A program made the position numbers and the translations under genes. Below, piece by piece: positions 1-64,000 of a stretch of DNA of 64,000 bases. The notes under the pieces are model-generated. The model was not told the origin of the DNA. It worked only from the letters and a program-made list of their open reading frames with translations, and made no database searches. Every line of letters starts with the position of its first letter. Positions within the stretch are counted from its first letter, which is position 1. The DNA comes from Shinella sp. CPCC 101442 (GTDB lineage Bacteria > Pseudomonadota > Alphaproteobacteria > Rhizobiales > Rhizobiaceae): assembly GCF_024704725.1 (NCBI RefSeq), contig NZ_JALIQS010000001.1, positions 186,001 through 250,000 on the forward strand. Reading direction: 5' to 3'.

Positions 1-837
1 AAGGCCCTCAAGAAGCCGCGCTGCATCGCTCAACGCCTGCTGCTGCTCCGCACCGGATCTGCGGCCCATGGGATCGACCGCGCTGATGCCGATCCTGAGG
101 CGGCCTGTAGGTTGGTGGAGGGCCTTGAGGTAGGAGCCTCCTTCGGGTTTTCGGCCCGCGGTAATGTCAAGCGAGGCTGCGCTGTCGCGAACCGATCGGG
201 TGACGACATGGTCGGAGTTAAGGCCTCCGGCAATTTCGGCGAAGTAGGGACCAACGGGATTGAGACCAGCCGTCGGCTTGAACCCGAAAACACCGCAGCA
301 GGCGGCCGGGATCCGGATGGAGCCGCCAAGATCGGTGGCGTGCGCAATCGGCACCATGCCGGCGGCCACCGCTGCCGCTGCACCGCCGCTGCTTCCGCCG
401 ACCGTCAATCCGGGCGCACGCGGGTTTTTCGTCGTGCCGTAGGCGCGCGGCTCCGTCACGAACTCGGCTGCGAATTCAGGCGTGTTGGTCTTGCCGAGGA
501 TGGACAGCCCCGCCTTGCGCCAACGATCGACCATGAGGCTGTCAGGTCGTGCAGCCGCATCGCGGAAGAACGCCGAGCCGAAGGTCGTTGGCATGCCGGA
601 CGAATAGAGGTTGGCGTCCTTCAAGAGAAACGGAACCCCATCGAGCATGCTGCGGATTTCAGAAGAGCCGTCCCGGATGCCATCAAAATTATAGCGGATC
701 ACGGCGTTCAGATCGGGATTGCGGCTTTCGATCACCCCGATTGCCGCCGCCGTGACCTGCTCGCGGGACACCTCTCCTCGCGCGATCAGGTCTGCAAGCG
801 CCACCCCGTCCAAAGCGCTGTATTCCCATTCCTTCAT
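1..837 (-). CDS. Amidase signature family enzyme (3' end beyond the window)
   Basis: Probable amidohydrolase that cleaves a carboxamide or aryl/alkyl amide in the cytoplasm. The 279 codons in the window show the amidase-signature triad: Lys about residue 73 (LLKDANL), the cis-Ser in [10 protein letters not shown] (about 149-150) and the nucleophilic Ser in DLGGSIRIP (about 173). Family members are 450-500 residues, so roughly 40 percent lies beyond position 1. The ATG at 837-835 overlaps the stop of the BetI-like regulator (ATGA), so the two are co-transcribed from the promoter next to choX. The substrate cannot be read from sequence; because of the choline-type neighbours an amide of a quaternary amine is conceivable, but this is only inference. 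Confidence 0.85.
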
Positions 838-1436
838 TGCCCCACCTGCCCGCGCGAAAGCTGTGCAACAAGTTGAAGGACATAGTCCTTGAAGATCGGA
901 AAGGCATTTTCGGTGGTGATGCGGCTGGTCGGCTGTGCCGCCTTCACCCAGAGCCCGTCGATCATGGCGAGAAGGCAATTCACGCCGAATTCGATCCGAT
1001 CAGCCGGGATGAGGGAGCGCAGGCAATGGGCGATGTTGCTGGCCAGCCGCCTTTCATAGATCGACTGGAAACGCATCATCTCGGGATTTCCGGCAAGGCT
1101 GGCCCACAGGGCGAACCACGTCGTCGCAACAGCGGGCTGAAATTGCGCGGGCTCGAACTGAGCGGAGGCGATAGCCAGCAACCGTTCCATCGGCGTCCCT
1201 GCACCACGAAGCCGCTCAACGGTCGCCCGTGACAGCTCGCGGTTCAGATGGCGCAGGACCACCGTATAGAGCGCATCCCGGCTACCGAAGTAATGGGTGA
1301 TGAGGCTGGGGGAAATACCAGCCTTCATGCCGATCTGTCGGATGGAGCTCTGTTCGATCCCGAATTCGTGAATGGTTTCAATGGCGGCAGCGATGATCTG
1401 CTTCTGCCTAATGGGTTGCATGCCGACCTTTGGCAT
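834..1436 (-). CDS. BetI-like TetR family transcriptional repressor
   Basis: A 200-residue TetR-family regulator. The N-terminus from MPKVGMQPIRQKQI and the helix-turn-helix that follows (IRQIGMKAGISPSLITHYFG, residues about 30-50) match the choline-responsive repressor BetI, and the C-terminal ligand domain has BetI-like SRITTENA spacing. The frame is open upstream to 1538, but the chosen ATG matches the BetI family start; the longer frame would run through the palindromic operator. The gene overlaps the downstream amidase by 4 bp. It probably binds the 1471-1527 palindrome and represses both divergent transcripts in the absence of choline or a related ligand. Not named betI because no betAB operon is attached. 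Confidence 0.8.
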   Translation of the reverse strand: MPKVGMQPIRQKQIIAAAIETIHEFGIEQSSIRQIGMKAGISPSLITHYFGSRDALYTVVLRHLNRELSRATVERLRGAGTPMERLLAIASAQFEPAQFQPAVATTWFALWASLAGNPEMMRFQSIYERRLASNIAHCLRSLIPADRIEFGVNCLLAMIDGLWVKAAQPTSRITTENAFPIFKDYVLQLVAQLSRGQVGQ

Positions 1437-1470
1437 CCCGTGTCCTCCTGCATGACACAGGCATTTTGCA

Positions 1471-1527
1471 TTTTTTATTGATCGCGCCAACAAAAAAGAT
1501 ATTATTGTTGGCACGATCAATAAAAAA
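1471..1527. promoter_or_regulatory. Long inverted repeat, probable BetI-type operator between divergent genes
   Basis: The arms at 1471-1493 and 1505-1527 are 23 bp each with a single mismatch, separated by an 11-bp AT-rich spacer. They run from a T6 stretch through ATTGATCG to CCAACAA. The repeat lies between the start of the TetR regulator (1436) and choX (1537) and ends about 10 bp before the choX start. Each arm carries an ATTGATCG word resembling the half site of BetI boxes. Two dimers could bind one per arm. Confidence 0.7.
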
Positions 1528-1536
1528 GAGGGAACC

Positions 1537-2475
1537 ATGAAAACTCACGTCCTTTTCGCCAGCGTTTCGCTCGCGCTTCTGGGTTCTGCTGCGTCCGCCT
1601 GGGCGGAGCCGGAAAGCTGCCAGAAGGTCCGCCTTTCCGATCTTGGGTGGACGGACCTCGCCTTGACGAACGCCACGGCATCCCTGCTGCTGAACTCACT
1701 GGGATACGAGACCGAGCAGACGCTTCTCGGCCTTAACGTCACCTACGAGATGCTGAAGACCAACCAGGTCGATGTCTTTCTCGGCAACTGGCTTCCCGTG
1801 CAGGAGGAGCAGTTCAAGTCCTACTTCGATGACGGGGACGTCGAGGTCATCGTGACGAACCTGACGGGAGCCAAATTCACGCTCGCAGTGCCGAGCTATG
1901 TCGCCGAAGCGGGTGTCAAATCCTACGACGACCTCGCCGGACACGCCGACAAATTCGACGCCACAATCTATGGGATAGAGGCAGGTTCCAATCAGCCCCT
2001 GCTCGACATGATCACCGCCGATCGCCACGGATTGAAGGATTGGCAGGTCATCGAATCCAGCGAGACCGCCATGCTCACGCAGGTCGACAAGATGACCAAA
2101 AGCAACGAATGGATCGTGTTCCTGGCCTGGGAACCGCATCCGATGAATATCAACTACAAGCTCACCTATCTGAACGGCGGCGATGCGGAATACGGCCCGA
2201 ACTACGGCGGCGCGACGGTGCGCACCATCGCCCGCAAGGGATACGCCAAAGAGTGCCCGAATGTCGCGAAGCTGCTCAAGAACCTGACATTCCATCTCGA
2301 CTACGAGAACATCGGCATGAATGCGATCATGACCGATGGCGCCGACCCGGCCGAAACCGCGAAGAGGCTGATCGCCAAGCGGCCGGAGATTCTTGAAAAA
2401 TGGTTGGCTGGCGTGACGGCACGCGACGGCGGAGATGGCCTGCAGGCTGCCCAGGACGCATTGTTGGCAAGGTAG
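1537..2475 (+). CDS. Choline-type ABC transporter substrate-binding protein (ChoX-like)
   Basis: A 312-residue periplasmic protein of the glycine betaine/choline (OpuAC/ChoX) family, with a Sec signal peptide ending near AWAEPESC (about 23-28). Aromatic-box residues expected from S. meliloti ChoX are visible as Trp38 and Asp40 (DLGWTDL), Trp85 (GNWLP) and Trp198 (LAWEPHP). The position equivalent to the box Tyr is Phe114 (GAKFTLA), and the hydroxyl-binding Asn loop differs (GIEAGSN), so ligand preference may be altered. A GAGGG ribosome site precedes the ATG. No permease or ATPase gene follows; a hairpin ends the transcript. It must borrow membrane components from elsewhere or act as an orphan receptor. 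Probably controlled by the adjacent BetI-like repressor. Confidence 0.85.
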   Translation: MKTHVLFASVSLALLGSAASAWAEPESCQKVRLSDLGWTDLALTNATASLLLNSLGYETEQTLLGLNVTYEMLKTNQVDVFLGNWLPVQEEQFKSYFDDGDVEVIVTNLTGAKFTLAVPSYVAEAGVKSYDDLAGHADKFDATIYGIEAGSNQPLLDMITADRHGLKDWQVIESSETAMLTQVDKMTKSNEWIVFLAWEPHPMNINYKLTYLNGGDAEYGPNYGGATVRTIARKGYAKECPNVAKLLKNLTFHLDYENIGMNAIMTDGADPAETAKRLIAKRPEILEKWLAGVTARDGGDGLQAAQDALLAR

Positions 2476-2482
2476 ATGACTA

Positions 2483-2508
2483 CGGTGCCGAGCGAAAGCT
2501 CGGCACCG
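2483..2508. terminator. Strong stem-loop between convergent genes
   Basis: Perfect 11-bp arms CGGTGCCGAGC / GCTCGGCACCG (2483-2493 and 2498-2508) with a GAAA tetraloop, 7 bp after the choX stop and before the converging end of the phosphatase gene at 2541. There is no long U-tract, so it may act as a bidirectional terminator or as an mRNA-stabilising hairpin. Confidence 0.7.
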
Positions 2509-2540
2509 GGCCATCGCGCAGGGGCGTTTCCACGCCTCCA

Positions 2541-3329
2541 TCAATCCCGACGCAGGAGGTCCAAGGCCGCACGGTGGATTTCCGCGTTGGCCGCCATCAG
2601 CACGGTTTCATATTGCGGGGCGTCGATGAGCAGCCGACCGTGCCAGTCGGTTACGACACCGCCGGCCGCCTCTACGATCGGCATTTGCGGAAGGATGTCG
2701 TAGTCGAAGACGTTGCTTTCGACGAGAAGGTCGATGCCGCCGAGGGCGAGCAAGCCGGCGGCGTAGCAGTCATGCGAGAAGCGGCTGAAACGGACCTTTG
2801 CGGCAAGGGCGGCGAAACGCTCGTGGTGCGAGGGATCGAACTGCTCCAGGGCTGAAGTGTAGAGGATGGCTTCGCCGAGCCGGATTTGGTCGCTTGTGCG
2901 GATCGGCGCACCGTTGAGGGTCGCAGTGGCATGTGTGCCAAGCCAGCGTTCGCCGGTGATCGGCTGGTTGATCAGGCCGAGAACGGGCTTGCCCCGGTGA
3001 AGCAGCGCGATCTGCGTGCCGAAGGCGAGCGAGCCGGAGAGGAAGGATTTCGTGCCGTCGATCGGGTCGAGAACCCAGATCCATTCGGCATTGGTCCGGC
3101 ACGCGCCGAATTCCTCGCCCCTTATGCCGTGCTCGGGGAATGCCGCCTCGATCATGCCGCGCATGACCGTTTCGGCATCGCGATCGGCGATGGTGACGGG
3201 GCTGGCATCGGCCTTGGCATCGACCGGAATTCGCTTGCGGAACCACGGGCGGATCACCTCTGCGGCGGCATCCGCCATGGCGTGGGCGATCGCCAGAAAA
3301 GCCGGCGGGCAGGTGGTTTCAGCATTCAT
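2541..3329 (-). CDS. Inositol monophosphatase family phosphatase (HisN-like)
   Basis: A 262-residue Mg-dependent phosphomonoesterase of the IMPase/FBPase/CysQ superfamily. Signature residues are seen: the GEEFG metal-ligand Glu near residue 70, WVLDPIDGTKSF (metal-binding DPIDG, about 90-100) and the C-terminal VFDYDILPQMPIVEAAGG (second IMPase motif). This sub-branch includes alphaproteobacterial histidinol-phosphatases, but the operon context suggests dephosphorylation of an imported or derived phosphate ester. It is the last gene of the six-gene operon; its ATG overlaps the stop of the TIM-barrel gene by 4 bp. The substrate is unknown. Confidence 0.85.
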   Translation of the reverse strand: MNAETTCPPAFLAIAHAMADAAAEVIRPWFRKRIPVDAKADASPVTIADRDAETVMRGMIEAAFPEHGIRGEEFGACRTNAEWIWVLDPIDGTKSFLSGSLAFGTQIALLHRGKPVLGLINQPITGERWLGTHATATLNGAPIRTSDQIRLGEAILYTSALEQFDPSHHERFAALAAKVRFSRFSHDCYAAGLLALGGIDLLVESNVFDYDILPQMPIVEAAGGVVTDWHGRLLIDAPQYETVLMAANAEIHRAALDLLRRD

Positions 3330-4387
3330 CCTTCGGTCCTTTCGGCTTCTTGCGCGATATCCTCGAGCATGGTCCGGATCGTTTCCACCTGCCGCTGGGC
3401 GGCGACGGCCTCGCGGCTGAGACGCGCCGCGAGATCTCCCGGTCCGAGATCGGTGAAGCTCGCCGTTCGGTCGGGAATGAAGGGATCCGGCCCATCCGAG
3501 GGCCGGCGTAGCGCCGGGGCGAAGTAGCCCTCCTCCTCCTCCAGTCCGAAGGCGAGAATCTGCGAGCGGTCTTCACCGAGCAGAAGCAGATCCACGAACA
3601 TCGCCTGCATCGGCAGATGGCCCGCGCCCGAGACACAGGCCAGATGCGCCCAACCACCGCGATCCGGCTCGACCAGGCAGTCCTTGACATGAACCTCTGT
3701 GATGTAGGGAGCCTGGATCGCGAGAGCCGGCATCGGCAACTCGTAGGCATTGATCATGTTACCGAAATCGAAGAGCAGGCTGAGGCGTGGATTGGCAACC
3801 GCTTCAATGATGTGAACCAATTCCTGCGATTTCAGGTCCTCGTGCTGCTCCAGCGTGTAGCGCAGCTGGCCCTCCGGATCGAAATCTGTAAGGCGCCGGA
3901 GGTCGGCGATCGTCCAGTTGATGATCTGTGACACCCGTCCCTCGTAGCGTGGGTAGCACCGCAGCGAGGTCGCGCCGGTGGTGAGCGCGATGCGCACGGC
4001 ATCGGCAAGGCCGCCCTCCTCCGTCGTGCTGGTCTCGACGTGGAGTTCCAGTCCACGCGCCTTTAGCTGCGTTGCTAAAGCGGCGAGCGTGTCGTCATCC
4101 ATGCGGCTGAGGCTGGCCTGCTCCCCATCGTCGACATGCAGCTTGAGACCGGAAAGGCGCTGCGCTGCGGTAAAATCCGCGAGCCGCAGCGGCGTCATGC
4201 CGCCGAAACGCATATTGAGATGAAAGGCATAGGCATGGGCAAAAAGCGGCGCACCGCGCGCACGCGCGGCAAGCCGGGCTCGGCTTGCCGGATCCAACGC
4301 GGCGATTGTCTTGCGCCAGTCCGGCGGCTCAAGGCTCCACGGCATTTCCGTCACGATATCGGTTCCTCCATAATTCAGGTTACGCAT
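3326..4387 (-). CDS. Xylose isomerase-like TIM-barrel protein (sugar epimerase/isomerase family)
   Basis: A 353-residue AP-endonuclease-2/xylose-isomerase-like TIM barrel. Likely divalent-metal residues are the Glu in LELHVETSTTEEGG (about 125-133), the Asp in LLFDFGNM (about 205) and the His in TEVHVKDCL (about 233), the usual E-D-H-E pattern of tagatose/inosose epimerases. The exact reaction is not recognisable. It sits 3 bp after the ABC ATPase gene and overlaps the phosphatase gene by 4 bp, so uptake, isomerisation/cleavage and dephosphorylation are probably linked in one pathway. Confidence 0.75.
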   Translation of the reverse strand: MRNLNYGGTDIVTEMPWSLEPPDWRKTIAALDPASRARLAARARGAPLFAHAYAFHLNMRFGGMTPLRLADFTAAQRLSGLKLHVDDGEQASLSRMDDDTLAALATQLKARGLELHVETSTTEEGGLADAVRIALTTGATSLRCYPRYEGRVSQIINWTIADLRRLTDFDPEGQLRYTLEQHEDLKSQELVHIIEAVANPRLSLLFDFGNMINAYELPMPALAIQAPYITEVHVKDCLVEPDRGGWAHLACVSGAGHLPMQAMFVDLLLLGEDRSQILAFGLEEEEGYFAPALRRPSDGPDPFIPDRTASFTDLGPGDLAARLSREAVAAQRQVETIRTMLEDIAQEAERTEG

Positions 4388-4390
4388 CCT

Positions 4391-5449
4391 TCAGGCGGCG
4401 AGCACCAGAAGGTCGCGATCCGAGATGCTCACCTCGACGGACGCGCCCACGGCCGGCGGCGGCCGGTCGGGCTGGTTGAACGTGTCGAGGGACAGGCTCT
4501 GGCCGCCGACCGTGACGCGAATGCGGATCACCGAACCGAGGAAATGCACCTCGGCGATGCGACCGGCAAGCACCACGTCGTGCCCCTCGGTCCGGCCAAG
4601 CGCTACCGTTTCCGGCCGAAGCGCCAGGCTGATGCGTTCACCGGCACGGGCAGACAATGGCCGGTTCAACACGACGGGCACCTCGCCGAGGCGAACGCGG
4701 CCATTGGCCGCCTCCACCACATCGACATCGACGAGATTGAGCGTGCCGACGAACTCCGCGACGAAACGGGTCGCAGGACGATTGTAGATATCGAAGGGCG
4801 TGCCGACCTGGTCGGCGATCCCTTGGTGCATGACCACAATACGATCCGATATGGAGAGCGCTTCTTCCTGATCATGTGTGACGAAGATGGTGGTGATGCC
4901 GAGGTCCTGCTGGATGCGACGGATTTCCTCGCGCAGACTGATGCGGATCTTTGCATCGAGCGCGGAGAGCGGCTCGTCGAGCAGCAGCACCTGAGGACGC
5001 GGCGCCAGCGCCCGGGCGAGCGCCACGCGCTGCTGCTGGCCGCCGGAGAGCTGGAAGGGATAGCGGGCGCCGAGTTGCGGCAGGCCGATCAGTTCCAGCA
5101 TTTCCGCAACGCGCCGCGCGATCGACGCCTTGTCCTCACCCGCCACTTTGAGGCCGAAGCCGATGTTTTCCGCCACGGTCAGGTTTGGAAAGAGCGCATA
5201 GGCCTGGAAGACCATGCCGATCTTGCGCCGATTTGCGGGAAGGCCCGTGACATCCCGGCCATCGATGCGAATTGCGCCCGATGTCGGCGTCTCGAAGCCG
5301 GCGACCATGCGCAGAACCGTCGTCTTGCCGCAGCCGGAGGGGCCGAGGAAGGAGACGAACTCTCCCTTTTCGATGCCGAGATTGAAATCCTTGACGACGC
5401 GGGTCGCGCCGAAGGCTTTTTCCAGGTGATGGATGTCGAGAAAGGCCAT
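4391..5449 (-). CDS. ABC transporter ATP-binding protein (PotA/UgpC/FbpC type)
   Basis: A 352-residue ATPase with all motifs: Walker A GPSGCGKTT (about 36-44), Q-loop FQAYALF, signature LSGGQQQRVALARAL (about 134-148), Walker B LLLDEPLSAL and the switch His in VTHDQEEA. The C-terminus (about 240-352) is a TOBE/OB domain typical of polyamine, iron and sugar-phosphate importers. It energises the two permeases encoded immediately upstream, only 2 bp away. Transport specificity is set by the binding protein and is not known. Confidence 0.9.
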   Translation of the reverse strand: MAFLDIHHLEKAFGATRVVKDFNLGIEKGEFVSFLGPSGCGKTTVLRMVAGFETPTSGAIRIDGRDVTGLPANRRKIGMVFQAYALFPNLTVAENIGFGLKVAGEDKASIARRVAEMLELIGLPQLGARYPFQLSGGQQQRVALARALAPRPQVLLLDEPLSALDAKIRISLREEIRRIQQDLGITTIFVTHDQEEALSISDRIVVMHQGIADQVGTPFDIYNRPATRFVAEFVGTLNLVDVDVVEAANGRVRLGEVPVVLNRPLSARAGERISLALRPETVALGRTEGHDVVLAGRIAEVHFLGSVIRIRVTVGGQSLSLDTFNQPDRPPPAVGASVEVSISDRDLLVLAA

Positions 5450-5451
5450 GG

Positions 5452-6240
5452 TCAGCGCCTCGCGGTGGAGAATTTGGAGAATCGGGTGACGAGCTGGATC
5501 AGTCCCATGCAGGCCCAGGTGATGGCGAAGGCGACAACGGCAAGCGCCGAGGGCTCATAGGCCCGGTTGCCACCCATCCAGACCATGTAGGGTCCGAAGG
5601 AATTGACGTTCAGCAGGGCGGCAAAGACATATTCACCGATGACGATCGCGAAGGTCAGAAATGCACCCGACAGGACAGATACGAAAACATTCGGCAGGAT
5701 TACGACCGTGAGGATGCGCGCCCAGCCAGCCCCGAGCGACTGTGCCGCTTCGGTGAGACTGGCGATGTCGATGGTGCGCAGGCCTGTGTCGACCGAACGG
5801 TACATGTAGGGCAGCGCCAGCGTCGCATAGCCGAAGAGCAGGAGCAGGTTGGTGCCCAACCAGGTTCCCGTCAGCGGCAGGATGGAGGAGGTATTGTAGA
5901 TGCGGATATAGCCAAAAACGATGACGATAGGCGGAATGACCAGCGGCAGGAGCGTGATGAACTCGATGACGGGCCTGAGGCCAGGAAGTCGGAGCCGCAC
6001 GAAGTAAGCCGTCGGCACGACCAGGAGGATGCCGAGCACGATGGTCAGCAAGGCCAGCACGACCGAATAGAGGAAGGTCTGTTGGAACTGCGGATCGGCA
6101 AGCACGATGCGGTAGGCTTCGAAACTGTATTCGCCGCGCTTCATGCGCATCGAGAAATCGACCATGCCGGCGAGCGGCAGCAGGAAATAGATGCCGCCGA
6201 GCGCGACGGCGAAGAGAGACCAGAAGCGCTTTCCAATCAT
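5452..6240 (-). CDS. ABC transporter permease (second subunit)
   Basis: A 262-residue integral membrane protein with about six transmembrane helices and the EAA loop motif (SLTEAAQSLGAGWARI, about 160-175) that docks the ATPase. It belongs to the PotC/FbpB-like family. The start chosen is the ATG at 6240, which overlaps the stop of the first permease (ATGA); a longer frame to 6558 would be embedded in that gene. It pairs with the 6237-7121 product to form a heterodimeric channel. Confidence 0.88.
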   Translation of the reverse strand: MIGKRFWSLFAVALGGIYFLLPLAGMVDFSMRMKRGEYSFEAYRIVLADPQFQQTFLYSVVLALLTIVLGILLVVPTAYFVRLRLPGLRPVIEFITLLPLVIPPIVIVFGYIRIYNTSSILPLTGTWLGTNLLLLFGYATLALPYMYRSVDTGLRTIDIASLTEAAQSLGAGWARILTVVILPNVFVSVLSGAFLTFAIVIGEYVFAALLNVNSFGPYMVWMGGNRAYEPSALAVVAFAITWACMGLIQLVTRFSKFSTARR

Positions 6241-7121
6241 TTGACCCACCGTTCGGCACGCATGCGCAGAAGGATGTAGATGCCGTTGGCGATTGCGGTG
6301 AGCGCGATCATGCCGAAGGCGATGGCATAGCCGAGATGCGGATCGTTGAGCACGTCGCCGCGGATCTGCGCGAAGAGCACGATGGGCGCAATCGAGAGCG
6401 AGGAGCCGGTGAGCGCGATAGCCGTGGCGACGGCGCCGAACGCATTGGCGAAGAGCAGGGCCAGCGTGCCGAGCAGCGAGGGCCACAGCACCGGCAGCGC
6501 TACCATCCGCCAGTATTGCGCACCTGAAGCCCCGAGGCTTTCGGCCGCCTCGCGCCATTCGCGGCGAAGGCCTTCCAGCGCGGGCGTGATGATCAGCACC
6601 ATCAGCGGGATCTGGAAATAAAGATAGGTCAGCGCCAGCCCGAGGAACGAGACGATGCTGAAGCCGGAGCCGTAGAGATTGATGCCGAACCAGTTGCGCA
6701 AAAGCATGGTCACGAAACCGAGCCGGCCGAGCGTTGCGATGAAGGCGAAGGCGAGCGGCACGCCGGCGAAGTTCGAGGCGACACCCGAAAAGGTGATGAT
6801 GCCGTTGCGAAGCCAGCGCGGCAGGTCGCCGAGCGTGATTGCGGCGGCGATGAGGAAGCCGAAGAGACAGCCGAGCGCGGCAGTCAGCAGGCTGAGCTCG
6901 ATGGAGATCCAGAAGGCCGACCGGATGGAGGGCGAGAGCAGCTTGCCGAGATTTTCCAGCGTCACCTGGCCTTGCGGGTTGCGAAAAGCGCCGATGACGA
7001 TGTTGAGCGTCGGCAGGATCAGGAACAGCGTGGCGAAGAGGAAGAACGGAGCAACCCCGATCCAGTGAATAAGTTGCCGCGGCCGCAAGGCCGCCGGCAG
7101 AGAAGCGGCGCTTGTCGTCAT
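6237..7121 (-). CDS. ABC transporter permease (first subunit)
   Basis: A 294-residue membrane permease with six to seven predicted helices and an EAA-type loop (EWREAAESLGASGAQY, about 190-205) of the PotB/FbpB-like binding-protein-dependent importers. The start MTTSAASLP is preceded by an AGGAAA ribosome site; the frame continues upstream without support. It follows the binding-protein gene after a 72-bp gap containing a strong hairpin, which probably lowers permease expression relative to the binding protein. Confidence 0.88.
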   Translation of the reverse strand: MTTSAASLPAALRPRQLIHWIGVAPFFLFATLFLILPTLNIVIGAFRNPQGQVTLENLGKLLSPSIRSAFWISIELSLLTAALGCLFGFLIAAAITLGDLPRWLRNGIITFSGVASNFAGVPLAFAFIATLGRLGFVTMLLRNWFGINLYGSGFSIVSFLGLALTYLYFQIPLMVLIITPALEGLRREWREAAESLGASGAQYWRMVALPVLWPSLLGTLALLFANAFGAVATAIALTGSSLSIAPIVLFAQIRGDVLNDPHLGYAIAFGMIALTAIANGIYILLRMRAERWVK

Positions 7122-7146
7122 CGGATGTTTCCTGCGGGGAGGACTT

Positions 7147-7183
7147 GGCCGGAGGCTTCGCGAGAAGAGCAAAGCCTCCGGCC
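7147..7183. other. Stem-loop between binding-protein and permease genes
   Basis: Perfect 12-bp arms GGCCGGAGGCTT and AAGCCTCCGGCC (7147-7158 and 7172-7183) in the gap between the end of the binding-protein gene (7194) and the permease start (7121). Probably protects the upstream message and/or attenuates read-through. Confidence 0.65.
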
Positions 7184-7193
7184 GGATGCGGGC

Positions 7194-8312
7194 TTACTTC
7201 ACGTTGGCGCCGACCACCTTGTCCCAGCCTTCGACGATCGCGCTCTTGTTGGCGTCGAGCGCCTCAACGGACGGGAAGATCGCCTTTTCATAGGCTTCGG
7301 CAGGCGGCAGCTTGTCGAGCAGCTCCTGCGGGAATTTTCCGGCCTTCAGCATGGCGTTGAAGCGCGCGGGATGGCAGTAGCCCTTCAGCCAGCCGGTCTG
7401 GCCCTCGTCGGAATAGAGATATTCCATCCAGAGCTTGGCGGCATTCGGATGCGGCGCATAGGCCGAGATCGCCTGTACGTAAACGCCCGCCACCACGCCG
7501 GTCGCCGGCACGATGACGTCCATCGGCGGATTGCCGTTCAGCGCATCGCGCCAGGACAGCAGGTTGTAGTCCCAAGCGGCAATGATCGGCGTCTGGCCCT
7601 GTGCGATGGTGCCGGCCTTGCCGAGCACAGGCACGAAATTGCCGGCCTTGTTCAATTCGGCGAAGAGTTCGAGACCCTTCTTGCCGGAGTCCGCGCCGGG
7701 CTCGGCACCGCGCGAAATGCCCGCCGACATCAAGGCAAGGATTGCCTGTGCCGAGGAGCGCGGATCGCCGGTGAGCGCGACGGAACCGGAATATTCCGGT
7801 TTGGTGAGGTCCGACCAGTCGGCCGGCGGGGTCTGGATCAGGTCCTTGTTGATGCCGAAGGCCATGACGCCATAGTAGTCGCCGTACCAGTAGCCGTCCG
7901 CGTCCTTGATGTTGTCAGGGATCTCGTTCCAGGTCGCCACCTTGTAGGGCTGCAAGAGGCCTTCCTTCGTGGCCGCCGGCGCAAAGGCGAGGCCGAGATC
8001 GACGACGTCGGGCGCCTGCGAGCCCGTATTGCCCTTGTTGGAGCGGATCGCCTCCAGTTCGTCGGCCGTGCCGGCGTCGGGGTTCAGTTCGTTGACGGTG
8101 ATGCCGGGATACTTCGCCTTGAAGCCTTCAATAACCTCGCCGTAGTTGCACCAGTCATGCGGCAGGGCGATGACGGTCAGCATGCCCTCCTTCGTGGCGG
8201 CATCGACGAGATCCTGCGGCGCCTCGGCGCGGGCAAGGCCCGGCAGCGCGGCGGCGATGGCAAGCGTGGAAACGAAAGCCGAGCGGGCGGCATGCGATAG
8301 GCGCGTTTTCAT
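7194..8312 (-). CDS. ABC transporter extracellular solute-binding protein, family 1 type
   Basis: A 372-residue periplasmic binding protein with a Sec signal peptide (hydrophobic stretch about 12-28, cleavage near LARAEAP). Its fold resembles the iron/polyamine/2-aminoethylphosphonate/hexose-phosphate (AfuA-like) branch, with a C-terminal PHPNAAKLWMEYLYS segment typical of that group. The ATG at 8312 has a strong AGGAGG ribosome site; the open frame upstream to 8639 has none. First gene of the six-gene operon and divergent from the MocR regulator. Ligand unknown; the phosphatase in the operon makes a phosphorylated solute attractive, but that is inference. Confidence 0.85.
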   Translation of the reverse strand: MKTRLSHAARSAFVSTLAIAAALPGLARAEAPQDLVDAATKEGMLTVIALPHDWCNYGEVIEGFKAKYPGITVNELNPDAGTADELEAIRSNKGNTGSQAPDVVDLGLAFAPAATKEGLLQPYKVATWNEIPDNIKDADGYWYGDYYGVMAFGINKDLIQTPPADWSDLTKPEYSGSVALTGDPRSSAQAILALMSAGISRGAEPGADSGKKGLELFAELNKAGNFVPVLGKAGTIAQGQTPIIAAWDYNLLSWRDALNGNPPMDVIVPATGVVAGVYVQAISAYAPHPNAAKLWMEYLYSDEGQTGWLKGYCHPARFNAMLKAGKFPQELLDKLPPAEAYEKAIFPSVEALDANKSAIVEGWDKVVGANVK

Positions 8313-8472
8313 GAAGTCCTCCTGTTGACCGTCTGCGACGGCGCGTGAGCGTTGACTGTCTGTCGGTCTCTGCATCCGGCCGCGACCGCGGTCCGTGCAT
8401 TCCGGTTCCCCCGCACTCTGTCTGCGTCCTTCGGGGCTGCATCGGTGCTTTTCGTGTAGGCAGAGCATGTAA

Positions 8473-8504
8473 CAATTGGACAACAATAAAACGTCCATTA
8501 TTGT
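8473..8504. promoter_or_regulatory. Nested inverted repeats in the divergent promoter region
   Basis: TTGGAC (8476-8481) faces GTCCA (8493-8497), and ACAATAA (8483-8489) faces TTATTGT (8498-8504). The elements lie 33-64 bp upstream of the MocR gene and about 165 bp upstream of the binding-protein gene. They are reasonable operator candidates for the MocR regulator, which usually binds repeated sites in the shared intergenic region. No promoter elements were assigned with certainty. Confidence 0.4.
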
Positions 8505-8536
8505 GCGTTCAACTGTACCAATTTTGGAGATAGGCC

Positions 8537-10006
8537 TTGGCCAAACAGCTCGAAGGCCCGATCCTGCCCTTCCTTCGCCTGGATGCCGGCATCGCCCTGC
8601 CGAAATTCCGGCAGGTGCAGGACCAGCTGCGCACGGCAATCCTGCAGGGGCACCTGCGCGCCGGTACGCGCCTGCCGGCGAGCCGCATTCTTTGCGAGGA
8701 GCTGGGCCTGTCGCGGCAGACCCTCGTGCGGGTGTTGGAGAACCTCAAGGCGGAAGGTTATCTGGAGGCACGGCAAGGTGCGGGCACCTTCGTCTCAGCC
8801 GCCCTGCCGCGCCGCCCGGCAAAGGCGCGTTTCGCACAGGCAGAGGACGATGCCCCGCCAAGATTGTCGCGGATCGGCGCCTTGTCGCGTGGGGTTTCGG
8901 CGGAAATAGACCGCGTGGAACCCAAACCCTTCCTGCCCAACCAGCCGGCGCTCGACCGGTTTCCGTTCGCCGTCTGGCGCAAGTGCTGGAATGCCGCGAC
9001 CCGCGGCGGCAGGGCAGGCATGGGTTATGGCGATGTCGCTGGGGAATTCGTCCTGCGCCAGCGGATCGCGGAATATCTCGCTTTGCACCGGCGCGACCCT
9101 TGCGATCCGGAACAGATCGTCATCACGCCCGGTGGACACGCCGCCTTCACGCTCGCCGCCCTGGCGCTGGCCGATCCGGGTGACGGCGTCTGGTTCGAAG
9201 ACCCCGGCCCCGTCACCACCTCCAACCTGTTCCGCACGCTCGGCCTCGACCTCTGCCTGGCCGACGTCGACGAAGACGGCATGGATGTGGCGGGCGCAAT
9301 GGCGCACTATCCCGATGCCCGACTCGCCTTCGTCATGCCCTCCCGCCATCATCCGCTCGGCGCAACACTCTCCCTGCCGCGCCGGCTTGCCCTGCTCGAA
9401 TGGGCGCGGGCGAATGACGCCTGGATCATCGAGGACGACTACGACAGCGAGTTCCGCTACGACGGCGCGCCCCTGCCCTCCATGCGCTCCATCGACAGCC
9501 ATGGGCGGGTCATCTATGCGGGCAGCTTCAGCAAGGCGCTCTATCCCGGCATCCGCGTCGGCTATCTCGTGCTGCCGCCGCAGCTTGTCGGCACCTTCCG
9601 CAATCTTTCAGGCCTGATCCATCGCAGCGTGCCGGTCGAAACCCAGCTTGCGCTTGCCGAATTCATCGGCGGCGGCCATTTCGCCAGCCACCTGCGCCGA
9701 ATGCGCGGGCTCTATGCCGAGCGCCGCAGCGCCTTTCTCGACGCGGGGCAGGCAGCGCTCGCCGGCCTGGCCAATATCGACTGTTCCGAAAGCGGCCTCA
9801 ACGCGCTGGTTTGGCTCACGAACGGGCGCGAAGATCGGGTCGCCCAGCGTGATGTGCTGGAGGCGGGCCTGCAGTGCTACCCGCTCTCCGACTACACCAT
9901 CGCGACGCCAAGACCGAACGCACTCGTCCTCGGCTATGCCGGCGTGCCGGCAGAGCGCATGCGCCCCTATCTCAGCCGCTTCGCCGAGGCGCTTTCCCGA
10001 TCCTGA
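8537..10006 (+). CDS. MocR/PdxR-type GntR-aminotransferase transcriptional regulator
   Basis: A 489-residue chimeric regulator. The N-terminal GntR winged helix (about 18-90, with LPASRILCEELGLSRQTLVR) is fused to a fold-type-I aminotransferase domain (about 115-489). The PLP Lys is present at about 333 in GSFSKALYPGIRVGY, as is the DDYDSEFRYDG motif. Such proteins use PLP to sense amino compounds or PLP itself. The start is a TTG with an upstream GGAGATAGG ribosome site; no ATG fits better. Divergent from the six-gene transport/catabolic operon and probably its regulator. Confidence 0.9.
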   Translation: MAKQLEGPILPFLRLDAGIALPKFRQVQDQLRTAILQGHLRAGTRLPASRILCEELGLSRQTLVRVLENLKAEGYLEARQGAGTFVSAALPRRPAKARFAQAEDDAPPRLSRIGALSRGVSAEIDRVEPKPFLPNQPALDRFPFAVWRKCWNAATRGGRAGMGYGDVAGEFVLRQRIAEYLALHRRDPCDPEQIVITPGGHAAFTLAALALADPGDGVWFEDPGPVTTSNLFRTLGLDLCLADVDEDGMDVAGAMAHYPDARLAFVMPSRHHPLGATLSLPRRLALLEWARANDAWIIEDDYDSEFRYDGAPLPSMRSIDSHGRVIYAGSFSKALYPGIRVGYLVLPPQLVGTFRNLSGLIHRSVPVETQLALAEFIGGGHFASHLRRMRGLYAERRSAFLDAGQAALAGLANIDCSESGLNALVWLTNGREDRVAQRDVLEAGLQCYPLSDYTIATPRPNALVLGYAGVPAERMRPYLSRFAEALSRS

Positions 10007-10165
10007 TGTTGCTGTCGCCGGTCTCCAAAGGGCATGCCGGCGAAGCGGGCCAGGAGCTCACGAAAGAGCGCCTGTATGAAAAGCGCCCAATCACGCGGCT
10101 CCTCGGGATTCTCCGGGTCGCGCCGGGCAAGCACATGGCCGATCCCCCGTGGCATCGCCGCTACC

Positions 10166-11176
10166 TCAATGCTGCAGGATACGTTTCGGCGTGCCGCTGC
10201 GCTGGGTCACACCGACGCCGGGCGCAACGCCGACTTCAGCATTGGAGGCCGCTAGCAGCGGCTTGCCGCGCACGATGTCCGAGGCACGTTCGGCGAGCAT
10301 GATAGTCGGCGCGTTAAGGTTGGCGTTCGGCTCGGCAGGGAAGACGGAACTGTCGATCACCCTAAGCCCTTCGAGGCCACGCACCTTGAGGTCGCTGTTC
10401 ACGACCGCCATCGCATCCTCGCCCATACGGCAGGAACCGCAGGGGTGATAGGTGCTTTCCATGGTCTCGCGCACCCAGGCGTCGATCTCGTCATTGCTGC
10501 GGACATCCTTGCCCGGCGCGATTTCTTCGCCGCGAAAACGGTCGAAGGCCGGCTGGGCGACGATTTCGCGGGTGAGGCGCAGGCAGCGGCGGAAGCCCTC
10601 GCGGTCCTCCTCGCGGTCGAGATAGCAGCCATTCCGCGCCGATCAGCGCTTTGCTCAAAAGCCCCATCTTGCCGTTGAGCGTGATCGGCTCCTTGCAGGC
10701 ATATTGGATATAGACCTCCGAGTGATCCTGCATGTTTTCGCCAACCCCGGCAGATCGTGCAGCACCTCAACATCAGCCTTCTGCAGCACGGCGGCCGGGC
10801 CGATGCCGGAGCGCTGGAGGAGGTGCGGCGAGCCGATCGGACAGGAGGAAATCAACACCTCTCGGCTCGCCTTGACCATGACGTGCTCGCCGCCGAGTTC
10901 ATATTCGACGCCGACGGCGCGCTTGCCTTCCAGCAGCACGCGCCGCGTCATGGCATGGGTAGTGACGTTGAGGTTTGGCCGGGTTCCGGCAGGGGCATAT
11001 ATTTCCAGTTGTACTTGGTGCAGTTCATCGGAATGGACAGCGCCGTCGGCATCTGGATGAAGATCGACTTGTCGCTGCCGCCATATTCGAGCATCCGGAT
11101 CTTCCGAAAGCCGGTTGGCAGGCACGCAGCCGGCCGATCCGGCGCCGATGATGATATAGTCGTAGGTCTCGGTCAT
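10166..11176 (-). pseudogene. Degenerate choline dehydrogenase (GMC oxidoreductase, betA-like)
   Basis: Pieces of a BetA-type FAD enzyme in several frames: the N-terminal dinucleotide-binding [13 protein letters not shown] (from the ATG at 11176), the segment [20 protein letters not shown], the segment [20 protein letters not shown] in another frame, and the C-terminal YHPCGSCRMGEDAMAVV with NAPTIMLAERASDI. Compared with a normal enzyme of about 550 residues, large blocks are missing near 11105, 10990 and 10625. A single-base loss in a G-run near 10745 breaks the GVGENMQDH motif. Multiple deletions and frameshifts make function impossible. Confidence 0.85.
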
Positions 11177-11192
11177 GGCGACCATCCAAAGG

Positions 11193-11552
11193 TTACGGAT
11201 AGAGGCCCCAGCCGCGCCCGCGAGCAAACAACCGGGTCAGGACATAGTGGACCGCGCCGGCCGCAAGGCAGGAAGGCACGGAGGCCCTGAGGTATTTGAA
11301 GATCGGCAGGCTTTCGAGCGTCTGCGGATGGAAGACCAGCACGTAGACCCCGAAGCCGACGGCCAGCGCAAACAGGCCGATCGGGTAGAAGTCGGCCCAG
11401 AAACGGTAGGGACTGTTTACCTGCGGCGCGTGGAGGCTGCGCATGTCGAGCTTCTGGCCGCGCAGGAAGGCGTAATCGGCGATGCCTATGCCGGCGAGCG
11501 CGGAGTTGAGCGCCGAGGTCCAGACGAGGAAGATGAAGAACCCATCATACAT
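11193..11552 (-). pseudogene. C-terminal remnant of an NCS1-family nucleobase:cation symporter
   Basis: An open stretch of 119 codons resembling only the last quarter of NCS1 purine/pyrimidine/allantoin permeases: ADYAFLRGQKLDMRSLHAP, then FWADFYPIGLFALAVGFG, then a final helix VHYVLTRLFA. A full NCS1 protein has about 12 helices and 450-500 residues, and no upstream part is present before 11552. It lies 16 bp upstream of the decayed betA. Probably non-functional, though expression of a short membrane peptide cannot be excluded. Confidence 0.65.
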
Positions 11553-11624
11553 CTGCTGATAGAGGGCCGAGCATGGAGCATGCTTCTCTTTATCACAGCT
11601 GGAGACTCTGACTGTCGACTTTGA

Positions 11625-11657
11625 TTGACAGGCTCAAAATATCCGTTATTCTGGATA
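11625..11657 (+). promoter_or_regulatory. arsR promoter with overlapping operator
   Basis: TTGACA at 11625-11630 and TATTCT at 11647-11652 with a 16-bp spacer form a sigma70-like promoter. The inverted repeat TATCC (11640-11644) / GGATA (11653-11657) straddles the -10 box, placing a bound ArsR dimer over the RNA polymerase site. The -10 box ends only 6 bp before the ATG at 11659, so the transcript may be leaderless. Confidence 0.6.
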
Positions 11658-11658
11658 C

Positions 11659-12012
11659 ATGGATAACAACACAGCGATAGCGGCGCTCGGCGCCTTGGCC
11701 CAGACAACACGGCTGGAGACCTTCCGGCTGCTGGTGCGGCACGAGCCCGATGGCATTCCAGCGGGCGAACTTGCCCGCCTCATCGACGTGCCGCAGAACA
11801 CCATGTCGGCGCATCTCGCAACGCTTTCGCGGGCCGGACTGGTCACGAGCGAGCGGCAGAGCCGGTCGATCATCTACCGGGCAGACCTCAATGGCCTGCG
11901 AGACCTGACCCTGTTCCTCCTGAAGGACTGCTGCGGCGGATCGACGGAGCTTTGCGCTCCGCTCATTGCCGAATTGACACCCTGCTGCGCCCCGGAGGCG
12001 AAGATATCATGA
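11659..12012 (+). CDS. arsR: ArsR-family arsenite-responsive repressor
   Basis: A 117-residue winged-helix repressor with a recognition region around VPQNTMSAHLATLSRAGLV (about 44-62). Candidate As(III) ligands are the vicinal Cys91-Cys92 with Cys99 (KDCCGGSTELC) and Cys109-Cys110, resembling the C-terminal CC...C site of Acidithiobacillus-type ArsR rather than the ELCVCDL site of plasmid R773. First gene of the arsenic operon; its stop overlaps the next ATG (ATGA). No ribosome-binding site is visible before the ATG. It probably autoregulates through the repeat overlapping its -10 box. Confidence 0.9.
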   Translation: MDNNTAIAALGALAQTTRLETFRLLVRHEPDGIPAGELARLIDVPQNTMSAHLATLSRAGLVTSERQSRSIIYRADLNGLRDLTLFLLKDCCGGSTELCAPLIAELTPCCAPEAKIS

Positions 12013-12449
12013 GCGCGATCAGGTTGGAGCAAATTGAGGACAACGACGCCGACCTCAGGGCGGCGTTGACGGACGCACACCTGCCAACTGATGACATCGA
12101 GGATCACGACCGCACCTTCTTCAGGGCTCTGTCATCGGATGGCCGGGTTGTCGGTTTCTCCGGTGTCGAGCGCTGCGGTGACGATTTCCTCCTCAGTTCG
12201 GTCATCACGCTTCCCGATCACCGTGGACAAGGACTTGGGAGCGTTTTGGTCGAACAGGCACTGGCGGGCCTCGATCATGCCGGCGACGTCTTCCTTGCCA
12301 CGACGAGTGCAGCACCATTCTTCACGCGCATCGGATTTTCTGAAGTCCAGCGCAATAGCGTGCCCGCAGCCGTGCTGGCGACCCGCCAGCTTTCCTCCAT
12401 CTGCCCATCATCGGCGACGATCATGAAGCGTATCAAGCCGCCGACCTAA
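12009..12449 (+). CDS. arsN2: ArsN2-type GNAT acetyltransferase of arsenic operons
   Basis: A 146-residue GNAT-family N-acetyltransferase; the acetyl-CoA-binding motif is DHRGQGLGSVLVEQAL (about 73-88). Short GNATs between arsR and arsC are annotated ArsN2. The related ArsN1 acetylates arsinothricin/phosphinothricin, but the ArsN2 substrate is not established. Starts at MSAIRL with ATG overlapping the arsR stop; the longer frame from 11952 lies inside arsR. Placement in the operon implies arsenic-linked expression. Confidence 0.75.
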   Translation: MSAIRLEQIEDNDADLRAALTDAHLPTDDIEDHDRTFFRALSSDGRVVGFSGVERCGDDFLLSSVITLPDHRGQGLGSVLVEQALAGLDHAGDVFLATTSAAPFFTRIGFSEVQRNSVPAAVLATRQLSSICPSSATIMKRIKPPT

Positions 12450-12464
12450 CCACGGATCACGACC

Positions 12465-12992
12465 ATGACCGACAAGACCTACAACGTGCTGTTCCTCTGC
12501 ACGGGCAATTCCGCTCGTTCTATTCTCGCCGAATCCATCCTCAACAAGGACGGTGGCGAACGGTTCAAAGCCTACTCTGCCGGCAGTCAGCCGAAGGGTG
12601 AGGTCAATCCGCATGCCCTGAAGGAACTGGAAGCGCTCGGCTATACCTCGACGAACTTCTCGTCGAAAAGCTGGGACGTGTTCGCGGAGCCCGATGCTCC
12701 GCAGATGGACTTCATCTTCACCGTCTGCGACAGCGCCGCCGGTGAGGCTTGCCCGGTCTGGATCGGCCATCCGATGACCGCCCATTGGGGTGTCGAGGAC
12801 CCGGCCGCCATCGAGGGATCGGACGTCGAGATCCAGCGCGCCTTCGCTCAGGCCGCGCGCTTCCTCAAGAACCGAATCGCAGCTTTCGTCAACCTACCGC
12901 TGGCATCCATCGATCACATGGCACTTGAGACGAAGCTTCGTCAGATCGGCGCGATGGAAGGTTCGACTTCGCCGCAAGGAAAGTCTGCCTGA
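12465..12992 (+). CDS. arsC: Arsenate reductase, thioredoxin-coupled (LMW-PTP fold)
   Basis: A 175-residue cytoplasmic reductase converting arsenate to arsenite for export. The low-molecular-weight phosphatase P-loop CTGNSAR (Cys about 12, CX5R) is intact, and the redox pair Cys-x7-Cys is seen in FTVCDSAAGEACPVW (about 86-97), as in thioredoxin-dependent ArsC. It is slightly longer than the usual 130-140 residues because of a C-terminal helix and tail. Followed directly by acr3 with a one-base TGATG overlap. Confidence 0.9.
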   Translation: MTDKTYNVLFLCTGNSARSILAESILNKDGGERFKAYSAGSQPKGEVNPHALKELEALGYTSTNFSSKSWDVFAEPDAPQMDFIFTVCDSAAGEACPVWIGHPMTAHWGVEDPAAIEGSDVEIQRAFAQAARFLKNRIAAFVNLPLASIDHMALETKLRQIGAMEGSTSPQGKSA

Positions 12993-14050
12993 TGTCCACG
13001 TTCGAGCGTTACCTGACCATCTGGGTGTTCCTGTGCATCATCGCCGGTGTCGCCCTCGGCCACTTCATACCCGGTCTCTTCCAGATCATCGGTGCGGCCG
13101 AGATCGCAAAGGTGAACATTCCCGTCGCGATCCTGATCTGGCTGATGATCATCCCGATGCTGCTCAAGATCGATTTCCGGTCGCTGGCGCAGATCGGCAC
13201 CTATTGGCGCGGTATCGGCGTGACCCTGTTCATAAATTGGGCCGTCAAGCCATTCTCGATGGCGCTGCTCGGCTGGCTGTTCATCGGCTGGCTGTTCCGC
13301 CCCTACCTGCCTGCCGATCAGATCGATTCCTACATCGCCGGACTGATCATCCTCGCTGCAGCCCCTTGCACGGCGATGGTCTTCGTCTGGAGCAACCTGA
13401 CGCGCGGGGAGCCGCTGTTCACGCTGTCGCAGGTCGCGTTGAATGATGCCATCATGGTCGTCGCATTCGCTCCGATCGTCGGTCTGCTGCTCGGCCTCTC
13501 CGCCATCACCGTGCCGTGGGAAACGCTCGTTCTCTCCGTCGCCCTCTACATCGTCGTGCCCGTCATTATCGCGCAGGTCATCCGCCGTCGGCTCACGGCT
13601 GACGGAACGACGCGCGCACTCGATGGCATTCTTGCAAAGCTCCAGCCCGTCTCGCTGTTGGCGCTCCTCGCAACGCTCGTCCTGCTCTTCGCTTTTCAGG
13701 GTGAACAGATCATCGCCCAGCCCGCCGTCATCGGTTTGCTCGCCGTGCCGATCCTGATCCAAGTCTATCTGAACTCCGGGCTCGCCTACCTGTTGAACCG
13801 GATGACCGGCGAGCGGCACTGCGTTGCCGGTCCCTCGGCGCTGATCGGCGCCAGCAACTTCTTCGAACTCGCGGTTGCCGCCGCCATCAGCCTGTTCGGC
13901 TTCCAGTCCGGGGCAGCGCTCGCCACCGTCGTCGGCGTGCTCATCGAGGTGCCGGTCATGTTGTCGGTCGTGTGGATCGTGAACCGCTCGAAGGATTGGT
14001 ACGAATCGGCCCCCGCTGTCTCCCGAACCACTGCTACCGAAAGGCATTGA
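12992..14050 (+). CDS. acr3: Acr3-family arsenite efflux transporter
   Basis: A 352-residue inner-membrane As(III) exporter of the BART superfamily with about ten transmembrane helices. The functionally essential conserved Cys lies in AAAPCTAMVFVWS (about Cys126), and the second family motif GPSALIGASNFFELAVA is present (about 279-295). It expels arsenite produced by the two ArsC enzymes encoded on either side. TGATG coupling to arsC upstream and 2 bp to the second arsC downstream. Confidence 0.95.
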   Translation: MSTFERYLTIWVFLCIIAGVALGHFIPGLFQIIGAAEIAKVNIPVAILIWLMIIPMLLKIDFRSLAQIGTYWRGIGVTLFINWAVKPFSMALLGWLFIGWLFRPYLPADQIDSYIAGLIILAAAPCTAMVFVWSNLTRGEPLFTLSQVALNDAIMVVAFAPIVGLLLGLSAITVPWETLVLSVALYIVVPVIIAQVIRRRLTADGTTRALDGILAKLQPVSLLALLATLVLLFAFQGEQIIAQPAVIGLLAVPILIQVYLNSGLAYLLNRMTGERHCVAGPSALIGASNFFELAVAAAISLFGFQSGAALATVVGVLIEVPVMLSVVWIVNRSKDWYESAPAVSRTTATERH

Positions 14051-14052
14051 GA

Positions 14053-14475
14053 ATGGACGTCACCATCTATCATAACCCCGCCTGCGGAACGTCCCGCAAC
14101 ACATTGGCACTGATCCGCGCGGTCGGGATCGACCCTGTTGTCATCGAGTACCTGCAGCATCCGCCGACACACGAGCAGCTTGCAACGATGATCGCAGACG
14201 CCGGGTTGACGGTCCGGGAAGCCATTCGCGAGAAGGGCACGCCCTATGCCGAACTCGGCCTCGACAACCCGAACCTGACCGACGAGCAGTTGCTCGACGC
14301 GATGATCGCGACGCCGATCCTCATCAACCGTCCCTTCGTCGTGGCACCGCTCGGCACGAGGCTCGCCCGCCCCTCCGAAGCGGTGCTCGACATCCTGCCG
14401 GCCCCCTTCAAGGGGCCATTCTTCAAGGAAGACGGTGAGCAGGTTCTTGACCGGGAAGGAAAGCGCATTGCCTGA
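14053..14475 (+). CDS. arsC: Arsenate reductase, glutaredoxin-coupled (ArsC/Spx fold)
   Basis: A 140-residue ArsC of the R773 type. The catalytic Cys is in [13 protein letters not shown] (about Cys12), and arginines that stabilise the arsenylated intermediate are visible in LINRPFV and [10 protein letters not shown] (about 96 and 107-110). It uses glutathione/glutaredoxin, in contrast to the thioredoxin-type ArsC upstream. The ATG follows acr3 by 2 bp and a GA-rich ribosome site; the longer frame from 13972 lies within acr3. Confidence 0.9.
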
Positions 14476-15178
14476 CACATTCCCCGCATTGCAGGATGAT
14501 CACCTGCACTCGACCGATCTCGATGCCCTGCGCCCGGCGTTCTCGACACACAAGCCGCGCATCCTGATCCTCTATGGCTCGCTGCGCGAGGTTTCCTATA
14601 GCCGCCTGCTCGCGTTCGAGGCCCGCCGGCTGCTCGAACGGCTCGGATGCGACGTGCGCATGTTCGATCCAAAGGGCTTGCCGCTCCCCGACGAAACGCC
14701 GGTGAGCCATCCGAAAGTGCAGGAGCTGCGCGAGCTTTCGCAATGGTCGGAAGGCCAAGTCTGGGTGAGTCCGGAACGCCATGGCGCGATGACCGGCATC
14801 ATGAAATCGCAGATCGACTGGATTCCGCTCTCGGTCGGATCGGTTCGACCGACGCAAGGCAAGACCCTCGCGGTCATGGAGGTCTCGGGCGGTAGCCAGT
14901 CCTTCAATGCCCTGAACCAGATGCGTATCCTCGGCCGGTGGATGCGGATGATCACTATTCCCAATCAATCCTCGGTCGCCAAGGCCTATCAGGAGTTCGA
15001 CACCGATGGCCGAATGAAGCCCTCGCCCTACTACGACCGGGTGGTGGACGTCTGCGAGGAACTGGTGAAATTCACCATCCTCACGCGCGATGCTTCCGCC
15101 TATCTCACCGACCGCTACAGCGAGCGGAAGGAACAGGCGGCCGAGCTTGAGAAGCGCGTGTCGCTGCGCTCAATTTGA
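14468..15178 (+). CDS. arsH: ArsH NADPH-dependent FMN reductase / organoarsenical oxidase
   Basis: ArsH family: a flavodoxin-fold FMN protein that oxidises trivalent organoarsenicals such as methylarsenite to pentavalent forms. Motifs: phosphate-binding [13 protein letters not shown], the FMN loop [20 protein letters not shown], and [13 protein letters not shown]. The TTG at 14468 is chosen because a GGAAGGAAAG ribosome site sits 5 bp upstream and the start matches the family N-terminus (236 residues). It overlaps the arsC stop by 8 bp. Its 3' end overlaps the tail of the opposing MFS gene by 9 bp. Confidence 0.9.
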
Positions 15179-16414
15179 CAGGCTCGCGGTGGCGACGAGC
15201 GTCCGCTTGGTCGCCACCGCCACCACGACAAAGGCTACGATACCAATAGAGCCGAGGAACGCGCTCAGGACGAGCGATGCGCCTATGCTGAACTGCTCCA
15301 TCGTCGCCGCGAAGGCGAAGGGGGCGGCAGCGCCAGCAGCCAGTCTTGCCGCCGCCATCTTGCCGGTGAGCGCACCATATCCATCCGAGCCGAACAGGTA
15401 GAGGGGCAGGCTGCCCTGCGCGATGCTGTTGATGCCCGATCCGAGGCCGAGGCAAATCGAGAAGGCGACCGCGCCGGGGAGCCAGTTGCCGGACAGCGCC
15501 AGGATGACGACACTCAGCACCATGAAAGCCGCGGAGACGACCGCGAGGCCCGGCGGTGCGAGCCGCGTGCCGAAGATCATGTTCACGAGACGGCTGAGAA
15601 CCTGCGCCGGGCCGAACAGGGAGCCGATGACGACGGCGGCACTTCCGAAGCCGAGCGCGCCGAGCATCGGCACCATATGCGCCAGCATCGCTCCAAGTGT
15701 GAAGCTGAGCAGAGCGAATGCAGCCGACACGACGATAACCGCACCACGCCGACGCTCGCGCGGAATAGCCCCGACGACAGGCTCGCGCATGGGTCTTTGC
15801 CCGCCGACCGCGGCCATCTTTCCTTTTCGCATGATCCAGACGTGGAACGGCATGCAGATGGCAAGATTGAGCCCGGCATAGACGAGGTAGATTTCCCGCC
15901 ACGAGAGATAGCCGAGCAGCGCCGTGGCAATCGGCCAGAAGATCGTGGAAGCAAAGCCGGCGATCAGGGTGAGATAGGTGATGCTCCGCGATGCAGACCG
16001 TGGGCCGGCCTCGACCAACGCCGCGAACGCAGCCTGATACTGAACCATGCCGGACGAGATTTCCAGAAGGACGATGGCTAAGGCGAAGATCGCCACCGAT
16101 GGTGACCAGGCGCAGAGGATCAAGGTCAAGGCAGACAACACCGAGCCGATAGCCATCACGGTCGACGCCCCAACGCGGTCCATCTGCCGGCCGATATAGG
16201 GTGCCGATAAACCACCAACGAAGAGCGATGCGGAGAAGATGGCAAAAACCTGCGAGACGGTAATGCCGAGATCCGCCGCCATGCCAGGCGCCAGAATGCT
16301 GAAACTATAATAGAGGGTGCCGTAACCGATGATCTGGGTCAGGCCGAGTGCGGCAACGATGCCGACAGGAACATTCGGATTACGCAACGATGTCGCCCTC
16401 GCTCCGGGCAACAT
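15170..16414 (-). CDS. MFS transporter linked to arsR (possible ArsK-like efflux)
   Basis: A 414-residue major facilitator with 12 predicted helices. Motif-A-like [12 protein letters not shown] follows helix 2 (about 72-84), and glycine-rich helices are typical of drug/metalloid exporters. It is the only gene downstream of arsR2, so As/Sb-responsive export is likely; ArsK, an MFS exporter of As(III), Sb(III) and methylarsenite described in Bosea, is a candidate family but cannot be confirmed by eye. The ATG at 16414 overlaps arsR2 by 35 bp; an in-frame TTG at 16387 (MRNPNVPVG) would give a shorter overlap. Confidence 0.75.
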
Positions 16415-16748
16415 CCGTCTTGCTGCAGCCTTCGGGCCGTTGGACGTTCTCGCGGATGATGGGGTGTCCGGCGCAGCAGTCTTCCATCAGGAATTTCACG
16501 AGATCGGCCAGCGCATCGTAGCTGGCGCTATAAACGATCGACCGAGATTCCCGGCGCTGCATGATAAGGCTCGAACGCTCCAACTCCTTCAGATGGAAAG
16601 ACACATTCGAAGGCGAGACGCCCATACGCTCGGCTATGAGGCCGGCGGCCAACCCATCCGGTCCGGCGACAACCAGCGTGCGAACGATGGCGAGACGGGT
16701 TTGTTGCGACAGGGCCGCGAATGACGTGAGGGCTTGACGTTCATCCAT
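16380..16748 (-). CDS. arsR: Second ArsR-family repressor
   Basis: A 122-residue ArsR-type winged-helix repressor (recognition region VSPSNVSFHLKELERSS, about 44-60). It carries vicinal Cys91-Cys92 (MEDCCAGH) and a distal Cys108 as possible metalloid ligands. It differs clearly from the first ArsR and has its own operator, a perfect repeat directly upstream of its ATG. Transcribed with the MFS gene and convergent with the main arsenic operon. Confidence 0.88.
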   Translation of the reverse strand: MDERQALTSFAALSQQTRLAIVRTLVVAGPDGLAAGLIAERMGVSPSNVSFHLKELERSSLIMQRRESRSIVYSASYDALADLVKFLMEDCCAGHPIIRENVQRPEGCSKTDVARSEGDIVA

Positions 16749-16749
16749 T

Positions 16750-16775
16750 ATTCAATAATCCTTGAATTATTGAAT
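16750..16775. promoter_or_regulatory. Perfect inverted repeat, ArsR2 operator
   Basis: ATTCAATAAT (16750-16759) and ATTATTGAAT (16766-16775) are perfect 10-bp arms with a 6-bp spacer, one base upstream of the arsR2 start. The TTCAATAAT-type half site is common in ArsR/SmtB operators. Because it abuts the start codon, it would also cover the ribosome-binding region of the transcript. Confidence 0.7.
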
Positions 16776-16812
16776 CGGAGGAATAGCGCACAGAACAGCA
16801 ATCGACAAGACC

Positions 16813-17219
16813 ATTTCCTCCGATACCACGTTTGGCCAACTTCTTGACGGCCTTGCGGCTGCGCCCGAGGCATCGCTCGTGTTTCCCTACGAAGGACACC
16901 TGGTGAAGGGCGGGTTATCCTATAACCGAGGTCAAGGCGGGCGCGTTCTCGGCGCTCGACTGCGTCTCGAATTCAGAAGCGTGGCTGGAGATGTTCATCC
17001 AGCTCTGGGATATCGATGAAGACGGCAGGAGCCACGTGCCGACGGGGAAGCTCTCCGCGATCATCCGCAATGTTTCGGATCACGCGCTGCCCGATCCAGA
17101 GGCCAAGCTCACCTTCGGGGTCAGCGACGGAGGCCGACCGCGGATGCTCTATTGCACATCTTCACCGCGCTTGGCTGGAGCGCCGGCTCGCTTCTCGGGA
17201 CCCAGGGTCGTCTCACCCG
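16813..17219 (+). pseudogene. DUF6428-family gene of ars operons, frameshifted and start-less
   Basis: Two frames read together give a DUF6428-like protein. The first frame has FGQLLDGLAAAPEASLVFPY then GHLVKGG. After an extra G in the run at 16911-16914, the second frame continues ITEVKAGAFSALDC, EMFIQLWDIDEDGRSHVPTG and LDPEAKLTF-like text (LPDPEAKLTFGVSDGG). The C-terminal PRPASCKPR-type ending is degraded and no start codon is visible. DUF6428 genes commonly neighbour arsR, which fits the position. The 16776-17300 stretch holds no other gene. Confidence 0.65.
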
Positions 17220-17300
17220 TCTGTACAGCGGCATTCACGGGGATGACGGATCTTCGAACTTGCGTTGATGACACTGCTTTGGATCGGATCGATCAACGCC

Positions 17301-18311
17301 TCATAAATCCTGTTGATTTTGCAGAACATGTTGAGTGGGCACGCCTACAGTATCGACGATCTCCCGCTCCATTGGGCCATTGCCATGATCCTCGATGCGA
17401 CCGGCTTCATCCCTCCCAGCCTGGACATCCTTCAATTCGGCGATCAGCCAGTCCCTGAAAATCACCGCTTCAGGCGCCGTCCGCTCGGCCGAGCGCGCGG
17501 TCAGGATGAAGTGGGACTCATTGATCGATATGCCCTCGGCGAGGGGCATATGGAGGTGCCGCTCCTTCAGATAGTGCGTCGTATAGCTCTGCTGCACGAT
17601 ACACGGCCCAAAGCCGGCGGCGGTCAGTTCGAGGGCGATGAGCGAGTTGTCCGTCATCGTGTTGACCCGCAATCCGGCTTCGCCAATATCGTGCTTGCGC
17701 AAGATCTTCGTCCAGCGATCCTCGCAGCCCATGATCTGCACGACGCCTCCCTTCAGAAGAGAGAGCAGCCGTTCCCGGTCGCAGTCGCCTGCAATCACGT
17801 CATCCTTCCTGGCGACGAGGACCGAGGGCTCTCGCCACAAGGGGCGCACCTCGAACTCACTCCAATGACCATCCCCGAAGCGAACATCGACATCGACGCT
17901 CGTCGACGTATCGGCCCACACCGCCGCCAGCAGCCTGATCTTGATATGCGGAAACTTCGCATAGAACTTCGGGAGCAGTGGCGCGACCCAGGTCGTGGCA
18001 AACAGGAGTGAAGCCCGGACAGAAACATGCGTATGCTGGCTGCGACCAAACAGACCTACGGTCGAGACTGTCAGTTCGTCGAACGTTCTTGCGACACTGG
18101 GCAGATAGGCCCTGCCGACATCGGTCAGCTGCAAGCCTCGGGGCAATCTTTTGAACAATTGGAACCGTAGATGCCGCTCAAGAGAGCGGACCTGATGGCT
18201 GACGGCCGCCGGCGTGAGATTGAGTTCCGCCGCCGCCGTGGAAAAACTCGACGATCTCGCTGCCGCCTCGAAGGCACGCAACCATTGAAGAGGTGGAAGT
18301 GCGTAAGCCAT
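17301..18311 (-). CDS. LysR-family transcriptional regulator (GcvA-like)
   Basis: A 336-residue LysR-type regulator. The N-terminal helix-turn-helix is seen in RAFEAAARSSSFSTAAAELN plus TPAAVSHQVRSLERHL (about 12-47), followed by a periplasmic-binding-fold effector domain of the GcvA/AmpR branch. The start MAYALPPLQWLRAFE matches that family; the open frame continues to 18380 with a low-complexity extension that looks non-native. Divergent from the GMC oxidoreductase gene across a 147-bp gap, so it is the likely activator of the 18459-30023 cluster. Confidence 0.85.
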   Translation of the reverse strand: MAYALPPLQWLRAFEAAARSSSFSTAAAELNLTPAAVSHQVRSLERHLRFQLFKRLPRGLQLTDVGRAYLPSVARTFDELTVSTVGLFGRSQHTHVSVRASLLFATTWVAPLLPKFYAKFPHIKIRLLAAVWADTSTSVDVDVRFGDGHWSEFEVRPLWREPSVLVARKDDVIAGDCDRERLLSLLKGGVVQIMGCEDRWTKILRKHDIGEAGLRVNTMTDNSLIALELTAAGFGPCIVQQSYTTHYLKERHLHMPLAEGISINESHFILTARSAERTAPEAVIFRDWLIAELKDVQAGRDEAGRIEDHGNGPMEREIVDTVGVPTQHVLQNQQDL

Positions 18312-18458
18312 GGCCGATCCCGCTTCAAATAAAATGATGCCTAACAGCAATAAAGCTTTGTTTGACTTTGGCCAAGCCACGAATGAACTTTAGCGCCGGG
18401 AGACGGGGCATCAGGCGGCGAAGCCAAATGCATCCTGGGAAGGCCGGAGGGCCGCATT

Positions 18459-20108
18459 TTGAATACATTTGACTATATCGTAGTGGGCGCGGGCTCTGCC
18501 GGCTGCGTTCTGGCCGACCGCCTTTCCAGAAACGGGACCAACCGGGTGCTGGTCCTGGAGGCCGGCGGCTCGGACAAGAGCTTCTGGATACGGACGCCGA
18601 TCGGCTACGGCCGGACCTTCTTCGATTCGCGCATCAACTGGATGTACACGACCGAGGCGGATCCGCAGACCGACGGCCGCGTCAGCTATTGGCCGCGCGG
18701 CAAGGTCGTGGGCGGTTCGAGCTCGATCAACGCGCTCATCTACTGTCGTGGACTTCCCGCCGATTTCGACGACTGGGAATCGGCCGGCGCGCAGGGCTGG
18801 GGCTGGAACAACGTGCGTCCGCACTATGAGGCAATCGAAAGCCGAATCCTGGCGAACGGCGAGATTGAGGGCAACGGCCCGCTCTTCGTCAGCGACGTCA
18901 GCAACGATATTCACCCGTCGAACCGGCACTATTTCAGCATGGCCGAGGAACTCGGCCTGCCGGTGACGGACGATTGCAATGGCCCCTCGCCCGAAGGCGT
19001 CACCCGCTACCGGATCACGACGCGACACGGAAAAAGATGGTCTGCCGCCGATGCGTTTCTGAAGCCGGCTCTCGGCCGCCCGAACCTCACCCTGCTCAAG
19101 AACTGCCTGGTGGACCGCATCATTGTCGAGGACAGGCGTGCCACGGGCGTATCGGTTCGGTCGGCGTCCGGCGTTCAGGTCTTCAAAGCGCGTAAGGAGA
19201 TCATCGTCAGCGCTGGCACCGTCAATTCGCCGAAGCTGCTCCAGGCCTCGGGGATCGGGCCGGCCGCGCTTCTTCAACGGCTCGACATTCCCGTTGTCAT
19301 GGCAAACGACAATGTCGGCGCCAATCTCCAGGACCATCTAGGCATAAACTACTATTACAAGGCGACCGAGCCCACCTTGAACTCGATGCTGTCGCCGTGG
19401 TGGGGCAAGGCGATCCAGGGCGCCCGCTATATCCTGACCCGCCGCGGGCCGCTGAGCCTGAGCGTCAACCAATGCGGCGGGTTCGTGCGCTCGAACGCGG
19501 GGCTCGGGCGGCCCGACCAGCAGCTGTATCTGAACCCCGTCACCTATACGACCGCGCCGTCCGACAAGCGACCGATCATCAATCCGGACCCCTTCCCCGG
19601 CTATATCCTTTCGTTTCAGCCGACACGGCCGACCAGCCGGGGCACGATCGAGATCGTCTCGCCGAACCCGGAAGACGCGCCGAAGATCGTCCCGAACTAC
19701 CTCTCGACGGCGAAGGATCTGAACGACGTAATCGCCGGCGGCCGGCTGATCCAGCGCATGGCAGGCACGGCCGCGATGCGCCGCTTCACGAAGGAGGCTA
19801 TGGCGCCCGATATCCAGACGCTGGACGATGACGGCATACTCGACGATTTCCGCAAGCGGTGCGGCAGCGTCTTTCATCCGGTCTCGACCTGCCGCATGGC
19901 GCAGGATGCGGCGACGGGCGTCACGGATTGTGAACTGCGTGTCTTCGGCGTCACGGGCCTGCGTGTCGCCGATGCTTCCTCTTTCCCCGGCATCACCTCG
20001 GGAAACACGAACGCGCCCACCATCATGCTCGCCCATCGCGCGGCCGACCTGATCCTCGAAGCCGCCAAACAATCCGATCGACAATTCCTTGGGATGGAAT
20101 GCGAATGA
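18459..20108 (+). CDS. GMC-family FAD-dependent alcohol dehydrogenase
   Basis: A 549-residue glucose-methanol-choline oxidoreductase. FAD-binding [14 protein letters not shown] is at about 10-23, GMC signature 1 near PRGKVVGGSSSINAL (about 78-92), signature 2 GTVNSPKLLQASGIGPA (about 251-267), and the catalytic His in CGSVFHPVSTCRM with the terminal SGNTNAPTIMLAHRAADLI. It likely oxidises a primary alcohol to an aldehyde for the aldehyde dehydrogenase two genes downstream. Starts at TTG 18459 with a GGAGGG ribosome site; overlaps the next gene by 4 bp. Substrate unknown. Confidence 0.9.
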   Translation: MNTFDYIVVGAGSAGCVLADRLSRNGTNRVLVLEAGGSDKSFWIRTPIGYGRTFFDSRINWMYTTEADPQTDGRVSYWPRGKVVGGSSSINALIYCRGLPADFDDWESAGAQGWGWNNVRPHYEAIESRILANGEIEGNGPLFVSDVSNDIHPSNRHYFSMAEELGLPVTDDCNGPSPEGVTRYRITTRHGKRWSAADAFLKPALGRPNLTLLKNCLVDRIIVEDRRATGVSVRSASGVQVFKARKEIIVSAGTVNSPKLLQASGIGPAALLQRLDIPVVMANDNVGANLQDHLGINYYYKATEPTLNSMLSPWWGKAIQGARYILTRRGPLSLSVNQCGGFVRSNAGLGRPDQQLYLNPVTYTTAPSDKRPIINPDPFPGYILSFQPTRPTSRGTIEIVSPNPEDAPKIVPNYLSTAKDLNDVIAGGRLIQRMAGTAAMRRFTKEAMAPDIQTLDDDGILDDFRKRCGSVFHPVSTCRMAQDAATGVTDCELRVFGVTGLRVADASSFPGITSGNTNAPTIMLAHRAADLILEAAKQSDRQFLGMECE

Positions 20109-21214
20109 AAATCTGCAAGCTCGAAACTTTCACCGATCCGTACGTCGGCTTCGTGCGCCTGACATGCGAGGACGGGACCATGGGCTGGGGCCAGCTCTCC
20201 ACCTACAATGCGGATGTTACGGCAACGGTCTTTCACCGCCAGATCGCGCCGTGGTCCCTCGGGCGCGATACAGGCGACCTTGAAGCGCTGGTGACGGAAA
20301 TCCCCGAACGCGAACACAAGTTCTTCTCCTGCTCCTATCTCTACCGCGCCCTGTCCGGCCTCGACACGGCGATATGGGATTGGCGCGGCAAAGCCGCTGA
20401 AAAGCCTGTGGCCGCGCTTCTCGGTGGCTCTGCCGGTTCGCTGCGCGCCTATGGCTCCTCCATGCGTCGCGATATCACGCCGCAAGACGAGGCCATGCGC
20501 CTGCTGCAATTGCGCGACCGATACGGTTTCGACGCCTTCAAGTTCCGCATCGGCTCCGAATGCGGGCACGACAGGGACGAATGGGACGGCCGGACCGACA
20601 GTATCGTTCCGACTGTCCGCAAGGCGCTGGGGAACGATGCCGCGCTGCTGGTCGATGCCAATTCCTGTTACTCGCCGCGCCGGGCCATCGAGGTCGGCAA
20701 GATGCTCGAAGCCAACGGCGTCGAGCATTTCGAGGAACCATGCCCCTATTGGGAGATGGAGCAGACCCGCGAGGTCGCCGCGGCGCTGTCACTGGACGTG
20801 ACGGGTGGCGAACAGGACTTCGACATGCAGCACTGGAAACGGATGATCGCCATGAAGGCAGTGGATGTCGTCCAGCCCGACATCCTCTATATGGGCGGCA
20901 TGACACGCTCTCTGGAAGTCGCCCGCATGGCCGAGGCGGCGGGCCTGCCCTGCACACCGCACAGCGCCAACCTGTCCCTCGTAACCCTGTTCACGATGCA
21001 CCTTCTCCGCGCGATCCCGAATGCCGGCAAGTATCTCGAATTCTCGATCGAGGGGCCTGACTACTATCCGTGGCAGGAAGGGCTTTTCGTCGACGATCCC
21101 TACACCGTGACGAACGGCACGGTGACCGTCAGCGATCGTCCGGGCTGGGGCGTGGAAATCTCCCCTGATTGGCTCGCCCGCTCGCTATATCAGAAAAGCG
21201 AGATCGCAGCATGA
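20105..21214 (+). CDS. Enolase-superfamily enzyme (mandelate racemase/muconate lactonizing type)
   Basis: A 369-residue sugar-acid dehydratase or racemase-like enzyme. Metal ligands are visible as Asp in LLVDANS (about 185), Glu in EHFEEP (about 212) and Glu in TGGEQD (about 237). The acid/base candidates are the KFRIG pair on strand 2 (about 151-155) and a D-H dyad in VQPDILYMGG / PCTPHSANLS. The ATG at 20105 overlaps the GMC stop; an in-frame ATG at 20099 is also possible. Part of the four-base-overlap series GMC-enolase-ALDH. Confidence 0.88.
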   Translation: MKICKLETFTDPYVGFVRLTCEDGTMGWGQLSTYNADVTATVFHRQIAPWSLGRDTGDLEALVTEIPEREHKFFSCSYLYRALSGLDTAIWDWRGKAAEKPVAALLGGSAGSLRAYGSSMRRDITPQDEAMRLLQLRDRYGFDAFKFRIGSECGHDRDEWDGRTDSIVPTVRKALGNDAALLVDANSCYSPRRAIEVGKMLEANGVEHFEEPCPYWEMEQTREVAAALSLDVTGGEQDFDMQHWKRMIAMKAVDVVQPDILYMGGMTRSLEVARMAEAAGLPCTPHSANLSLVTLFTMHLLRAIPNAGKYLEFSIEGPDYYPWQEGLFVDDPYTVTNGTVTVSDRPGWGVEISPDWLARSLYQKSEIAA

Positions 21215-22704
21215 CCCTGACCGCTGAAGACCTTGCCCGTTGCTACTTTACGGGCGGTCGCGTCGAGGGCCTGCCGACGGGCCATTTCATCCACGGCGCC
21301 ACAGTGGCCGGTGCGACGGGCGAAACGATCGAAAGCCTCGACCCCGGCCTCGCACGCCCGTTCGCCACCTTTCCGGCCGGGAATGCGGCGGACATCGAAC
21401 GGGCCGTGGAATCGGCGCAGAAGGGTCTTTCGGTCTGGCGCGACACCGCGCCGGCCGAAAGATGCCGCGTTCTGAACCGGATGGCGAACGTGATCCGGGC
21501 GAAAGGCGACTATCTCGCCTTCGTCGAAACGCTGGATTCCGGCAAGACGCTGGCCGAAGCACGCGGCGACGTCCAATCCGCCATTCGCTGCTTCGAATAC
21601 TATGCGGGGGCAGCGGACAAACTCGAAGGACGCTCCATCCCCCTCGGCCCCGGGCTTACCAGCTGGACGGAACGCGAGCCGGTCGGCGTCACGGCCCATA
21701 TCATACCGTGGAACTATCCCACCTCGACCTTTGCCCGCGGTGTCGCGCCGGCATTGGCGGCCGGCTGCGCCGCCGTCGTCAAGCCCGCGGAAACGACGCC
21801 GTTCACCGCCCTCATCCTGGCAGCCTGGCTTGTCGAAGCCGGACTGCCGGCGGGCGTGCTCAACGTCGTCACGGGGTTCGGTCTCGACGCGGGCGCACCG
21901 CTCGTCCGGCATCCCGCGATTTCCCATGTCACATTTACAGGCTCCGTCGCGACGGGTATCGGCGCGATGCAGGCAGCTGCGGCAAATGTGACCGGCCTGA
22001 CGCTCGAACTGGGCGGAAAATCGCCCCTGATCGCGCTTGCCGACTGCGACCTGGATCGCGCGGTGGACGGTGCGCTTTGGGCTATCTTCTCCAATGCGGG
22101 ACAAATTTGCTCGGCAGGGTCGCGGCTCGTGGTCGAACGGCCAATCCATGACCGCATGCTGGAAAGACTGGCCGAGAAGGCCCGCGCCCTGCACCTCGGA
22201 CACGGCCTCTCGCCGGCCGCCGAGGTCGGCGCGATCAATTCGAAACTTCACCTCGACCGCATTGCCGCCCATGTCGACGCCGCGCGCCGGCGGGGATGCC
22301 GGATCGTCACCGGCGGGCAAGCCACGGTCGATGGCGAAACGGGACAGGGCTGGTTCTTCGAGCCGACCATCATTGACGGCGCATCCGTCAATGATCCGGC
22401 CGTTCAGGACGAAATCTTCGGCCCTGTGCTGACGGTACAGGTCGTCGACAGCGAGGAGGAAGCGATCGATGTCGCCAACGGCACCGAGTTCGGCCTCGTC
22501 GCCGGCATCTATACACGCGACATCGGCAAGGCCTTGAAAATCGCCCGCCGCGTCGAGGCCGGTCAGGTCACGGTCAACGACTATTGGGCCGGCGGCATCG
22601 AAGTGCCGTTCGGCGGCACCAAGAAGTCCGGCTTCGGGCGGGAAAAAGGGCTCGAAGGGATCGAGGCCTACACACGCACGAAGGCGATCACCATCCGCCA
22701 TTGA
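21211..22704 (+). CDS. NAD(P)-dependent aldehyde dehydrogenase
   Basis: A 497-residue ALDH. Cofactor-binding IIPWNYP is at about 162, the general-base Glu in TLELGGKSP (about 265), the catalytic Cys in FSNAGQICSAGSR (about Cys299), and the structural GPVLTV / GLVAGIYT segments follow. The C-terminal PFGGTKKSGFGREKG is typical of betaine- and hydroxyaldehyde-type ALDHs. The ATG overlaps the enolase-superfamily stop (ATGA). Likely oxidises the aldehyde made by the GMC enzyme to an acid; natural substrate unknown. Confidence 0.92.
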   Translation: MTLTAEDLARCYFTGGRVEGLPTGHFIHGATVAGATGETIESLDPGLARPFATFPAGNAADIERAVESAQKGLSVWRDTAPAERCRVLNRMANVIRAKGDYLAFVETLDSGKTLAEARGDVQSAIRCFEYYAGAADKLEGRSIPLGPGLTSWTEREPVGVTAHIIPWNYPTSTFARGVAPALAAGCAAVVKPAETTPFTALILAAWLVEAGLPAGVLNVVTGFGLDAGAPLVRHPAISHVTFTGSVATGIGAMQAAAANVTGLTLELGGKSPLIALADCDLDRAVDGALWAIFSNAGQICSAGSRLVVERPIHDRMLERLAEKARALHLGHGLSPAAEVGAINSKLHLDRIAAHVDAARRRGCRIVTGGQATVDGETGQGWFFEPTIIDGASVNDPAVQDEIFGPVLTVQVVDSEEEAIDVANGTEFGLVAGIYTRDIGKALKIARRVEAGQVTVNDYWAGGIEVPFGGTKKSGFGREKGLEGIEAYTRTKAITIRH

Positions 22705-22739
22705 GCGGAAGGCAATTCATCATTCACAGGGAGGCAGGC

Positions 22740-24329
22740 ATGACAGACCAGTTTGATATATTGAAGCGCTCGTTCTTGGCGGGAAAAATGGACCGTCGCG
22801 GGTTCATGACGGGGGCACTCGCGCTTGGCGCAACGTTGTCCGTCGCATCCTCCGCCTTCGCCCAGGCGGAACAGGCCGTTCCCAAGAAGGGCGGCACGCT
22901 TCGCGTCGGCTTCCTGCAAGGATCGACCTCGGATTCCTTCGATCCCGCGACCTACAACAACGACTTCATGTTCGCGACGAACTACGCCGTCTTCAACCAC
23001 CTCACGGAATTCGCACCTGGTGGCGTCATTGCGCCCGATCTAGCCGAGAGCTTCGCGCCGGAGCCTGGCGCCAAGATCTGGACCTTCAAGCTGCGAAAGA
23101 ACGTGGAATTTTCCGATGGCAGAAAGCTGACCTCCGCCGACGTCATCGCATCCCTGGGATATCATCTCGGCGAAGACTCGAAGTCCGCGGTCAAGCCGGT
23201 TCTTTCCCAGATCGCGGAGATGAAGGCGCCGGACGATCATACTGTCGTCTTTGAGCTTTCGACGGGAAATGCCGATTTCCCCTATATCTTCGCCGACTAT
23301 CACCTCTGCATCAAGCAGGCGGTAAACGGCAAGATCGATCCGCTCAGCCAGATCGGGACGGGTGGCTATACGATCGAAAGCTTCGAGCCGGGCGTTCGCG
23401 TCCGCCTGAAACGGCGCGACAATTACTGGAAGGAAGGTCGCGCGCATTTCGATCAGGTCGAGATCACCACCATTTCCGATACGACGGCGCGCATGAATGC
23501 CCTGATGACGGGACAGGTCGATTTCATCGACCGACCCGACCTCAAGACCATCCATCTTTTGAAGCGAGCGCCGGGCCTGCGGGTCGAGACCGTTTCCGGC
23601 ACGCTTCACTATACGATGCCCATGCATGTCAACACCGCGCCCTTTGACAACGTCGACGTGCGCATGGCCCTCAAGCTCGCGATCGATCGCGAAGAACTGG
23701 TCGAAAAGGTATTGAAGGGCTATGGATCTGTCGGCAACGATCATCCGGTCAGTTCCTCGATGCCCTTCTTCGATCCATCGATCGAGCAACGTGCCTATGA
23801 CCCCGACAAGGCAAAGTTCCATCTCAAGCAGGCAGGACTTTCCAGCCTCAATGTGCAGCTCTACACGGCGGAAGCCGCGTTCGAGGGTGCAGTCGATGCG
23901 TCGATCCTCTATGCCGAACAGGCGAAGAAGGCGAACATCAACATCGAGGTTCTTCGCCAGCCGAACGATGGCTACTGGTCCAATGTCTGGCTGGTGAAAC
24001 CCTTCTGCTGCAGCTATTGGGGCGGCCGCCCGACTCCGGACTGGATGTTCTCCGCGGGCTACTCCAAGGACGCCGAGTGGAACGACACGAAGTGGAACAA
24101 CGAACGCTTCAACAAGCTTCTGCTCGAAGCACGCGCAGAGGTCGACCAGGGCAAGCGTGCTGAAATGTATTCCGAAATGCAACGCCTGTGCCGCGACGAC
24201 GGTGGCGCGCTGATCCCCATGTTCGGCCAATACGTCTTCGCACTGAAGGATACCGTCCAGCACGGCCAGCTCAGTGAAATGTGGAACATGGATAGCCTGC
24301 ACTTCATCGAACGGTGGTGGATGGCCTGA
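22740..24329 (+). CDS. ABC transporter substrate-binding protein, peptide/opine/nickel (family 5) type
   Basis: A 529-residue DppA/OppA-type periplasmic protein. The N-terminus carries a Tat-like signal (MDRRGFMTGALALGATLS, about 17-34, ending near AFAQA). The SBP_bac_5 body includes the conserved LRVGFLQGSTSDSFDPA region and the ligand-domain motif DVRMALKLAIDREELV. The protein may bind a peptide, opine or oligosaccharide-like ligand. The ATG at 22740 follows a GGGAGG ribosome site; the frame open from 22584 is inside the ALDH gene. A large hairpin separates it from the permease genes. Confidence 0.88.
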   Translation: MTDQFDILKRSFLAGKMDRRGFMTGALALGATLSVASSAFAQAEQAVPKKGGTLRVGFLQGSTSDSFDPATYNNDFMFATNYAVFNHLTEFAPGGVIAPDLAESFAPEPGAKIWTFKLRKNVEFSDGRKLTSADVIASLGYHLGEDSKSAVKPVLSQIAEMKAPDDHTVVFELSTGNADFPYIFADYHLCIKQAVNGKIDPLSQIGTGGYTIESFEPGVRVRLKRRDNYWKEGRAHFDQVEITTISDTTARMNALMTGQVDFIDRPDLKTIHLLKRAPGLRVETVSGTLHYTMPMHVNTAPFDNVDVRMALKLAIDREELVEKVLKGYGSVGNDHPVSSSMPFFDPSIEQRAYDPDKAKFHLKQAGLSSLNVQLYTAEAAFEGAVDASILYAEQAKKANINIEVLRQPNDGYWSNVWLVKPFCCSYWGGRPTPDWMFSAGYSKDAEWNDTKWNNERFNKLLLEARAEVDQGKRAEMYSEMQRLCRDDGGALIPMFGQYVFALKDTVQHGQLSEMWNMDSLHFIERWWMA

Positions 24330-24332
24330 TGC

Positions 24333-24378
24333 CTTGCCCAGCTTTGCCGGAAACGCTCTTCCGGCAGAGCTGGGCAAG
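24333..24378. other. Large interrupted stem-loop after the binding-protein gene
   Basis: Outer arms CTTGCCCAGCT / AGCTGGGCAAG (24333-24343 and 24368-24378) and inner arms GCCGGAA / TTCCGGC (24346-24352 and 24359-24365) stack into one long hairpin beginning 4 bp after the stop codon. There is no U-tract. It probably stabilises the binding-protein message and limits downstream permease expression. Confidence 0.7.
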
Positions 24379-24409
24379 CAGAAACCTACGAACGACGCTG
24401 GGAGGCGGC

Positions 24410-25369
24410 ATGTCACGAATCTGGGTTCTCCTCGGAGAACGTTTAGCCTTGGGTGTCGTCACCCTGATCGCGATTTCCGCGCTGATCTTCCTCGGTGTCG
24501 AGCTGCTGCCTGGCGATCTTGCGCAGCAGATACTCGGCCAATCCGCGACGCCCGAAACCGTTGAGGCGTTCCGCAGGGAGCTCGGCCTCGACCAGCCGGC
24601 CGTCCAGCGTTATTTCCAATGGCTGGCGGGCGCCCTGCACGGCGATTTCGGCAATTCCCTCTCGAACAATCGGCCGATTTCCGAACTCCTTTCGGCAAGG
24701 CTCGGCAATACGCTGTTTCTCGCCTCCTTCGCCGCGGCCATCTCCATCCCGCTGGCGCTCACCCTCGGCGTTCTGGCCGCGCTCTACAGGAATTCGGTCT
24801 TCGACCGGCTCTGCAACGTCGTCGCCCTGGTCTGCGTTTCCCTGCCGGAATTCTTCGTCGCCTATGTTCTGATCCTGTTTTTCTCGGTGCGCATGGCGCT
24901 GTTTCCCTCGCTCTCCAACATCGACGCCGCAATGCCGTTCGGAGAGTTGCTGTATCGCTCGTTCCTTCCAGCCCTGACGCTCGTACTGGTGGTCGTCGCC
25001 CATATGATGCGCATGACGCGCGCAGCTATCATCAACGTGCTGGCGAGCCCCTACATCGAGATGGCGCGGCTCAAGGGCATGGGCCGCCTGCGCGTCATTC
25101 TGTTCCACGCCCTTCCGAACGCCCTCGCGCCCATCATCAACGTGGTGGCGCTGAACCTCGCCTATCTCGTCGTGGGCGTCGTGGTGGTCGAAGTGGTCTT
25201 CGTCTATCCGGGGCTTGGCCAGCTGTTCGTGGACGCGGTCAGCCATCGCGACGTCATGGTCGTCCAGTCGGTCGGTCTCATCTTCGCGGCTGCCTACATT
25301 CTGCTCAACCTGATCGCCGACCTTTTGTCCATCGTCAGCAATCCGCGCATTCTGAATGGAGAAGGCTGA
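24410..25369 (+). CDS. ABC transporter permease, DppB type
   Basis: A 319-residue inner-membrane permease with six predicted helices. It has the N-terminal SRIWVLLGERLALGVVTLI helix, the family GDLAQQILGQSATPE / LGLDQP region, and the EAA-like YIEMARLKGMGRLRVI loop (about 220-235) that contacts the ATPase. The start at 24410 fits the DppB/OppB N-terminus; the longer frame runs through the hairpin. Its stop overlaps the DppC-type gene (TGATG). Confidence 0.9.
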   Translation: MSRIWVLLGERLALGVVTLIAISALIFLGVELLPGDLAQQILGQSATPETVEAFRRELGLDQPAVQRYFQWLAGALHGDFGNSLSNNRPISELLSARLGNTLFLASFAAAISIPLALTLGVLAALYRNSVFDRLCNVVALVCVSLPEFFVAYVLILFFSVRMALFPSLSNIDAAMPFGELLYRSFLPALTLVLVVVAHMMRMTRAAIINVLASPYIEMARLKGMGRLRVILFHALPNALAPIINVVALNLAYLVVGVVVVEVVFVYPGLGQLFVDAVSHRDVMVVQSVGLIFAAAYILLNLIADLLSIVSNPRILNGEG

Positions 25370-26196
25370 TGGCAAACCTTTTCCGGCTTTTTGCCGCCGC
25401 CCCCTTCACCGCGCGCTTCGGCATGATCGTCATACTCATCGTTGCCGTCATAGGTCTCTTCGCGCCGTTGATTGCACCCTACGGCGAAACCGCCGTGGTC
25501 GGAGCCCAGTATGAGCCGTGGAGCCGGCAGTATCTCCTCGGAACGGACAATCTCGGCCGCGATATGTTCACGCGGCTTGTCTATGGCACGCGCAATACCG
25601 TCGGCCTTGCGCTGCTCACCACGGTCATCGCCTTCACCATCGGCTCGATCCTGGGCATTCTCGCCGCTCTTCTCGGGCGCATGACCGACCGCATCCTCTC
25701 CAGGATCATCGACGTGATCATGGCCATTCCGTCGCTGATCCTGGCGCTCATGCTGCTCACCATCGTCGGCACCTCGATCGCCAGCATGGTCTTCGTCATC
25801 GCGCTGATCTATGTCGCTCCGGTCTTCCGGCTCGCGCGGGCCTCGGCGCAGACCGTCGTCGTCATGGATTACGTGCAGGCCGCCCGGCTGCGCGGCGAGC
25901 GGCTGCCCTGGCTGATTTTGCGGGAAGTGCTGCCCAACATCGCCTCGACACTCGTTGCCGAATTCGGGCTGCGCTTCTGCTTCGTCTTCCTGTTCATCGC
26001 GGCGCTGTCGTTCCTCGGCCTCGGCATTCAGCCGCCGACGGCCGACTGGGGCTCCATGCTTCGGGAAAACGCGACGCTGATTTCCTTCGGCGACGTAACG
26101 CCGCTCCTGCCGGCGGCGGCCATCGCGTTGCTGACCGTCTCCATCAACTTCGTCATCGACTGGATGCTCCACCGGGCCAGCGGATTGAAGGACTAA
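25369..26196 (+). CDS. ABC transporter permease, DppC type
   Basis: A 275-residue permease of the DppC/OppC family with the hallmark HLLGTDNLGRDMFTRLVYG-like segment (YLLGTDNLGRDMFTRLVYG, about 55-73) and the EAA loop VQAARLRGERLPWLILREVL (about 167-186). It pairs with the 24410-25369 product. The ATG overlaps the upstream stop by one base, and the dual ATPase gene starts 3 bp after its stop. Confidence 0.9.
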   Translation: MANLFRLFAAAPFTARFGMIVILIVAVIGLFAPLIAPYGETAVVGAQYEPWSRQYLLGTDNLGRDMFTRLVYGTRNTVGLALLTTVIAFTIGSILGILAALLGRMTDRILSRIIDVIMAIPSLILALMLLTIVGTSIASMVFVIALIYVAPVFRLARASAQTVVVMDYVQAARLRGERLPWLILREVLPNIASTLVAEFGLRFCFVFLFIAALSFLGLGIQPPTADWGSMLRENATLISFGDVTPLLPAAAIALLTVSINFVIDWMLHRASGLKD

Positions 26197-26199
26197 GCC

Positions 26200-27840
26200 A
26201 TGACCGACGACATCAAGGCAGGATCGCCGCTCCTTTCAATCCGCAATCTGACGATCGAAGGCCGCTCTTCGGAAGGGTGGATCAAGCTCGTCGACGGCGT
26301 CGATCTCGACTTGGCGCGCGGAGAAATTCTGGGCCTGATCGGCGAGTCCGGGGCGGGGAAATCGACATTGGGCCTGGCAGCCATGGGCTTCACCCGCGAC
26401 GGATGCCGCATCGCGGGGGGCTCCATCGATTTTGACGGAATCGATCTCGTCGGCTCCGGCGAAACGGTCCGGCGCGACCTGCGCGGAAAGCGCATCGCCT
26501 ATGTGGCGCAGTCCGCTGCCGCCTCCTTCAATCCGGCCCACAAGCTCATCGTCCAGCATTGCGAAGCGCCGGTCGTCAAGAAGGTCATGCCGCGCGAGAA
26601 GGCGATGAAGGATGCCGTCGATCTCTATAGGCGCATGCGGCTGCCGCAACCCGAAGAGATCGGTTTCCGTTATCCGCATCAGGTCTCGGGCGGCCAGCTG
26701 CAGCGCGCCATGACGGCGATGGCGATGGCGTGCCGGCCCGATCTGATCATCTTCGACGAGCCCACCACCGCCCTCGACGTCACGACCCAGATCGAGGTTC
26801 TGGCAACGATTCGCGATATCGTCAGGCAGTTCGGCACGGCCGCGATTTACATTAGCCATGACCTTGCGGTCGTGGCGCAGATGGCGGACCGCATCACGGT
26901 GCTGAAAAGCGGCAGGGCGGTGGAGACCGCCCCTACCCGCACCATGCTCCGCGACCCGAAAGAGGACTATACCAAATCCCTATGGTCCGTACGTTCTCTG
27001 GATCATGCGCGCGCGCCGGAACGTCCGACCGTGGGGCCGGTCTTGAGCGTGCGCAACATCGATGCCGCCTATGGCGCGCTGAAAGTCCTCGAAGGTGTTT
27101 CCTTTGACGTGCATGCAGGCCGAACCGTCGCCGTCGTCGGTGAATCCGGCTCCGGGAAATCGACCGCGGCGCGCGTCATCAGCGGCGTCGTGAGACCTTC
27201 GCTCGGAGAGGTCCTGTTCGAGGGGCGACGGCTCGCTGCGGACTACCGCACCCGCTCGCGAGAGGATCTGCGCCACATCCAGATGGTCTACCAGATGCCC
27301 GACACAGCGCTTAATCCGAAGCAGCGCATCCGCGATATCGTCGGTCGTCCGATGGAGTTCTATCTCGGCCTGCGCGGGCGCGAGCGGGACAGGCGCATCG
27401 CCGGTCTGCTGGAACAGATCGAACTCGACCCGGCGAAATACATGAACCGGTTGCCGTCCGAATTGTCCGGTGGGCAGAAACAACGCATCGGCATCGCGCG
27501 CGCGCTCGCAGCGGAACCGAAACTCATCATCTGTGATGAAGTGACTTCCGCGCTCGATCAGATCGTCGCCGCCGGTATCCTGAAGCTGCTGGCGGATATC
27601 CAGAAGGAGCGCAACCTTGCGCTCCTGTTCATCACGCACGACCTGTCGACGGTGAAGGCCGTTGCGGATGAGGTGATCGTGATGCAGCATGGACGTATCG
27701 CGGAAGCCGGCAATGTCGGCGATGTCTTCGCCCGTCCCGCGAGCGGCTACACGACGCGACTTCTCCAGTCCGTGCCGGAAATGGATCCCGACTGGCTGAC
27801 ACGCACGTTGACGTCCAGGAACGCAGAACCTTTTTCCTGA
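26200..27840 (+). CDS. Fused dipeptide-type ABC ATPase (DppD-DppF double-domain)
   Basis: A 546-residue protein with two complete nucleotide-binding domains. Domain 1 has Walker A GESGAGKST (about 48-56), signature VSGGQLQRAM and Walker B IIFDEPTTALD. Domain 2 has Walker A GESGSGKST (about 314-322), signature LSGGQKQRIGIARAL and Walker B IICDEVTSALD. One gene therefore replaces the usual dppD and dppF, completing an importer of one binding protein, two permeases and this ATPase. An iron-sulfur-type C-terminal extension typical of oligopeptide ATPases is only weakly evident. Confidence 0.92.
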   Translation: MTDDIKAGSPLLSIRNLTIEGRSSEGWIKLVDGVDLDLARGEILGLIGESGAGKSTLGLAAMGFTRDGCRIAGGSIDFDGIDLVGSGETVRRDLRGKRIAYVAQSAAASFNPAHKLIVQHCEAPVVKKVMPREKAMKDAVDLYRRMRLPQPEEIGFRYPHQVSGGQLQRAMTAMAMACRPDLIIFDEPTTALDVTTQIEVLATIRDIVRQFGTAAIYISHDLAVVAQMADRITVLKSGRAVETAPTRTMLRDPKEDYTKSLWSVRSLDHARAPERPTVGPVLSVRNIDAAYGALKVLEGVSFDVHAGRTVAVVGESGSGKSTAARVISGVVRPSLGEVLFEGRRLAADYRTRSREDLRHIQMVYQMPDTALNPKQRIRDIVGRPMEFYLGLRGRERDRRIAGLLEQIELDPAKYMNRLPSELSGGQKQRIGIARALAAEPKLIICDEVTSALDQIVAAGILKLLADIQKERNLALLFITHDLSTVKAVADEVIVMQHGRIAEAGNVGDVFARPASGYTTRLLQSVPEMDPDWLTRTLTSRNAEPFS

Positions 27841-27864
27841 CACTGGTTTTACAGGGGGCCCTCG

Positions 27865-29073
27865 ATGAAGCTCGATCGAATAGAAACCTTCGTTGTCGCC
27901 AACCCGCCGCCGCGTCATGGCGGCCGGTACTTCATATTCGTCCGCCTGACCACGGTCTGCGGCATCAGCGGGGTGGGGGAAATCTACAACGCCACGTTCA
28001 GCCCGCATCTTTGCGCGGCGATGGCCGTCGACATGTTCACTCGCCAGTTCGAAGGCAATGATCCGCATCATATCGAGCAGATGTGGCGCAGGAGTTATGG
28101 GGCCGGCTTTACGATGCGCCCGGATGTGACCGTAACGGGCGTCCTGAGCGGCCTTGAAATGGCCTGCTGGGATATCATCGGCAAGGCCGCGGGCCAGCCC
28201 GTCTATCAACTTCTGGGCGGCAAGGTCCATGAGCGGCTGCGCAGCTACACCTATCTTTATCCGCCGCATGGCGATGTTTATCCCGACCCGGGCCTTCCCA
28301 ACGTCTATAACGATCCAGATATTGCCGCCGCGGTAGCTGCTTCCGCTGTCGAAGAGGGCTTCACCGCCGTCAAATTCGACCCGGCCGGCCCCTATACGAT
28401 CTATGATGGCCATCAGCCTCGCATGGAGGATCTTTGGCGGTCGGAAGAATTCTGCAAACGCATCCGGCAAGCCGTCGGCAACAGAGCCGACCTGCTGTTC
28501 GGCACCCATGGGCAGTTCACCGTTTCCGGCGCCAAGCGCCTGGCCCGCCGGCTCGAAGCCTACGATCCACTATGGTTCGAGGAACCTATCCCACCGGAAA
28601 ATCCTGGGGACATGGCGGAAGTCGCCCGCTACACCGCCATCCCGATCGCCGCTGGCGAACGCCTTTGCACCAAACATGAATTTGCGCGCCTGCTCGAGGC
28701 AGGCGCCGCTTCCATCCTGCAAATGAACCTCGGCCGCGTGGGTGGCATACTGGAAGCAAAGAAGATCGCCGCGATGGCGGAGACGCGATCTGCGCAGATT
28801 GCGCCGCATCTCTATTGTGGCCCGGTCGTGGCAGCCGCCAATATCCAGATCGCGACGTGCAGTCCGAACTTTCTCATCCTGGAATCGATCGGCCGTTTCG
28901 ATGGCCCCTTCATGCGGTTTCTCAACGAGCCGATCGTCTGGGAAAACGGTTTCGTCATTCCGCCGACAGCTCCCGGTCTCGGCGTGACATTGAACGACGA
29001 GGCGATCGTTGCAGCCCCCTATAAGGGTAGCGAACTCCACCTGAACCTTGTCGCCGAACCGGTCGTGCCGTGA
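27865..29073 (+). CDS. Enolase-superfamily enzyme, RspA/galactonate dehydratase-like, atypical metal site
   Basis: A 402-residue enzyme of the mandelate racemase subgroup. It has strand-2 AVKFDPAGPYTIYDG (a KxD pattern as in RspA/ManD), Glu in WFEEPIPPE (about 234) and Glu in AAGERLCTK (about 260), with IAPHLYCGPV carrying the His of the D-H dyad region. Where the first metal-binding Asp usually stands (DAN, DVH) the sequence reads LLFGTHGQFT (about 212-221). It may belong to a clade that uses a different ligand. A second sugar-acid dehydratase in the same cluster suggests two stereoisomeric acids or a two-step route. Confidence 0.85.
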   Translation: MKLDRIETFVVANPPPRHGGRYFIFVRLTTVCGISGVGEIYNATFSPHLCAAMAVDMFTRQFEGNDPHHIEQMWRRSYGAGFTMRPDVTVTGVLSGLEMACWDIIGKAAGQPVYQLLGGKVHERLRSYTYLYPPHGDVYPDPGLPNVYNDPDIAAAVAASAVEEGFTAVKFDPAGPYTIYDGHQPRMEDLWRSEEFCKRIRQAVGNRADLLFGTHGQFTVSGAKRLARRLEAYDPLWFEEPIPPENPGDMAEVARYTAIPIAAGERLCTKHEFARLLEAGAASILQMNLGRVGGILEAKKIAAMAETRSAQIAPHLYCGPVVAAANIQIATCSPNFLILESIGRFDGPFMRFLNEPIVWENGFVIPPTAPGLGVTLNDEAIVAAPYKGSELHLNLVAEPVVP

Positions 29074-29123
29074 TCGATCCTGGACAAGGACAACAACCTC
29101 CTCGACGACAGAAAGGTCCTGCA

Positions 29124-30023
29124 ATGCGCTATGGTTTCATCGGGCTCGGAAATCTGGGGGGGCATCTGGCGGCCAGCCTGCTGCGCGCGGGCTTCGGGCT
29201 CGTCGTGCATGATCGGGCACCCGCGACGGCCGAAAAGCTTATCCAGGCAGGCGCGACATGGGCCGATTCCGTCAGTTCGCTTTCTCAGCAATGTGACGTC
29301 GTTCTGACCTGTCTTCCGTCGCCGCAGATTTCGCAGGCGGTCCTCGGCCAAATCCTCGGTGCGGCAAAACCAGGACTGACCTGGATCGAGATGTCCACAG
29401 TTGGCCGTGAAGAGATACTTCGGCTTGCATCCGAAGCCGCAGCGAAGGGCGTCACGACCATGGAGTTGCCCGTGACCGGCGGTGTCCACCTTGCCGCGCA
29501 GGGCAAAATCACCATGCTCGCCGGCGGACAGAAGGACCTCTTCGATCGGCACCTTCCTGCATTGCAGGCGATGGGCGACAAGATTTTCTATATGGGTCCG
29601 CTCGGCAATGCGGCTGTGATCAAGGTGATCACCAATATGCTGGCCTTCATTCATCTCGTGGCCGATGGCGAGGCCCTTATGCTTGCCAAGCGCGGCGGCA
29701 TCGATCTGGCGCAGGCCTGGCAGGCAATTAAGGCAAGTTCCGGCAACAGCTTCGTTCACGAAACGGAAGGCCAACTCATCCTCAATGGCAGCTACGACGT
29801 CGGCTTTACGATGGACCTTGCTTTGAAGGATCTCGGATTTGCAATGAATTACGGCAGCGCCTTCAACGTTCCACTGGAGCTCGCCCAGCGTACAAACGAG
29901 ATTTTTCTCAAGGGAAAGGAAACCTACGGCGGTACTGCCCAGTCGACCCAGATCGTCAAGTTGTTGGAAGACGCCGTCGGGCAGGATCTCCGGGCGGAGG
30001 GATTCCCGGCGCGCCTGGAGTGA
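29124..30023 (+). CDS. Beta-hydroxyacid dehydrogenase, 3-hydroxyisobutyrate dehydrogenase family
   Basis: A 299-residue NAD(P)-dependent dehydrogenase. The Rossmann motif is FIGLGNLGGHLAASLL (about 4-19), the substrate-binding MELPVTGGVHLAAQGKIT corresponds to the DAPVSGG-type signature (about 114-131), and the catalytic Lys lies in AAVIKVITNMLAF (about Lys173). It could be a glyoxylate/tartronate semialdehyde or 3-hydroxyisobutyrate type reductase. The ATG at 29124 (RYGFIGLG) fits the family; a GTG at 29070 overlapping the previous stop is an alternative. Confidence 0.85.
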   Translation: MRYGFIGLGNLGGHLAASLLRAGFGLVVHDRAPATAEKLIQAGATWADSVSSLSQQCDVVLTCLPSPQISQAVLGQILGAAKPGLTWIEMSTVGREEILRLASEAAAKGVTTMELPVTGGVHLAAQGKITMLAGGQKDLFDRHLPALQAMGDKIFYMGPLGNAAVIKVITNMLAFIHLVADGEALMLAKRGGIDLAQAWQAIKASSGNSFVHETEGQLILNGSYDVGFTMDLALKDLGFAMNYGSAFNVPLELAQRTNEIFLKGKETYGGTAQSTQIVKLLEDAVGQDLRAEGFPARLE

Positions 30024-30120
30024 CGGCCGGGTCGCGATCAACCGCGCGTCGCACGAGCCGCTCGCCCCGTTCGGCGGCTTCAAGAAATCCGGCATCAGCC
30101 GGGAGTTCGGCTCGTTCGGA
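30022..30120 (+). pseudogene. C-terminal scrap of an aldehyde dehydrogenase
   Basis: One frame reads GRVAINRASHEPLAPFGG then FKKSGISREFGSFG, the C-terminal signature of aldehyde dehydrogenases. There is no upstream part and it fades after 30120. Begins inside the stop codon of the preceding gene. Remnant of a deleted gene. Confidence 0.7.
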
Positions 30121-30169
30121 CAGGACTCCCGGGATCTCGGGGGGCCTTCCCTAGGGTGGGGACCTCATC

Positions 30170-31960
30170 CTAGGAGAGCACCTTCTTCACCGCGCTTGCG
30201 GCGACCGTCCTGTTTCGTCCCTTCGCCTTGGCTTCGAGCAAAGCGGCATCGGCGCGCGTGATCAGCGTTTCGACGGAGCCACCGACAGGAGAGGCCGCCA
30301 CGCCCACGGAGACGGAGACCATACCCAGAATTTGCCCGGCGTGAGAAAGCGCGACGCTGCTGACCTTTTCACGCAGCGTGTCAGCGAGATCGGCCGCGCC
30401 CTGTTCATCGAGGGACGGCAGGAGTGCGGTAAATTCCTCTCCGCCGAACCGGAACGCATTGCCGGTCGCGCCGCAGGTTTCGCGCAGCGTCTGCCCGACG
30501 AACTGCATGACGAGATCGCCCGCATCATGCCCGAACTGATCGTTGAAGCGTTTGAAGTGGTCGATATCGATCATTAGGCAGGCAAGCGGCTCATGCCTGT
30601 GGTCTCGCGCATGCCGTTGCAGCGTCTCGTCCAGGAAGCGACGATTGAACAGACCCGTGAGCGGATCGCTGACGGCGAGCATCGTCAGCTTTTCCCGCAG
30701 TTGCAGATTGGCGAGGGCGAGGCCGACATTCTCCGCGATCAGCTCGAGATAGAGCCGTGGGCCCGCCGGCCCGAGCGCCTCGGTCTCCCGCTCTTCGAAG
30801 TAGAGAAGCCCGATCATATCGCCCTGCGCCGTCAGGGGCACGCAAAGGGCCGCAATGCCGGGCGGGTTGATATGCTGGCACGGCACGTCGGAACCGTTGA
30901 CGCTGCTGTGATGAGATCGGCCACGCCTGAGACCCCAGCATTCCGCCGCGGGAAACACGGCCGCCGAATGCTGCGGTTCAAGCCATGCGCCGGTACGCGT
31001 CAGCGACGTGTTGGCCTCACTCAGCACATAGAGCCCGCCGGCAAGGCCGGGAAATATCTGCGGCGCGAAGCGGACGATGACATCCGTCAGCTCGGCCTGG
31101 TTCTGGCACGCCTGCACGCGGTGCATCATCTGCAGGATCAGATCTTTTGTTTGCTGGTCCGCCCGCCGCTCGGTATCAAGCCGTTCGCGTTCGATCAGAT
31201 TGGCGCGAAAGATCTCGATGGCCTCGCTCATCTCGCCGATTTCATCGCTTCTGCGGTCGACCGGCACCTCGACGGTGTAATCCTGCTTGGCGAGGCGGCT
31301 GACGATGCCCGTCATGCGCGTCAACGGCATCGCCACCCGCCGCCGCAGAACGAAATAAAGCACTGCCACGAACAGCGCGCCCGTCACCGCCAGCATGATC
31401 TTGGCGACAAGGCTCCATGTGTTGCTGCGCGCACGCGCCGCTTCCAGTTCGGCGCCCGAGCGTGTTGCCGTCAGGTCGCGGAAATGGGCGACCGTCTGGA
31501 GAAGCGCCTGCTGGACCCGTTCGTGCTCCTGACCGAACAGGAGATCCTGCGCCGCAGCCTTGTCTCCGCGCTGGTAGGCCTCGATCGCGGTGCGTTCGAT
31601 CTTGTCCAGTTCCTCCGCATCCGCATTGATGGCAAGCAGTGCCTGCGCCTCGGCTGGCACCAGGCCCTGCGACGCAAGTTTGGCGGCTGCCGCCTCCCGG
31701 CGCCGCTCCTCGCCTTCGCTGACCTGAAACGCCTGCAGATGGCGCTCCTCGCCACGCATGACATAGAGCCGCGCCTCGTCGCTGGTGACTTCGGCGCCAA
31801 GCGCCAGCTCTTCCGCCAGCGTATCGAGCATCAGATGCTGCTCGGCGGTCGCCCGTTCTTCGAGCGCGCTGCGTGACGACAGAATGAATGCGGTGCCTGA
31901 TAGCGCGGTCAGAACGACCGTGATGCCATAGGCCCAGTTGGTGATCGTGGTTATCCTCAT
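30170..31960 (-). CDS. Membrane-bound GAF-GGDEF diguanylate cyclase
   Basis: A 596-residue signalling enzyme that probably makes cyclic di-GMP. Order: transmembrane helix (about 8-28), periplasmic four-helix-type sensor (about 30-185), second helix (about 188-208), HAMP (about 210-262), GAF-like domain (about 280-425) and GGDEF (about 430-596). The active loop FRFGGEEF (about 504-510) is intact, but the RxxD inhibitory site that should precede it reads GATG, so product inhibition is probably absent. Not part of a neighbouring operon; the gene flanks catabolic clusters transcribed away from it. Confidence 0.93.
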   Translation of the reverse strand: MRITTITNWAYGITVVLTALSGTAFILSSRSALEERATAEQHLMLDTLAEELALGAEVTSDEARLYVMRGEERHLQAFQVSEGEERRREAAAAKLASQGLVPAEAQALLAINADAEELDKIERTAIEAYQRGDKAAAQDLLFGQEHERVQQALLQTVAHFRDLTATRSGAELEAARARSNTWSLVAKIMLAVTGALFVAVLYFVLRRRVAMPLTRMTGIVSRLAKQDYTVEVPVDRRSDEIGEMSEAIEIFRANLIERERLDTERRADQQTKDLILQMMHRVQACQNQAELTDVIVRFAPQIFPGLAGGLYVLSEANTSLTRTGAWLEPQHSAAVFPAAECWGLRRGRSHHSSVNGSDVPCQHINPPGIAALCVPLTAQGDMIGLLYFEERETEALGPAGPRLYLELIAENVGLALANLQLREKLTMLAVSDPLTGLFNRRFLDETLQRHARDHRHEPLACLMIDIDHFKRFNDQFGHDAGDLVMQFVGQTLRETCGATGNAFRFGGEEFTALLPSLDEQGAADLADTLREKVSSVALSHAGQILGMVSVSVGVAASPVGGSVETLITRADAALLEAKAKGRNRTVAASAVKKVLS

Positions 31961-32066
31961 ACCCTACACTGCCAGCGGCGGCTTGAGCGAGGATTAAGAA
32001 AACGTTGCCGATTGCTGCAATGGCAGACGGAAGCGGGATCGAGCAGATCGTGGCAGGAAATCAGTC

Positions 32067-33368
32067 CTACGCGGCACCCGCCCTGATCATGCTGAAATAA
32101 TCGTCGCCGCCGACCTGGCCGCCCTTGAGCGCGATCTGCAGACCATCCGCAGGACCGCCATGGGCGACGCAGAGCGGAGATCCGGGCGTTTGCGGCAGCG
32201 GCATCTTCAGCGTGAGCGCGGCAATACCCATCTCGCCCAGCGCATGGCTGGACGTATCGCCGCCGGCGACGACGGCGCGTGCGAGACCCGTCCGCGCAAC
32301 GAGTTCCGACTGGATGCGGCCAAGCGCCCGACCGAGACGATGGCGCGCACCGATGGAGGAATCGAGCTCGCCGCCCCGGTCGGCAGAAGGTCCCAACGCC
32401 GTATAGAGCACGACGCTTTGCCCGGTTTCCAGCACGTTGAGACCGGCTGCTATGGCCGCAGCAATGGTTGCCGCATTGTCCTCGCCGGAAAGGGCGAGCG
32501 GGTCGAGCGTCACACCTCCGAAGCCATCGGCCAGCGCATGGCGGATCTGGCGCTCGGTCGTGGGAGAAACGCTGCCGGAAACGACGGCGATGCGGTCGAC
32601 GGGACCGGCATCGGCGAAAGCCGGTTTTTCACCGATCAAACCATCCGCCCTCCAGGCGGGGATCAGGGCATATTCGACGCCCGAGGAGCCGCAGACGAAG
32701 CGGCTGCTTCCACGCATCCGATTCCAGAGCAAAGCACCGGCCGCCGCCTGCGTCGGCTGGTCGAGCACGTCGAGCAGGAGGATATCGGCGTCTAGGGGTT
32801 CCGGCGCGCCGAGCAGCGCTACATTGTCCACCAAGGCGGAAGAGAGCTGCGTCTGACGCGACAGATGCAAGAGAAGATTGGCCTCATCCATCGGCGTGAC
32901 CGGATGACGCGACATGACCGGATGACGGTCGATGCGGTAGTTTCGGCCCTGATAGGCAGCGAAGAGTTCGCCGAAGGCGGTGTAGCGACGGATCTGCGGC
33001 GCACCGACGATGAGCGGCACCGTCCCGGCACCGAAGACCGCACGGCCGATCTCGATTGCCCTTCCGATATTTCCGACATGCGGGGCGGAATCGAAGGTCG
33101 AGCAGACCTTGTAGTGGCAAAGTTCGGCATCCAGCGCCTTCAACCAGACGAAGGCCGCGCGGAGATGCGCATCCATCCAGTCCGGCGTTTCGCTTCGGCT
33201 TGCCCCGGCCAGACCGAAGGCACGCGCACCGGTAAAGCGCGAGAGCAACTGCGCATCCGGCACTTTCAGGAAGAGCACGGTCTCGACGCCGTTCGAGGCA
33301 AGCGCCTCCATCACATCCGTCGAGCCGGTAAAATCATCGCCGTAATAGCTTATCAGGGGTCGCGTCAT
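32067..33368 (-). CDS. oiaK: 3-oxo-isoapionate kinase (four-carbon acid sugar kinase family)
   Basis: A 433-residue kinase of the DUF1537 / four-carbon acid sugar kinase family. The N-terminal substrate motif is YYGDDFTGSTDV (about 8-19) and the C-terminal nucleotide-binding region holds VVAGGDTSSHALGEMGI (about 365-381). In D-apiose pathways such a kinase phosphorylates 3-oxo-isoapionate to its 4-phosphate. It lies 2 bp after a RuBisCO-like gene and within 10 kb of apsD, apnL and apnO, the diagnostic D-apiose gene set, which supports this name over erythronate/threonate kinases of the same family. Confidence 0.85.
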   Translation of the reverse strand: MTRPLISYYGDDFTGSTDVMEALASNGVETVLFLKVPDAQLLSRFTGARAFGLAGASRSETPDWMDAHLRAAFVWLKALDAELCHYKVCSTFDSAPHVGNIGRAIEIGRAVFGAGTVPLIVGAPQIRRYTAFGELFAAYQGRNYRIDRHPVMSRHPVTPMDEANLLLHLSRQTQLSSALVDNVALLGAPEPLDADILLLDVLDQPTQAAAGALLWNRMRGSSRFVCGSSGVEYALIPAWRADGLIGEKPAFADAGPVDRIAVVSGSVSPTTERQIRHALADGFGGVTLDPLALSGEDNAATIAAAIAAGLNVLETGQSVVLYTALGPSADRGGELDSSIGARHRLGRALGRIQSELVARTGLARAVVAGGDTSSHALGEMGIAALTLKMPLPQTPGSPLCVAHGGPADGLQIALKGGQVGGDDYFSMIRAGAA

Positions 33369-33370
33369 GG

Positions 33371-34627
33371 TTAGGCCGCCTTGCCATCGGCAAATTTTTC
33401 AATGGATTGCCGAAGTTCCGGATGGTCCTTGGCATAGGTTTCGAGCGGCACGCCCGCGACGGCCGCCTCCCACGCCTGCTTCACCGCCTTCACCCCCGCG
33501 CCCGGTCCACCCGGATGGCTGACGATGCCGCCGCCACAGAGATAAAGCAGGTTCGTCGAACCACCTGTCGCCGCGATCGTATCCGGCGCCTGCCCGCCCC
33601 ACTGGCCGGAACCGATGACAGGAAGCGCGACGTCCTTGTCCGAAAACAGCGGCGTGGTGACAGCCTGATAGGAGCGCACGAAGCTTTCGTCCGGCTCCCA
33701 GTATTTCACGCGGATACCGTTGATCTGGAACTGGTCGATCCCAAGCAGCCGCCAGAACTGCTGCCAGACGGAAAATTCGAAGCCCAGGCCCGCATGGCGC
33801 GTGAGAACATCCCAGCCATTGCGGTGGGCATGCAGCACGAGGCCTGAGCGCTTGCGCAGGAATGCGAACCCGCCGAAACCGATCGAGTTGATGTTGACGA
33901 CGGCGCAATTGCCGCCCGCCGCCAGCACGGTGTCATGGTTGCGCAGCATCTCGTCCGGATCGGCATGGCTGATGCCGAAGGCGTACATGACCTTCCTGCC
34001 CGTCTTCTGCTCGTGATCGAGAATCTTCGGCATGATCGCCGCGACTCGATCCTTCAAGGACGAATAGGCCGGGCTCATCAGCTTCTCGTCGTCCTTGATG
34101 AAATCCACGCCGGCATCGATCAATTCGCCGACCATCGCCGCCGTCTCAGGCGGACGAAGACCGAGCGCCGGTTTGACGATGGTGCCGATGATCGGTCGGT
34201 CCTTGACGCCCGTCAGCGCAAAACTGCCGGATACGCCGAATTGCGGGCCGAGATGGGCGGCGGCGAATTCGGGCGGCAGCTTCATGTCGACGATACGGAT
34301 ACCCGTCATGCCCTTGATGGAAAAGACGCCGCCGATGGCGATCGTCATCAGCGCGGAGAGGTCAGTACCCACGGCGTCCAGCGGGAAATCGATATCGACA
34401 TCCGCGCGATTGAACAGCGTGGCGCCGCCCGCCTCATCGGGGAATGATGCACGGTCCGTCGGCGATAGCGGACGGATGGCGACGACGCGGGCCGCGACGC
34501 GCGCCTTTAATTCCTCCGTCTCGCCTGGCAGCGCGACGAAGGTGCCGGTCGACTGGTCGCTGGCGATCTTCGTCGCCATCTTCTCCACCGAACCGGGTGT
34601 TTCTATCCGATAGGTCAGACGGATCAC
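33371..34627 (-). CDS. oiaX: RuBisCO-like protein acting on 3-oxo-isoapionate 4-phosphate (OiaX-type probable)
   Basis: A 418-residue RuBisCO-like protein. Active-site residues match RuBisCO: Lys in GTIVKPALGL (about 167), the carbamate-Lys motif GVDFIKDDEKL (about 191-201), and HAHRNG (about 286). The GSGQWGG and GGGIVSHPGG phosphate loops are present. Loop-6 KxxG of true RuBisCO is absent, so it does not fix CO2. In D-apiose pathways RLPs either decarboxylate 3-oxo-isoapionate 4-phosphate to L-erythrulose 1-phosphate (as I recall OiaX) or split it into 3-phosphoglycerate and glycolate (OiaT). Linkage to the erythritol locus favours the first. Start is GTG 34627 with a GAAGGA ribosome site. 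Confidence 0.8.
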   Translation of the reverse strand: MIRLTYRIETPGSVEKMATKIASDQSTGTFVALPGETEELKARVAARVVAIRPLSPTDRASFPDEAGGATLFNRADVDIDFPLDAVGTDLSALMTIAIGGVFSIKGMTGIRIVDMKLPPEFAAAHLGPQFGVSGSFALTGVKDRPIIGTIVKPALGLRPPETAAMVGELIDAGVDFIKDDEKLMSPAYSSLKDRVAAIMPKILDHEQKTGRKVMYAFGISHADPDEMLRNHDTVLAAGGNCAVVNINSIGFGGFAFLRKRSGLVLHAHRNGWDVLTRHAGLGFEFSVWQQFWRLLGIDQFQINGIRVKYWEPDESFVRSYQAVTTPLFSDKDVALPVIGSGQWGGQAPDTIAATGGSTNLLYLCGGGIVSHPGGPGAGVKAVKQAWEAAVAGVPLETYAKDHPELRQSIEKFADGKAA

Positions 34628-34675
34628 GTTTCATCCTTCCGCAGCCGCGACATGTCGCTTGTGAATACCTTATGG

Positions 34676-34689
34676 CTGGTATAATGAGT
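34676..34689. promoter_or_regulatory. Putative GntR operator in the oiaX/gntR intergenic region
   Basis: CTGGTATAATGAGT, matching 12 of 14 bases of an element in front of apnO (43699-43712). Read on the minus strand it overlaps a likely oiaX -10 (TATACC) spaced 16 bp from TTGCAA. It lies between the divergent oiaX (start 34627) and GntR (start 34778) genes. Confidence 0.55.
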
Positions 34690-34777
34690 ATTTATGTTAT
34701 TGCAAGCCGATCACGGTGAAAGCTGTTGCGGCGAAGGAACTTGGTGCATATTCAAACCTGTCGAAATCAGGTGACTC

Positions 34778-35494
34778 ATGAACGTCGTTTCCGAACCCAT
34801 CATCCGCAAGAAACTTTCCGACGAAGTTTTCGCGCGATTGAAGGCCATGATCGAGACCGGCGAGTTGAAGGCCGGCGACGACATGCCTTCCGAGCGCGAA
34901 CTCATGGAGCGCTACGGCGTCGGCCGCCCGGCCATTCGCGAGGCCATGCAGGCGCTCGCCGGCAAGGGCCTGGTCGAGATTTCACAGGGCGAGCGCGCCA
35001 AAGTGCTCCGCATCACTGCCGAATCCATCTTCCGGCAGGTCGACCTGCCGGCCAAGATGATGCTCTCCGGCTCCTCCGACTCGCTGGAGCACCTGAAGAG
35101 CGCCCGTATCTTCTTCGAGCGCGGCATGATCCGTGAGGCCGCGACCCGGGCCACCCCGCAGCACATCGCCGAACTGCGCGCCCTCCTCGACAAACAGAAA
35201 GCCAGCCTTGGCGATGCCGACGCCTTCATCGATGCCGATATGGAATTTCACCAATATATCGCGCAGATCTCGGGCAATCCGATCTTCGCCGCCGTCTGCG
35301 GCGCAATGCTGGGCTGGCTGAAATCCTATCATACCGAAATGCTCATCTGGACGGGCCGCGAGAATTTTACGCTCGCCGAGCATGAGGAAATCATCCGCAC
35401 CATCGAGAAGGGCAATGCGGACCTTGCCGAGAAGGCGATGATCAAGCACCTCGAACGCTCCCGCGCGCTCTATGCCCTCAAAGGGCAGAAATAG
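34778..35494 (+). CDS. GntR/FadR-family regulator of the D-apiose cluster
   Basis: A 238-residue FadR-subfamily regulator: an N-terminal winged helix (about 10-75, with MPSERELMERYGVGRPAIREAM) followed by an FCD effector domain (about 95-230) with metal-binding His candidates (ADMEFHQYIA). Divergent from oiaX-oiaK and only 3 bp from the converging apnL end. Two near-identical CTGGTATAAYRAGT sites, one beside this gene and one before apnO, suggest it controls both halves of the apiose regulon; the inducer is probably an apiose pathway intermediate. Confidence 0.88.
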   Translation: MNVVSEPIIRKKLSDEVFARLKAMIETGELKAGDDMPSERELMERYGVGRPAIREAMQALAGKGLVEISQGERAKVLRITAESIFRQVDLPAKMMLSGSSDSLEHLKSARIFFERGMIREAATRATPQHIAELRALLDKQKASLGDADAFIDADMEFHQYIAQISGNPIFAAVCGAMLGWLKSYHTEMLIWTGRENFTLAEHEEIIRTIEKGNADLAEKAMIKHLERSRALYALKGQK

Positions 35495-35497
35495 GGT

Positions 35498-37360
35498 TCA
35501 GAGCACGACCTCGACGCAGCCGTAGGGCGGGACGATCACCTGTTCCGAGACCGGCAAGGCCTCTCCTCCGATCAGCGAAACCGCGAGCGGCAGCGCTGGT
35601 AGGGCCACTCTCTGCATCTCGGCCGTGATATTTGCCATCAGAAGCCGCTCCGTCGATGCAAGACCCAGCACCGCATTCGGCCGTGATGTCTCGACGGAAT
35701 ACACATCCTGCCCCGTCAACGCGCCCAGGCTTTCCAGGACATGGGCGAGTGGCCGTAGCGCCCCCTGCGCTGTTGCCTCGCCCTCGCCCGCCACTAGCCC
35801 GAACGAGCCTGCGAGCGTGGAAAGCGTCAGGACCTCCAGCCCAGCCCCAACAACCGTCGCAGCATAAGCCAGCGTCCAGGCAGCACCGAACGCACCGTTG
35901 TGCCGCGGGTCGATATTCGCCATGGGAATGCGTGCACCCGCAGAATTTTCTTTCGTCGCACTGCCATAGGGGTTCTGCCGCATGGCCAGCGTCGACGGGC
36001 CAATGCGATAGGGCTTTTCGCCGTAGATGGCACGGGTCGAACTGACCACGGAGCGCAGAGCCTCGAAAGTCTGCATGACCGAGAGATCGTCGGCCGCATG
36101 CACGATGGGGTTCGTGCAATGGCTGACATAATCGACAAGATCGCCAGGCACCCGCTTGCGGTTGAGTTCCGTGAAATAGCTCATCATGCCGCCGCCGAGA
36201 CGGACGCCGGGAAAGGCAGCCCGCGCCGCGGCGTAGACATGCTCCAGCGGAGGGCACTCCGGCCAGATGCTGCCGGGCGGTGTCGACTGGCGATCGACCG
36301 ACGGACAGACGAAGAGCGTCTCCAGTATCAGGCCGGCATCCCGCACCAGCGCGGCAAAGCCGGCCATCTCTTCGGCGAGTGGGCGCCTGCACGGCACGGC
36401 GAGTTCCAGCGTGACCTTGAGGCCGGATTTTTCCGCGATATCGGCATAGCCCTTCAAGGCCGCTATGCCATGGCCGGCATCCGGATCGAAATGGGCGATG
36501 AGGTGCCGTGCGCCGATGGTCCTCAGGGTATCGACGGCCGCCAGTTCCTGCGCAAGGCATTCCGGGCGCAGGCCGACGCCGATTTCGGGAAAGCGGCGGG
36601 CCGTCGGTGCCAGCTGCACAGTGATGACATCCGAGGTGCCGGTCGCAGGCACGGCATCGTCCGCAGCCTGAATTTCGACGGCCACCTTCTGGCTGAACGG
36701 CTGGTCCTTCGACACGAGATAGGGCCAGGGCAGCGCCAACGGGCGCACATAGGTCTTGTAGGAACCATCGGTCCAGTTGCGCTGGTCTTCCATCTCGAAG
36801 ATATCGCCAACAAATTCCGTCACCGCCGAGATGCCAGGCGCGACCCGATGGGTGATGGCGGAGATGTCCTTGAACGGTTGCCAAGGCTCGATACGGTCCG
36901 GCCACTGCGCGCGCTCGACACGACCATCGCCATGGCGGACATCGACGGGTTGCCCCGAAACGCCGATGACCGGGTGCAGCACGACGAACCCCGCGCGCGC
37001 GGTTTCGAAATCGGCATCGCTGACGCAGTCGGCTGCGAACGTCACCGCTGTCGCCGTGCCGGAAATGGTTATGGTGCAATCGAGATGGGCACCGGAGGGA
37101 GCCTTGAAGCGGGCCGTATAGGCAATGTCGAAACGCTCCCCGGACTCTTGCACATCGAGGCCCGAGATCTCGGCGCTACACGTACCCCAATCCTTGTCCC
37201 GAACAAGAAAGGAAACACCGCGCAGCACTTCATGGCCACGAAAGCGCAGCGTGCGCAGATTGCCGTCCTGAAATGCCACGTTCAGGTCACCGGCGGTGAA
37301 TATGCGGTTTTCCGGCTCGCGCTCGTTCGTACCATAGAGCCTGAGCAGGTCACTGCTCAT
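35498..37360 (-). CDS. apnL: D-apionolactone lactonase (ApnL-like)
   Basis: A 620-residue protein with an N-terminal beta-rich domain (about 1-270) and a C-terminal TIM-barrel half, the architecture of D-apionate lactonases. It would hydrolyse D-apionolactone, formed by apiose dehydrogenase, to D-apionate. Recognisable landmarks are RFRGHEVLRGVSFLVRDKDW (about 41-60) and GVRLGGGMMSYFTELNRKR (about 390-410). Its ATG overlaps the apsD stop by 4 bp (ATGA). The assignment rests on overall resemblance and tight operon context; catalytic residues of this family are not known to me. Confidence 0.8.
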   Translation of the reverse strand: MSSDLLRLYGTNEREPENRIFTAGDLNVAFQDGNLRTLRFRGHEVLRGVSFLVRDKDWGTCSAEISGLDVQESGERFDIAYTARFKAPSGAHLDCTITISGTATAVTFAADCVSDADFETARAGFVVLHPVIGVSGQPVDVRHGDGRVERAQWPDRIEPWQPFKDISAITHRVAPGISAVTEFVGDIFEMEDQRNWTDGSYKTYVRPLALPWPYLVSKDQPFSQKVAVEIQAADDAVPATGTSDVITVQLAPTARRFPEIGVGLRPECLAQELAAVDTLRTIGARHLIAHFDPDAGHGIAALKGYADIAEKSGLKVTLELAVPCRRPLAEEMAGFAALVRDAGLILETLFVCPSVDRQSTPPGSIWPECPPLEHVYAAARAAFPGVRLGGGMMSYFTELNRKRVPGDLVDYVSHCTNPIVHAADDLSVMQTFEALRSVVSSTRAIYGEKPYRIGPSTLAMRQNPYGSATKENSAGARIPMANIDPRHNGAFGAAWTLAYAATVVGAGLEVLTLSTLAGSFGLVAGEGEATAQGALRPLAHVLESLGALTGQDVYSVETSRPNAVLGLASTERLLMANITAEMQRVALPALPLAVSLIGGEALPVSEQVIVPPYGCVEVVL

Positions 37361-38391
37361 GAAAGCAGGTCCGCGATGGTAACGGTCTCGCCGCGCTCGG
37401 CGCTCAAATACGCTGCCTCGACGAGGGCAAAGGTCTTGAGATTGTCGCGACCGGACGTGTCCGGCTCACGGCCCTCTGTCAGCCGTTCGGCCCAATGTTT
37501 CTGGATGAGCGCAACGCTTTCCTGAATGTTGTGCCAGGGACGCGACGCCCAGGGCAGCAGGTTCGGCGCGACGATGTTTTCCGTCGTGCCATCAGGCCCG
37601 TGGACGACGAGCTTGTAATCCTTGCCGAGGCGCAGCGTGCCTTTACTGCCATCAATTTCGACGAAGGTCTCCGGGAACGGTTCTTCCGGCAACTTCGTCG
37701 CGTAGCTGACATCGACGATCGAGGTGATGCCGTTGTCGTGGTCGAGCAGCATGGTAGCCACGTCTTCGCCGGCAATGTCCGGATTGATGCGGCGCGTACG
37801 GGCGGTCATGCGGCTAGCGTCGCCGAACAGGAAGCGGGCGATATCGAGCGAATGGATGCCGAGGTCTTCGATGATGAAGCGCTTGCCTTTGGCGAGATAG
37901 GGCTGACCGGAGAAGACATCGAAGCCGGAGCGGAAGGAGACACGACCCCAGAAGGGATCGCCGATCGCGCCGCCGTCCAGCACCGCCTTCACCGCAAGAA
38001 TGGGTGTCTGCCAGCGAAAATTCTCGTGGATCATCAGTGGAATGCCGGCCTTGTCAGCGGCGGCGACCATCGCCTTGGCATCTTCAAGCGTCGGCGCAAA
38101 GGGCTTCTGGCAGATCGCCGGAACCTTGTGGCTGGCGGCAAGCTCCACCAGTGCCCGATGGCTGCCGACCGTCGTTGCGATATCGACGAAATCGAAGCCG
38201 CCGTCGGCAAACATGTCGTCCGCCGAGTGATAACGCCTGTCGACACCGAACTGTTCGCCGACGATCGCAAGCCGTTGCGGATCACGGTCGCAGATCGCCA
38301 CGATCTCGACGTCCGGCAGGTCCTGCCAGCCATGCATCTGGTTGACGGCGAAGAAGCCGCAGCCGATGAGCGCACCCTTCGTCTTCGCCAT
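37357..38391 (-). CDS. apsD: D-apiose dehydrogenase (Gfo/Idh/MocA family)
   Basis: A 344-residue NAD(P)-dependent sugar dehydrogenase. The Rossmann motif is GCGFFAVNQMHGW (about 11-23), the Gfo/Idh/MocA signature ICQKPFAPTLEDAKAMV has the EKP-like Lys (about 94), and the catalytic His/Asp candidates are in EDLGIHSLDIARFL (about 172-186). In this setting it oxidises D-apiose to D-apionolactone. ATG 38391 is used; the upstream TTG at 38397 overlaps the permease stop. Third-from-last gene of the apiose transcript before apnL. Confidence 0.85.
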   Translation of the reverse strand: MAKTKGALIGCGFFAVNQMHGWQDLPDVEIVAICDRDPQRLAIVGEQFGVDRRYHSADDMFADGGFDFVDIATTVGSHRALVELAASHKVPAICQKPFAPTLEDAKAMVAAADKAGIPLMIHENFRWQTPILAVKAVLDGGAIGDPFWGRVSFRSGFDVFSGQPYLAKGKRFIIEDLGIHSLDIARFLFGDASRMTARTRRINPDIAGEDVATMLLDHDNGITSIVDVSYATKLPEEPFPETFVEIDGSKGTLRLGKDYKLVVHGPDGTTENIVAPNLLPWASRPWHNIQESVALIQKHWAERLTEGREPDTSGRDNLKTFALVEAAYLSAERGETVTIADLLS

Positions 38392-38393
38392 GC

Positions 38394-39461
38394 TCAACCT
38401 GCCTTTGCCATCTGCATCAGGGTGACGCGCTGCTGGAGGCGGCGCTGCGCCTGATCGACCACGACGGCAACGATGATGACGAGGCCCTTGATCACCATCT
38501 GCCAGAAGGAACTCACACCCATCATCACCAACCCGTCCGAGAGAATGCCGATCACAAAGGCGCCGATAATCGTGCCGCCAATCGTGCCGCGCCCGCCCGA
38601 CATGGATGTACCACCGAGAACGGCTGCTGCAATGGCGTTGAGTTCGAGATTCGTGCCGGTCGCCGGATGCGAGGCCATCAGCTCCGAGGAGATGATGAGG
38701 CCGACAATCGCCGCACAGAAGCCGGAAAACATGTAGACGAACATTTTTACGCGGTTGACGCGGATACCCGACATGCGGGACGCGCGTTCATTACCACCGA
38801 CCGCGAAGATATGGCGGCCGAGCGGCACGAAGCGGGCGAAATAGGCGGCCCCCAGCGCGACGACGATGAGGATCCAGACCGAGACCGGCAGCCCGAGGAT
38901 CGAGCCGGAGCCGAGATAGGAAAAACCCTGGTTGCCGAGGTCTTCGCGCCCCGTGAGGTTGGGCAGCGTCTGACCGTCGGAATAAAGCAGCGCCATGCCG
39001 CGCGCCACATAGAGCGTACCGAGCGTCGCGATGAAGGGGGCGACGTTCAGGCGGGTGATCAAGAGGCCGTTGACCGCGCCGATCAGGATGCCGACGACCA
39101 TGACGATAACAGCCACTTCGACGATGTTGAAATAGACCGTGTAGCCCAGCGGCAGCGCGACACCATACATGATGAGCCCACCGGCGATCATGCCGCAGAG
39201 GCCGACGATCGAGCCGACGGACAGGTCGATGCCGCCGGTGATGATGACGAAGGTCATGCCGATTGCCAGAAACGCATTCTGTGTCGCGTGCTTCGACATC
39301 AGGATCATGTTGGCGGTCGACAGGAAATTCGGCGCGAAGATCGAGAAGAAGATGATCACCGCAAAGAGCGCAATGAAGGTTCGAAGCTTCATCAGCGTCA
39401 GCAGGGCGGCTCCGGTGGAGAGGTGGTTGCCGGTGGCGGCAGTTTGCGTTGCTGTCGTCAT
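38394..39461 (-). CDS. D-apiose ABC transporter permease (RbsC type)
   Basis: A 355-residue inner-membrane permease of the ribose/xylose/autoinducer-2 family with eight to ten hydrophobic segments. The family motif GGIDLSVGSIVGLCGM is at about 79-94, and a GGTSMSGGRGTIGGTIIGA segment lies at about 280-298. It forms the homodimeric channel with the adjacent double-domain ATPase. The ATG at 39461 overlaps the ATPase stop by one base (TGATG). Confidence 0.88.
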   Translation of the reverse strand: MTTATQTAATGNHLSTGAALLTLMKLRTFIALFAVIIFFSIFAPNFLSTANMILMSKHATQNAFLAIGMTFVIITGGIDLSVGSIVGLCGMIAGGLIMYGVALPLGYTVYFNIVEVAVIVMVVGILIGAVNGLLITRLNVAPFIATLGTLYVARGMALLYSDGQTLPNLTGREDLGNQGFSYLGSGSILGLPVSVWILIVVALGAAYFARFVPLGRHIFAVGGNERASRMSGIRVNRVKMFVYMFSGFCAAIVGLIISSELMASHPATGTNLELNAIAAAVLGGTSMSGGRGTIGGTIIGAFVIGILSDGLVMMGVSSFWQMVIKGLVIIVAVVVDQAQRRLQQRVTLMQMAKAG

Positions 39462-41005
39462 CACGCATGCATCCTTTTGGTTTTATGTCCCTCTGCGGAG
39501 GCCGAGACGATCATCTCTTCGGTGGCGTCCTTGCGGTCGACGACCGTCACCAGCCGTCCGTTGCTCATCACCGCAATGCGATCGGACAGTGCCATGACCT
39601 CTTCGAGGTCCGAGGTGGAAAACAGGATGGCGAGGCCCTCGCCTGCCAAGCGCCGCATCGTGCGGAAGACGTCCGCCTTGGCGCCGACGTCGATGCCGCG
39701 GCTGGGCTCGTCCATCAGCAGCACCTTCGGACCGGTCATCAGCGCCTTGCCGATAACGACCTTCTGCTGGTTGCCGCCCGACATGGAGGTGACGTCGAAA
39801 TCCGGGTTCTTCGCCTTGATGGAAAGATTGCGGATCGCCTCGAGGATCGCCGCCTTCTCCAGCTTCAGGTCGATATGGAAGCCGGCTTTCAGGAACTGGC
39901 CGAGGCTCGCCATGGACAGGTTGTCGGCAATCGACATGGACTGCACGAGCCCTTCGCGCTGCCGATCCTCCGGGATCAGCGCAAGCCCCTCGCGGATACG
40001 CCGGGTCGTGTCACGACCCTTCAACTCCTCGCCCTCGACGAAGATTTTTCCCGTGTAATGCTCGTGCCGGCCCATGATGCATTCGAAAAGCTCGGAACGC
40101 CCCGCGCCCATCAGGCCGTAGATGCCGAGGATCTCGCCCTCGCGCACGCCGATCGAGACATGATCAACCGCATAGCCGCCCTGCGCGCGCGGCAGGCAGA
40201 TGTCTTCCGTGCGAAAAACCTCCTCGCCCGGCGCGTGATCGACCTGCTTGGCAAAATCCTTGGCATCCGAGCCGATCATCGAGCGCACGATCCAGCGCGT
40301 GTCGATATCCTTGACCATGGCATGACCGGTGATCTGCCCGTCCTTCAGGACGGTAATATAGTCGCCGATGCGCATCAGCTCTTCCAGCCGGTGCGAGATA
40401 TAGACGATGGCCACGCCGCGTGCCTTGAGGTCCGCGATGACACGGAACAGCACGTCGACTTCGGCAGCGCTCAGCGCCGAGGTGGGCTCATCCATGATGA
40501 GGATGCGGGTATCCAGCGAGACGGCGCGGGCGATCTCGACAAGCTGCTGCTGGCCGATCGGCAGGTCTTCCGCCAGCGTGTCGGCGGAAATGCCGGCCTC
40601 GAGACGGTTCAGGAATTCGTTGGCTTTTTCCACCTGCGCCTTATGGTCGATGCCGCGCAGACCGCGGGTAATCTCGCGGGTGGCAAAGATGTTTTCGGCA
40701 ACAGAGAGATTGCCGAACAGGTTCAACTCCTGAAAGACGATGCCGATGCCGTGGCGCACCGCGTCCGCCGGGCTGTTGAGATGGATGCGCTCGCCATCCA
40801 TCCAGATCTCGCCGAGCGTCGGCCGCTCGACGCCGGCAATGATGCGCATCATCGTCGACTTTCCGGCGCCGTTTTCGCCGACGAGCACGTTCACTGCGCC
40901 GCGCCGAAGTTTCAGGTCCGCCTTCTTCAGTGCTACGATGCCCGAATAGGCCTTCGTGATGTCCTTGAGTTCGAGAATGACGTCGCCGTCGTCCTGTTCG
41001 GCCAT
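39461..41005 (-). CDS. D-apiose ABC transporter ATPase (RbsA type, two domains)
   Basis: A 514-residue monosaccharide ATPase with duplicated nucleotide-binding domains. Domain 1: Walker A VGENGAGKST (about 41-50), signature LPIGQQQLVEIARA, Walker B LIMDEPTSAL. Domain 2: degenerate Walker A IYGLMGAGRSEL, signature MSGGNQQKVVIGKAL, Walker B LLMDEPSRGID, typical for this family. Start MAEQDDGDVILELKD lies 2 bp after the DUF2291 stop; the open frame extending to 41506 is spurious. Confidence 0.92.
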   Translation of the reverse strand: MAEQDDGDVILELKDITKAYSGIVALKKADLKLRRGAVNVLVGENGAGKSTMMRIIAGVERPTLGEIWMDGERIHLNSPADAVRHGIGIVFQELNLFGNLSVAENIFATREITRGLRGIDHKAQVEKANEFLNRLEAGISADTLAEDLPIGQQQLVEIARAVSLDTRILIMDEPTSALSAAEVDVLFRVIADLKARGVAIVYISHRLEELMRIGDYITVLKDGQITGHAMVKDIDTRWIVRSMIGSDAKDFAKQVDHAPGEEVFRTEDICLPRAQGGYAVDHVSIGVREGEILGIYGLMGAGRSELFECIMGRHEHYTGKIFVEGEELKGRDTTRRIREGLALIPEDRQREGLVQSMSIADNLSMASLGQFLKAGFHIDLKLEKAAILEAIRNLSIKAKNPDFDVTSMSGGNQQKVVIGKALMTGPKVLLMDEPSRGIDVGAKADVFRTMRRLAGEGLAILFSTSDLEEVMALSDRIAVMSNGRLVTVVDRKDATEEMIVSASAEGHKTKRMHA

Positions 41006-41007
41006 CG

Positions 41008-41652
41008 TCAGCCTCCCACGGTGATGGTGGCCGGCACGAACTGCGGCAGCTGTCCCTTGGCGGGCAGCGGATAGGCGCCGGTCGCCTTGATCGTCTTGCC
41101 GGTCAGGCCTTCGCGCGACAGTTTCTCCAGCAGCGCACCGTTCACATAGGTGTTGAACGACTTGCCGTACTGCGCCCATTCGATCTGGTTCTTGAACTCG
41201 TTGAAGTTCACGAATTTCAGGCTGTCGCGCAGCGCCGTGCCGCGGATTGCCGGGCCGATCGAAACGCGCACGTCGGCCTTTTTGTCGCCATCGACATCCA
41301 CGTCGACGTACCCGGCACGTGACTTGGTCTCTTCGCCGACGATCACGCCGTCGATCTTGGCGGCAAAGGTCCAGGGTGCATTGCCCTGCTTTTCCTTGTG
41401 GCCGTATTTTTCTGCGGCCGCGTTCAAATCGCTTGCCGCAAGAGCCGAGACGTCCTGGAAGGCGCCACCGCGCTCCTCGAGATAGGGCACGACCTTGGCG
41501 TCCCATATGTCGGCGACCAGCTTGTCGGGGTTGAAGGCGCCCGCCGCCGCCTGCTTCTGCTCGTCCTCTGTCTTAACGAACTTGCAGCCGCTGAGCGCGA
41601 GTGCGCCCGCAAGCACGAGTGTACAGGCAGCGTTGAACCTCAGCATTCCCAT
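41008..41652 (-). CDS. DUF2291 lipoprotein associated with the apiose ABC transporter
   Basis: A 214-residue DUF2291 protein with a lipoprotein signal: hydrophobic stretch LVLAGALALSGC with the lipobox Cys about 23, so it is probably anchored in a membrane facing the periplasm. The body has an OB-like repeat with FNEFKNQIEWAQYGKSFNTY (about 151-170). Function unknown; family members sit in RbsB-type ABC operons, suggesting a transporter accessory or assembly factor. It is preceded by a strong hairpin after the binding-protein gene and followed 2 bp later by the ATPase gene. Confidence 0.8.
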   Translation of the reverse strand: MGMLRFNAACTLVLAGALALSGCKFVKTEDEQKQAAAGAFNPDKLVADIWDAKVVPYLEERGGAFQDVSALAASDLNAAAEKYGHKEKQGNAPWTFAAKIDGVIVGEETKSRAGYVDVDVDGDKKADVRVSIGPAIRGTALRDSLKFVNFNEFKNQIEWAQYGKSFNTYVNGALLEKLSREGLTGKTIKATGAYPLPAKGQLPQFVPATITVGG

Positions 41653-41672
41653 TCTCCGTCACAAACAGAAAA

Positions 41673-41700
41673 CGCGAGGCGGGACCGACCCCGCCTCGCG
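41673..41700. other. Stem-loop after the apiose binding-protein gene
   Basis: Perfect 11-bp arms CGCGAGGCGGG / CCCGCCTCGCG (41673-41683 and 41690-41700) with a 6-base loop, followed on the minus strand by TTTTC. Lies between the binding-protein stop (41715) and the DUF2291 start (41652). Likely a leaky terminator or mRNA-stabilising element. Confidence 0.65.
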
Positions 41701-41714
41701 CCATCGCGGGAGGA

Positions 41715-42671
<957 letters not shown>

Positions 42672-42733
42672 TTAGGCACCGAATTCCAGCAGCCATCCCT
42701 CCATTGAAAATGGCCGCCCCGGTGCGATCTTTA

Positions 42734-42773
42734 GCCGGCGCGTGACGCCGGCCGCGGCGGGCCAGGCCCGCCG
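42734..42773. other. Two GC-rich stem-loops between apnO and the binding-protein gene
   Basis: GCCGGCG (42734-42740) pairs with CGCCGGC (42746-42752), and CGGCGGGCC (42755-42763) pairs with GGCCCGCCG (42765-42773). They lie directly after the apnO stop (42778). Candidate attenuator or mRNA-end protector for the first gene of the apiose transcript. Confidence 0.5.
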
Positions 42774-42777
42774 GAAA

Positions 42778-43605
42778 TCAGGTGATACGCTGGATGCTGG
42801 CTGCGATTTCCGCAGGCTCGAACACGCGCTTCCAATCGTCCTTCATGAGCACGGGCTTGCCGAACTCGATCGCCTTGTTGCAGGCATCGGAGAAGACGCC
42901 CGGCGTCTCCTCGAAGATCACCGCGCCGAGCACGTTCATGTGGCCGAGCAGGAAGTCGCGGGCGGCTTCCTTGGCAACGCCGCGGCGCACGCATTCGTCC
43001 ATGGCTTCGCGCATCACGACGAGCAGCGAGGCGCAGACGGTTTCGGACAGGCCCGGCTCCAGCAGCGCCATCTGCTCGACGGTGACGCGGTGCGAACGCA
43101 TGACCGGCGCCCAGATGACCTTGGCGATCTCCTCGCCGAGCGCGTAGGCCTCTTCAGGACCTTGCATCAGCGCGGACACGATGTGCTGCTTGGCAGCGAC
43201 GCCGCCGAAGAAGTCGCGCTTGGCGGCCGGATCCGTCTCGTCGTTGAAGATCGGCGGGTGGCAGGGGTGCGTGACGAAATAGGTGAGGTCCGCGCGTTCC
43301 GGCAAGTGGCCGGCGAAGGGGGCGGCAGCATCGAGCGCCACGACCATGGTGCCCGGCTTCAGCTTGTCGACGATGCCGGCTGCGACCTTGCCGATCGCCG
43401 TGTCGGGAACCGCGAGAATGACGACATCAGCGCCATCGAGGCCTTCATCGGCAGACACGCAGGAGAGCCCGAGATCGTCGGCAAGGCGCGCTTTGCCGGC
43501 GTCGCTCACCTCGATATGCCGGACATCGAAGCGCGAACCCTTGAGGTTCTTGGCGAGCCGATAGCCCATTTTACCGCCGGCGCCGAACAACGCGATCGAT
43601 GTCAT
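42778..43605 (-). CDS. apnO: D-apionate oxidoisomerase
   Basis: A 275-residue NAD-binding protein with Rossmann motif LFGAGGKMGYRLAKNL (about 5-20) and a 6-phosphogluconate-dehydrogenase-like C-terminal half (HPCHPPIFND about 121-130, then all-helical). ApnO converts D-apionate to 3-oxo-isoapionate by oxidation with hydroxymethyl migration. The ATG at 43605 has a GGGAGAT ribosome site; the open frame to 43710 runs through the promoter. First gene of the seven-gene apiose transcript (apnO, binding protein, DUF2291, ATPase, permease, apsD, apnL). Confidence 0.85.
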   Translation of the reverse strand: MTSIALFGAGGKMGYRLAKNLKGSRFDVRHIEVSDAGKARLADDLGLSCVSADEGLDGADVVILAVPDTAIGKVAAGIVDKLKPGTMVVALDAAAPFAGHLPERADLTYFVTHPCHPPIFNDETDPAAKRDFFGGVAAKQHIVSALMQGPEEAYALGEEIAKVIWAPVMRSHRVTVEQMALLEPGLSETVCASLLVVMREAMDECVRRGVAKEAARDFLLGHMNVLGAVIFEETPGVFSDACNKAIEFGKPVLMKDDWKRVFEPAEIAASIQRIT

Positions 43606-43697
43606 CGAAGATCTCCCTAACTGCAGACGGCCTGAACGAAACGCGCCCGGCCGGAAACTTCCTCCACCGGTCGCCCGGTATGGGCTTATATTTCTCA

Positions 43698-43715
43698 ACT
43701 GGTATAACAAGTCAA
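43698..43715 (-). promoter_or_regulatory. apnO promoter with putative GntR operator
   Basis: On the minus strand TTGACT (43715-43710) and an AT-rich -10 region (43692-43685) flank ACTTGTTATACCAGT (43712-43698), an imperfect palindrome nearly identical to the element at 34676-34689. Binding between -35 and -10 would repress the apiose operon. The shared element supports a single GntR regulator for both transcripts. Confidence 0.55.
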
Positions 43716-43836
43716 TAACTATCTAGTGGAATATGTGATGTGCGGCAAACATCACATGCCACCGGATCGTGCGCGAATATCCGAAAAACCGGGCAACAGA
43801 TTGGAAAAACGAGATTTTTCCAGACGACGAAACAAC

Positions 43837-43867
43837 AAAAAAGCCGAACGTCACACAACGTCCGGCT
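43837..43867 (-). terminator. Rho-independent terminator after the DhaKL-type kinase gene
   Basis: On the minus strand AGCCGGACGT / ACGTTCGGCT (one G-T pair) with a 6-base loop is followed directly by TTTTTT (43842-43837). It lies 55 bp downstream of the kinase stop at 43922. The rest of 43606-43921 holds the apnO promoter and no gene. Confidence 0.85.
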
Positions 43868-43921
43868 CAAAGTCACATCAAGGATGTGGTGTTCGGCGCC
43901 GACAATCGCGCCCAAAAACCG

Positions 43922-45622
43922 TTAGAGAAAGGCGTCGATCGTCCCGGCGATGAGGGAGAGCGAGACGGCGCCGGCATCGGGATGGCCGATACTGCGCTCG
44001 GCGAGCGGTCGCGCGCGGCCAAGCCGTGGCGCGAGCGGAGCGGTCGCTTCCGCCGCCGCCTTGCAGGTGACACTCGCCTTCCGCCACGCCTCCTTCAGGG
44101 AAAGACCATCGGCCTTTGCCGTTTCAAGCGTGGCGACGAAGGGCACGAAGGCATCGACCAACGTCTTGTCTCCGGGCCTTGCGCCGCCGAGGCGCATGAC
44201 GTCGTCAAGCGCGATGCCGGCACCGCGCACCACGTCGGCCCCCTCGATGGCTTTCTCATCGGAAAAGGCGGAACTCCAGGAGCGCAGCAGCAGACCCCAG
44301 ATCGCGCCGGAGGTGCCGCCCGCCCGGTCCGCCCAGGCGTCGCCGGCAACACCAAGCGCACTCTTCGCGCCGGCACCGGCCGCCACGGCCTGCCGGATCG
44401 CATCACGGGCGGCAGTTGCGCCGCGACGCATGCCCTGGCCGTGATCGCCATCGCCGGCAAAGGCATCGATCCGCCCCAGTTCGGCTTCCGCTTCCTGAAG
44501 CGCCGACACCATGGCATCAAGAATGCCGGCAAGGCAGCGGGCACTTTCCTGCGAAGCCGACGATGCCGGGCCGAAGACCGGTGTCTCGTCCTCGGCATTC
44601 GCCTTGAATGCGGCCGGCTCCGTCCGGAACACTTCGCCTCGACGGAAGACCGGCGTGTCGCATGGTGCCAGCCAGTAGCGCTCCAGTTCCTCGTCCAGCC
44701 ACAGCACGGTCAGCGAGCAGCCCTGCATGTCGAGGCTGGTGACATATTCGCCGACTTCGGGCGAAACGAGATCGACGCCGGAGGCGGCCAGCAGCGGTTC
44801 CACCGCATTCCACAACACGAAGAGCTCTTCGTATTTGGTGGCGCCGAGACCATTGAGCAGAACGGCGGCGCGGCGCGCACCGGTCGGGCGCTCGGCCAGA
44901 ACGGTATCGACCAGCAGCCTTGCGAGCGCGTTTGCAGGCACGATCTCCGTGTCCCGGATGCCGGGCTCGCCATGAATGCCCAGGCCCAGCGCCATCATGC
45001 CCTTCGGCACGGTAAACAGCGGCTCCTTGCTCCCCGGAAGCGTACAGCCGCCGAAGGCGACACCAAAAGAAAAGGTGCGAGCGTTGGCAAGCCGCGTCAC
45101 GCGCTCGACCTCGTCGATTGCAAGCCCGGCCTCTGCCGCTGCGCCCGCGACCTTGAAGACGACGAAATCGCCCGCAATCCCGCGCCGCCGCAGATGTTGC
45201 TCCGCCGGGGCGCTGGCGACGTCATCCGTGACGGTGACGATACGCACATCGATCCCCTCGGCGCGCAGGCGTTCAGCCGCGACGCCGAAATTGAGAACGT
45301 CACCGGCATAATTGCCGAAACCGAGGAGGATACCGCCGCCATGGTCCGCATTGCGGCAGACGCGCGCAACCGCCGCCGTGGATGGCGAGGCAAAAATCTC
45401 TCCGGCCACCGCCGCATCCGCCATGCCCGGCCCGACATAACCGGCAAAGGCCGGGTAGTGGCCGGAACCACCACCGACAATGACCGAGACCTTGCCCAGC
45501 GGCACCGCCGTCGCGCGGACGACCCCGCCCTTCACTAGCCGGACATAGCGCCCATAGACGCGGGAAAAGCCCGCAAGCGCGGATGAGGCAAAGGCTTCGG
45601 GGTCGTCGACGATCTTGGTCAC
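43922..45622 (-). CDS. Dihydroxyacetone kinase family protein (DhaK-DhaL fusion), possible L-erythrulose kinase
   Basis: A 566-residue ATP-dependent ketose kinase joining DhaK and DhaL domains. DhaK part (about 1-330): GGGSGHYPAFAGYVG (about 50-64), and the His that binds the ketose covalently in LGLGIHGEPG (about His217). DhaL part (about 365-566): metal/ATP motif AGDGDHGQGMRRGA. In C4 pathways the same family supplies L-erythrulose 1-kinase (LerK) and D-erythrulose 4-kinase. Start is GTG 45622 with an AGGAG site; the frame upstream lacks support. Last gene of a DeoR-FGGY-dehydrogenase-kinase module. Confidence 0.82.
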   Translation of the reverse strand: MTKIVDDPEAFASSALAGFSRVYGRYVRLVKGGVVRATAVPLGKVSVIVGGGSGHYPAFAGYVGPGMADAAVAGEIFASPSTAAVARVCRNADHGGGILLGFGNYAGDVLNFGVAAERLRAEGIDVRIVTVTDDVASAPAEQHLRRRGIAGDFVVFKVAGAAAEAGLAIDEVERVTRLANARTFSFGVAFGGCTLPGSKEPLFTVPKGMMALGLGIHGEPGIRDTEIVPANALARLLVDTVLAERPTGARRAAVLLNGLGATKYEELFVLWNAVEPLLAASGVDLVSPEVGEYVTSLDMQGCSLTVLWLDEELERYWLAPCDTPVFRRGEVFRTEPAAFKANAEDETPVFGPASSASQESARCLAGILDAMVSALQEAEAELGRIDAFAGDGDHGQGMRRGATAARDAIRQAVAAGAGAKSALGVAGDAWADRAGGTSGAIWGLLLRSWSSAFSDEKAIEGADVVRGAGIALDDVMRLGGARPGDKTLVDAFVPFVATLETAKADGLSLKEAWRKASVTCKAAAEATAPLAPRLGRARPLAERSIGHPDAGAVSLSLIAGTIDAFL

Positions 45623-45712
45623 GGGCGTCTCCTGCGGGCAATCATGCCGCGAAGATGCAACATGGATCGAGCGGAGAAAAGGGCAAAGAAACAACCGACG
45701 GTCTAAGACACG

Positions 45713-47386
45713 TCAAAGGCTTACGCGGTTGAAGGCCCTCAACTGCTCGGCAATAGCCGCAACCTCCGAGGCGCGGCGGCTCTCGTCCCAACCGAGTGCC
45801 GCCGCGGCAATATCGGCCAGTTCGTCCAGTCCCTGCGCCGTTACCTTGCCCTCAATCGCGAGTGTCGTGCGGCGCATGACGATATCGGCGAGATGTTCGA
45901 TCATTTCGTTTTGCGCGATCCAGCCGATCTCTGCGCGGCCGTAACCTTCGACATGGGCAAGCGGCGCGTCACCGGCTTGCGCGATATGGGCAAGGATGGC
46001 GTCCGCCGTCGTTCCGTAGCACGACAGGAGGGCCTCGATGCGCGCAGCCGGCAGGCCGCTTCTTGCGGCGCGTTCGGAAATCCAGGCGCGGCGTGCCGTC
46101 TCGTCCACCGGAAAAGCTCGCCCGCCACCGATCGGCAGCATCTGCGTGCTGGTCTTGCGGCTACGCCCCATGCGGGCAAGGATCGTATCCGCCACCTCCT
46201 CGGCAAAACCGCGAAAGGTCGTCCACTTGCCGCCGACGAGCGAGATGACGGGGAACGGCCGGCCATCAGCCGGTTCCGCCACGGGCGCCGAATGGTCGCG
46301 ACTGATCAGGCCGGGATTGTTGGCGTCCGAAGCCGGGAGCGGACGGATGCCGCTATAGGCATAGACAATCTGGTCGCGGCCGAAGCGCAACTTTGGCAAC
46401 AATGAGCCGAGACTTGCGAGGAAGTAGTCGATTTCGTCTTCCTCGCAGCGCACCGTCTCCGGGTTGTCGGCCTTGATGTCGGTCGAGCCGACGAGGGCTA
46501 GGCCCAGGAAATCGTAGACGAGGCAGATGCGGCCATCGTCCGCCTCGAAATAGATCATGCGGCCTTTCAGGCTTTTCACCAGTTCGGGATGCTTCAGCAG
46601 GATATGCGAGCCCTTCGTGCCGCCTATCAGCTTGCCCGAAATGCCGAGCGTCGCGTTGACGTGGTCGATCCATGGCCCGGCCCCGTTGACCACGATGCCG
46701 GCGCGAACCAGTCGCTCGCCGCCGCGGGGATCTTTTAGCCGCAGCACGCCATCGTGCTGTCCGAGCAACGTCGTGTCATTCATCGCGCCCGACATCGGGC
46801 TCGCGTCGAGACCGTCGCGCACCACTTCCCAGACCAGCCGTTCCGGCCGGCTGATCTTGGCATCATAGTAGATACCGCCGGCAACGATGCGCGGCGTGAT
46901 CTCCGGCATCTCCTCAAGCGCCTTGCGGCGGAAGAAGAACTGATGCTTCGGCATGACGCGATGGCGCGCGCCGTAGAGATCGTAGAGCGCAAGGCCGATC
47001 TTGATGAGCACCGCACCGCGGCTGCGTGGCGCGGTCGTCGAGCCGAGCAGCGTGCGGAGCGCCGCAAAGGCTCCCTTCATCAGCGAAAACGATGGAATGA
47101 ACGTCGGCAGCGGCTCGACGCAATGCGGCGCGTTGCGCAGCAGGAGATTGCGCTCCAGCGTCGACTGCGCAACGAGGCCGAGTTCGCCCGTCTCCAAGTA
47201 TTTGATGCCGCCATGGATGAGGCGGGAGGGGGCTGAACTGGTGCCGGAGCCGAAGTCGGCCTTATCGACAACAAGGCATTTCAGGCCCTGGAGGCAGAGG
47301 TCCCGGAAAAGCCCTGCTCCGTTGATGCCCGCTCCGAGGATGATGACGTCGAAGGTCTCGACCGGGCCGGCTGTTGTGTCCGTCAT
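45713..47386 (-). CDS. FAD-dependent glycerol-3-phosphate dehydrogenase family protein (GlpD/EryB paralogue)
   Basis: A 557-residue DAO-family flavoprotein with FAD motif IILGAGINGAGLFRDLCLQG (about 14-33) and GlpD hallmarks GTSSAPSRLIHGGIKYLETGE (split here as GTSSAPSRLIHGG and IKYLETGE, about 48-68) and SLVGGKWTTFRGFAEEVAD. It would oxidise a polyol phosphate to a ketose phosphate, passing electrons to the quinone pool. Clearly different from EryB (56639-58150), so a different polyol phosphate is likely. Starts 18 bp after the FGGY kinase gene, with AGGAA before the ATG. Confidence 0.85.
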   Translation of the reverse strand: MTDTTAGPVETFDVIILGAGINGAGLFRDLCLQGLKCLVVDKADFGSGTSSAPSRLIHGGIKYLETGELGLVAQSTLERNLLLRNAPHCVEPLPTFIPSFSLMKGAFAALRTLLGSTTAPRSRGAVLIKIGLALYDLYGARHRVMPKHQFFFRRKALEEMPEITPRIVAGGIYYDAKISRPERLVWEVVRDGLDASPMSGAMNDTTLLGQHDGVLRLKDPRGGERLVRAGIVVNGAGPWIDHVNATLGISGKLIGGTKGSHILLKHPELVKSLKGRMIYFEADDGRICLVYDFLGLALVGSTDIKADNPETVRCEEDEIDYFLASLGSLLPKLRFGRDQIVYAYSGIRPLPASDANNPGLISRDHSAPVAEPADGRPFPVISLVGGKWTTFRGFAEEVADTILARMGRSRKTSTQMLPIGGGRAFPVDETARRAWISERAARSGLPAARIEALLSCYGTTADAILAHIAQAGDAPLAHVEGYGRAEIGWIAQNEMIEHLADIVMRRTTLAIEGKVTAQGLDELADIAAAALGWDESRRASEVAAIAEQLRAFNRVSL

Positions 47387-47404
47387 GATGGGGATTCCTG
47401 TTGT

Positions 47405-48919
47405 CTACGCGCCGAGACGCCGGAGGGTCGGCCAGAGCGGCTTCATGGCCTCGGCGAGATCGAGGAAGACCCGATACTTCTCGTCATAGGCGCGCTGCCG
47501 GTCGGGATCCGGCTGATACGTCGTCTCGATCGACGCAAGGTCGCGTGGATCGGCGGTGGGCGAGGCAAAGAGCCCGGCACCCGCGCCTGCACAAAGCGCA
47601 GCTCCCCATGCGGCCGCCTCTTCCGTACGCGTCGCCGTGACCGGCAGGCCGAGGATATCGGCAAAGAGACCCGCCATGGCGGGATTGCGCGAGATACCAC
47701 CGGTGAGGCGTGCAGATGTCGGCGCAAAACCATCGCGCAGCGCTTCGACATGGACGCGATGGTTGAACGCGATGCCCTCCAGCACGGCGCGCACCAGATC
47801 ACCCCGGTCATGCCAGGCATTCAGCCCGTAGAAGCCGGCGCTCGACGCACCGCCGAAGGGCGAGCCGAAAAGATAGGGATGGAAGAAGGCACTCGACGGG
47901 CGCCGGCGTGCGACCTCGAATTCCTTGCCGAGGATCGCGTGGATGCTCTCGCCTGACGCCTCGGCCTGCCGTGCATCGCCGGCGCAGAACTGCTCGATGA
48001 ACCAATCGTAGTTGGCGGTAGAGGCGGGCGAGATGGACATGTTGTTCCATTCGCCCGGCAGAATGCCGTTGCGGCAGAACCAGCGAGCATCGACCTTCGG
48101 CGCCGGCGACACCGTCTCGTTGATCGAATAGGTGCCGGCGATGACGGCGACGACGCCCTCGCCATAACCGCCCATGCCGAGCGCAGACGCCGTGACATCA
48201 TGCAGGCCCGCCATGACCGGCGTACCGGCGACGAGACCGGTCTGCCGCGCCGTCTCGGCCGTCACGCCGCCGACGACCTCGGTAGAGCCCGCCATCGACG
48301 GCTGCCGGCCGGAAAGGCGATCCAGCCCGAAGAGGCGGAAGGCGTCGTCGGCATAGTCCTGCGTCTGCACATTGGTGAAGGAGGTGCTCGCCTCGGTGCG
48401 GTCCGTGCCGATCGTGCCGCACAGGCAGAACCGCAACCAGTCCTTCGCCGCGATGAAATGGGCGATACGGGCGTAGCGCTCCAGCTCATGCTCGCGAATC
48501 CAGCGGAGAATGGCGGAGGGTGCGGAGGCATGCGGCTTCTGCCCCGTGAGTGCCAACGACTGTTCGCCGACCTCGCCCTCGTTCCACGCATCGGCAATCG
48601 CACCGGCGCGCGTATCGAGCGAGACGATGGCATTGCCGAGAGGCTTCTTGTCGTCATCCAGCAGATAGATACCGTCGCCATGCGCCGTTGCGGCAATCGC
48701 AACGATATCGGAGGCCGGACGACCGCAGGCGGCGACCGCCTCGCGTATGGCATCCGCCGTTGCCGTCCACAGCCCATCCATGTCGCGCTCGACATGCTGC
48801 GGCGCGGGGATCAGCTGCGGAACGCGGCGACGGGCGATGGCGAGCACCGTTCCGTCCGCGTCGAAAATAACAGCCTTGGTGACCGTCAGGCCGCTGTCTA
48901 TACCCATGATGCAGGGCAT
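47405..48919 (-). CDS. FGGY-family carbohydrate kinase (second polyol/ketose kinase)
   Basis: A 504-residue FGGY kinase: N-terminal ATP/sugar-binding MGIDSGLTVTKAVIFDADG (about 5-23), the FGGY-type AGLHDVTASALGMGG region (about 236-250) and C-terminal LTGGISRNPAMAGLFADILG (about 396-415) with adenosine-binding residues. The start MPCIMGIDSG has a GGAGAG ribosome site; upstream ATG/ATT starts lack one. It would phosphorylate a polyol or ketose that its neighbour then oxidises. Related to L-xylulose and erythritol kinases, but the substrate cannot be fixed from sequence. Confidence 0.85.
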   Translation of the reverse strand: MPCIMGIDSGLTVTKAVIFDADGTVLAIARRRVPQLIPAPQHVERDMDGLWTATADAIREAVAACGRPASDIVAIAATAHGDGIYLLDDDKKPLGNAIVSLDTRAGAIADAWNEGEVGEQSLALTGQKPHASAPSAILRWIREHELERYARIAHFIAAKDWLRFCLCGTIGTDRTEASTSFTNVQTQDYADDAFRLFGLDRLSGRQPSMAGSTEVVGGVTAETARQTGLVAGTPVMAGLHDVTASALGMGGYGEGVVAVIAGTYSINETVSPAPKVDARWFCRNGILPGEWNNMSISPASTANYDWFIEQFCAGDARQAEASGESIHAILGKEFEVARRRPSSAFFHPYLFGSPFGGASSAGFYGLNAWHDRGDLVRAVLEGIAFNHRVHVEALRDGFAPTSARLTGGISRNPAMAGLFADILGLPVTATRTEEAAAWGAALCAGAGAGLFASPTADPRDLASIETTYQPDPDRQRAYDEKYRVFLDLAEAMKPLWPTLRRLGA

Positions 48920-48987
48920 CGCTCTCTCCATTCTCAAACGAAGGAAGAACGGCACACGGCATCAGGATATCCGCGACAGCGGAAACC

Positions 48988-49842
48988 TCAGCCGGCCCGT
49001 TCCCCGTCCGCCACAATGACGTTGATCCCCTTCGAGCGCATGCGCGACAGGTGGGAGATCGGGATATCTTCGTCGACGATCACGGCGTCGAATTCTTCAA
49101 GCGTCGCGAAGTGGTGCAACGCGCGCCGCTCGAACTTGGTGTGATCCGCCAGAAGCACGCGCCGGGCGGAGCTTTCGAACATCGCGCGCTTCGTCGCGAC
49201 GGTTTCCGGCGACTGGTGGTAGACCACGTCGTCGACGATGGCCGAGAGCGACATGAACACGGTGTCGGCGCGCAGCCGGCGGATTTCGTTGGTGGTGATA
49301 TGCCCCATGAAGGCATTGCACCAATGGTAGAACTGGCCCCCGAGACAGATGAGGTTGAGATCGCTCACCTCCTTCAGCTCGTTGATGAGAACGAGCGAAT
49401 TGGTGATGACCGTCAGCGGCACCTTGGCCGGCAGAAACCGCGTCATCTCATGCACGGTCGTGGCATCGTCCATGAAGATCGCCTGCCCCGGCTCGACGAA
49501 CTGCATCGCCGCCTTCGCGATCGCCTTCTTCTCCTTCGCCTGCTTTGTGGCGCGGTAGGCATCGGAGGATTCGATGAGGCTGGTGGGTGCGGCCGAAACG
49601 ATGCCGCGCGTCTTGCGGAAGAGCCCCCGGCTCACGAGGTCGTCGACATCGCGGTGCGCCGTCATCAGGCTGATGCCGAAGCGCTCGGTCAGGTCCTCGA
49701 TGCGGATGGAGCCTTCGGCGATGACCGTCTCGGCGATCATCTGACGCCGCACGAGCTGGCGCGCGTGCCGGCTGTCGCTCGGCAACTCTTCCGACAGCAA
49801 ATCCTTGACGTCGACTTTCTTGTTCACGGGAGATCCTGCCAT
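48988..49842 (-). CDS. DeoR-family transcriptional regulator
   Basis: A 284-residue DeoR-type sugar regulator. The N-terminal helix-turn-helix is at IRIEDLTERFGISLMTAHRDV (about 43-62), and the C-terminal phosphosugar-binding DeoRC domain carries the typical ATTVHEM, TNSLVLINEL and ADHTKFER stretches. It probably senses a phosphorylated intermediate of the downstream FGGY/GlpD/DhaKL module. ATG 49842 is used; an in-frame GTG at 49827 with an AGGA ribosome site is an equally plausible start. Separated from the upstream binding-protein gene by a terminator-like hairpin. Confidence 0.85.
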   Translation of the reverse strand: MAGSPVNKKVDVKDLLSEELPSDSRHARQLVRRQMIAETVIAEGSIRIEDLTERFGISLMTAHRDVDDLVSRGLFRKTRGIVSAAPTSLIESSDAYRATKQAKEKKAIAKAAMQFVEPGQAIFMDDATTVHEMTRFLPAKVPLTVITNSLVLINELKEVSDLNLICLGGQFYHWCNAFMGHITTNEIRRLRADTVFMSLSAIVDDVVYHQSPETVATKRAMFESSARRVLLADHTKFERRALHHFATLEEFDAVIVDEDIPISHLSRMRSKGINVIVADGERAG

Positions 49843-49926
49843 GCTTCGAGGTGAGAGCTTTCGTATCTCGTATCGGGCGGCAAGGAAAATGCCAAGCTGA
49901 CCCGGGATGCCCCGGGGCATGAGGGT

Positions 49927-49950
49927 GGGAGCGCCCCGAAAGGCGCCCCC
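49927..49950 (-). terminator. GC-rich stem-loop after the erythritol binding-protein gene
   Basis: GGGAGCGCC (49927-49935) faces GGCGCCCCC (49942-49950), with one unpaired base, 9 bp after the binding-protein stop. Divides the ABC importer transcript from the DeoR gene. No U-run. Confidence 0.55.
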
Positions 49951-49958
49951 GATATCGA

Positions 49959-50906
49959 TTACTCGCTCAGAACGAAGGGAGCGGTGTACTTGTCGACATT
50001 GTCCTTGGTGATCAGCAGGCAATCGAACAGCTGCTTTTCGGTGTCGACACCGGTCGAACCGTTCTTGATCACGTTATCGGCCTGCTTGACGGCCGCTTCC
50101 GAGAACACGGCGACCGGCTGAAGGACGGTGTACTGCAGTTCACCGGCCTTGATGGCGGCGACTGCGTCCGGCGAACCGTCGAAACCGCCAACCTTGACCT
50201 GCTCGAGCTTGCCGGCTTCCTTGAGCGCTGCGATAGCACCCAGCGCCATTTCGTCGTTGCCGCTGATCACGCCGATGATGTCGGGGTTTGCCTGAAGCAG
50301 GGACTGCATCTTGGCGTGGCCCTTGGTGCGATCCCAGTCAGCCACTTCCTTGCCGGACTTTTCAAGGTCCGGATACTGCGTCAGCACGGTTTCGTAGCCG
50401 TTCGAACGCGTTGCGGCGTTGTTGTCGGAGGGCGCGCCGAAGAGCTCGACATACTTGCCCTTGTCGCCGACCGCTTCGACCCACTGCTGCGCACCGAGAG
50501 CGGCACCCTGGGCATTGTTCGAAACGAGCTGCGCCTTTGCAAGGCCTTCCTGGTTGATCTCGGCATTGACGAGGATGACCGGGATACCGGCAGCAACGGC
50601 CTTCTTGACCGCACCGACCGAACCGTCGGCATTTGCCGGGTCGAGGATGATAGCGACCGACTTGTTGGTGATGGCGGTGTCTACGAGATTGCTCTCGGTG
50701 TTCGTGTCACCCTTGTGGGCGCCGACATTGGCCGTGTAGCCAAGGCTTTCAGCCGTCTTCTTGGCAACTTCGCCTTCCGTGAACCAGTAGGGGTTCGACG
50801 GATCGTTGACGATGACGGTGATCAGACCTTCGGCCCAGGCAGAGCTGAACAGCAGCGGCATGACGGCAGTTGCTGCGAAGAGTACACGCATACCTTTTTT
50901 GAACAT
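49959..50906 (-). CDS. Erythritol/polyol ABC transporter binding protein (RbsB type)
   Basis: A 315-residue periplasmic binding protein of the ribose-binding family. The start MFKKGMRVLFAAT follows a GGGAGTG ribosome site; the Sec signal ends near AWAEGLIT (about 25). Conserved ligand-loop landmarks are NDPSNPYWF (about 34-42), VNAEINQEG (about 114-122), SGNDEMALGA (about 216-225) and GFDGSPDA (about 242-249). The last gene of the DUF2291-ATPase-permease-binding protein transcript that diverges from eryA, hence probably the erythritol receptor (EryG-like). Confidence 0.85.
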   Translation of the reverse strand: MFKKGMRVLFAATAVMPLLFSSAWAEGLITVIVNDPSNPYWFTEGEVAKKTAESLGYTANVGAHKGDTNTESNLVDTAITNKSVAIILDPANADGSVGAVKKAVAAGIPVILVNAEINQEGLAKAQLVSNNAQGAALGAQQWVEAVGDKGKYVELFGAPSDNNAATRSNGYETVLTQYPDLEKSGKEVADWDRTKGHAKMQSLLQANPDIIGVISGNDEMALGAIAALKEAGKLEQVKVGGFDGSPDAVAAIKAGELQYTVLQPVAVFSEAAVKQADNVIKNGSTGVDTEKQLFDCLLITKDNVDKYTAPFVLSE

Positions 50907-51025
50907 GATCTCACTCCCTTTGTTGAGTTCGTTTACGCCGATTTTCGGCAATACTTTCCGCTGCCGGGCCACTCGGTGGTCCGCCTCTCCCGGCATCGGT
51001 CAGTTGGTGTCGGTCGTCGCTGATC

Positions 51026-52066
51026 TCAGCGGCGGCCGTATTTGACGCTGTTCAGGAGAACGGCGGTAACGATGACGGCGCCGGTGAAAACCGTCTGCCA
51101 GTAGGCCGAGACGCCGATGATCACGAGGCCGTCCGAAAGGAAGCCGATCACGAAGGCGCCGAGCATGGTGCCGATGACCGTGCCACGGCCACCCGTCAGG
51201 GCCGCGCCGCCGATGACGACAGCCGCGATCGCCGTCAGCTCATAGGTGGTGCCGGCGGTCGGGCCTGCGGAGGTCAGCTGCGAGGAAAGAACGAGGCCGG
51301 CGACGGCGGCGCAGATGCCCGAGAGCACATAGACCGTGATCTTCACGCGCTTGACCGGCACACCCGACAGTTCCGCCGCACGCTCGTTGCCACCGGACGA
51401 ATAGAGCCAGCGACCGAAGGCCGTGCGGGCAAGCAGGATGTGGCAGGCGATGGCGAAGACGAAGAGCACGAGGACGCCGATCGGCACGCCGGCAAGACGG
51501 TTGAAGCCGAGCCAGTCGAAACCGGTATTGCCGAGGTCGGGGCGGCCGCCGAGATTGTTGTAGGTGAGACCGTTCGTCATGAGCAGCGCGACGCCGCGGG
51601 CAACGTAGAGCACGCCGAGCGTCGCGACGAAGGCCGGCACCCGGAGATAGGCGATCAGCACGCCGTTCACCGCGCCGACGACGGCACCGAGCAGGCAGGT
51701 CAGCACCACGACAACCCAGACCGAGGGATAGAGGATGATGCCGAGCTGCGGCAGCGTCACGCCCTGCATCAGGAAACCCGCGACGACGCCGGCGAGGCCG
51801 AGCGTGGAACCGACCGAGAGGTCGATGCCGCCATTGAGGATGACCAGCAGCATGCCGATGGCGAGCAGGCCGAAGATGGCGACATGCGAGGCCATGATCA
51901 GGAAGTTGCTGACCGTGAAATAGTTCGGCGACATCAAGGAGAAGACGACGATGATGGCGATCAGCGCGAAGAAGGCGCGCCCCTCGAACAGGAGCTCGAC
52001 GAAGCTCTTCTTGCGTTTGCCGCCGCTTACCGCTGCCTTTGTCTGGATTGCAGGTGTGACTGACAT
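51026..52066 (-). CDS. Erythritol/polyol ABC transporter permease (RbsC type)
   Basis: A 346-residue permease of the ribose/xylose family. The motif GGIDLSVGSTLGLAGV lies at about 78-93 and GGAALTGGRGTVIGTMLGA at about 280-298, with about nine membrane segments. The start MSVTPAIQ is preceded by AGGAG; the frame extends to 52090 without support. EryF-like by position. Thirteen bases separate it from the ATPase gene. Confidence 0.88.
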   Translation of the reverse strand: MSVTPAIQTKAAVSGGKRKKSFVELLFEGRAFFALIAIIVVFSLMSPNYFTVSNFLIMASHVAIFGLLAIGMLLVILNGGIDLSVGSTLGLAGVVAGFLMQGVTLPQLGIILYPSVWVVVVLTCLLGAVVGAVNGVLIAYLRVPAFVATLGVLYVARGVALLMTNGLTYNNLGGRPDLGNTGFDWLGFNRLAGVPIGVLVLFVFAIACHILLARTAFGRWLYSSGGNERAAELSGVPVKRVKITVYVLSGICAAVAGLVLSSQLTSAGPTAGTTYELTAIAAVVIGGAALTGGRGTVIGTMLGAFVIGFLSDGLVIIGVSAYWQTVFTGAVIVTAVLLNSVKYGRR

Positions 52067-52079
52067 GGATTCAGCGCTC

Positions 52080-53617
<1,538 letters not shown>

Positions 53618-53621
<4 letters not shown>

Positions 53622-54268
53622 TGGACGTCGAACCTGACAGGAGTGACGATCCAGCTCTTCGGATTGACGAGCTTGAAGACGCCGATGACGGAAACGGTCT
53701 TGCCGGAGAGCGATGCCGGGTCGAGGTCGCCGAGAACGACCTTCTTGACTTCGTTGTTGATGGCGGAGCCCGCGTCCTGATATTCGATCTGGTTCTTGAA
53801 CTGACCGAATTCGATCTGGCCCGTCGCATCGCGCAGGTCCGTGCCGTTCAACGCCGGGCCGGTCTGGACGCGCAGTGTCAGTTCGGCCGGCAGACCTTCG
53901 ACGGCGATGACGCTGTAATTCGCCTTGCGCTCGCCGATCACACCGGTGAACTTGACCGGAAAGACCGGGCCGGTTGTGGTTTTGACGCCATATTTCTCGC
54001 TTGCCGCCTTCTTGTCGGCAGCAATGGCCTGCGCCAGCTCGACCGCATCGGCCGCGCGCGTCTCGACGCTCTGCTTGATGACGGGGAATTGCTCGGCCCC
54101 GAACGCCACCGGCGAGAATTTCTGGACCTGGACGTCGGCCTCCGAGCCGATCTGCACGATCTTCGTATCGAAGGCCATGGCGCCGACCAGCACGACGGCA
54201 GCGGCTATGCCGATCCAGCGATAGCTGCGTGCAGGCTGGGACGATTTCGGGAGCGTGGCGTCAGTCAT
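53618..54268 (-). CDS. DUF2291 membrane-anchored protein of the erythritol ABC operon
   Basis: A 216-residue DUF2291 protein. Unlike the apiose paralogue it has no lipobox Cys; an uncleaved N-terminal helix WIGIAAAVVLVGAMAF (about 18-33) should anchor it with the body in the periplasm. The family body includes FGQFKNQIEYQDAGSAINNE (about 153-172), aligning with FNEFKNQIEWAQYGKSFNTY of the first copy. First gene of the transport operon, ahead of the ATPase. Function unknown. Confidence 0.8.
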
Positions 54269-55037
54269 GTCAGATGGCCTTGCAGTTGAACGATGGAAGC
54301 GTCAGCGGGCGCGCCGGCGGAGAGCCGGTGGCATCAATCGGCTGAGAAACACATCTATGGCGCCAGGGCCCTGTGTCGATGCCTTCCAAACAGAACATGT
54401 CATGATGTCCTCCCCATGAACGCGCCAGCCAGATCTCCTCACCCGCTTTGCGCTGCAGTGCACACTTTTTCGCAGTTGCGATATATGTGTGTGATATGTC
54501 CCAGTGTATATGTTAATTTAACACAGACTGTCAATCGACGATTTCAGACTGCACCGTTTTGTGATCGCTGCCCAAAACTGGCAGATTACCCATGAACACG
54601 GAATCTACGCGCAACCTCTGTCACCACGGAAGCAGTAGGAAAACAGGCATACAAAAGGTGGAAGTAAGGCTGTTTTTCCTTGAAAAAATCCGTGAAATCG
54701 GAAATTTCAAAGCGGCTGGTGTTATCTATATGCATCAGGATGCGGAGCCATGAGACCATCGAGATGCGCCGCATCTCTTTCACGCCTCACCCAGGCATCA
54801 TACTTGAAAAAAAATTCTTAATAAGAAAAATTTTACGAGACACGTGATAACTTTATGTTATGTTATTTTGCGAGGCACGGGAGATCCGCGTGGAAATTCC
54901 TTGCAGGGTCGTCGAGACCCCGGCCAAGTGGCCATGAGGAGCGCACGCGCTTTCGTGAGACTATCGGGAGGATCGAATGCTTTGTTTCGGGTCAGGCGAA
55001 GCGGCGCGCATTGTCGCGGCCGGCATAGGTGCGCGCC
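54269..55037. promoter_or_regulatory. Long divergent control region between the erythritol importer and eryA
   Basis: 769 bp without a convincing gene and much richer in A+T than its surroundings. It holds the palindrome TGTTAATTTAACA (54511-54523), the palindrome TTCTTAATAAGAA (54815-54827) inside longer A/T arms, a CACGTG word (54841-54846) and two overlapping ATGTTAT words (54855-54866). The last are also found twice before eryR. These are candidate EryD/EryR operators for both divergent operons. Short open frames inside it show no family signature. Confidence 0.55.
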
Positions 55038-56588
55038 ATGACTGAGGCGCAAGGCCTGATCATCGGCATCGACGCCGGCACGTCGGTCATGAAAGCCGTC
55101 GCCTTCACGCTCGCCGGGCGCCAGATCGCCAGCGCTTCCGTGCGCAACAGCTACAAGACCAGCGATGATGGCTCCGTCACACAATCCCTCGAACAGACCT
55201 GGCTCGATTGCACGCGCGCTTTGCGCGGGCTCGCCGAAAAGGTCCAGAATCTCGCCGAACGCACCGCCGCCATTTCCGTCACGGCACAGGGCGACGGCAC
55301 CTGGCTCGTCGGTGCCGGCAACCGCCCCGTTGGTGACGCCTGGCTGTGGCTTGACGCCCGCGCGGCACCGACCGTCGAACGGCTGGCCGCCAGCGATGCC
55401 GACCGCCAGCGCTTCGAGGCGACCGGCACCGGTCTCAACACCTGCCAGCAGGGCACGCAGCTTGCCCATATGGACCGCCACTTCCCCGAACTGCTTGCCG
55501 GCGCGGAAGTCGCGATGCATTGCAAGGACTGGCTCTATCTCAATTTGACGGGGGTGCGCGCCACCGATCCTTCCGAAGTGAGCTTCACCTTCGGCAATTT
55601 TCGCACGCGATGCTACGACGCAGACGTGCTCGCCGCCCTCGGCCTGACGCATCGCCGCAACCTGCTGCCCGAAGTCATCGAGGGCACGGAAACCACGCAT
55701 CCGCTGACGGCGGAAGCCGCGGCGGCCGCGGGCCTTAAAGCCGGAACGCCTGTTTGCCTCGGTTATGTCGACATGTGCATGACGGCGCTGGGTGCGGGCG
55801 TTCGCAGCGAAGGCCGCAATGCCGCCTGTTCCGCCATCGGCTCGACGGGCGTCCATCTCCAGGCGAAATCCGTGGCCGACGTCGTGCTGAACGCCGAACG
55901 CACCGGCTATGTCATCGCGCTCCCCATCCCCGGCATCGTCACGCAGGTCCAGACCAATATGGGCGCGACGATCAATCTCGACTGGCTGCTCCAGCTCGGC
56001 GCCGATCTTCTCGGCGAATTCGGCGTCACCGTCGGGCTCAACGACATGATCGGCCGCGTCGACCAGTGGATTGCCGCGAGCAAGCCCGGCAACATCCTTT
56101 ATCACCCCTATATCTCCGAGGCCGGCGAACGCGGCCCCTTCGTCAACGCCCGCGCTCGCGCCAATTTCACCGGCCTTGCGAGCCGCCACCGCTATCCGGA
56201 TCTCGTGCGCGCCGTCGTGGAAGGCCTCGGCATGGCGACGCGCGACTGCTACGCCGCCATGGGCGCCCTGCCCTCCGAACTTCGCGTCAGCGGCGGTGCC
56301 GCCCGCTCGGCCTCGCTGCGGAAAACGCTCGGTGCGGCCCTTGGCGCGCCGGTTCGCGTCAGCACCCGTGAAGAAGCGGGCGCTGCGGGCGCCTCAATGA
56401 TGGCCGCCGTCGCCATCGGCGCCTATCGCACGATGGACGACTGCATTGCCGACTGGGTGACGCCGGAGCTTGGCGATGCCGAACAGCCCAAACCCGAAGA
56501 CACCGAACGCATGACCCGCCTCTTCGCCGCCTATTCCGAGGTGCGCCAAGGCATCGCGCCGGCCTGGGACATCCTGGCCGCGCGCTGA
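55038..56588 (+). CDS. eryA: Erythritol kinase
   Basis: A 516-residue FGGY kinase, first gene of the ery operon, phosphorylating erythritol to L-erythritol 4-phosphate. The N-terminal IIGIDAGTSVMKAVAFTLAG (about 7-26) and the C-terminal LRVSGGAARSASLRKTLGAAL (seen as RVSGGAARSA, about 414) are typical. Order eryA-eryB-eryC-eryD downstream fixes the identity. ATG 55038 has AGGTG 8 bp upstream; the GTG at 55029 overlaps that site. Confidence 0.93.
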   Translation: MTEAQGLIIGIDAGTSVMKAVAFTLAGRQIASASVRNSYKTSDDGSVTQSLEQTWLDCTRALRGLAEKVQNLAERTAAISVTAQGDGTWLVGAGNRPVGDAWLWLDARAAPTVERLAASDADRQRFEATGTGLNTCQQGTQLAHMDRHFPELLAGAEVAMHCKDWLYLNLTGVRATDPSEVSFTFGNFRTRCYDADVLAALGLTHRRNLLPEVIEGTETTHPLTAEAAAAAGLKAGTPVCLGYVDMCMTALGAGVRSEGRNAACSAIGSTGVHLQAKSVADVVLNAERTGYVIALPIPGIVTQVQTNMGATINLDWLLQLGADLLGEFGVTVGLNDMIGRVDQWIAASKPGNILYHPYISEAGERGPFVNARARANFTGLASRHRYPDLVRAVVEGLGMATRDCYAAMGALPSELRVSGGAARSASLRKTLGAALGAPVRVSTREEAGAAGASMMAAVAIGAYRTMDDCIADWVTPELGDAEQPKPEDTERMTRLFAAYSEVRQGIAPAWDILAAR

Positions 56589-56638
56589 CGAAATGACGAA
56601 TGCGCGGCCCTCCCTGGCCGGCGCTGAAGGAGAACGAG

Positions 56639-58150
56639 ATGAACGAGCCCGAGCTTATTGACCTCTTCGTGATCGGCGGCGGCATCAACGGCGCCGGCAT
56701 TGCCCGCGACGCGGCGGGCCGCGGACTGAAGGTCGTGCTCTGCGAGAAGGACGACCTGGCCGAGGGCACGTCGTCGCGCTCCGGCAAGCTTGTGCATGGC
56801 GGCCTGCGCTATCTCGAATATTACGAATTCCGCCTGGTGCGCGAGGCCTTGATCGAGCGCGAAGTGCTGCTCAATGCCGCTCCCCACATCATCTGGCCGA
56901 TGCGTTTCGTGCTGCCACATAGCCCGCAGGATCGTCCGGCCTGGCTCGTGCGCCTCGGGCTCTTCCTCTACGACCATCTCGGCGGCCGCAAGAAGCTGCC
57001 GGGCACGCGCACGCTGGATCTCAAGCGCGATCCCGAGGGCACGCCGATCCTCGACCAGTACGCGCGCGGCTTCGAATATTCCGACTGCTGGGTGGATGAC
57101 GCCCGCCTCGTGACGCTGAACGCCATCGGCGCCGCCGAAAAGGGCGCCGTCATCCTGACCCGCTCGCCCGCCACTTCCGCCCGCCGCGAAAACGGCGCCT
57201 GGACGGTCACGACGACGAACGGTGCGACCGGAGAAACCAGAACCTTCCGCGCGAAATGCCTCGTCAACTGTGCCGGCCCCTGGGTTTCCGACATCATCAA
57301 CCGCGTCGCCGGCTCGAACTCGTCGCGAAATGTGCGCCTCGTCAAGGGCAGCCACATCATCGTGCCGAAGTTCTGGGCAGGCGCGAATGCCTATCTGGTG
57401 CAGAACCACGACAAGCGCGTCATCTTCATCAACCCCTACGAGGGCGACAAGGCACTGATCGGCACCACCGATATCGCCTATGAAGGCCGCGCCGAGGACG
57501 TCTCGGCCGACGAGGCTGAGATCGATTATCTGCTGAAGGCGGTGAACCGCTACTTCAAGGAGAAGCTGCGCCGGCAGGACGTGCTGCATTCCTTCTCCGG
57601 CGTGCGCCCGCTGTTCGACGACGGCAAGGGCAACCCGTCCGCCGTCACCCGCGATTATGTCTTCGACCTCGACGAAACCGGGGGCGCGCCGCTGCTCAAC
57701 GTCTTCGGCGGCAAAATCACCACCTTCCGCGAGCTGGCCGAGCGCGGCATGCACCGCCTCCAGCACATCTTCCCCAACATGGGCGGCGACTGGACGGAGA
57801 AGGCCCCGCTGCCGGGCGGCGACATGCCGAACGCCGACTACGAGACCTTCGCCAATAGCTTGCGTGATGCCTATCCCTGGATGCCGCGCAAGCTGGTGCA
57901 GCACTACGGCCGTCTCTACGGCACCCGCACGAAAGCCATTGTCGGCACCGCGACCAGCCTGGAAGGCCTGGGTCGGCATTTCGGCGGGCAGTTCTATGAG
58001 GCGGAAGCGCGCTACCTCGTCGCCAGTGAATGGGCGCAACGGGCGGAAGACGTGCTCTACCGCCGCACCAAACACTATTTGCACCTGACGGAAGCCGAAC
58101 GTGCGGCTTTCGCCGACTGGTTCAACGCCACCCGCCTTGCCGCCGCCTGA
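56639..58150 (+). CDS. eryB: L-erythritol 4-phosphate dehydrogenase
   Basis: A 503-residue FAD-dependent dehydrogenase of the GlpD family, oxidising L-erythritol 4-phosphate to L-3-tetrulose 4-phosphate (equal to L-erythrulose 1-phosphate). FAD motif VIGGGINGAGIARDAAGRG (about 11-29); GTSSRSGKLVHGGLRYLEYY (about 43-62) and FGGKITTFRELAERG (about 352-366) are family hallmarks. Starts with ATG 56639 after GAAGGAG. Seven bases separate it from eryC. Confidence 0.93.
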   Translation: MNEPELIDLFVIGGGINGAGIARDAAGRGLKVVLCEKDDLAEGTSSRSGKLVHGGLRYLEYYEFRLVREALIEREVLLNAAPHIIWPMRFVLPHSPQDRPAWLVRLGLFLYDHLGGRKKLPGTRTLDLKRDPEGTPILDQYARGFEYSDCWVDDARLVTLNAIGAAEKGAVILTRSPATSARRENGAWTVTTTNGATGETRTFRAKCLVNCAGPWVSDIINRVAGSNSSRNVRLVKGSHIIVPKFWAGANAYLVQNHDKRVIFINPYEGDKALIGTTDIAYEGRAEDVSADEAEIDYLLKAVNRYFKEKLRRQDVLHSFSGVRPLFDDGKGNPSAVTRDYVFDLDETGGAPLLNVFGGKITTFRELAERGMHRLQHIFPNMGGDWTEKAPLPGGDMPNADYETFANSLRDAYPWMPRKLVQHYGRLYGTRTKAIVGTATSLEGLGRHFGGQFYEAEARYLVASEWAQRAEDVLYRRTKHYLHLTEAERAAFADWFNATRLAAA

Positions 58151-58157
58151 GGATTCC

Positions 58158-59093
58158 ATGTCGCTGACGCTCTCGCTCAACACCAATCCGCTGGTCAACC
58201 GCTTCGCCGATCCCGACGATCTCATCGAGACCGTCGCAAGGGACCTGAAGCTGCGCGATCTCCAGCTTACGCACGAATTCATCAATCCGAGCTGGAATGC
58301 CGCGACGATCAACCGGCTGACGCGGCAGATGGACAGGGCGCTTCAGCGCACCGGCGTTCGCGTCACCTCGGGCATGACCGGTCCCTATGGCCGCCTCAAT
58401 CATTTCGGCCATCCGGATGCGGATGTGCGTCGCTACTATGTCGACTGGTTCAAGACCTTTGCCGATATCATCGGCGATCTCGGCGGCACCTCCGTCGGCA
58501 CCCAGTTCGCCATCTTCACCTACAAGGATTTTGACGACCCGGTTCGCCGTGAGGAGCTGATCCGGATCGCCATCGACTGCTGGGCCGAAGTGGCCGAGCA
58601 CGCCAAAGGTGCCGGCCTTTCCTATGTCTTCTGGGAACCGATGAGCGTCGGCCGAGAATTCGGCGAGACGATCGCCGAGTGCATCAAGCTTCAGGACCGG
58701 CTGACCACCGCCGACATGGCCGTCCCCATGTGGATGATGGCCGATATCGACCATGGCGACGTGACCTCCAGCAATCCTGACGATTACGAGCCCTATGCCT
58801 GGGCGCGCGCAGTTCCAAAAATCTCGCCGATCATCCACATCAAGCAGAGCCTGATGGACAAGGGCGGCCACCGTCCCTTTACCGCCGAATTCAACGCCAA
58901 GGGCCGCATCCAGCCGGAACCGTTGCTGAAGGCCTTTGCCGAGGGCGGCGCGCTCGACAACGAAATCTGCCTGGAACTCTCCTTCAAAGAACGCGAGCCG
59001 AACGACCGGCAGGTCATTCCGCAGATCGCCGAAAGCATCGCCTTCTGGGCGCCGCATATCGATACCGGTGAGTCCGATCTCAAGCTGGGCTGA
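58158..59093 (+). CDS. eryC: L-3-tetrulose 4-phosphate racemase/isomerase (EryC), TIM barrel
   Basis: A 311-residue sugar-phosphate isomerase-like TIM barrel. In Brucella EryC acts on the EryB product, converting L- to D-3-tetrulose 4-phosphate. Landmarks: LQLTHEFINPSWN (about 35-47), VTSGMTGPYGRLNHFGHPD (about 72-90), YVFWEPMSVGREF (about 157-169, candidate metal Glu), ADIDHGD (about 195) and LELSFKERE (about 274). The same activity (LerI) is needed to use L-erythrulose 1-phosphate from D-apiose. Confidence 0.9.
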   Translation: MSLTLSLNTNPLVNRFADPDDLIETVARDLKLRDLQLTHEFINPSWNAATINRLTRQMDRALQRTGVRVTSGMTGPYGRLNHFGHPDADVRRYYVDWFKTFADIIGDLGGTSVGTQFAIFTYKDFDDPVRREELIRIAIDCWAEVAEHAKGAGLSYVFWEPMSVGREFGETIAECIKLQDRLTTADMAVPMWMMADIDHGDVTSSNPDDYEPYAWARAVPKISPIIHIKQSLMDKGGHRPFTAEFNAKGRIQPEPLLKAFAEGGALDNEICLELSFKEREPNDRQVIPQIAESIAFWAPHIDTGESDLKLG

Positions 59094-59166
59094 CCGTTCC
59101 TCGACCGCTTGCTAAGACTGGACCTGAAAAGCGCTTTCGCTTGCAGAGCAGGACAGGACATCGCCG

Positions 59167-60111
59167 ATGACCGACAATGAAGATTCCCTCGCCGTCCGCG
59201 CCGCCTGGCTGCATTACATCGGGGGCTTCACGCAGTCCGCCGTGGCCAAGCGCCTCGGCATTCCCTCGGTGAAGGCGCATCGGCTGATCGCGCGCGCGGT
59301 CGCCGAAGGCGTGGTCAAGGTCAGCATCGACGGCGATATCGCCGAATGCGTCAACCTGGAAGTGGAACTCTCCAAACGGTACGGTCTCGACTATTGCGAG
59401 GTGGCCCCCGATGTCGACGACGATGCGCTGGCGCTGACGACGCTCGGCCATGTCGGCGCGGATTTCCTCCGCCGCGAGATCGAACGCGGCGAAGTGGCCG
59501 TCATCGGTTTGGGTCATGGGCGCACGCTTTCGGCGGCCGTCCACCATCTGCCCCGCATCAGCGCCAGCGGCACGCGCTTCGTCTCGCTTCTCGGCGGCCT
59601 CACCCGAAACTATGCCGCCAATCCCTATGATGTCATGCATCGGCTGGCGGCCAAGACCGGCACCCAGGCCTATGTGATGCCCGTGCCCTTCTTCGCCAAT
59701 ACGGAGGAAGACCGCGAGGTGCTGCTCTCCCAGCGCGGCGTGAGCGAGGTCTTCAATCTCGCCCGCAGCGCAGACCTGAAGCTCGTGGGTATCGGTACGG
59801 TCGACAATCAGGCCCACCTGGTCACCTCGGGCATGCTGCAGCCGGACGAGCTGGAAGAGATCGTAGCTCTTGGCGGCGTCGGCGAACTGCTCGGTCATTT
59901 CTTCGACAGCAAGGGCCGGATCCTCGAGACGTCGGTTACGGCACGCACGCTTGCTGCCTCCTTCTCGGAAACCGGGCGTGACCGGGTTGTCGCCATTGCC
60001 GGCGGCCCTGCGAAGACCGAGGCGATCCGCGCCGTGCTGCACAGCCACAAGCTCCACGGGCTCATTACCGACGAGCGGACCGCACGTCTTCTGTTGCAAA
60101 GTTCGGCGTGA
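59167..60111 (+). CDS. eryD: EryD, SorC-family transcriptional repressor of the ery operon
   Basis: A 314-residue SorC/DeoR-like regulator. The N-terminal helix-turn-helix is FTQSAVAKRLGIPSVKAHRLI (split: FTQSAVAKRLGIPSVKAHRL, about 22-41); the C-terminal sugar-binding domain has IGLGHGRTLSAAVHHL, GTVDNQAHLV and a final GGPAKTEAIRAVL. EryD represses ery genes and is released by erythritol in Brucella. Probably binds the 54269-55037 control region. Confidence 0.93.
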   Translation: MTDNEDSLAVRAAWLHYIGGFTQSAVAKRLGIPSVKAHRLIARAVAEGVVKVSIDGDIAECVNLEVELSKRYGLDYCEVAPDVDDDALALTTLGHVGADFLRREIERGEVAVIGLGHGRTLSAAVHHLPRISASGTRFVSLLGGLTRNYAANPYDVMHRLAAKTGTQAYVMPVPFFANTEEDREVLLSQRGVSEVFNLARSADLKLVGIGTVDNQAHLVTSGMLQPDELEEIVALGGVGELLGHFFDSKGRILETSVTARTLAASFSETGRDRVVAIAGGPAKTEAIRAVLHSHKLHGLITDERTARLLLQSSA

Positions 60112-60136
60112 CAAAAATCACAAAATCACACTTTTC

Positions 60137-60166
60137 ATGTTATAATTTGCCGAATTTGATGTTATA
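60137..60166 (+). promoter_or_regulatory. eryR promoter region with direct repeats
   Basis: ATGTTATA occurs at 60137-60144 and again at 60159-60166, spaced 22 bp start to start (two helical turns). TATAAT at 60141-60146 is a possible -10 box. The same ATGTTAT word is repeated before eryA (54855-54866), hinting at a shared regulator. Provides an internal promoter for eryR-tpiB-rpiB. Confidence 0.45.
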
Positions 60167-60191
60167 GAACTGGGAACATCAGGAGGATGCG

Positions 60192-60965
60192 GTGAAACGG
60201 GAAGAGCGCAGGCAGGAGATCATCAATCTTCTGGTCGAAAGCCGGGCCGTCGAACTCGATGACATCGCGGCGCGCTTCGGTGTCTCCAAGATGACCATTC
60301 ACCGCGACCTCGACGATCTCGAACGCGCCGGTGTGCTGCGCAAGGTGCGTGGCGGCGCGACGATCGATGCGGGCACCCAGTTCGAGAGCGACTTCCGTTT
60401 CCGTGAACTGCAGGAGGCCGACGTCAAGCGCGCGCTGGCGAAGACTGCGGCCGAGCTCGTCGAACCAGGCATGACCGTGATGATCAACGACGGCTCGATG
60501 GCTTCGGTGCTCGGCGATGTGCTCGCCGAGAAGAAGCCGATCACCATCATCACCAACAATGCCGCGATCATGGAGCGCGCCAAGGGCCTGTCCGGGGTGA
60601 CGCTGATTGCCGTCGGCGGCGTCTATTCCGCCAAGTTCAACGCCTATTTCGGCATCGTCACGGAAGAGGCCCTGTCGCGGCTTCGCGCCGACATTGCCTT
60701 CATCTCGGCGCCTGCGGCATCGGGCCGCCTCTCCTATCACATGGACGAGGCCGTGGTGCGCACCAAGCGGGCCATGATGGCGTCGAGCCGCCAGACCTGC
60801 CTGATGATCAACAGCCGACGCTTCGGCCACACCGCACTGCATGTGCTCGCCGATCTCGCCGAATTCGACACCGTCATTTCAGACAAACCCCTGCCCCACG
60901 ACACATCCGCCGAACTTGGCGGTGGCAAGACCGTGGTGCGCATCGCCAAGGAGACGACGACATGA
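60192..60965 (+). CDS. eryR: EryR, DeoR-family regulator of the ery locus
   Basis: A 257-residue DeoR-type repressor. Helix-turn-helix in VELDDIAARFGVSKMTIHRD (about 20-39); DeoRC phosphosugar domain with INDGSMASVLGDVL, TNNAAIMERAK and NSRRFGHTALH. Begins at GTG 60192 with a strong AGGAGG site. Its stop overlaps tpiB (ATGA). Together with EryD it gives the locus a second, probably sugar-phosphate-sensing, control. Distinct from the DeoR at 48988-49842. Confidence 0.9.
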   Translation: MKREERRQEIINLLVESRAVELDDIAARFGVSKMTIHRDLDDLERAGVLRKVRGGATIDAGTQFESDFRFRELQEADVKRALAKTAAELVEPGMTVMINDGSMASVLGDVLAEKKPITIITNNAAIMERAKGLSGVTLIAVGGVYSAKFNAYFGIVTEEALSRLRADIAFISAPAASGRLSYHMDEAVVRTKRAMMASSRQTCLMINSRRFGHTALHVLADLAEFDTVISDKPLPHDTSAELGGGKTVVRIAKETTT

Positions 60966-61732
60966 GCCACGGCCGGAATTTCTGGGTCGGCACGAGCTGG
61001 AAGATGAACAAGACGCTGGCGGAGGCAAAAGTCTTCGCCGAAGGTCTGAAGGCCGCCGATGACGGCCGTGACGCCCGCATCCAGCGCTTCGTCATCCCGC
61101 CCTTTACCGCCGTGCGCGAAGTCAAGGCTCTCCTGGCGGATACCTCCGTGAAGGTGGGCGCGCAGAACATGCACTGGGCCGATGAAGGTGCATGGACCGG
61201 CGAAGTCTCGCCCGTCATGCTGAAGGATTGCAATCTCGACCTCGTCGAACTCGGCCATTCCGAACGCCGTGAGCATTTTAGCGAAACGGATGAGCGCGTC
61301 GGTCTCAAGACGGAAGCCGCCGTGCGTCATGGACTCGTGCCGCTGATCTGCATCGGCGAAACGCTGGCCGACCGCGAGAGCGGCCGTGCGGCGGATGTGC
61401 TGGCCGCGCAGGTGCGCGGCGCGCTTGGCAAGCTCGAAGGTGCGCAGAAACAAGCCGAAATCCTGCTCGCCTACGAGCCTGTCTGGGCGATCGGCGAAAA
61501 CGGCATTCCCGCCACCGCCGACTATGCCAACGCACGCCATGCCGAAATCGCGAAGGTGGCGGAAGATATTCTCGGCCGCCGCATTCCCTGCCTCTACGGC
61601 GGCTCGGTGAACCCCGGGAATTGCGAAGAACTGATCGCCTGCCCCGATATCGACGGGCTCTTCATCGGCCGTTCTGCCTGGAAGGTTGAAGGCTACCTCG
61701 ACATCCTGGCGCGCTCAGCCGCCACCATCTGA
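60962..61732 (+). CDS. tpiB: Triosephosphate isomerase paralogue TpiB (EryH), D-3-tetrulose 4-phosphate isomerase
   Basis: A 256-residue TIM-barrel protein with the triosephosphate isomerase active site: Lys in GTSWKMNKT (about Lys14), His in LGHSERREHF (about His98) and Glu in LAYEPVWAIGENGIPA (about Glu171), followed by phosphate-binding LYGGSVNPGN. In Brucella EryH works on 4-carbon ketose phosphates in the erythritol route. The ATG overlaps the eryR stop by 4 bp. Confidence 0.92.
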   Translation: MSHGRNFWVGTSWKMNKTLAEAKVFAEGLKAADDGRDARIQRFVIPPFTAVREVKALLADTSVKVGAQNMHWADEGAWTGEVSPVMLKDCNLDLVELGHSERREHFSETDERVGLKTEAAVRHGLVPLICIGETLADRESGRAADVLAAQVRGALGKLEGAQKQAEILLAYEPVWAIGENGIPATADYANARHAEIAKVAEDILGRRIPCLYGGSVNPGNCEELIACPDIDGLFIGRSAWKVEGYLDILARSAATI

Positions 61733-61747
61733 AGAAGGAGAATTCCC

Positions 61748-62206
61748 ATGAAACTCGCTATTGCCGGTGACAGCGCGGGCGAAGGTCTCGCCAAGGTCCT
61801 CGCCGATCACCTGAAGGACCGCCATGACGTGCACGAAGTCTCGCGCACCGATGCCGGCCCGGACGCCTTCTACGCCACTCTCTCCGACCGCGTCGCCTCG
61901 GCCGTCGTCGCCGGCGAATACGACCGTGCGATCCTCGTCTGCGGCACCGGCATCGGCGTCTGCATTTCCGCCAACAAGGTGCCCGGCATCCGTGCCGCGC
62001 TGACGCACGACACCTATTCGGCCGAGCGCGCAGCACTCTCCAACAACGCCCAGATCATCACCATGGGCGCCCGCGTCATCGGTTCGGAACTCGCCAAGGC
62101 CATCGCCGACGCCTACCTCGCCCAGACTTTTGACGAAAACGGCCGTTCGGCCGGCAACGTCCAGGCGATCAACGAGGTCGACGCCAAGTACAACGCCGGC
62201 AAGTAA
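61748..62206 (+). CDS. rpiB: RpiB-like isomerase (EryI), D-erythrose 4-phosphate isomerase
   Basis: A 152-residue RpiB/LacAB-family isomerase. The active-site [14 protein letters not shown] (about 64-77) with catalytic Cys, the proximal phosphate-binding [14 protein letters not shown] and N-terminal IAGDSAGEG are present. In Brucella EryI completes the path to D-erythrose 4-phosphate, which enters the pentose phosphate pathway. Last gene of the ery operon; a GAAGGAG site precedes the ATG and a strong hairpin follows. Confidence 0.92.
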
Positions 62207-62217
62207 ACCGGCCTTGC

Positions 62218-62245
62218 GCCGACACGCCTGTTCGGGCGTGTCGGC
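62218..62245. terminator. Strong stem-loop between convergent rpiB and the FAD oxidoreductase gene
   Basis: GCCGACACGCC (62218-62228) and GGCGTGTCGGC (62235-62245) are perfect 11-bp arms with a 6-base loop, 12 bp after the rpiB stop and 9 bp beyond the stop of the opposing gene. Probable bidirectional terminator. Confidence 0.8.
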
Positions 62246-62253
62246 AACCGCCT

Positions 62254-63585
62254 TCACACGGACTGAAAACTCCGGAAGATCCGATCCGATTCCCCTTCGA
62301 CGGACCATGGCCGGCTGACGCCGCCGAGACTTTCCCCGACCGCAAGCCCCGCCTGGATCGCGTCCTCGTGGAAGCCGGAGCCGAAGTAGGAGCCGCAGAA
62401 CCAGGTGTTGGACTGGCCCTGCAGCGACCAGAGCTGCTGTTGCGCCGACAGCGTCGCGGCGTTGAACAGCGGATGCTGGTAGAGGCCGCGCCAGATCACC
62501 TTGTCTTCCGCCGGCTGATGCAGCGGGCTCAGTGTTACGAAGAACGGGTGCTCGTCAGGAATGCCCTGCAGGCGGTTCATCCAGTAGGTCACGCACGGTT
62601 TGCGCGGCGCAGCGCCTTTGCGCCCGGAGCTGGCAAGGTAATTCCAGCTCGCCCAGACCCGCTTCCGACGCGGCATCAGGCTTTCATCGCTGTGAAGCAC
62701 GGTCTCGTTATCGCCATAGGCGAAGGCGCTCAGAAGGTCGGCCTCCCGGTCCGACCGGTCGGCCAACATGCCGAGCGCCTGGTCGGCATGGGCGGCGATG
62801 ACCACACGGTCGAACCATTCGGGTTCGGCACCCGGCACCGTGATCTCCACCGCGCCGTTGACCCGGCGGATCGCCTTGACCGGTGCGTTCGTGCGGATGC
62901 GATCCCGGAAGGGCGCCGTCAGCCGCTCCACATAGGCCCGGCTGCCACCGTCCACCGTGCGCCACGCGGGGCGGCGTACGAATTTCAGGAGACCGTGGTT
63001 TTCGCAAAACCGTACGAAGGAGAGGGCTGGATAATTGCCGATCTCCAGCGCCGGCGTCGACCAGATCGCCGCCGCCATCGGATAAAGGTGATCCTCGCGA
63101 AAAGCCCGGCCGAAACCCGCGCCGTCAAGATAGTCGTCGAGACTTGCGGCGGGGTCGAGATTGCGCACGCCGCTCGGCGCCTGCCGATAAAAGCGCACGA
63201 GATCGCGCAGCATCGACCAGAAGCGGATGCTTGCCAGGTTGCTGCGTTGCGCGAACAGGCCGGCAAGGTTGGTGCCGGCATATTCGAGCTGCCCCTCATC
63301 CATCGATACGGCGAAGGACATGTCCGAGACCTTGGTCGGAACGCGGAGATGCTGAAACAGCGCCGTGAGGTTCGGATAGGTCGTTTCGTTATAGACGATA
63401 AAGCCGGTATCGACGGGCGTGCCGCCACCATCCACCGTATGGCAATGCCCGCCGATCCGCGCCTCCGCCTCGAACACGGTCACATCATGACGCTGCGCGA
63501 GCAGCCAGGCCGCGGAAAGGCCTGCAATGCCCGTGCCGACCACGGCGATTTTCATGGGCCGGTCCGATTGGGGAAAATGGCGCAT
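62254..63585 (-). CDS. FAD-dependent oxidoreductase of the amine oxidase family, ECF-sigma-linked
   Basis: A 443-residue NAD(P)/FAD protein. The dinucleotide motif is VVGTGIAGLSAAWLLAQR (about 14-31), followed by EAEARIGGHCHTVDGGG (about 39-55), as in the desaturase/amine oxidase-like flavoproteins that accompany DUF1365 and cyclopropane synthase genes in RpoE-ChrR stress loci. ATG 63585 has AAGGA 6 bp upstream; the later ATG 63555 (MKIAVVG) is possible. Read from an RpoE-type promoter shared head-to-head with the sigma factor gene. May modify lipids during photo-oxidative stress. Confidence 0.82.
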   Translation of the reverse strand: MRHFPQSDRPMKIAVVGTGIAGLSAAWLLAQRHDVTVFEAEARIGGHCHTVDGGGTPVDTGFIVYNETTYPNLTALFQHLRVPTKVSDMSFAVSMDEGQLEYAGTNLAGLFAQRSNLASIRFWSMLRDLVRFYRQAPSGVRNLDPAASLDDYLDGAGFGRAFREDHLYPMAAAIWSTPALEIGNYPALSFVRFCENHGLLKFVRRPAWRTVDGGSRAYVERLTAPFRDRIRTNAPVKAIRRVNGAVEITVPGAEPEWFDRVVIAAHADQALGMLADRSDREADLLSAFAYGDNETVLHSDESLMPRRKRVWASWNYLASSGRKGAAPRKPCVTYWMNRLQGIPDEHPFFVTLSPLHQPAEDKVIWRGLYQHPLFNAATLSAQQQLWSLQGQSNTWFCGSYFGSGFHEDAIQAGLAVGESLGGVSRPWSVEGESDRIFRSFQSV

Positions 63586-63630
63586 CGCGGTCCTTCTGCG
63601 GCTGTCGATTTGATCGGCGACTTTCTATAC

Positions 63631-63716
63631 CTTCTACGATGAGGGGCCTCCGGCGGATCACCGTCCGACGCCTGTTCGAAAACCGGTGATCCGCTCCCAA
63701 AGCGGTCCCGTAAAAG
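63631..63716. promoter_or_regulatory. Divergent RpoE-type (ECF) promoters
   Basis: Minus strand: TGATCC (63660-63655), 18-bp spacer, TAGAAG (63636-63631). Plus strand: TGATCC (63687-63692), 18-bp spacer, TAAAAG (63711-63716). Both match the TGATCC-N18-TAAGA pattern of RpoE/ChrR-type ECF sigma promoters. They explain the perfect inverted repeat GCGGATCACCG (63653-63663) / CGGTGATCCGC (63684-63694). They drive the FAD oxidoreductase and the sigma factor itself (autoregulation). Confidence 0.7.
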
Positions 63717-63793
63717 GGTGCATGTATGAAGCTTCGAGCCCCGTCGTGTTGGAAATACCGCCTGCTTTTGCGGCTGGCCGGCGGCTTGCCGTC

Positions 63794-64000
63794 GTGAGTT
63801 CGATCGACACACCGCAGATGCCGACGCCCGACGTTTTGGCGGGCCTCATGATGCAGGTTGCCCGTGACCGGGACCGGCAGGCCTTCGCGCTGCTCTTCCG
63901 CCATTTCGGACCGCGGCTGAAGACCTTCTTCCTGCGCTGGACGATCTCGTCCGGCGTGGCGGAGGACCTGGTGCAGGAAACGATGCTGACCGTCTGGCGC
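63794..64000 (+). CDS. rpoE: ECF-family RNA polymerase sigma factor, RpoE type (3' end beyond the window)
   Basis: The first 69 codons of an ECF sigma factor: RDRQAFALLFRHFGPRLKTF (about 26-45, region 2.1) and AEDLVQETMLTVWR (about 56-69, region 2.2/2.3) match the RpoE group paired with the zinc anti-sigma factor ChrR. GTG 63794 is preferred because the ATG at 63722 would sit at the transcription start of the predicted promoter; an RBS is weak in either case. The rest of the gene and any chrR lie to the right. Confidence 0.8.
   Translation, partial: MSSIDTPQMPTPDVLAGLMMQVARDRDRQAFALLFRHFGPRLKTFFLRWTISSGVAEDLVQETMLTVWR

Follow-up and report, generated by a model that had tools for sequence, protein, structure and literature searches.

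A D-apiose operon and an erythritol locus of Shinella sp. CPCC 101442 appear to share one pair of isomerases

An oxidative pathway of D-apiose breakdown with the decarboxylase OiaX was described by Carter et al. (2018), whose work is cited here second-hand from the available part of PMC6302742, where strain K84 is named for the decarboxylase. A Rhodobacteraceae strain with five apiose genes, the decarboxylase among them, grows on D-apiose according to the available text of PMC11747546. The erythritol pathway of Rhizobium, Brucella and Ochrobactrum runs through EryABC, EryH and EryI (excerpts of PMC3599248 and PMC10190533), and the tetritol pathway of Mycobacterium smegmatis employs LerK, LerI and DerI (excerpts of PMC12780249 and PMC10733421). 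The available sections of PMC10733421 describe EryC as the 3-epimerase that links D- and L-erythrulose 1-phosphate, and report that LerI and DerI lead from L-erythrulose 1-phosphate to erythrose 4-phosphate in E. coli constructs. Kinases specific to each tetrose are called unreported in the available portion of PMC12780249; despite that statement, LerK, which is named in the excerpt of PMC10733421, is counted here as one tetrose-specific kinase.

The window analysed here, a 64,000-nucleotide stretch of the genome of a soil bacterium (completeness 100, contamination 0.23), contains a D-apiose operon and a complete ery locus with a Dha-type kinase between them. The genes listed in the initial annotation (apsD, apnL, apnO, oiaK, a RuBisCO-like protein, eryABCD-eryR-tpiB-rpiB and the Dha kinase) are all present as judged by profile or domain matches and context, and the gene sets are not a chance assembly, because they recur in relatives. 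Two open reading frames that it had placed on the plus strand (42742-43620 and 43769-45538) match no family; the real ApnO and DhaKL genes lie on the minus strand. A second polyol module, FGGY2-GlpD2-DeoR, stands beside the Dha kinase and had gone unmentioned.

32067-33368, minus: OiaK-like 3-oxo-isoapionate 4-kinase (NF042436, 441 bits, below the cut-off of 700)
33371-34627, minus: OiaX, RuBisCO-like 3-oxo-isoapionate-4-phosphate decarboxylase (NF042437, 774 bits, cut-off 700; PF00016, PF02788)
34778-35494, plus: GntR-family regulator, divergent from OiaX (NF003011, 349 bits, above 260)
35498-37360, minus: ApnL, D-apionate lactonase (NF049900, 804 bits, cut-off 750)
37357-38397, minus: ApsD candidate, D-apiose dehydrogenase of the Gfo/Idh/MocA type (PF01408, PF22725; context)
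38394-39464, minus: apiose ABC transporter permease
39461-41005, minus: apiose ABC transporter ATPase (start approximate)
41008-41652, minus: DUF2291 lipoprotein of the apiose transporter (PF10054, 201 bits)
41715-42656, minus: apiose transporter solute-binding protein (87% identity to Rhizobium etli RHE_PF00037, PDB 4ry0)
42778-43605, minus: ApnO candidate, D-apionate oxidoisomerase (PF16896, 253 bits; context)
43841-43868, minus: terminator-like hairpin 3' of the Dha kinase (12-pair stem and T tail; consensus match only)
43922-45622, minus: DhaKL kinase, proposed LerK-like L-erythrulose 1-kinase (PRK14479, 744 bits, cut-off 492)
45713-47386, minus: GlpD2, candidate FAD polyol-phosphate dehydrogenase (PF01266, PF16901; 30% identity to EryB)
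47405-48955, minus: FGGY2, candidate polyol/ketose kinase (PF00370, PF02782; 28% identity to EryA)
48988-49770, minus: DeoR-type regulator of the second polyol module (start approximate)
49959-50996, minus: tetritol transporter solute-binding protein (PF13407)
51026-52090, minus: tetritol transporter permease
52080-53621, minus: tetritol transporter ATPase
53618-54268, minus: DUF2291 lipoprotein of the tetritol transporter (PF10054)
55029-56588, plus: EryA, erythritol kinase (FGGY family; ery gene order)
56600-58150, plus: EryB, D-erythritol 1-phosphate dehydrogenase, GlpD family (PRK13369, a general GlpD model, 880 bits, above 352; gene order)
58101-59093, plus: EryC, D-erythrulose 1-phosphate 3-epimerase (PF01261; reaction from the available sections of PMC10733421)
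59167-60111, plus: EryD, SorC/DeoR-type repressor
60192-60965, plus: EryR, DeoR-type regulator
60962-61732, plus: EryH (TpiB/LerI-type), L-erythrulose 1-phosphate isomerase, proposed shared step 1 (TPI family)
61748-62206, plus: EryI (RpiB/DerI-type), D-erythrulose 4-phosphate isomerase, proposed shared step 2 (NF051858, 259 bits, cut-off 240)

The RuBisCO-like protein is assigned to the decarboxylase class, as had been proposed, by its score above the curated equivalog cut-off. For the OiaK-like kinase NF042436 is the best match, and its shortfall says little, because the Rhizobium rhizogenes NBRC 13257 enzyme reaches no more than 463 bits (that of Rhizobium sp. Root708 scores 472, again under 700). 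The ApnO (PF16896) and ApsD candidates fall below every curated NCBIfam cut-off and are named by domain and conserved context: among 80 OiaX-bearing stretches, an ApsD match occurs in 76 and an ApnO match in 70, alongside OiaK in all 80 and the GntR-family regulator in 79. EryA, EryB, EryC, EryD, EryR and EryH are likewise named by family and gene order rather than by models of their own, EryB passing general glycerol-3-phosphate dehydrogenase models and EryH a triose-phosphate isomerase model, while the model passed by EryI is entitled 'D-erythrulose-4-phosphate isomerase'. Several starts are approximate. The longest frame of the apiose ATPase begins at 41506, and since it runs over the DUF2291 gene for 170 codons from there, the true start is put near 41000; ApnO is given an ATG start near 43605 within a frame that reaches 43710, the GTG start of DhaKL is taken from the start of its domain, and the eryC frame opens inside the end of eryB, with its first ATG near 58158. 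The apiose solute-binding protein is also matched by PDB chain 5ibq, whose ligand we take to be D-apiose.

Neither an isomerase nor an aldolase was found among the scanned apiose genes of the window. The last steps of the OiaX pathway are reportedly those of LerI and DerI, and the OiaX product is said to be L-erythrulose 1-phosphate, of the L configuration. This product and the L-3-tetrulose 4-phosphate made by EryB had been taken for the same compound; Fischer bookkeeping speaks otherwise, because L-3-tetrulose 4-phosphate is D-erythrulose 1-phosphate, the enantiomer of L-erythrulose 1-phosphate. As the two C4 phosphates are enantiomers and EryC joins them, the routes should meet after EryC, with only EryH and EryI in common.

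Very probably, then, two catabolic systems drain through one isomerase pair, EryH and EryI serving both apiose and erythritol and EryC serving erythritol only. D-apiose, once imported, would be turned by ApsD, ApnL, ApnO, OiaK and OiaX into L-erythrulose 1-phosphate and CO2, while erythritol would pass through EryA and EryB to D-erythrulose 1-phosphate, to be epimerised by EryC to L-erythrulose 1-phosphate. On both routes EryH would then form D-erythrulose 4-phosphate, and EryI D-erythrose 4-phosphate. The apiose genes seem to have no last steps of their own and would borrow the two enzymes from the neighbouring ery genes. The genes eryA, eryB, eryC, eryH and eryI form a contiguous row (55029-62206) that is found in relatives as well, and this row holds the only EryH of the genome (the next best is a 40% identical TPI) and its only EryI match, so that these would have to serve both routes. 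What is new is that the isomerases would be shared, and where the routes would merge; the individual reactions had been described before. The present analysis supplies the gene content, the single EryH and EryI copies and the finding that relatives with OiaX tend to have both; the reactions of EryC, LerI and DerI are taken from the literature, and the use of the isomerases for apiose in this organism is what we infer.

Across 397 genomes of the order, OiaX was found in 26 and EryI in 59, with EryI in 25 of the 26 OiaX genomes versus 34 of the 371 others (Fisher p = 3e-22, uncorrected for kinship). Within genus g2 EryI accompanies OiaX in 3/3 genomes vs 0/2 without it, and within g3 in 3/3 vs 0/5. 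EryI also occurs in OiaX-free genomes of g68 (four) and g76 (six), as expected if it serves other routes too. EryC is missing from 11 of the 26 OiaX genomes, all of which have EryH (in G087 only a 45% identical copy) and all but one of which have EryI. Four of the 11 hold the isomerase pair beside OiaX (G023, G105, G187, G087), two hold both isomerases within 10 kb of it (G119, G286), and in three EryH lies close by but EryI does not (G149, G316, G330); in G135 both lie elsewhere, and G247 has two EryH and, in place of a good EryI, a 45% homologue located elsewhere. A pattern of 'own pair or ery locus' is not strict in this sample.

The second sample, the 80 OiaX loci mentioned above, overlaps the first (L208 is a contig of G187, L204 of G323). 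Most derive from rhizobia and related bacteria, in which apiose and ery genes are both widespread. Isomerases and EryC were counted for 50 of them: EryH and EryI are present, and adjacent, in all 50, and EryC in 41. Ten of the 50 apiose operons carry their own eryH-eryI pair behind oiaK, nine of them in genomes without EryC; these are all nine of the EryC-less genomes, and every one of the 40 genomes without such a pair has EryC (p = 4e-9, uncorrected for kinship). A kinship-aware test of the 50 yielded four independent pairs, three agreeing, none opposing and one showing no difference (p = 0.25); corrected for kinship, the pattern rests on few events. A single copy of each isomerase is present in 35 of these 40, and in 33 EryI sits no more than 10 kb from EryC. 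Thirteen of the 80 loci are dedicated apiose operons with eryH-eryI and with neither eryC nor a Dha kinase in the stretch, their OiaX homologues being 76-88% identical. To judge from gene content, apiose genes seem to borrow isomerases in many related bacteria. The shared lower pathway of the initial annotation is supported for TpiB (EryH) and RpiB (EryI) but not for EryC. Because OiaX genomes without EryC retain EryH and mostly EryI, growth on D-apiose is to be expected of an eryC mutant; the initial annotation had listed such growth as a refutation, but it would leave the sharing of EryH and EryI untouched.

It is very improbable that the products of OiaX and EryB are identical and that EryC, EryH and EryI all serve apiose. 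In the window EryC does share a gene row with the two isomerases, and it is present in 41 of the 50 OiaX genomes, but the stereochemistry is opposed, as are the OiaX genomes without EryC (11/26 and 9/50) and the 13 dedicated operons. The RuBisCO-like protein might instead be an OiaT-like transcarboxylase/hydrolase yielding 3-phosphoglycerate and glycolate, its proximity to ery a coincidental clustering of plant-sugar genes. No OiaT model is among the NCBIfam matches, so the two classes are not contrasted by profile, and both gene sets are common in the rhizobia and kin that supply most OiaX loci; yet the protein clears the OiaX equivalog cut-off, EryI and EryH each occur in 50/50 genomes, and the close homologues in 13/80 loci sit beside a pair useless to a transcarboxylase, which makes this very unlikely.

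L-erythrulose 1-phosphate might also be drained otherwise, by an aldolase to DHAP and formaldehyde, or by dephosphorylation and re-phosphorylation via DhaKL. An aldolase was suggested earlier for erythritol breakdown in two other bacteria, as cited in the available sections of PMC10733421; the window does hold a Dha kinase, and in three loci (L150, L180, L184) a Dha-type match follows ApnL with no EryI in the stretch. Against such a drain, which we consider highly improbable, stand the lack of an aldolase among the scanned apiose genes and the dedicated operons that have eryH-eryI and no Dha kinase (G105 has both). A common drain through EryH and EryI is the reading we prefer.

For the Dha kinase, a role as an L-erythrulose 1-kinase is proposed. 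LerK is presumably a Dha family member, and our own test for a LerK-like enzyme, a Dha-type kinase in a locus with EryH and EryI, finds just this in the window; in relatives, too, a Dha-type kinase adjoins EryI, and a 69% identical DhaKL copy stands in a gene row with EryH and EryI in G336. In the window the terminator-like site (43868-43841) separates this gene from ApnO and GlpD2 closely precedes it, so that it appears to go with the tetritol genes, an arrangement that among relatives is a tendency only. It is conceivable, if doubtful, that the locus works as a hub for tetrulose 1-phosphates, in which four inputs feed the single drain of EryH and EryI: apiose through OiaX, erythritol through EryA, EryB and EryC, free L-erythrulose through DhaKL, and a further tetritol through FGGY2 and GlpD2. 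The fourth input would most likely be L-threitol, which FGGY2 and GlpD2 might convert directly to L-erythrulose 1-phosphate, bypassing EryC; we know of no description of such a kinase/FAD-dehydrogenase route. The C4 phosphate common to these routes would be sensed by EryR, which accompanies the isomerases even in the absence of EryC.

The proposal names the enzymes that would complete D-apiose breakdown in bacteria whose apiose operon apparently leads no further than L-erythrulose 1-phosphate. By it, mutants in eryH or eryI are expected to lose growth on both apiose and erythritol, and eryC mutants on erythritol only. The isomerase pair built into the apiose operons of EryC-less genomes is part of its interest, as are a candidate kinase for free tetruloses and the fact that the genomes argue independently for an L-configured OiaX product.

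With the oxidative D-apiose pathway the window shares ApnL and OiaX, candidates for ApsD, ApnO and OiaK, and an ABC transporter; it differs in that the ery operon apparently provides the LerI and DerI steps. R. rhizogenes, to which strain K84 presumably belongs, offers a close parallel: OiaX of NBRC 13257 is 78% identical to that of the window, and this strain likewise has a single EryI and a single EryH, which lie no more than 3.2 kb from EryC and are not found within 10 kb of OiaX. The EryABC-EryH-EryI pathway is matched by a complete eryABCD-eryR-eryH-eryI set and an EryEFG-type transporter, whereas the additional FGGY2-GlpD2-DeoR-DhaKL genes in the transporter unit and the adjoining apiose operon set the window apart. 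With the tetritol pathway of M. smegmatis the window would share an erythrulose kinase, an L-erythrulose 1-phosphate isomerase and a D-erythrulose 4-phosphate isomerase, all predicted; there the input is a free tetrulose made from a tetritol, whereas in the window three or four inputs would converge.

The window belongs to contig C1 in a genome of 6.13 Mb. The genes concerned form two minus-strand units and one plus-strand unit, and the gene sets listed in the initial annotation (apiose genes, ery genes and DhaKL, all in one locus) were confirmed:

43605 to 32067, minus strand, apiose unit: ApnO, binding protein, DUF2291, ATPase, permease, ApsD, ApnL, OiaX and OiaK, in that order
54268 to 43922, minus strand, tetritol transporter and second polyol unit: DUF2291, ATPase, permease, binding protein, DeoR, FGGY2, GlpD2, DhaKL
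55029 to 62206, plus strand: eryA, eryB, eryC, eryD, eryR, eryH, eryI

A GntR gene on the opposite strand interrupts the apiose unit between ApnL and OiaX. The closest relatives of the window OiaX are found in Shinella (93% identity to S. granuli); an OiaT-type RuBisCO-like protein is not favoured, the score to the OiaX model (NF042437) being above its cut-off. A second, distant RuBisCO-like protein is encoded elsewhere in the genome (L002, C2:1098878-1099588, 70.6 bits to PF00016). The apiose binding protein is 87% identical to 4ry0; its predicted structure is weak (mean pLDDT 63), but the 4ry0 match rests on sequence anyway. Both ribose-type transporters have a DUF2291 lipoprotein gene ahead of the one for the ATPase (41008-41652, 53618-54268). 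The 170 extra N-terminal residues in the longest frame of the apiose ATPase, where that frame overlies the DUF2291 gene, are considered an artefact. Plus-strand reading frames at 42742-43620 and 43769-45538 match no family and are considered spurious. Elsewhere in the window, enolase-superfamily genes (20099-21214 and 27865-29073) flank oligopeptide-type ABC transporter genes and are followed by a 3-hydroxyisobutyrate-dehydrogenase-like gene (29070-30023), so that 20099-30023 is possibly another sugar-acid cluster.

The point at which the two routes meet is a matter of stereochemistry. Fischer bookkeeping shows that L-3-tetrulose 4-phosphate, the EryB product, is D-erythrulose 1-phosphate when renumbered as a 2-ketose. 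The OiaX product is reportedly L-erythrulose 1-phosphate (attributed to Carter et al. 2018, and also given in the initial annotation). According to PMC10733421, EryC is a D-erythrulose 1-phosphate 3-epimerase, and LerI and DerI carry L-erythrulose 1-phosphate on to erythrose 4-phosphate; strains in that work whose aldolase was FucA or RhaD did not grow without EryC, a requirement from which its authors infer the D form as the FucA/RhaD product. The earlier view that OiaX and EryB make the same C4 compound is thus rejected: the EryB product is the D form and the OiaX product reportedly the L form, the EryC epimerase joins them, and so the routes come together downstream of EryC. Both routes can be served by EryH and EryI; EryC need not be shared.

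In relatives the isomerases tend to occur together with OiaX. In the Shinella genome itself there is one EryH, besides a triosephosphate isomerase of 40% identity, and one EryI, both within the ery row. OiaX occurs in 26 of 397 genomes of the order, and EryI (E 1e-55 or better) accompanies it in 25 of the 26, compared with 34 of the 371 genomes that lack OiaX. For EryH (E 1e-60 or better) the count is again 25 of 26, and in the remaining genome, G087, a 45% identical copy sits between OiaX and EryI. The sole exception for EryI, G247, has two EryH, one adjoining ApnO, and a 45% EryI homologue elsewhere in the genome. No more than 10 kb separates EryI from OiaX in 8 of these genomes (G023, G105, G187, G209, G015, G087, G119 and G286); in the window the distance is about 27 kb. 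EryC was found in 15 of these 26 genomes.

Eighty OiaX loci, the best 80 of 568 relatives, were fetched together with flanks of up to 10 kb; some stretches end at contig ends, so presence counts are lower bounds. Among these best 80 of 568, EryI was present in at least 25, EryH in at least 24 and EryC in at least 7. A dedicated oiaX-oiaK-eryH-eryI arrangement occupies 13 of them (L136, L138, L153, L154, L159, L162, L163, L168, L171, L183, L190, L205 and L208). OiaX and EryC share a stretch, in varying gene orders, in L137, L151, L155, L156, L160, L169 and L176, an association that recurs in Rhizobium and Mesorhizobium (L137 and L151 were placed to family or order only); a stretch from G209 likewise holds both.

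For 50 of the 80 locus genomes the whole genome was searched, and EryI and EryH were found in all 50, EryC in 41. EryC as a step common to both branches, as initially proposed, is rejected on the counts from both samples (EryC in only 15/26 and 41/50). The dedicated pair is carried by 10 of the 50, nine of which lack EryC; the exception is L159, where EryC is present together with an additional EryI. EryC occurs in every one of the 40 genomes that have no dedicated pair (Fisher p 4e-9, kinship ignored). Of these, 35 encode just one EryH and one EryI, and 33 have EryI no more than 10 kb from EryC. In this sample, therefore, no genome lacks both EryC and isomerases built into the apiose operon. 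The rule is looser among the 26 OiaX genomes of the order. There, 11 lack EryC: the isomerase pair stands beside OiaX/OiaK in four, both isomerases lie within 10 kb in two, EryH is near and EryI elsewhere in three, both are elsewhere in G135, and G247 is without a good EryI. A kinship-aware test of the rule in the sample of 50 gave four independent contrasts, of which three agree, none opposes and one shows no difference (p 0.25); the independent events are too few for significance. In the EryH phylogeny, the best tree has the apiose-only label changing six times and the well-supported branches call for two changes or more, though support is low at many forks and some of the branches are long. 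These multiple changes suggest that EryH was probably recruited into apiose operons more than once.

EryR adjoins EryH, and again EryI, in G149, G316 and G330, all three without EryC, an arrangement that suggests EryR as a regulator of the isomerases. The EryR-EryH pair stands near OiaX with a separate EryR-EryI pair elsewhere in the genome (L047, L055, L056 and L066, L074, L075), and EryR seems to have been doubled along with the split isomerases.

The Dha-type kinase shows a tendency to be a tetritol-side gene across relatives. Among the 25 EryI-bearing stretches of the best 80 of 568, a Dha-type match occurs in 12 of 12 non-dedicated stretches versus 0 of 13 dedicated ones; G105, with an isomerase pair and then DhaKL, breaks this split. 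In Rhizobium sp. Root708 separate DhaK and DhaL genes lie between eryI and the apiose genes. Because a terminator-like hairpin matching the consensus (43868-43841) directly follows DhaKL (43922-45622, minus strand), this gene may be transcribed apart from the apiose genes. That said, a similar site lies inside the apiose unit itself (41702-41671), and consensus matches in 32000-48000 number 21, versus 12.4 in shuffles. The split is also blurred by six stretches that have a Dha match without EryI (L134, L140, L150, L180, L184 and L204). In L150, L180 and L184 it lies behind ApnL, with no binding protein, ATPase, permease or EryI match in the stretch; these are perhaps an apiose variant using a different transporter and a kinase. 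A 69% identical relative of the window DhaKL is carried by G336, a genome with no OiaX or EryC match. One of its stretches (L121, G336:C13:589000-608990) has at 244-10059 a row of ABC transporter genes, DhaK, DhaL, a short-chain dehydrogenase, DhaKL, EryH and EryI, with no EryA, EryB, EryC or OiaX match in the fetched stretch. The row looks like a stand-alone tetritol/erythrulose operon, and it fits DhaKL as a putative erythrulose kinase feeding EryH.

The FGGY2-GlpD2-DeoR module (45713-49770) lies within the ery transporter unit; it pairs a kinase (FGGY2) with an FAD-dehydrogenase (GlpD2), both distant from their ery counterparts, FGGY2 being 28% identical to EryA and GlpD2 30% identical to EryB. 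In 60 genomes selected for EryI or OiaX, GlpD2 has matches of at least 49% identity in 19, and EryC is present in 17 of these (missing in G247 and G329). By the maps, which did not include G150 and G121, FGGY2 adjoins GlpD2 in 16 of the 19, and none is shown in G329; the pair is repeatedly joined to ery loci. Its substrate is perhaps a threitol. By bookkeeping, L-threitol would give L-erythrulose 1-phosphate directly and D-threitol the D form; L-threitol would suit the two EryC-free genomes, and D-threitol the other 17 equally well. L133 and L191 each have a GlpD2 match no further than 10 kb from OiaX, and a further pair like GlpD2/FGGY2 (45% and 49% identical) is present in the Shinella genome (L125, C1:13000-32990, at 8355 and 10283).

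The proposal that apiose and erythritol share a lower pathway is thus strengthened in its main point, EryH and EryI, and corrected in its chemistry, with regard to EryC and the supposedly identical compound. The individual reactions are already known. No paper connecting the two pathways was found in the literature searched, subscription journals lying outside its scope, and Carter 2018 may well discuss the matter; as far as that literature extends, the sharing, the merge point and the partial complementarity with dedicated copies are new.
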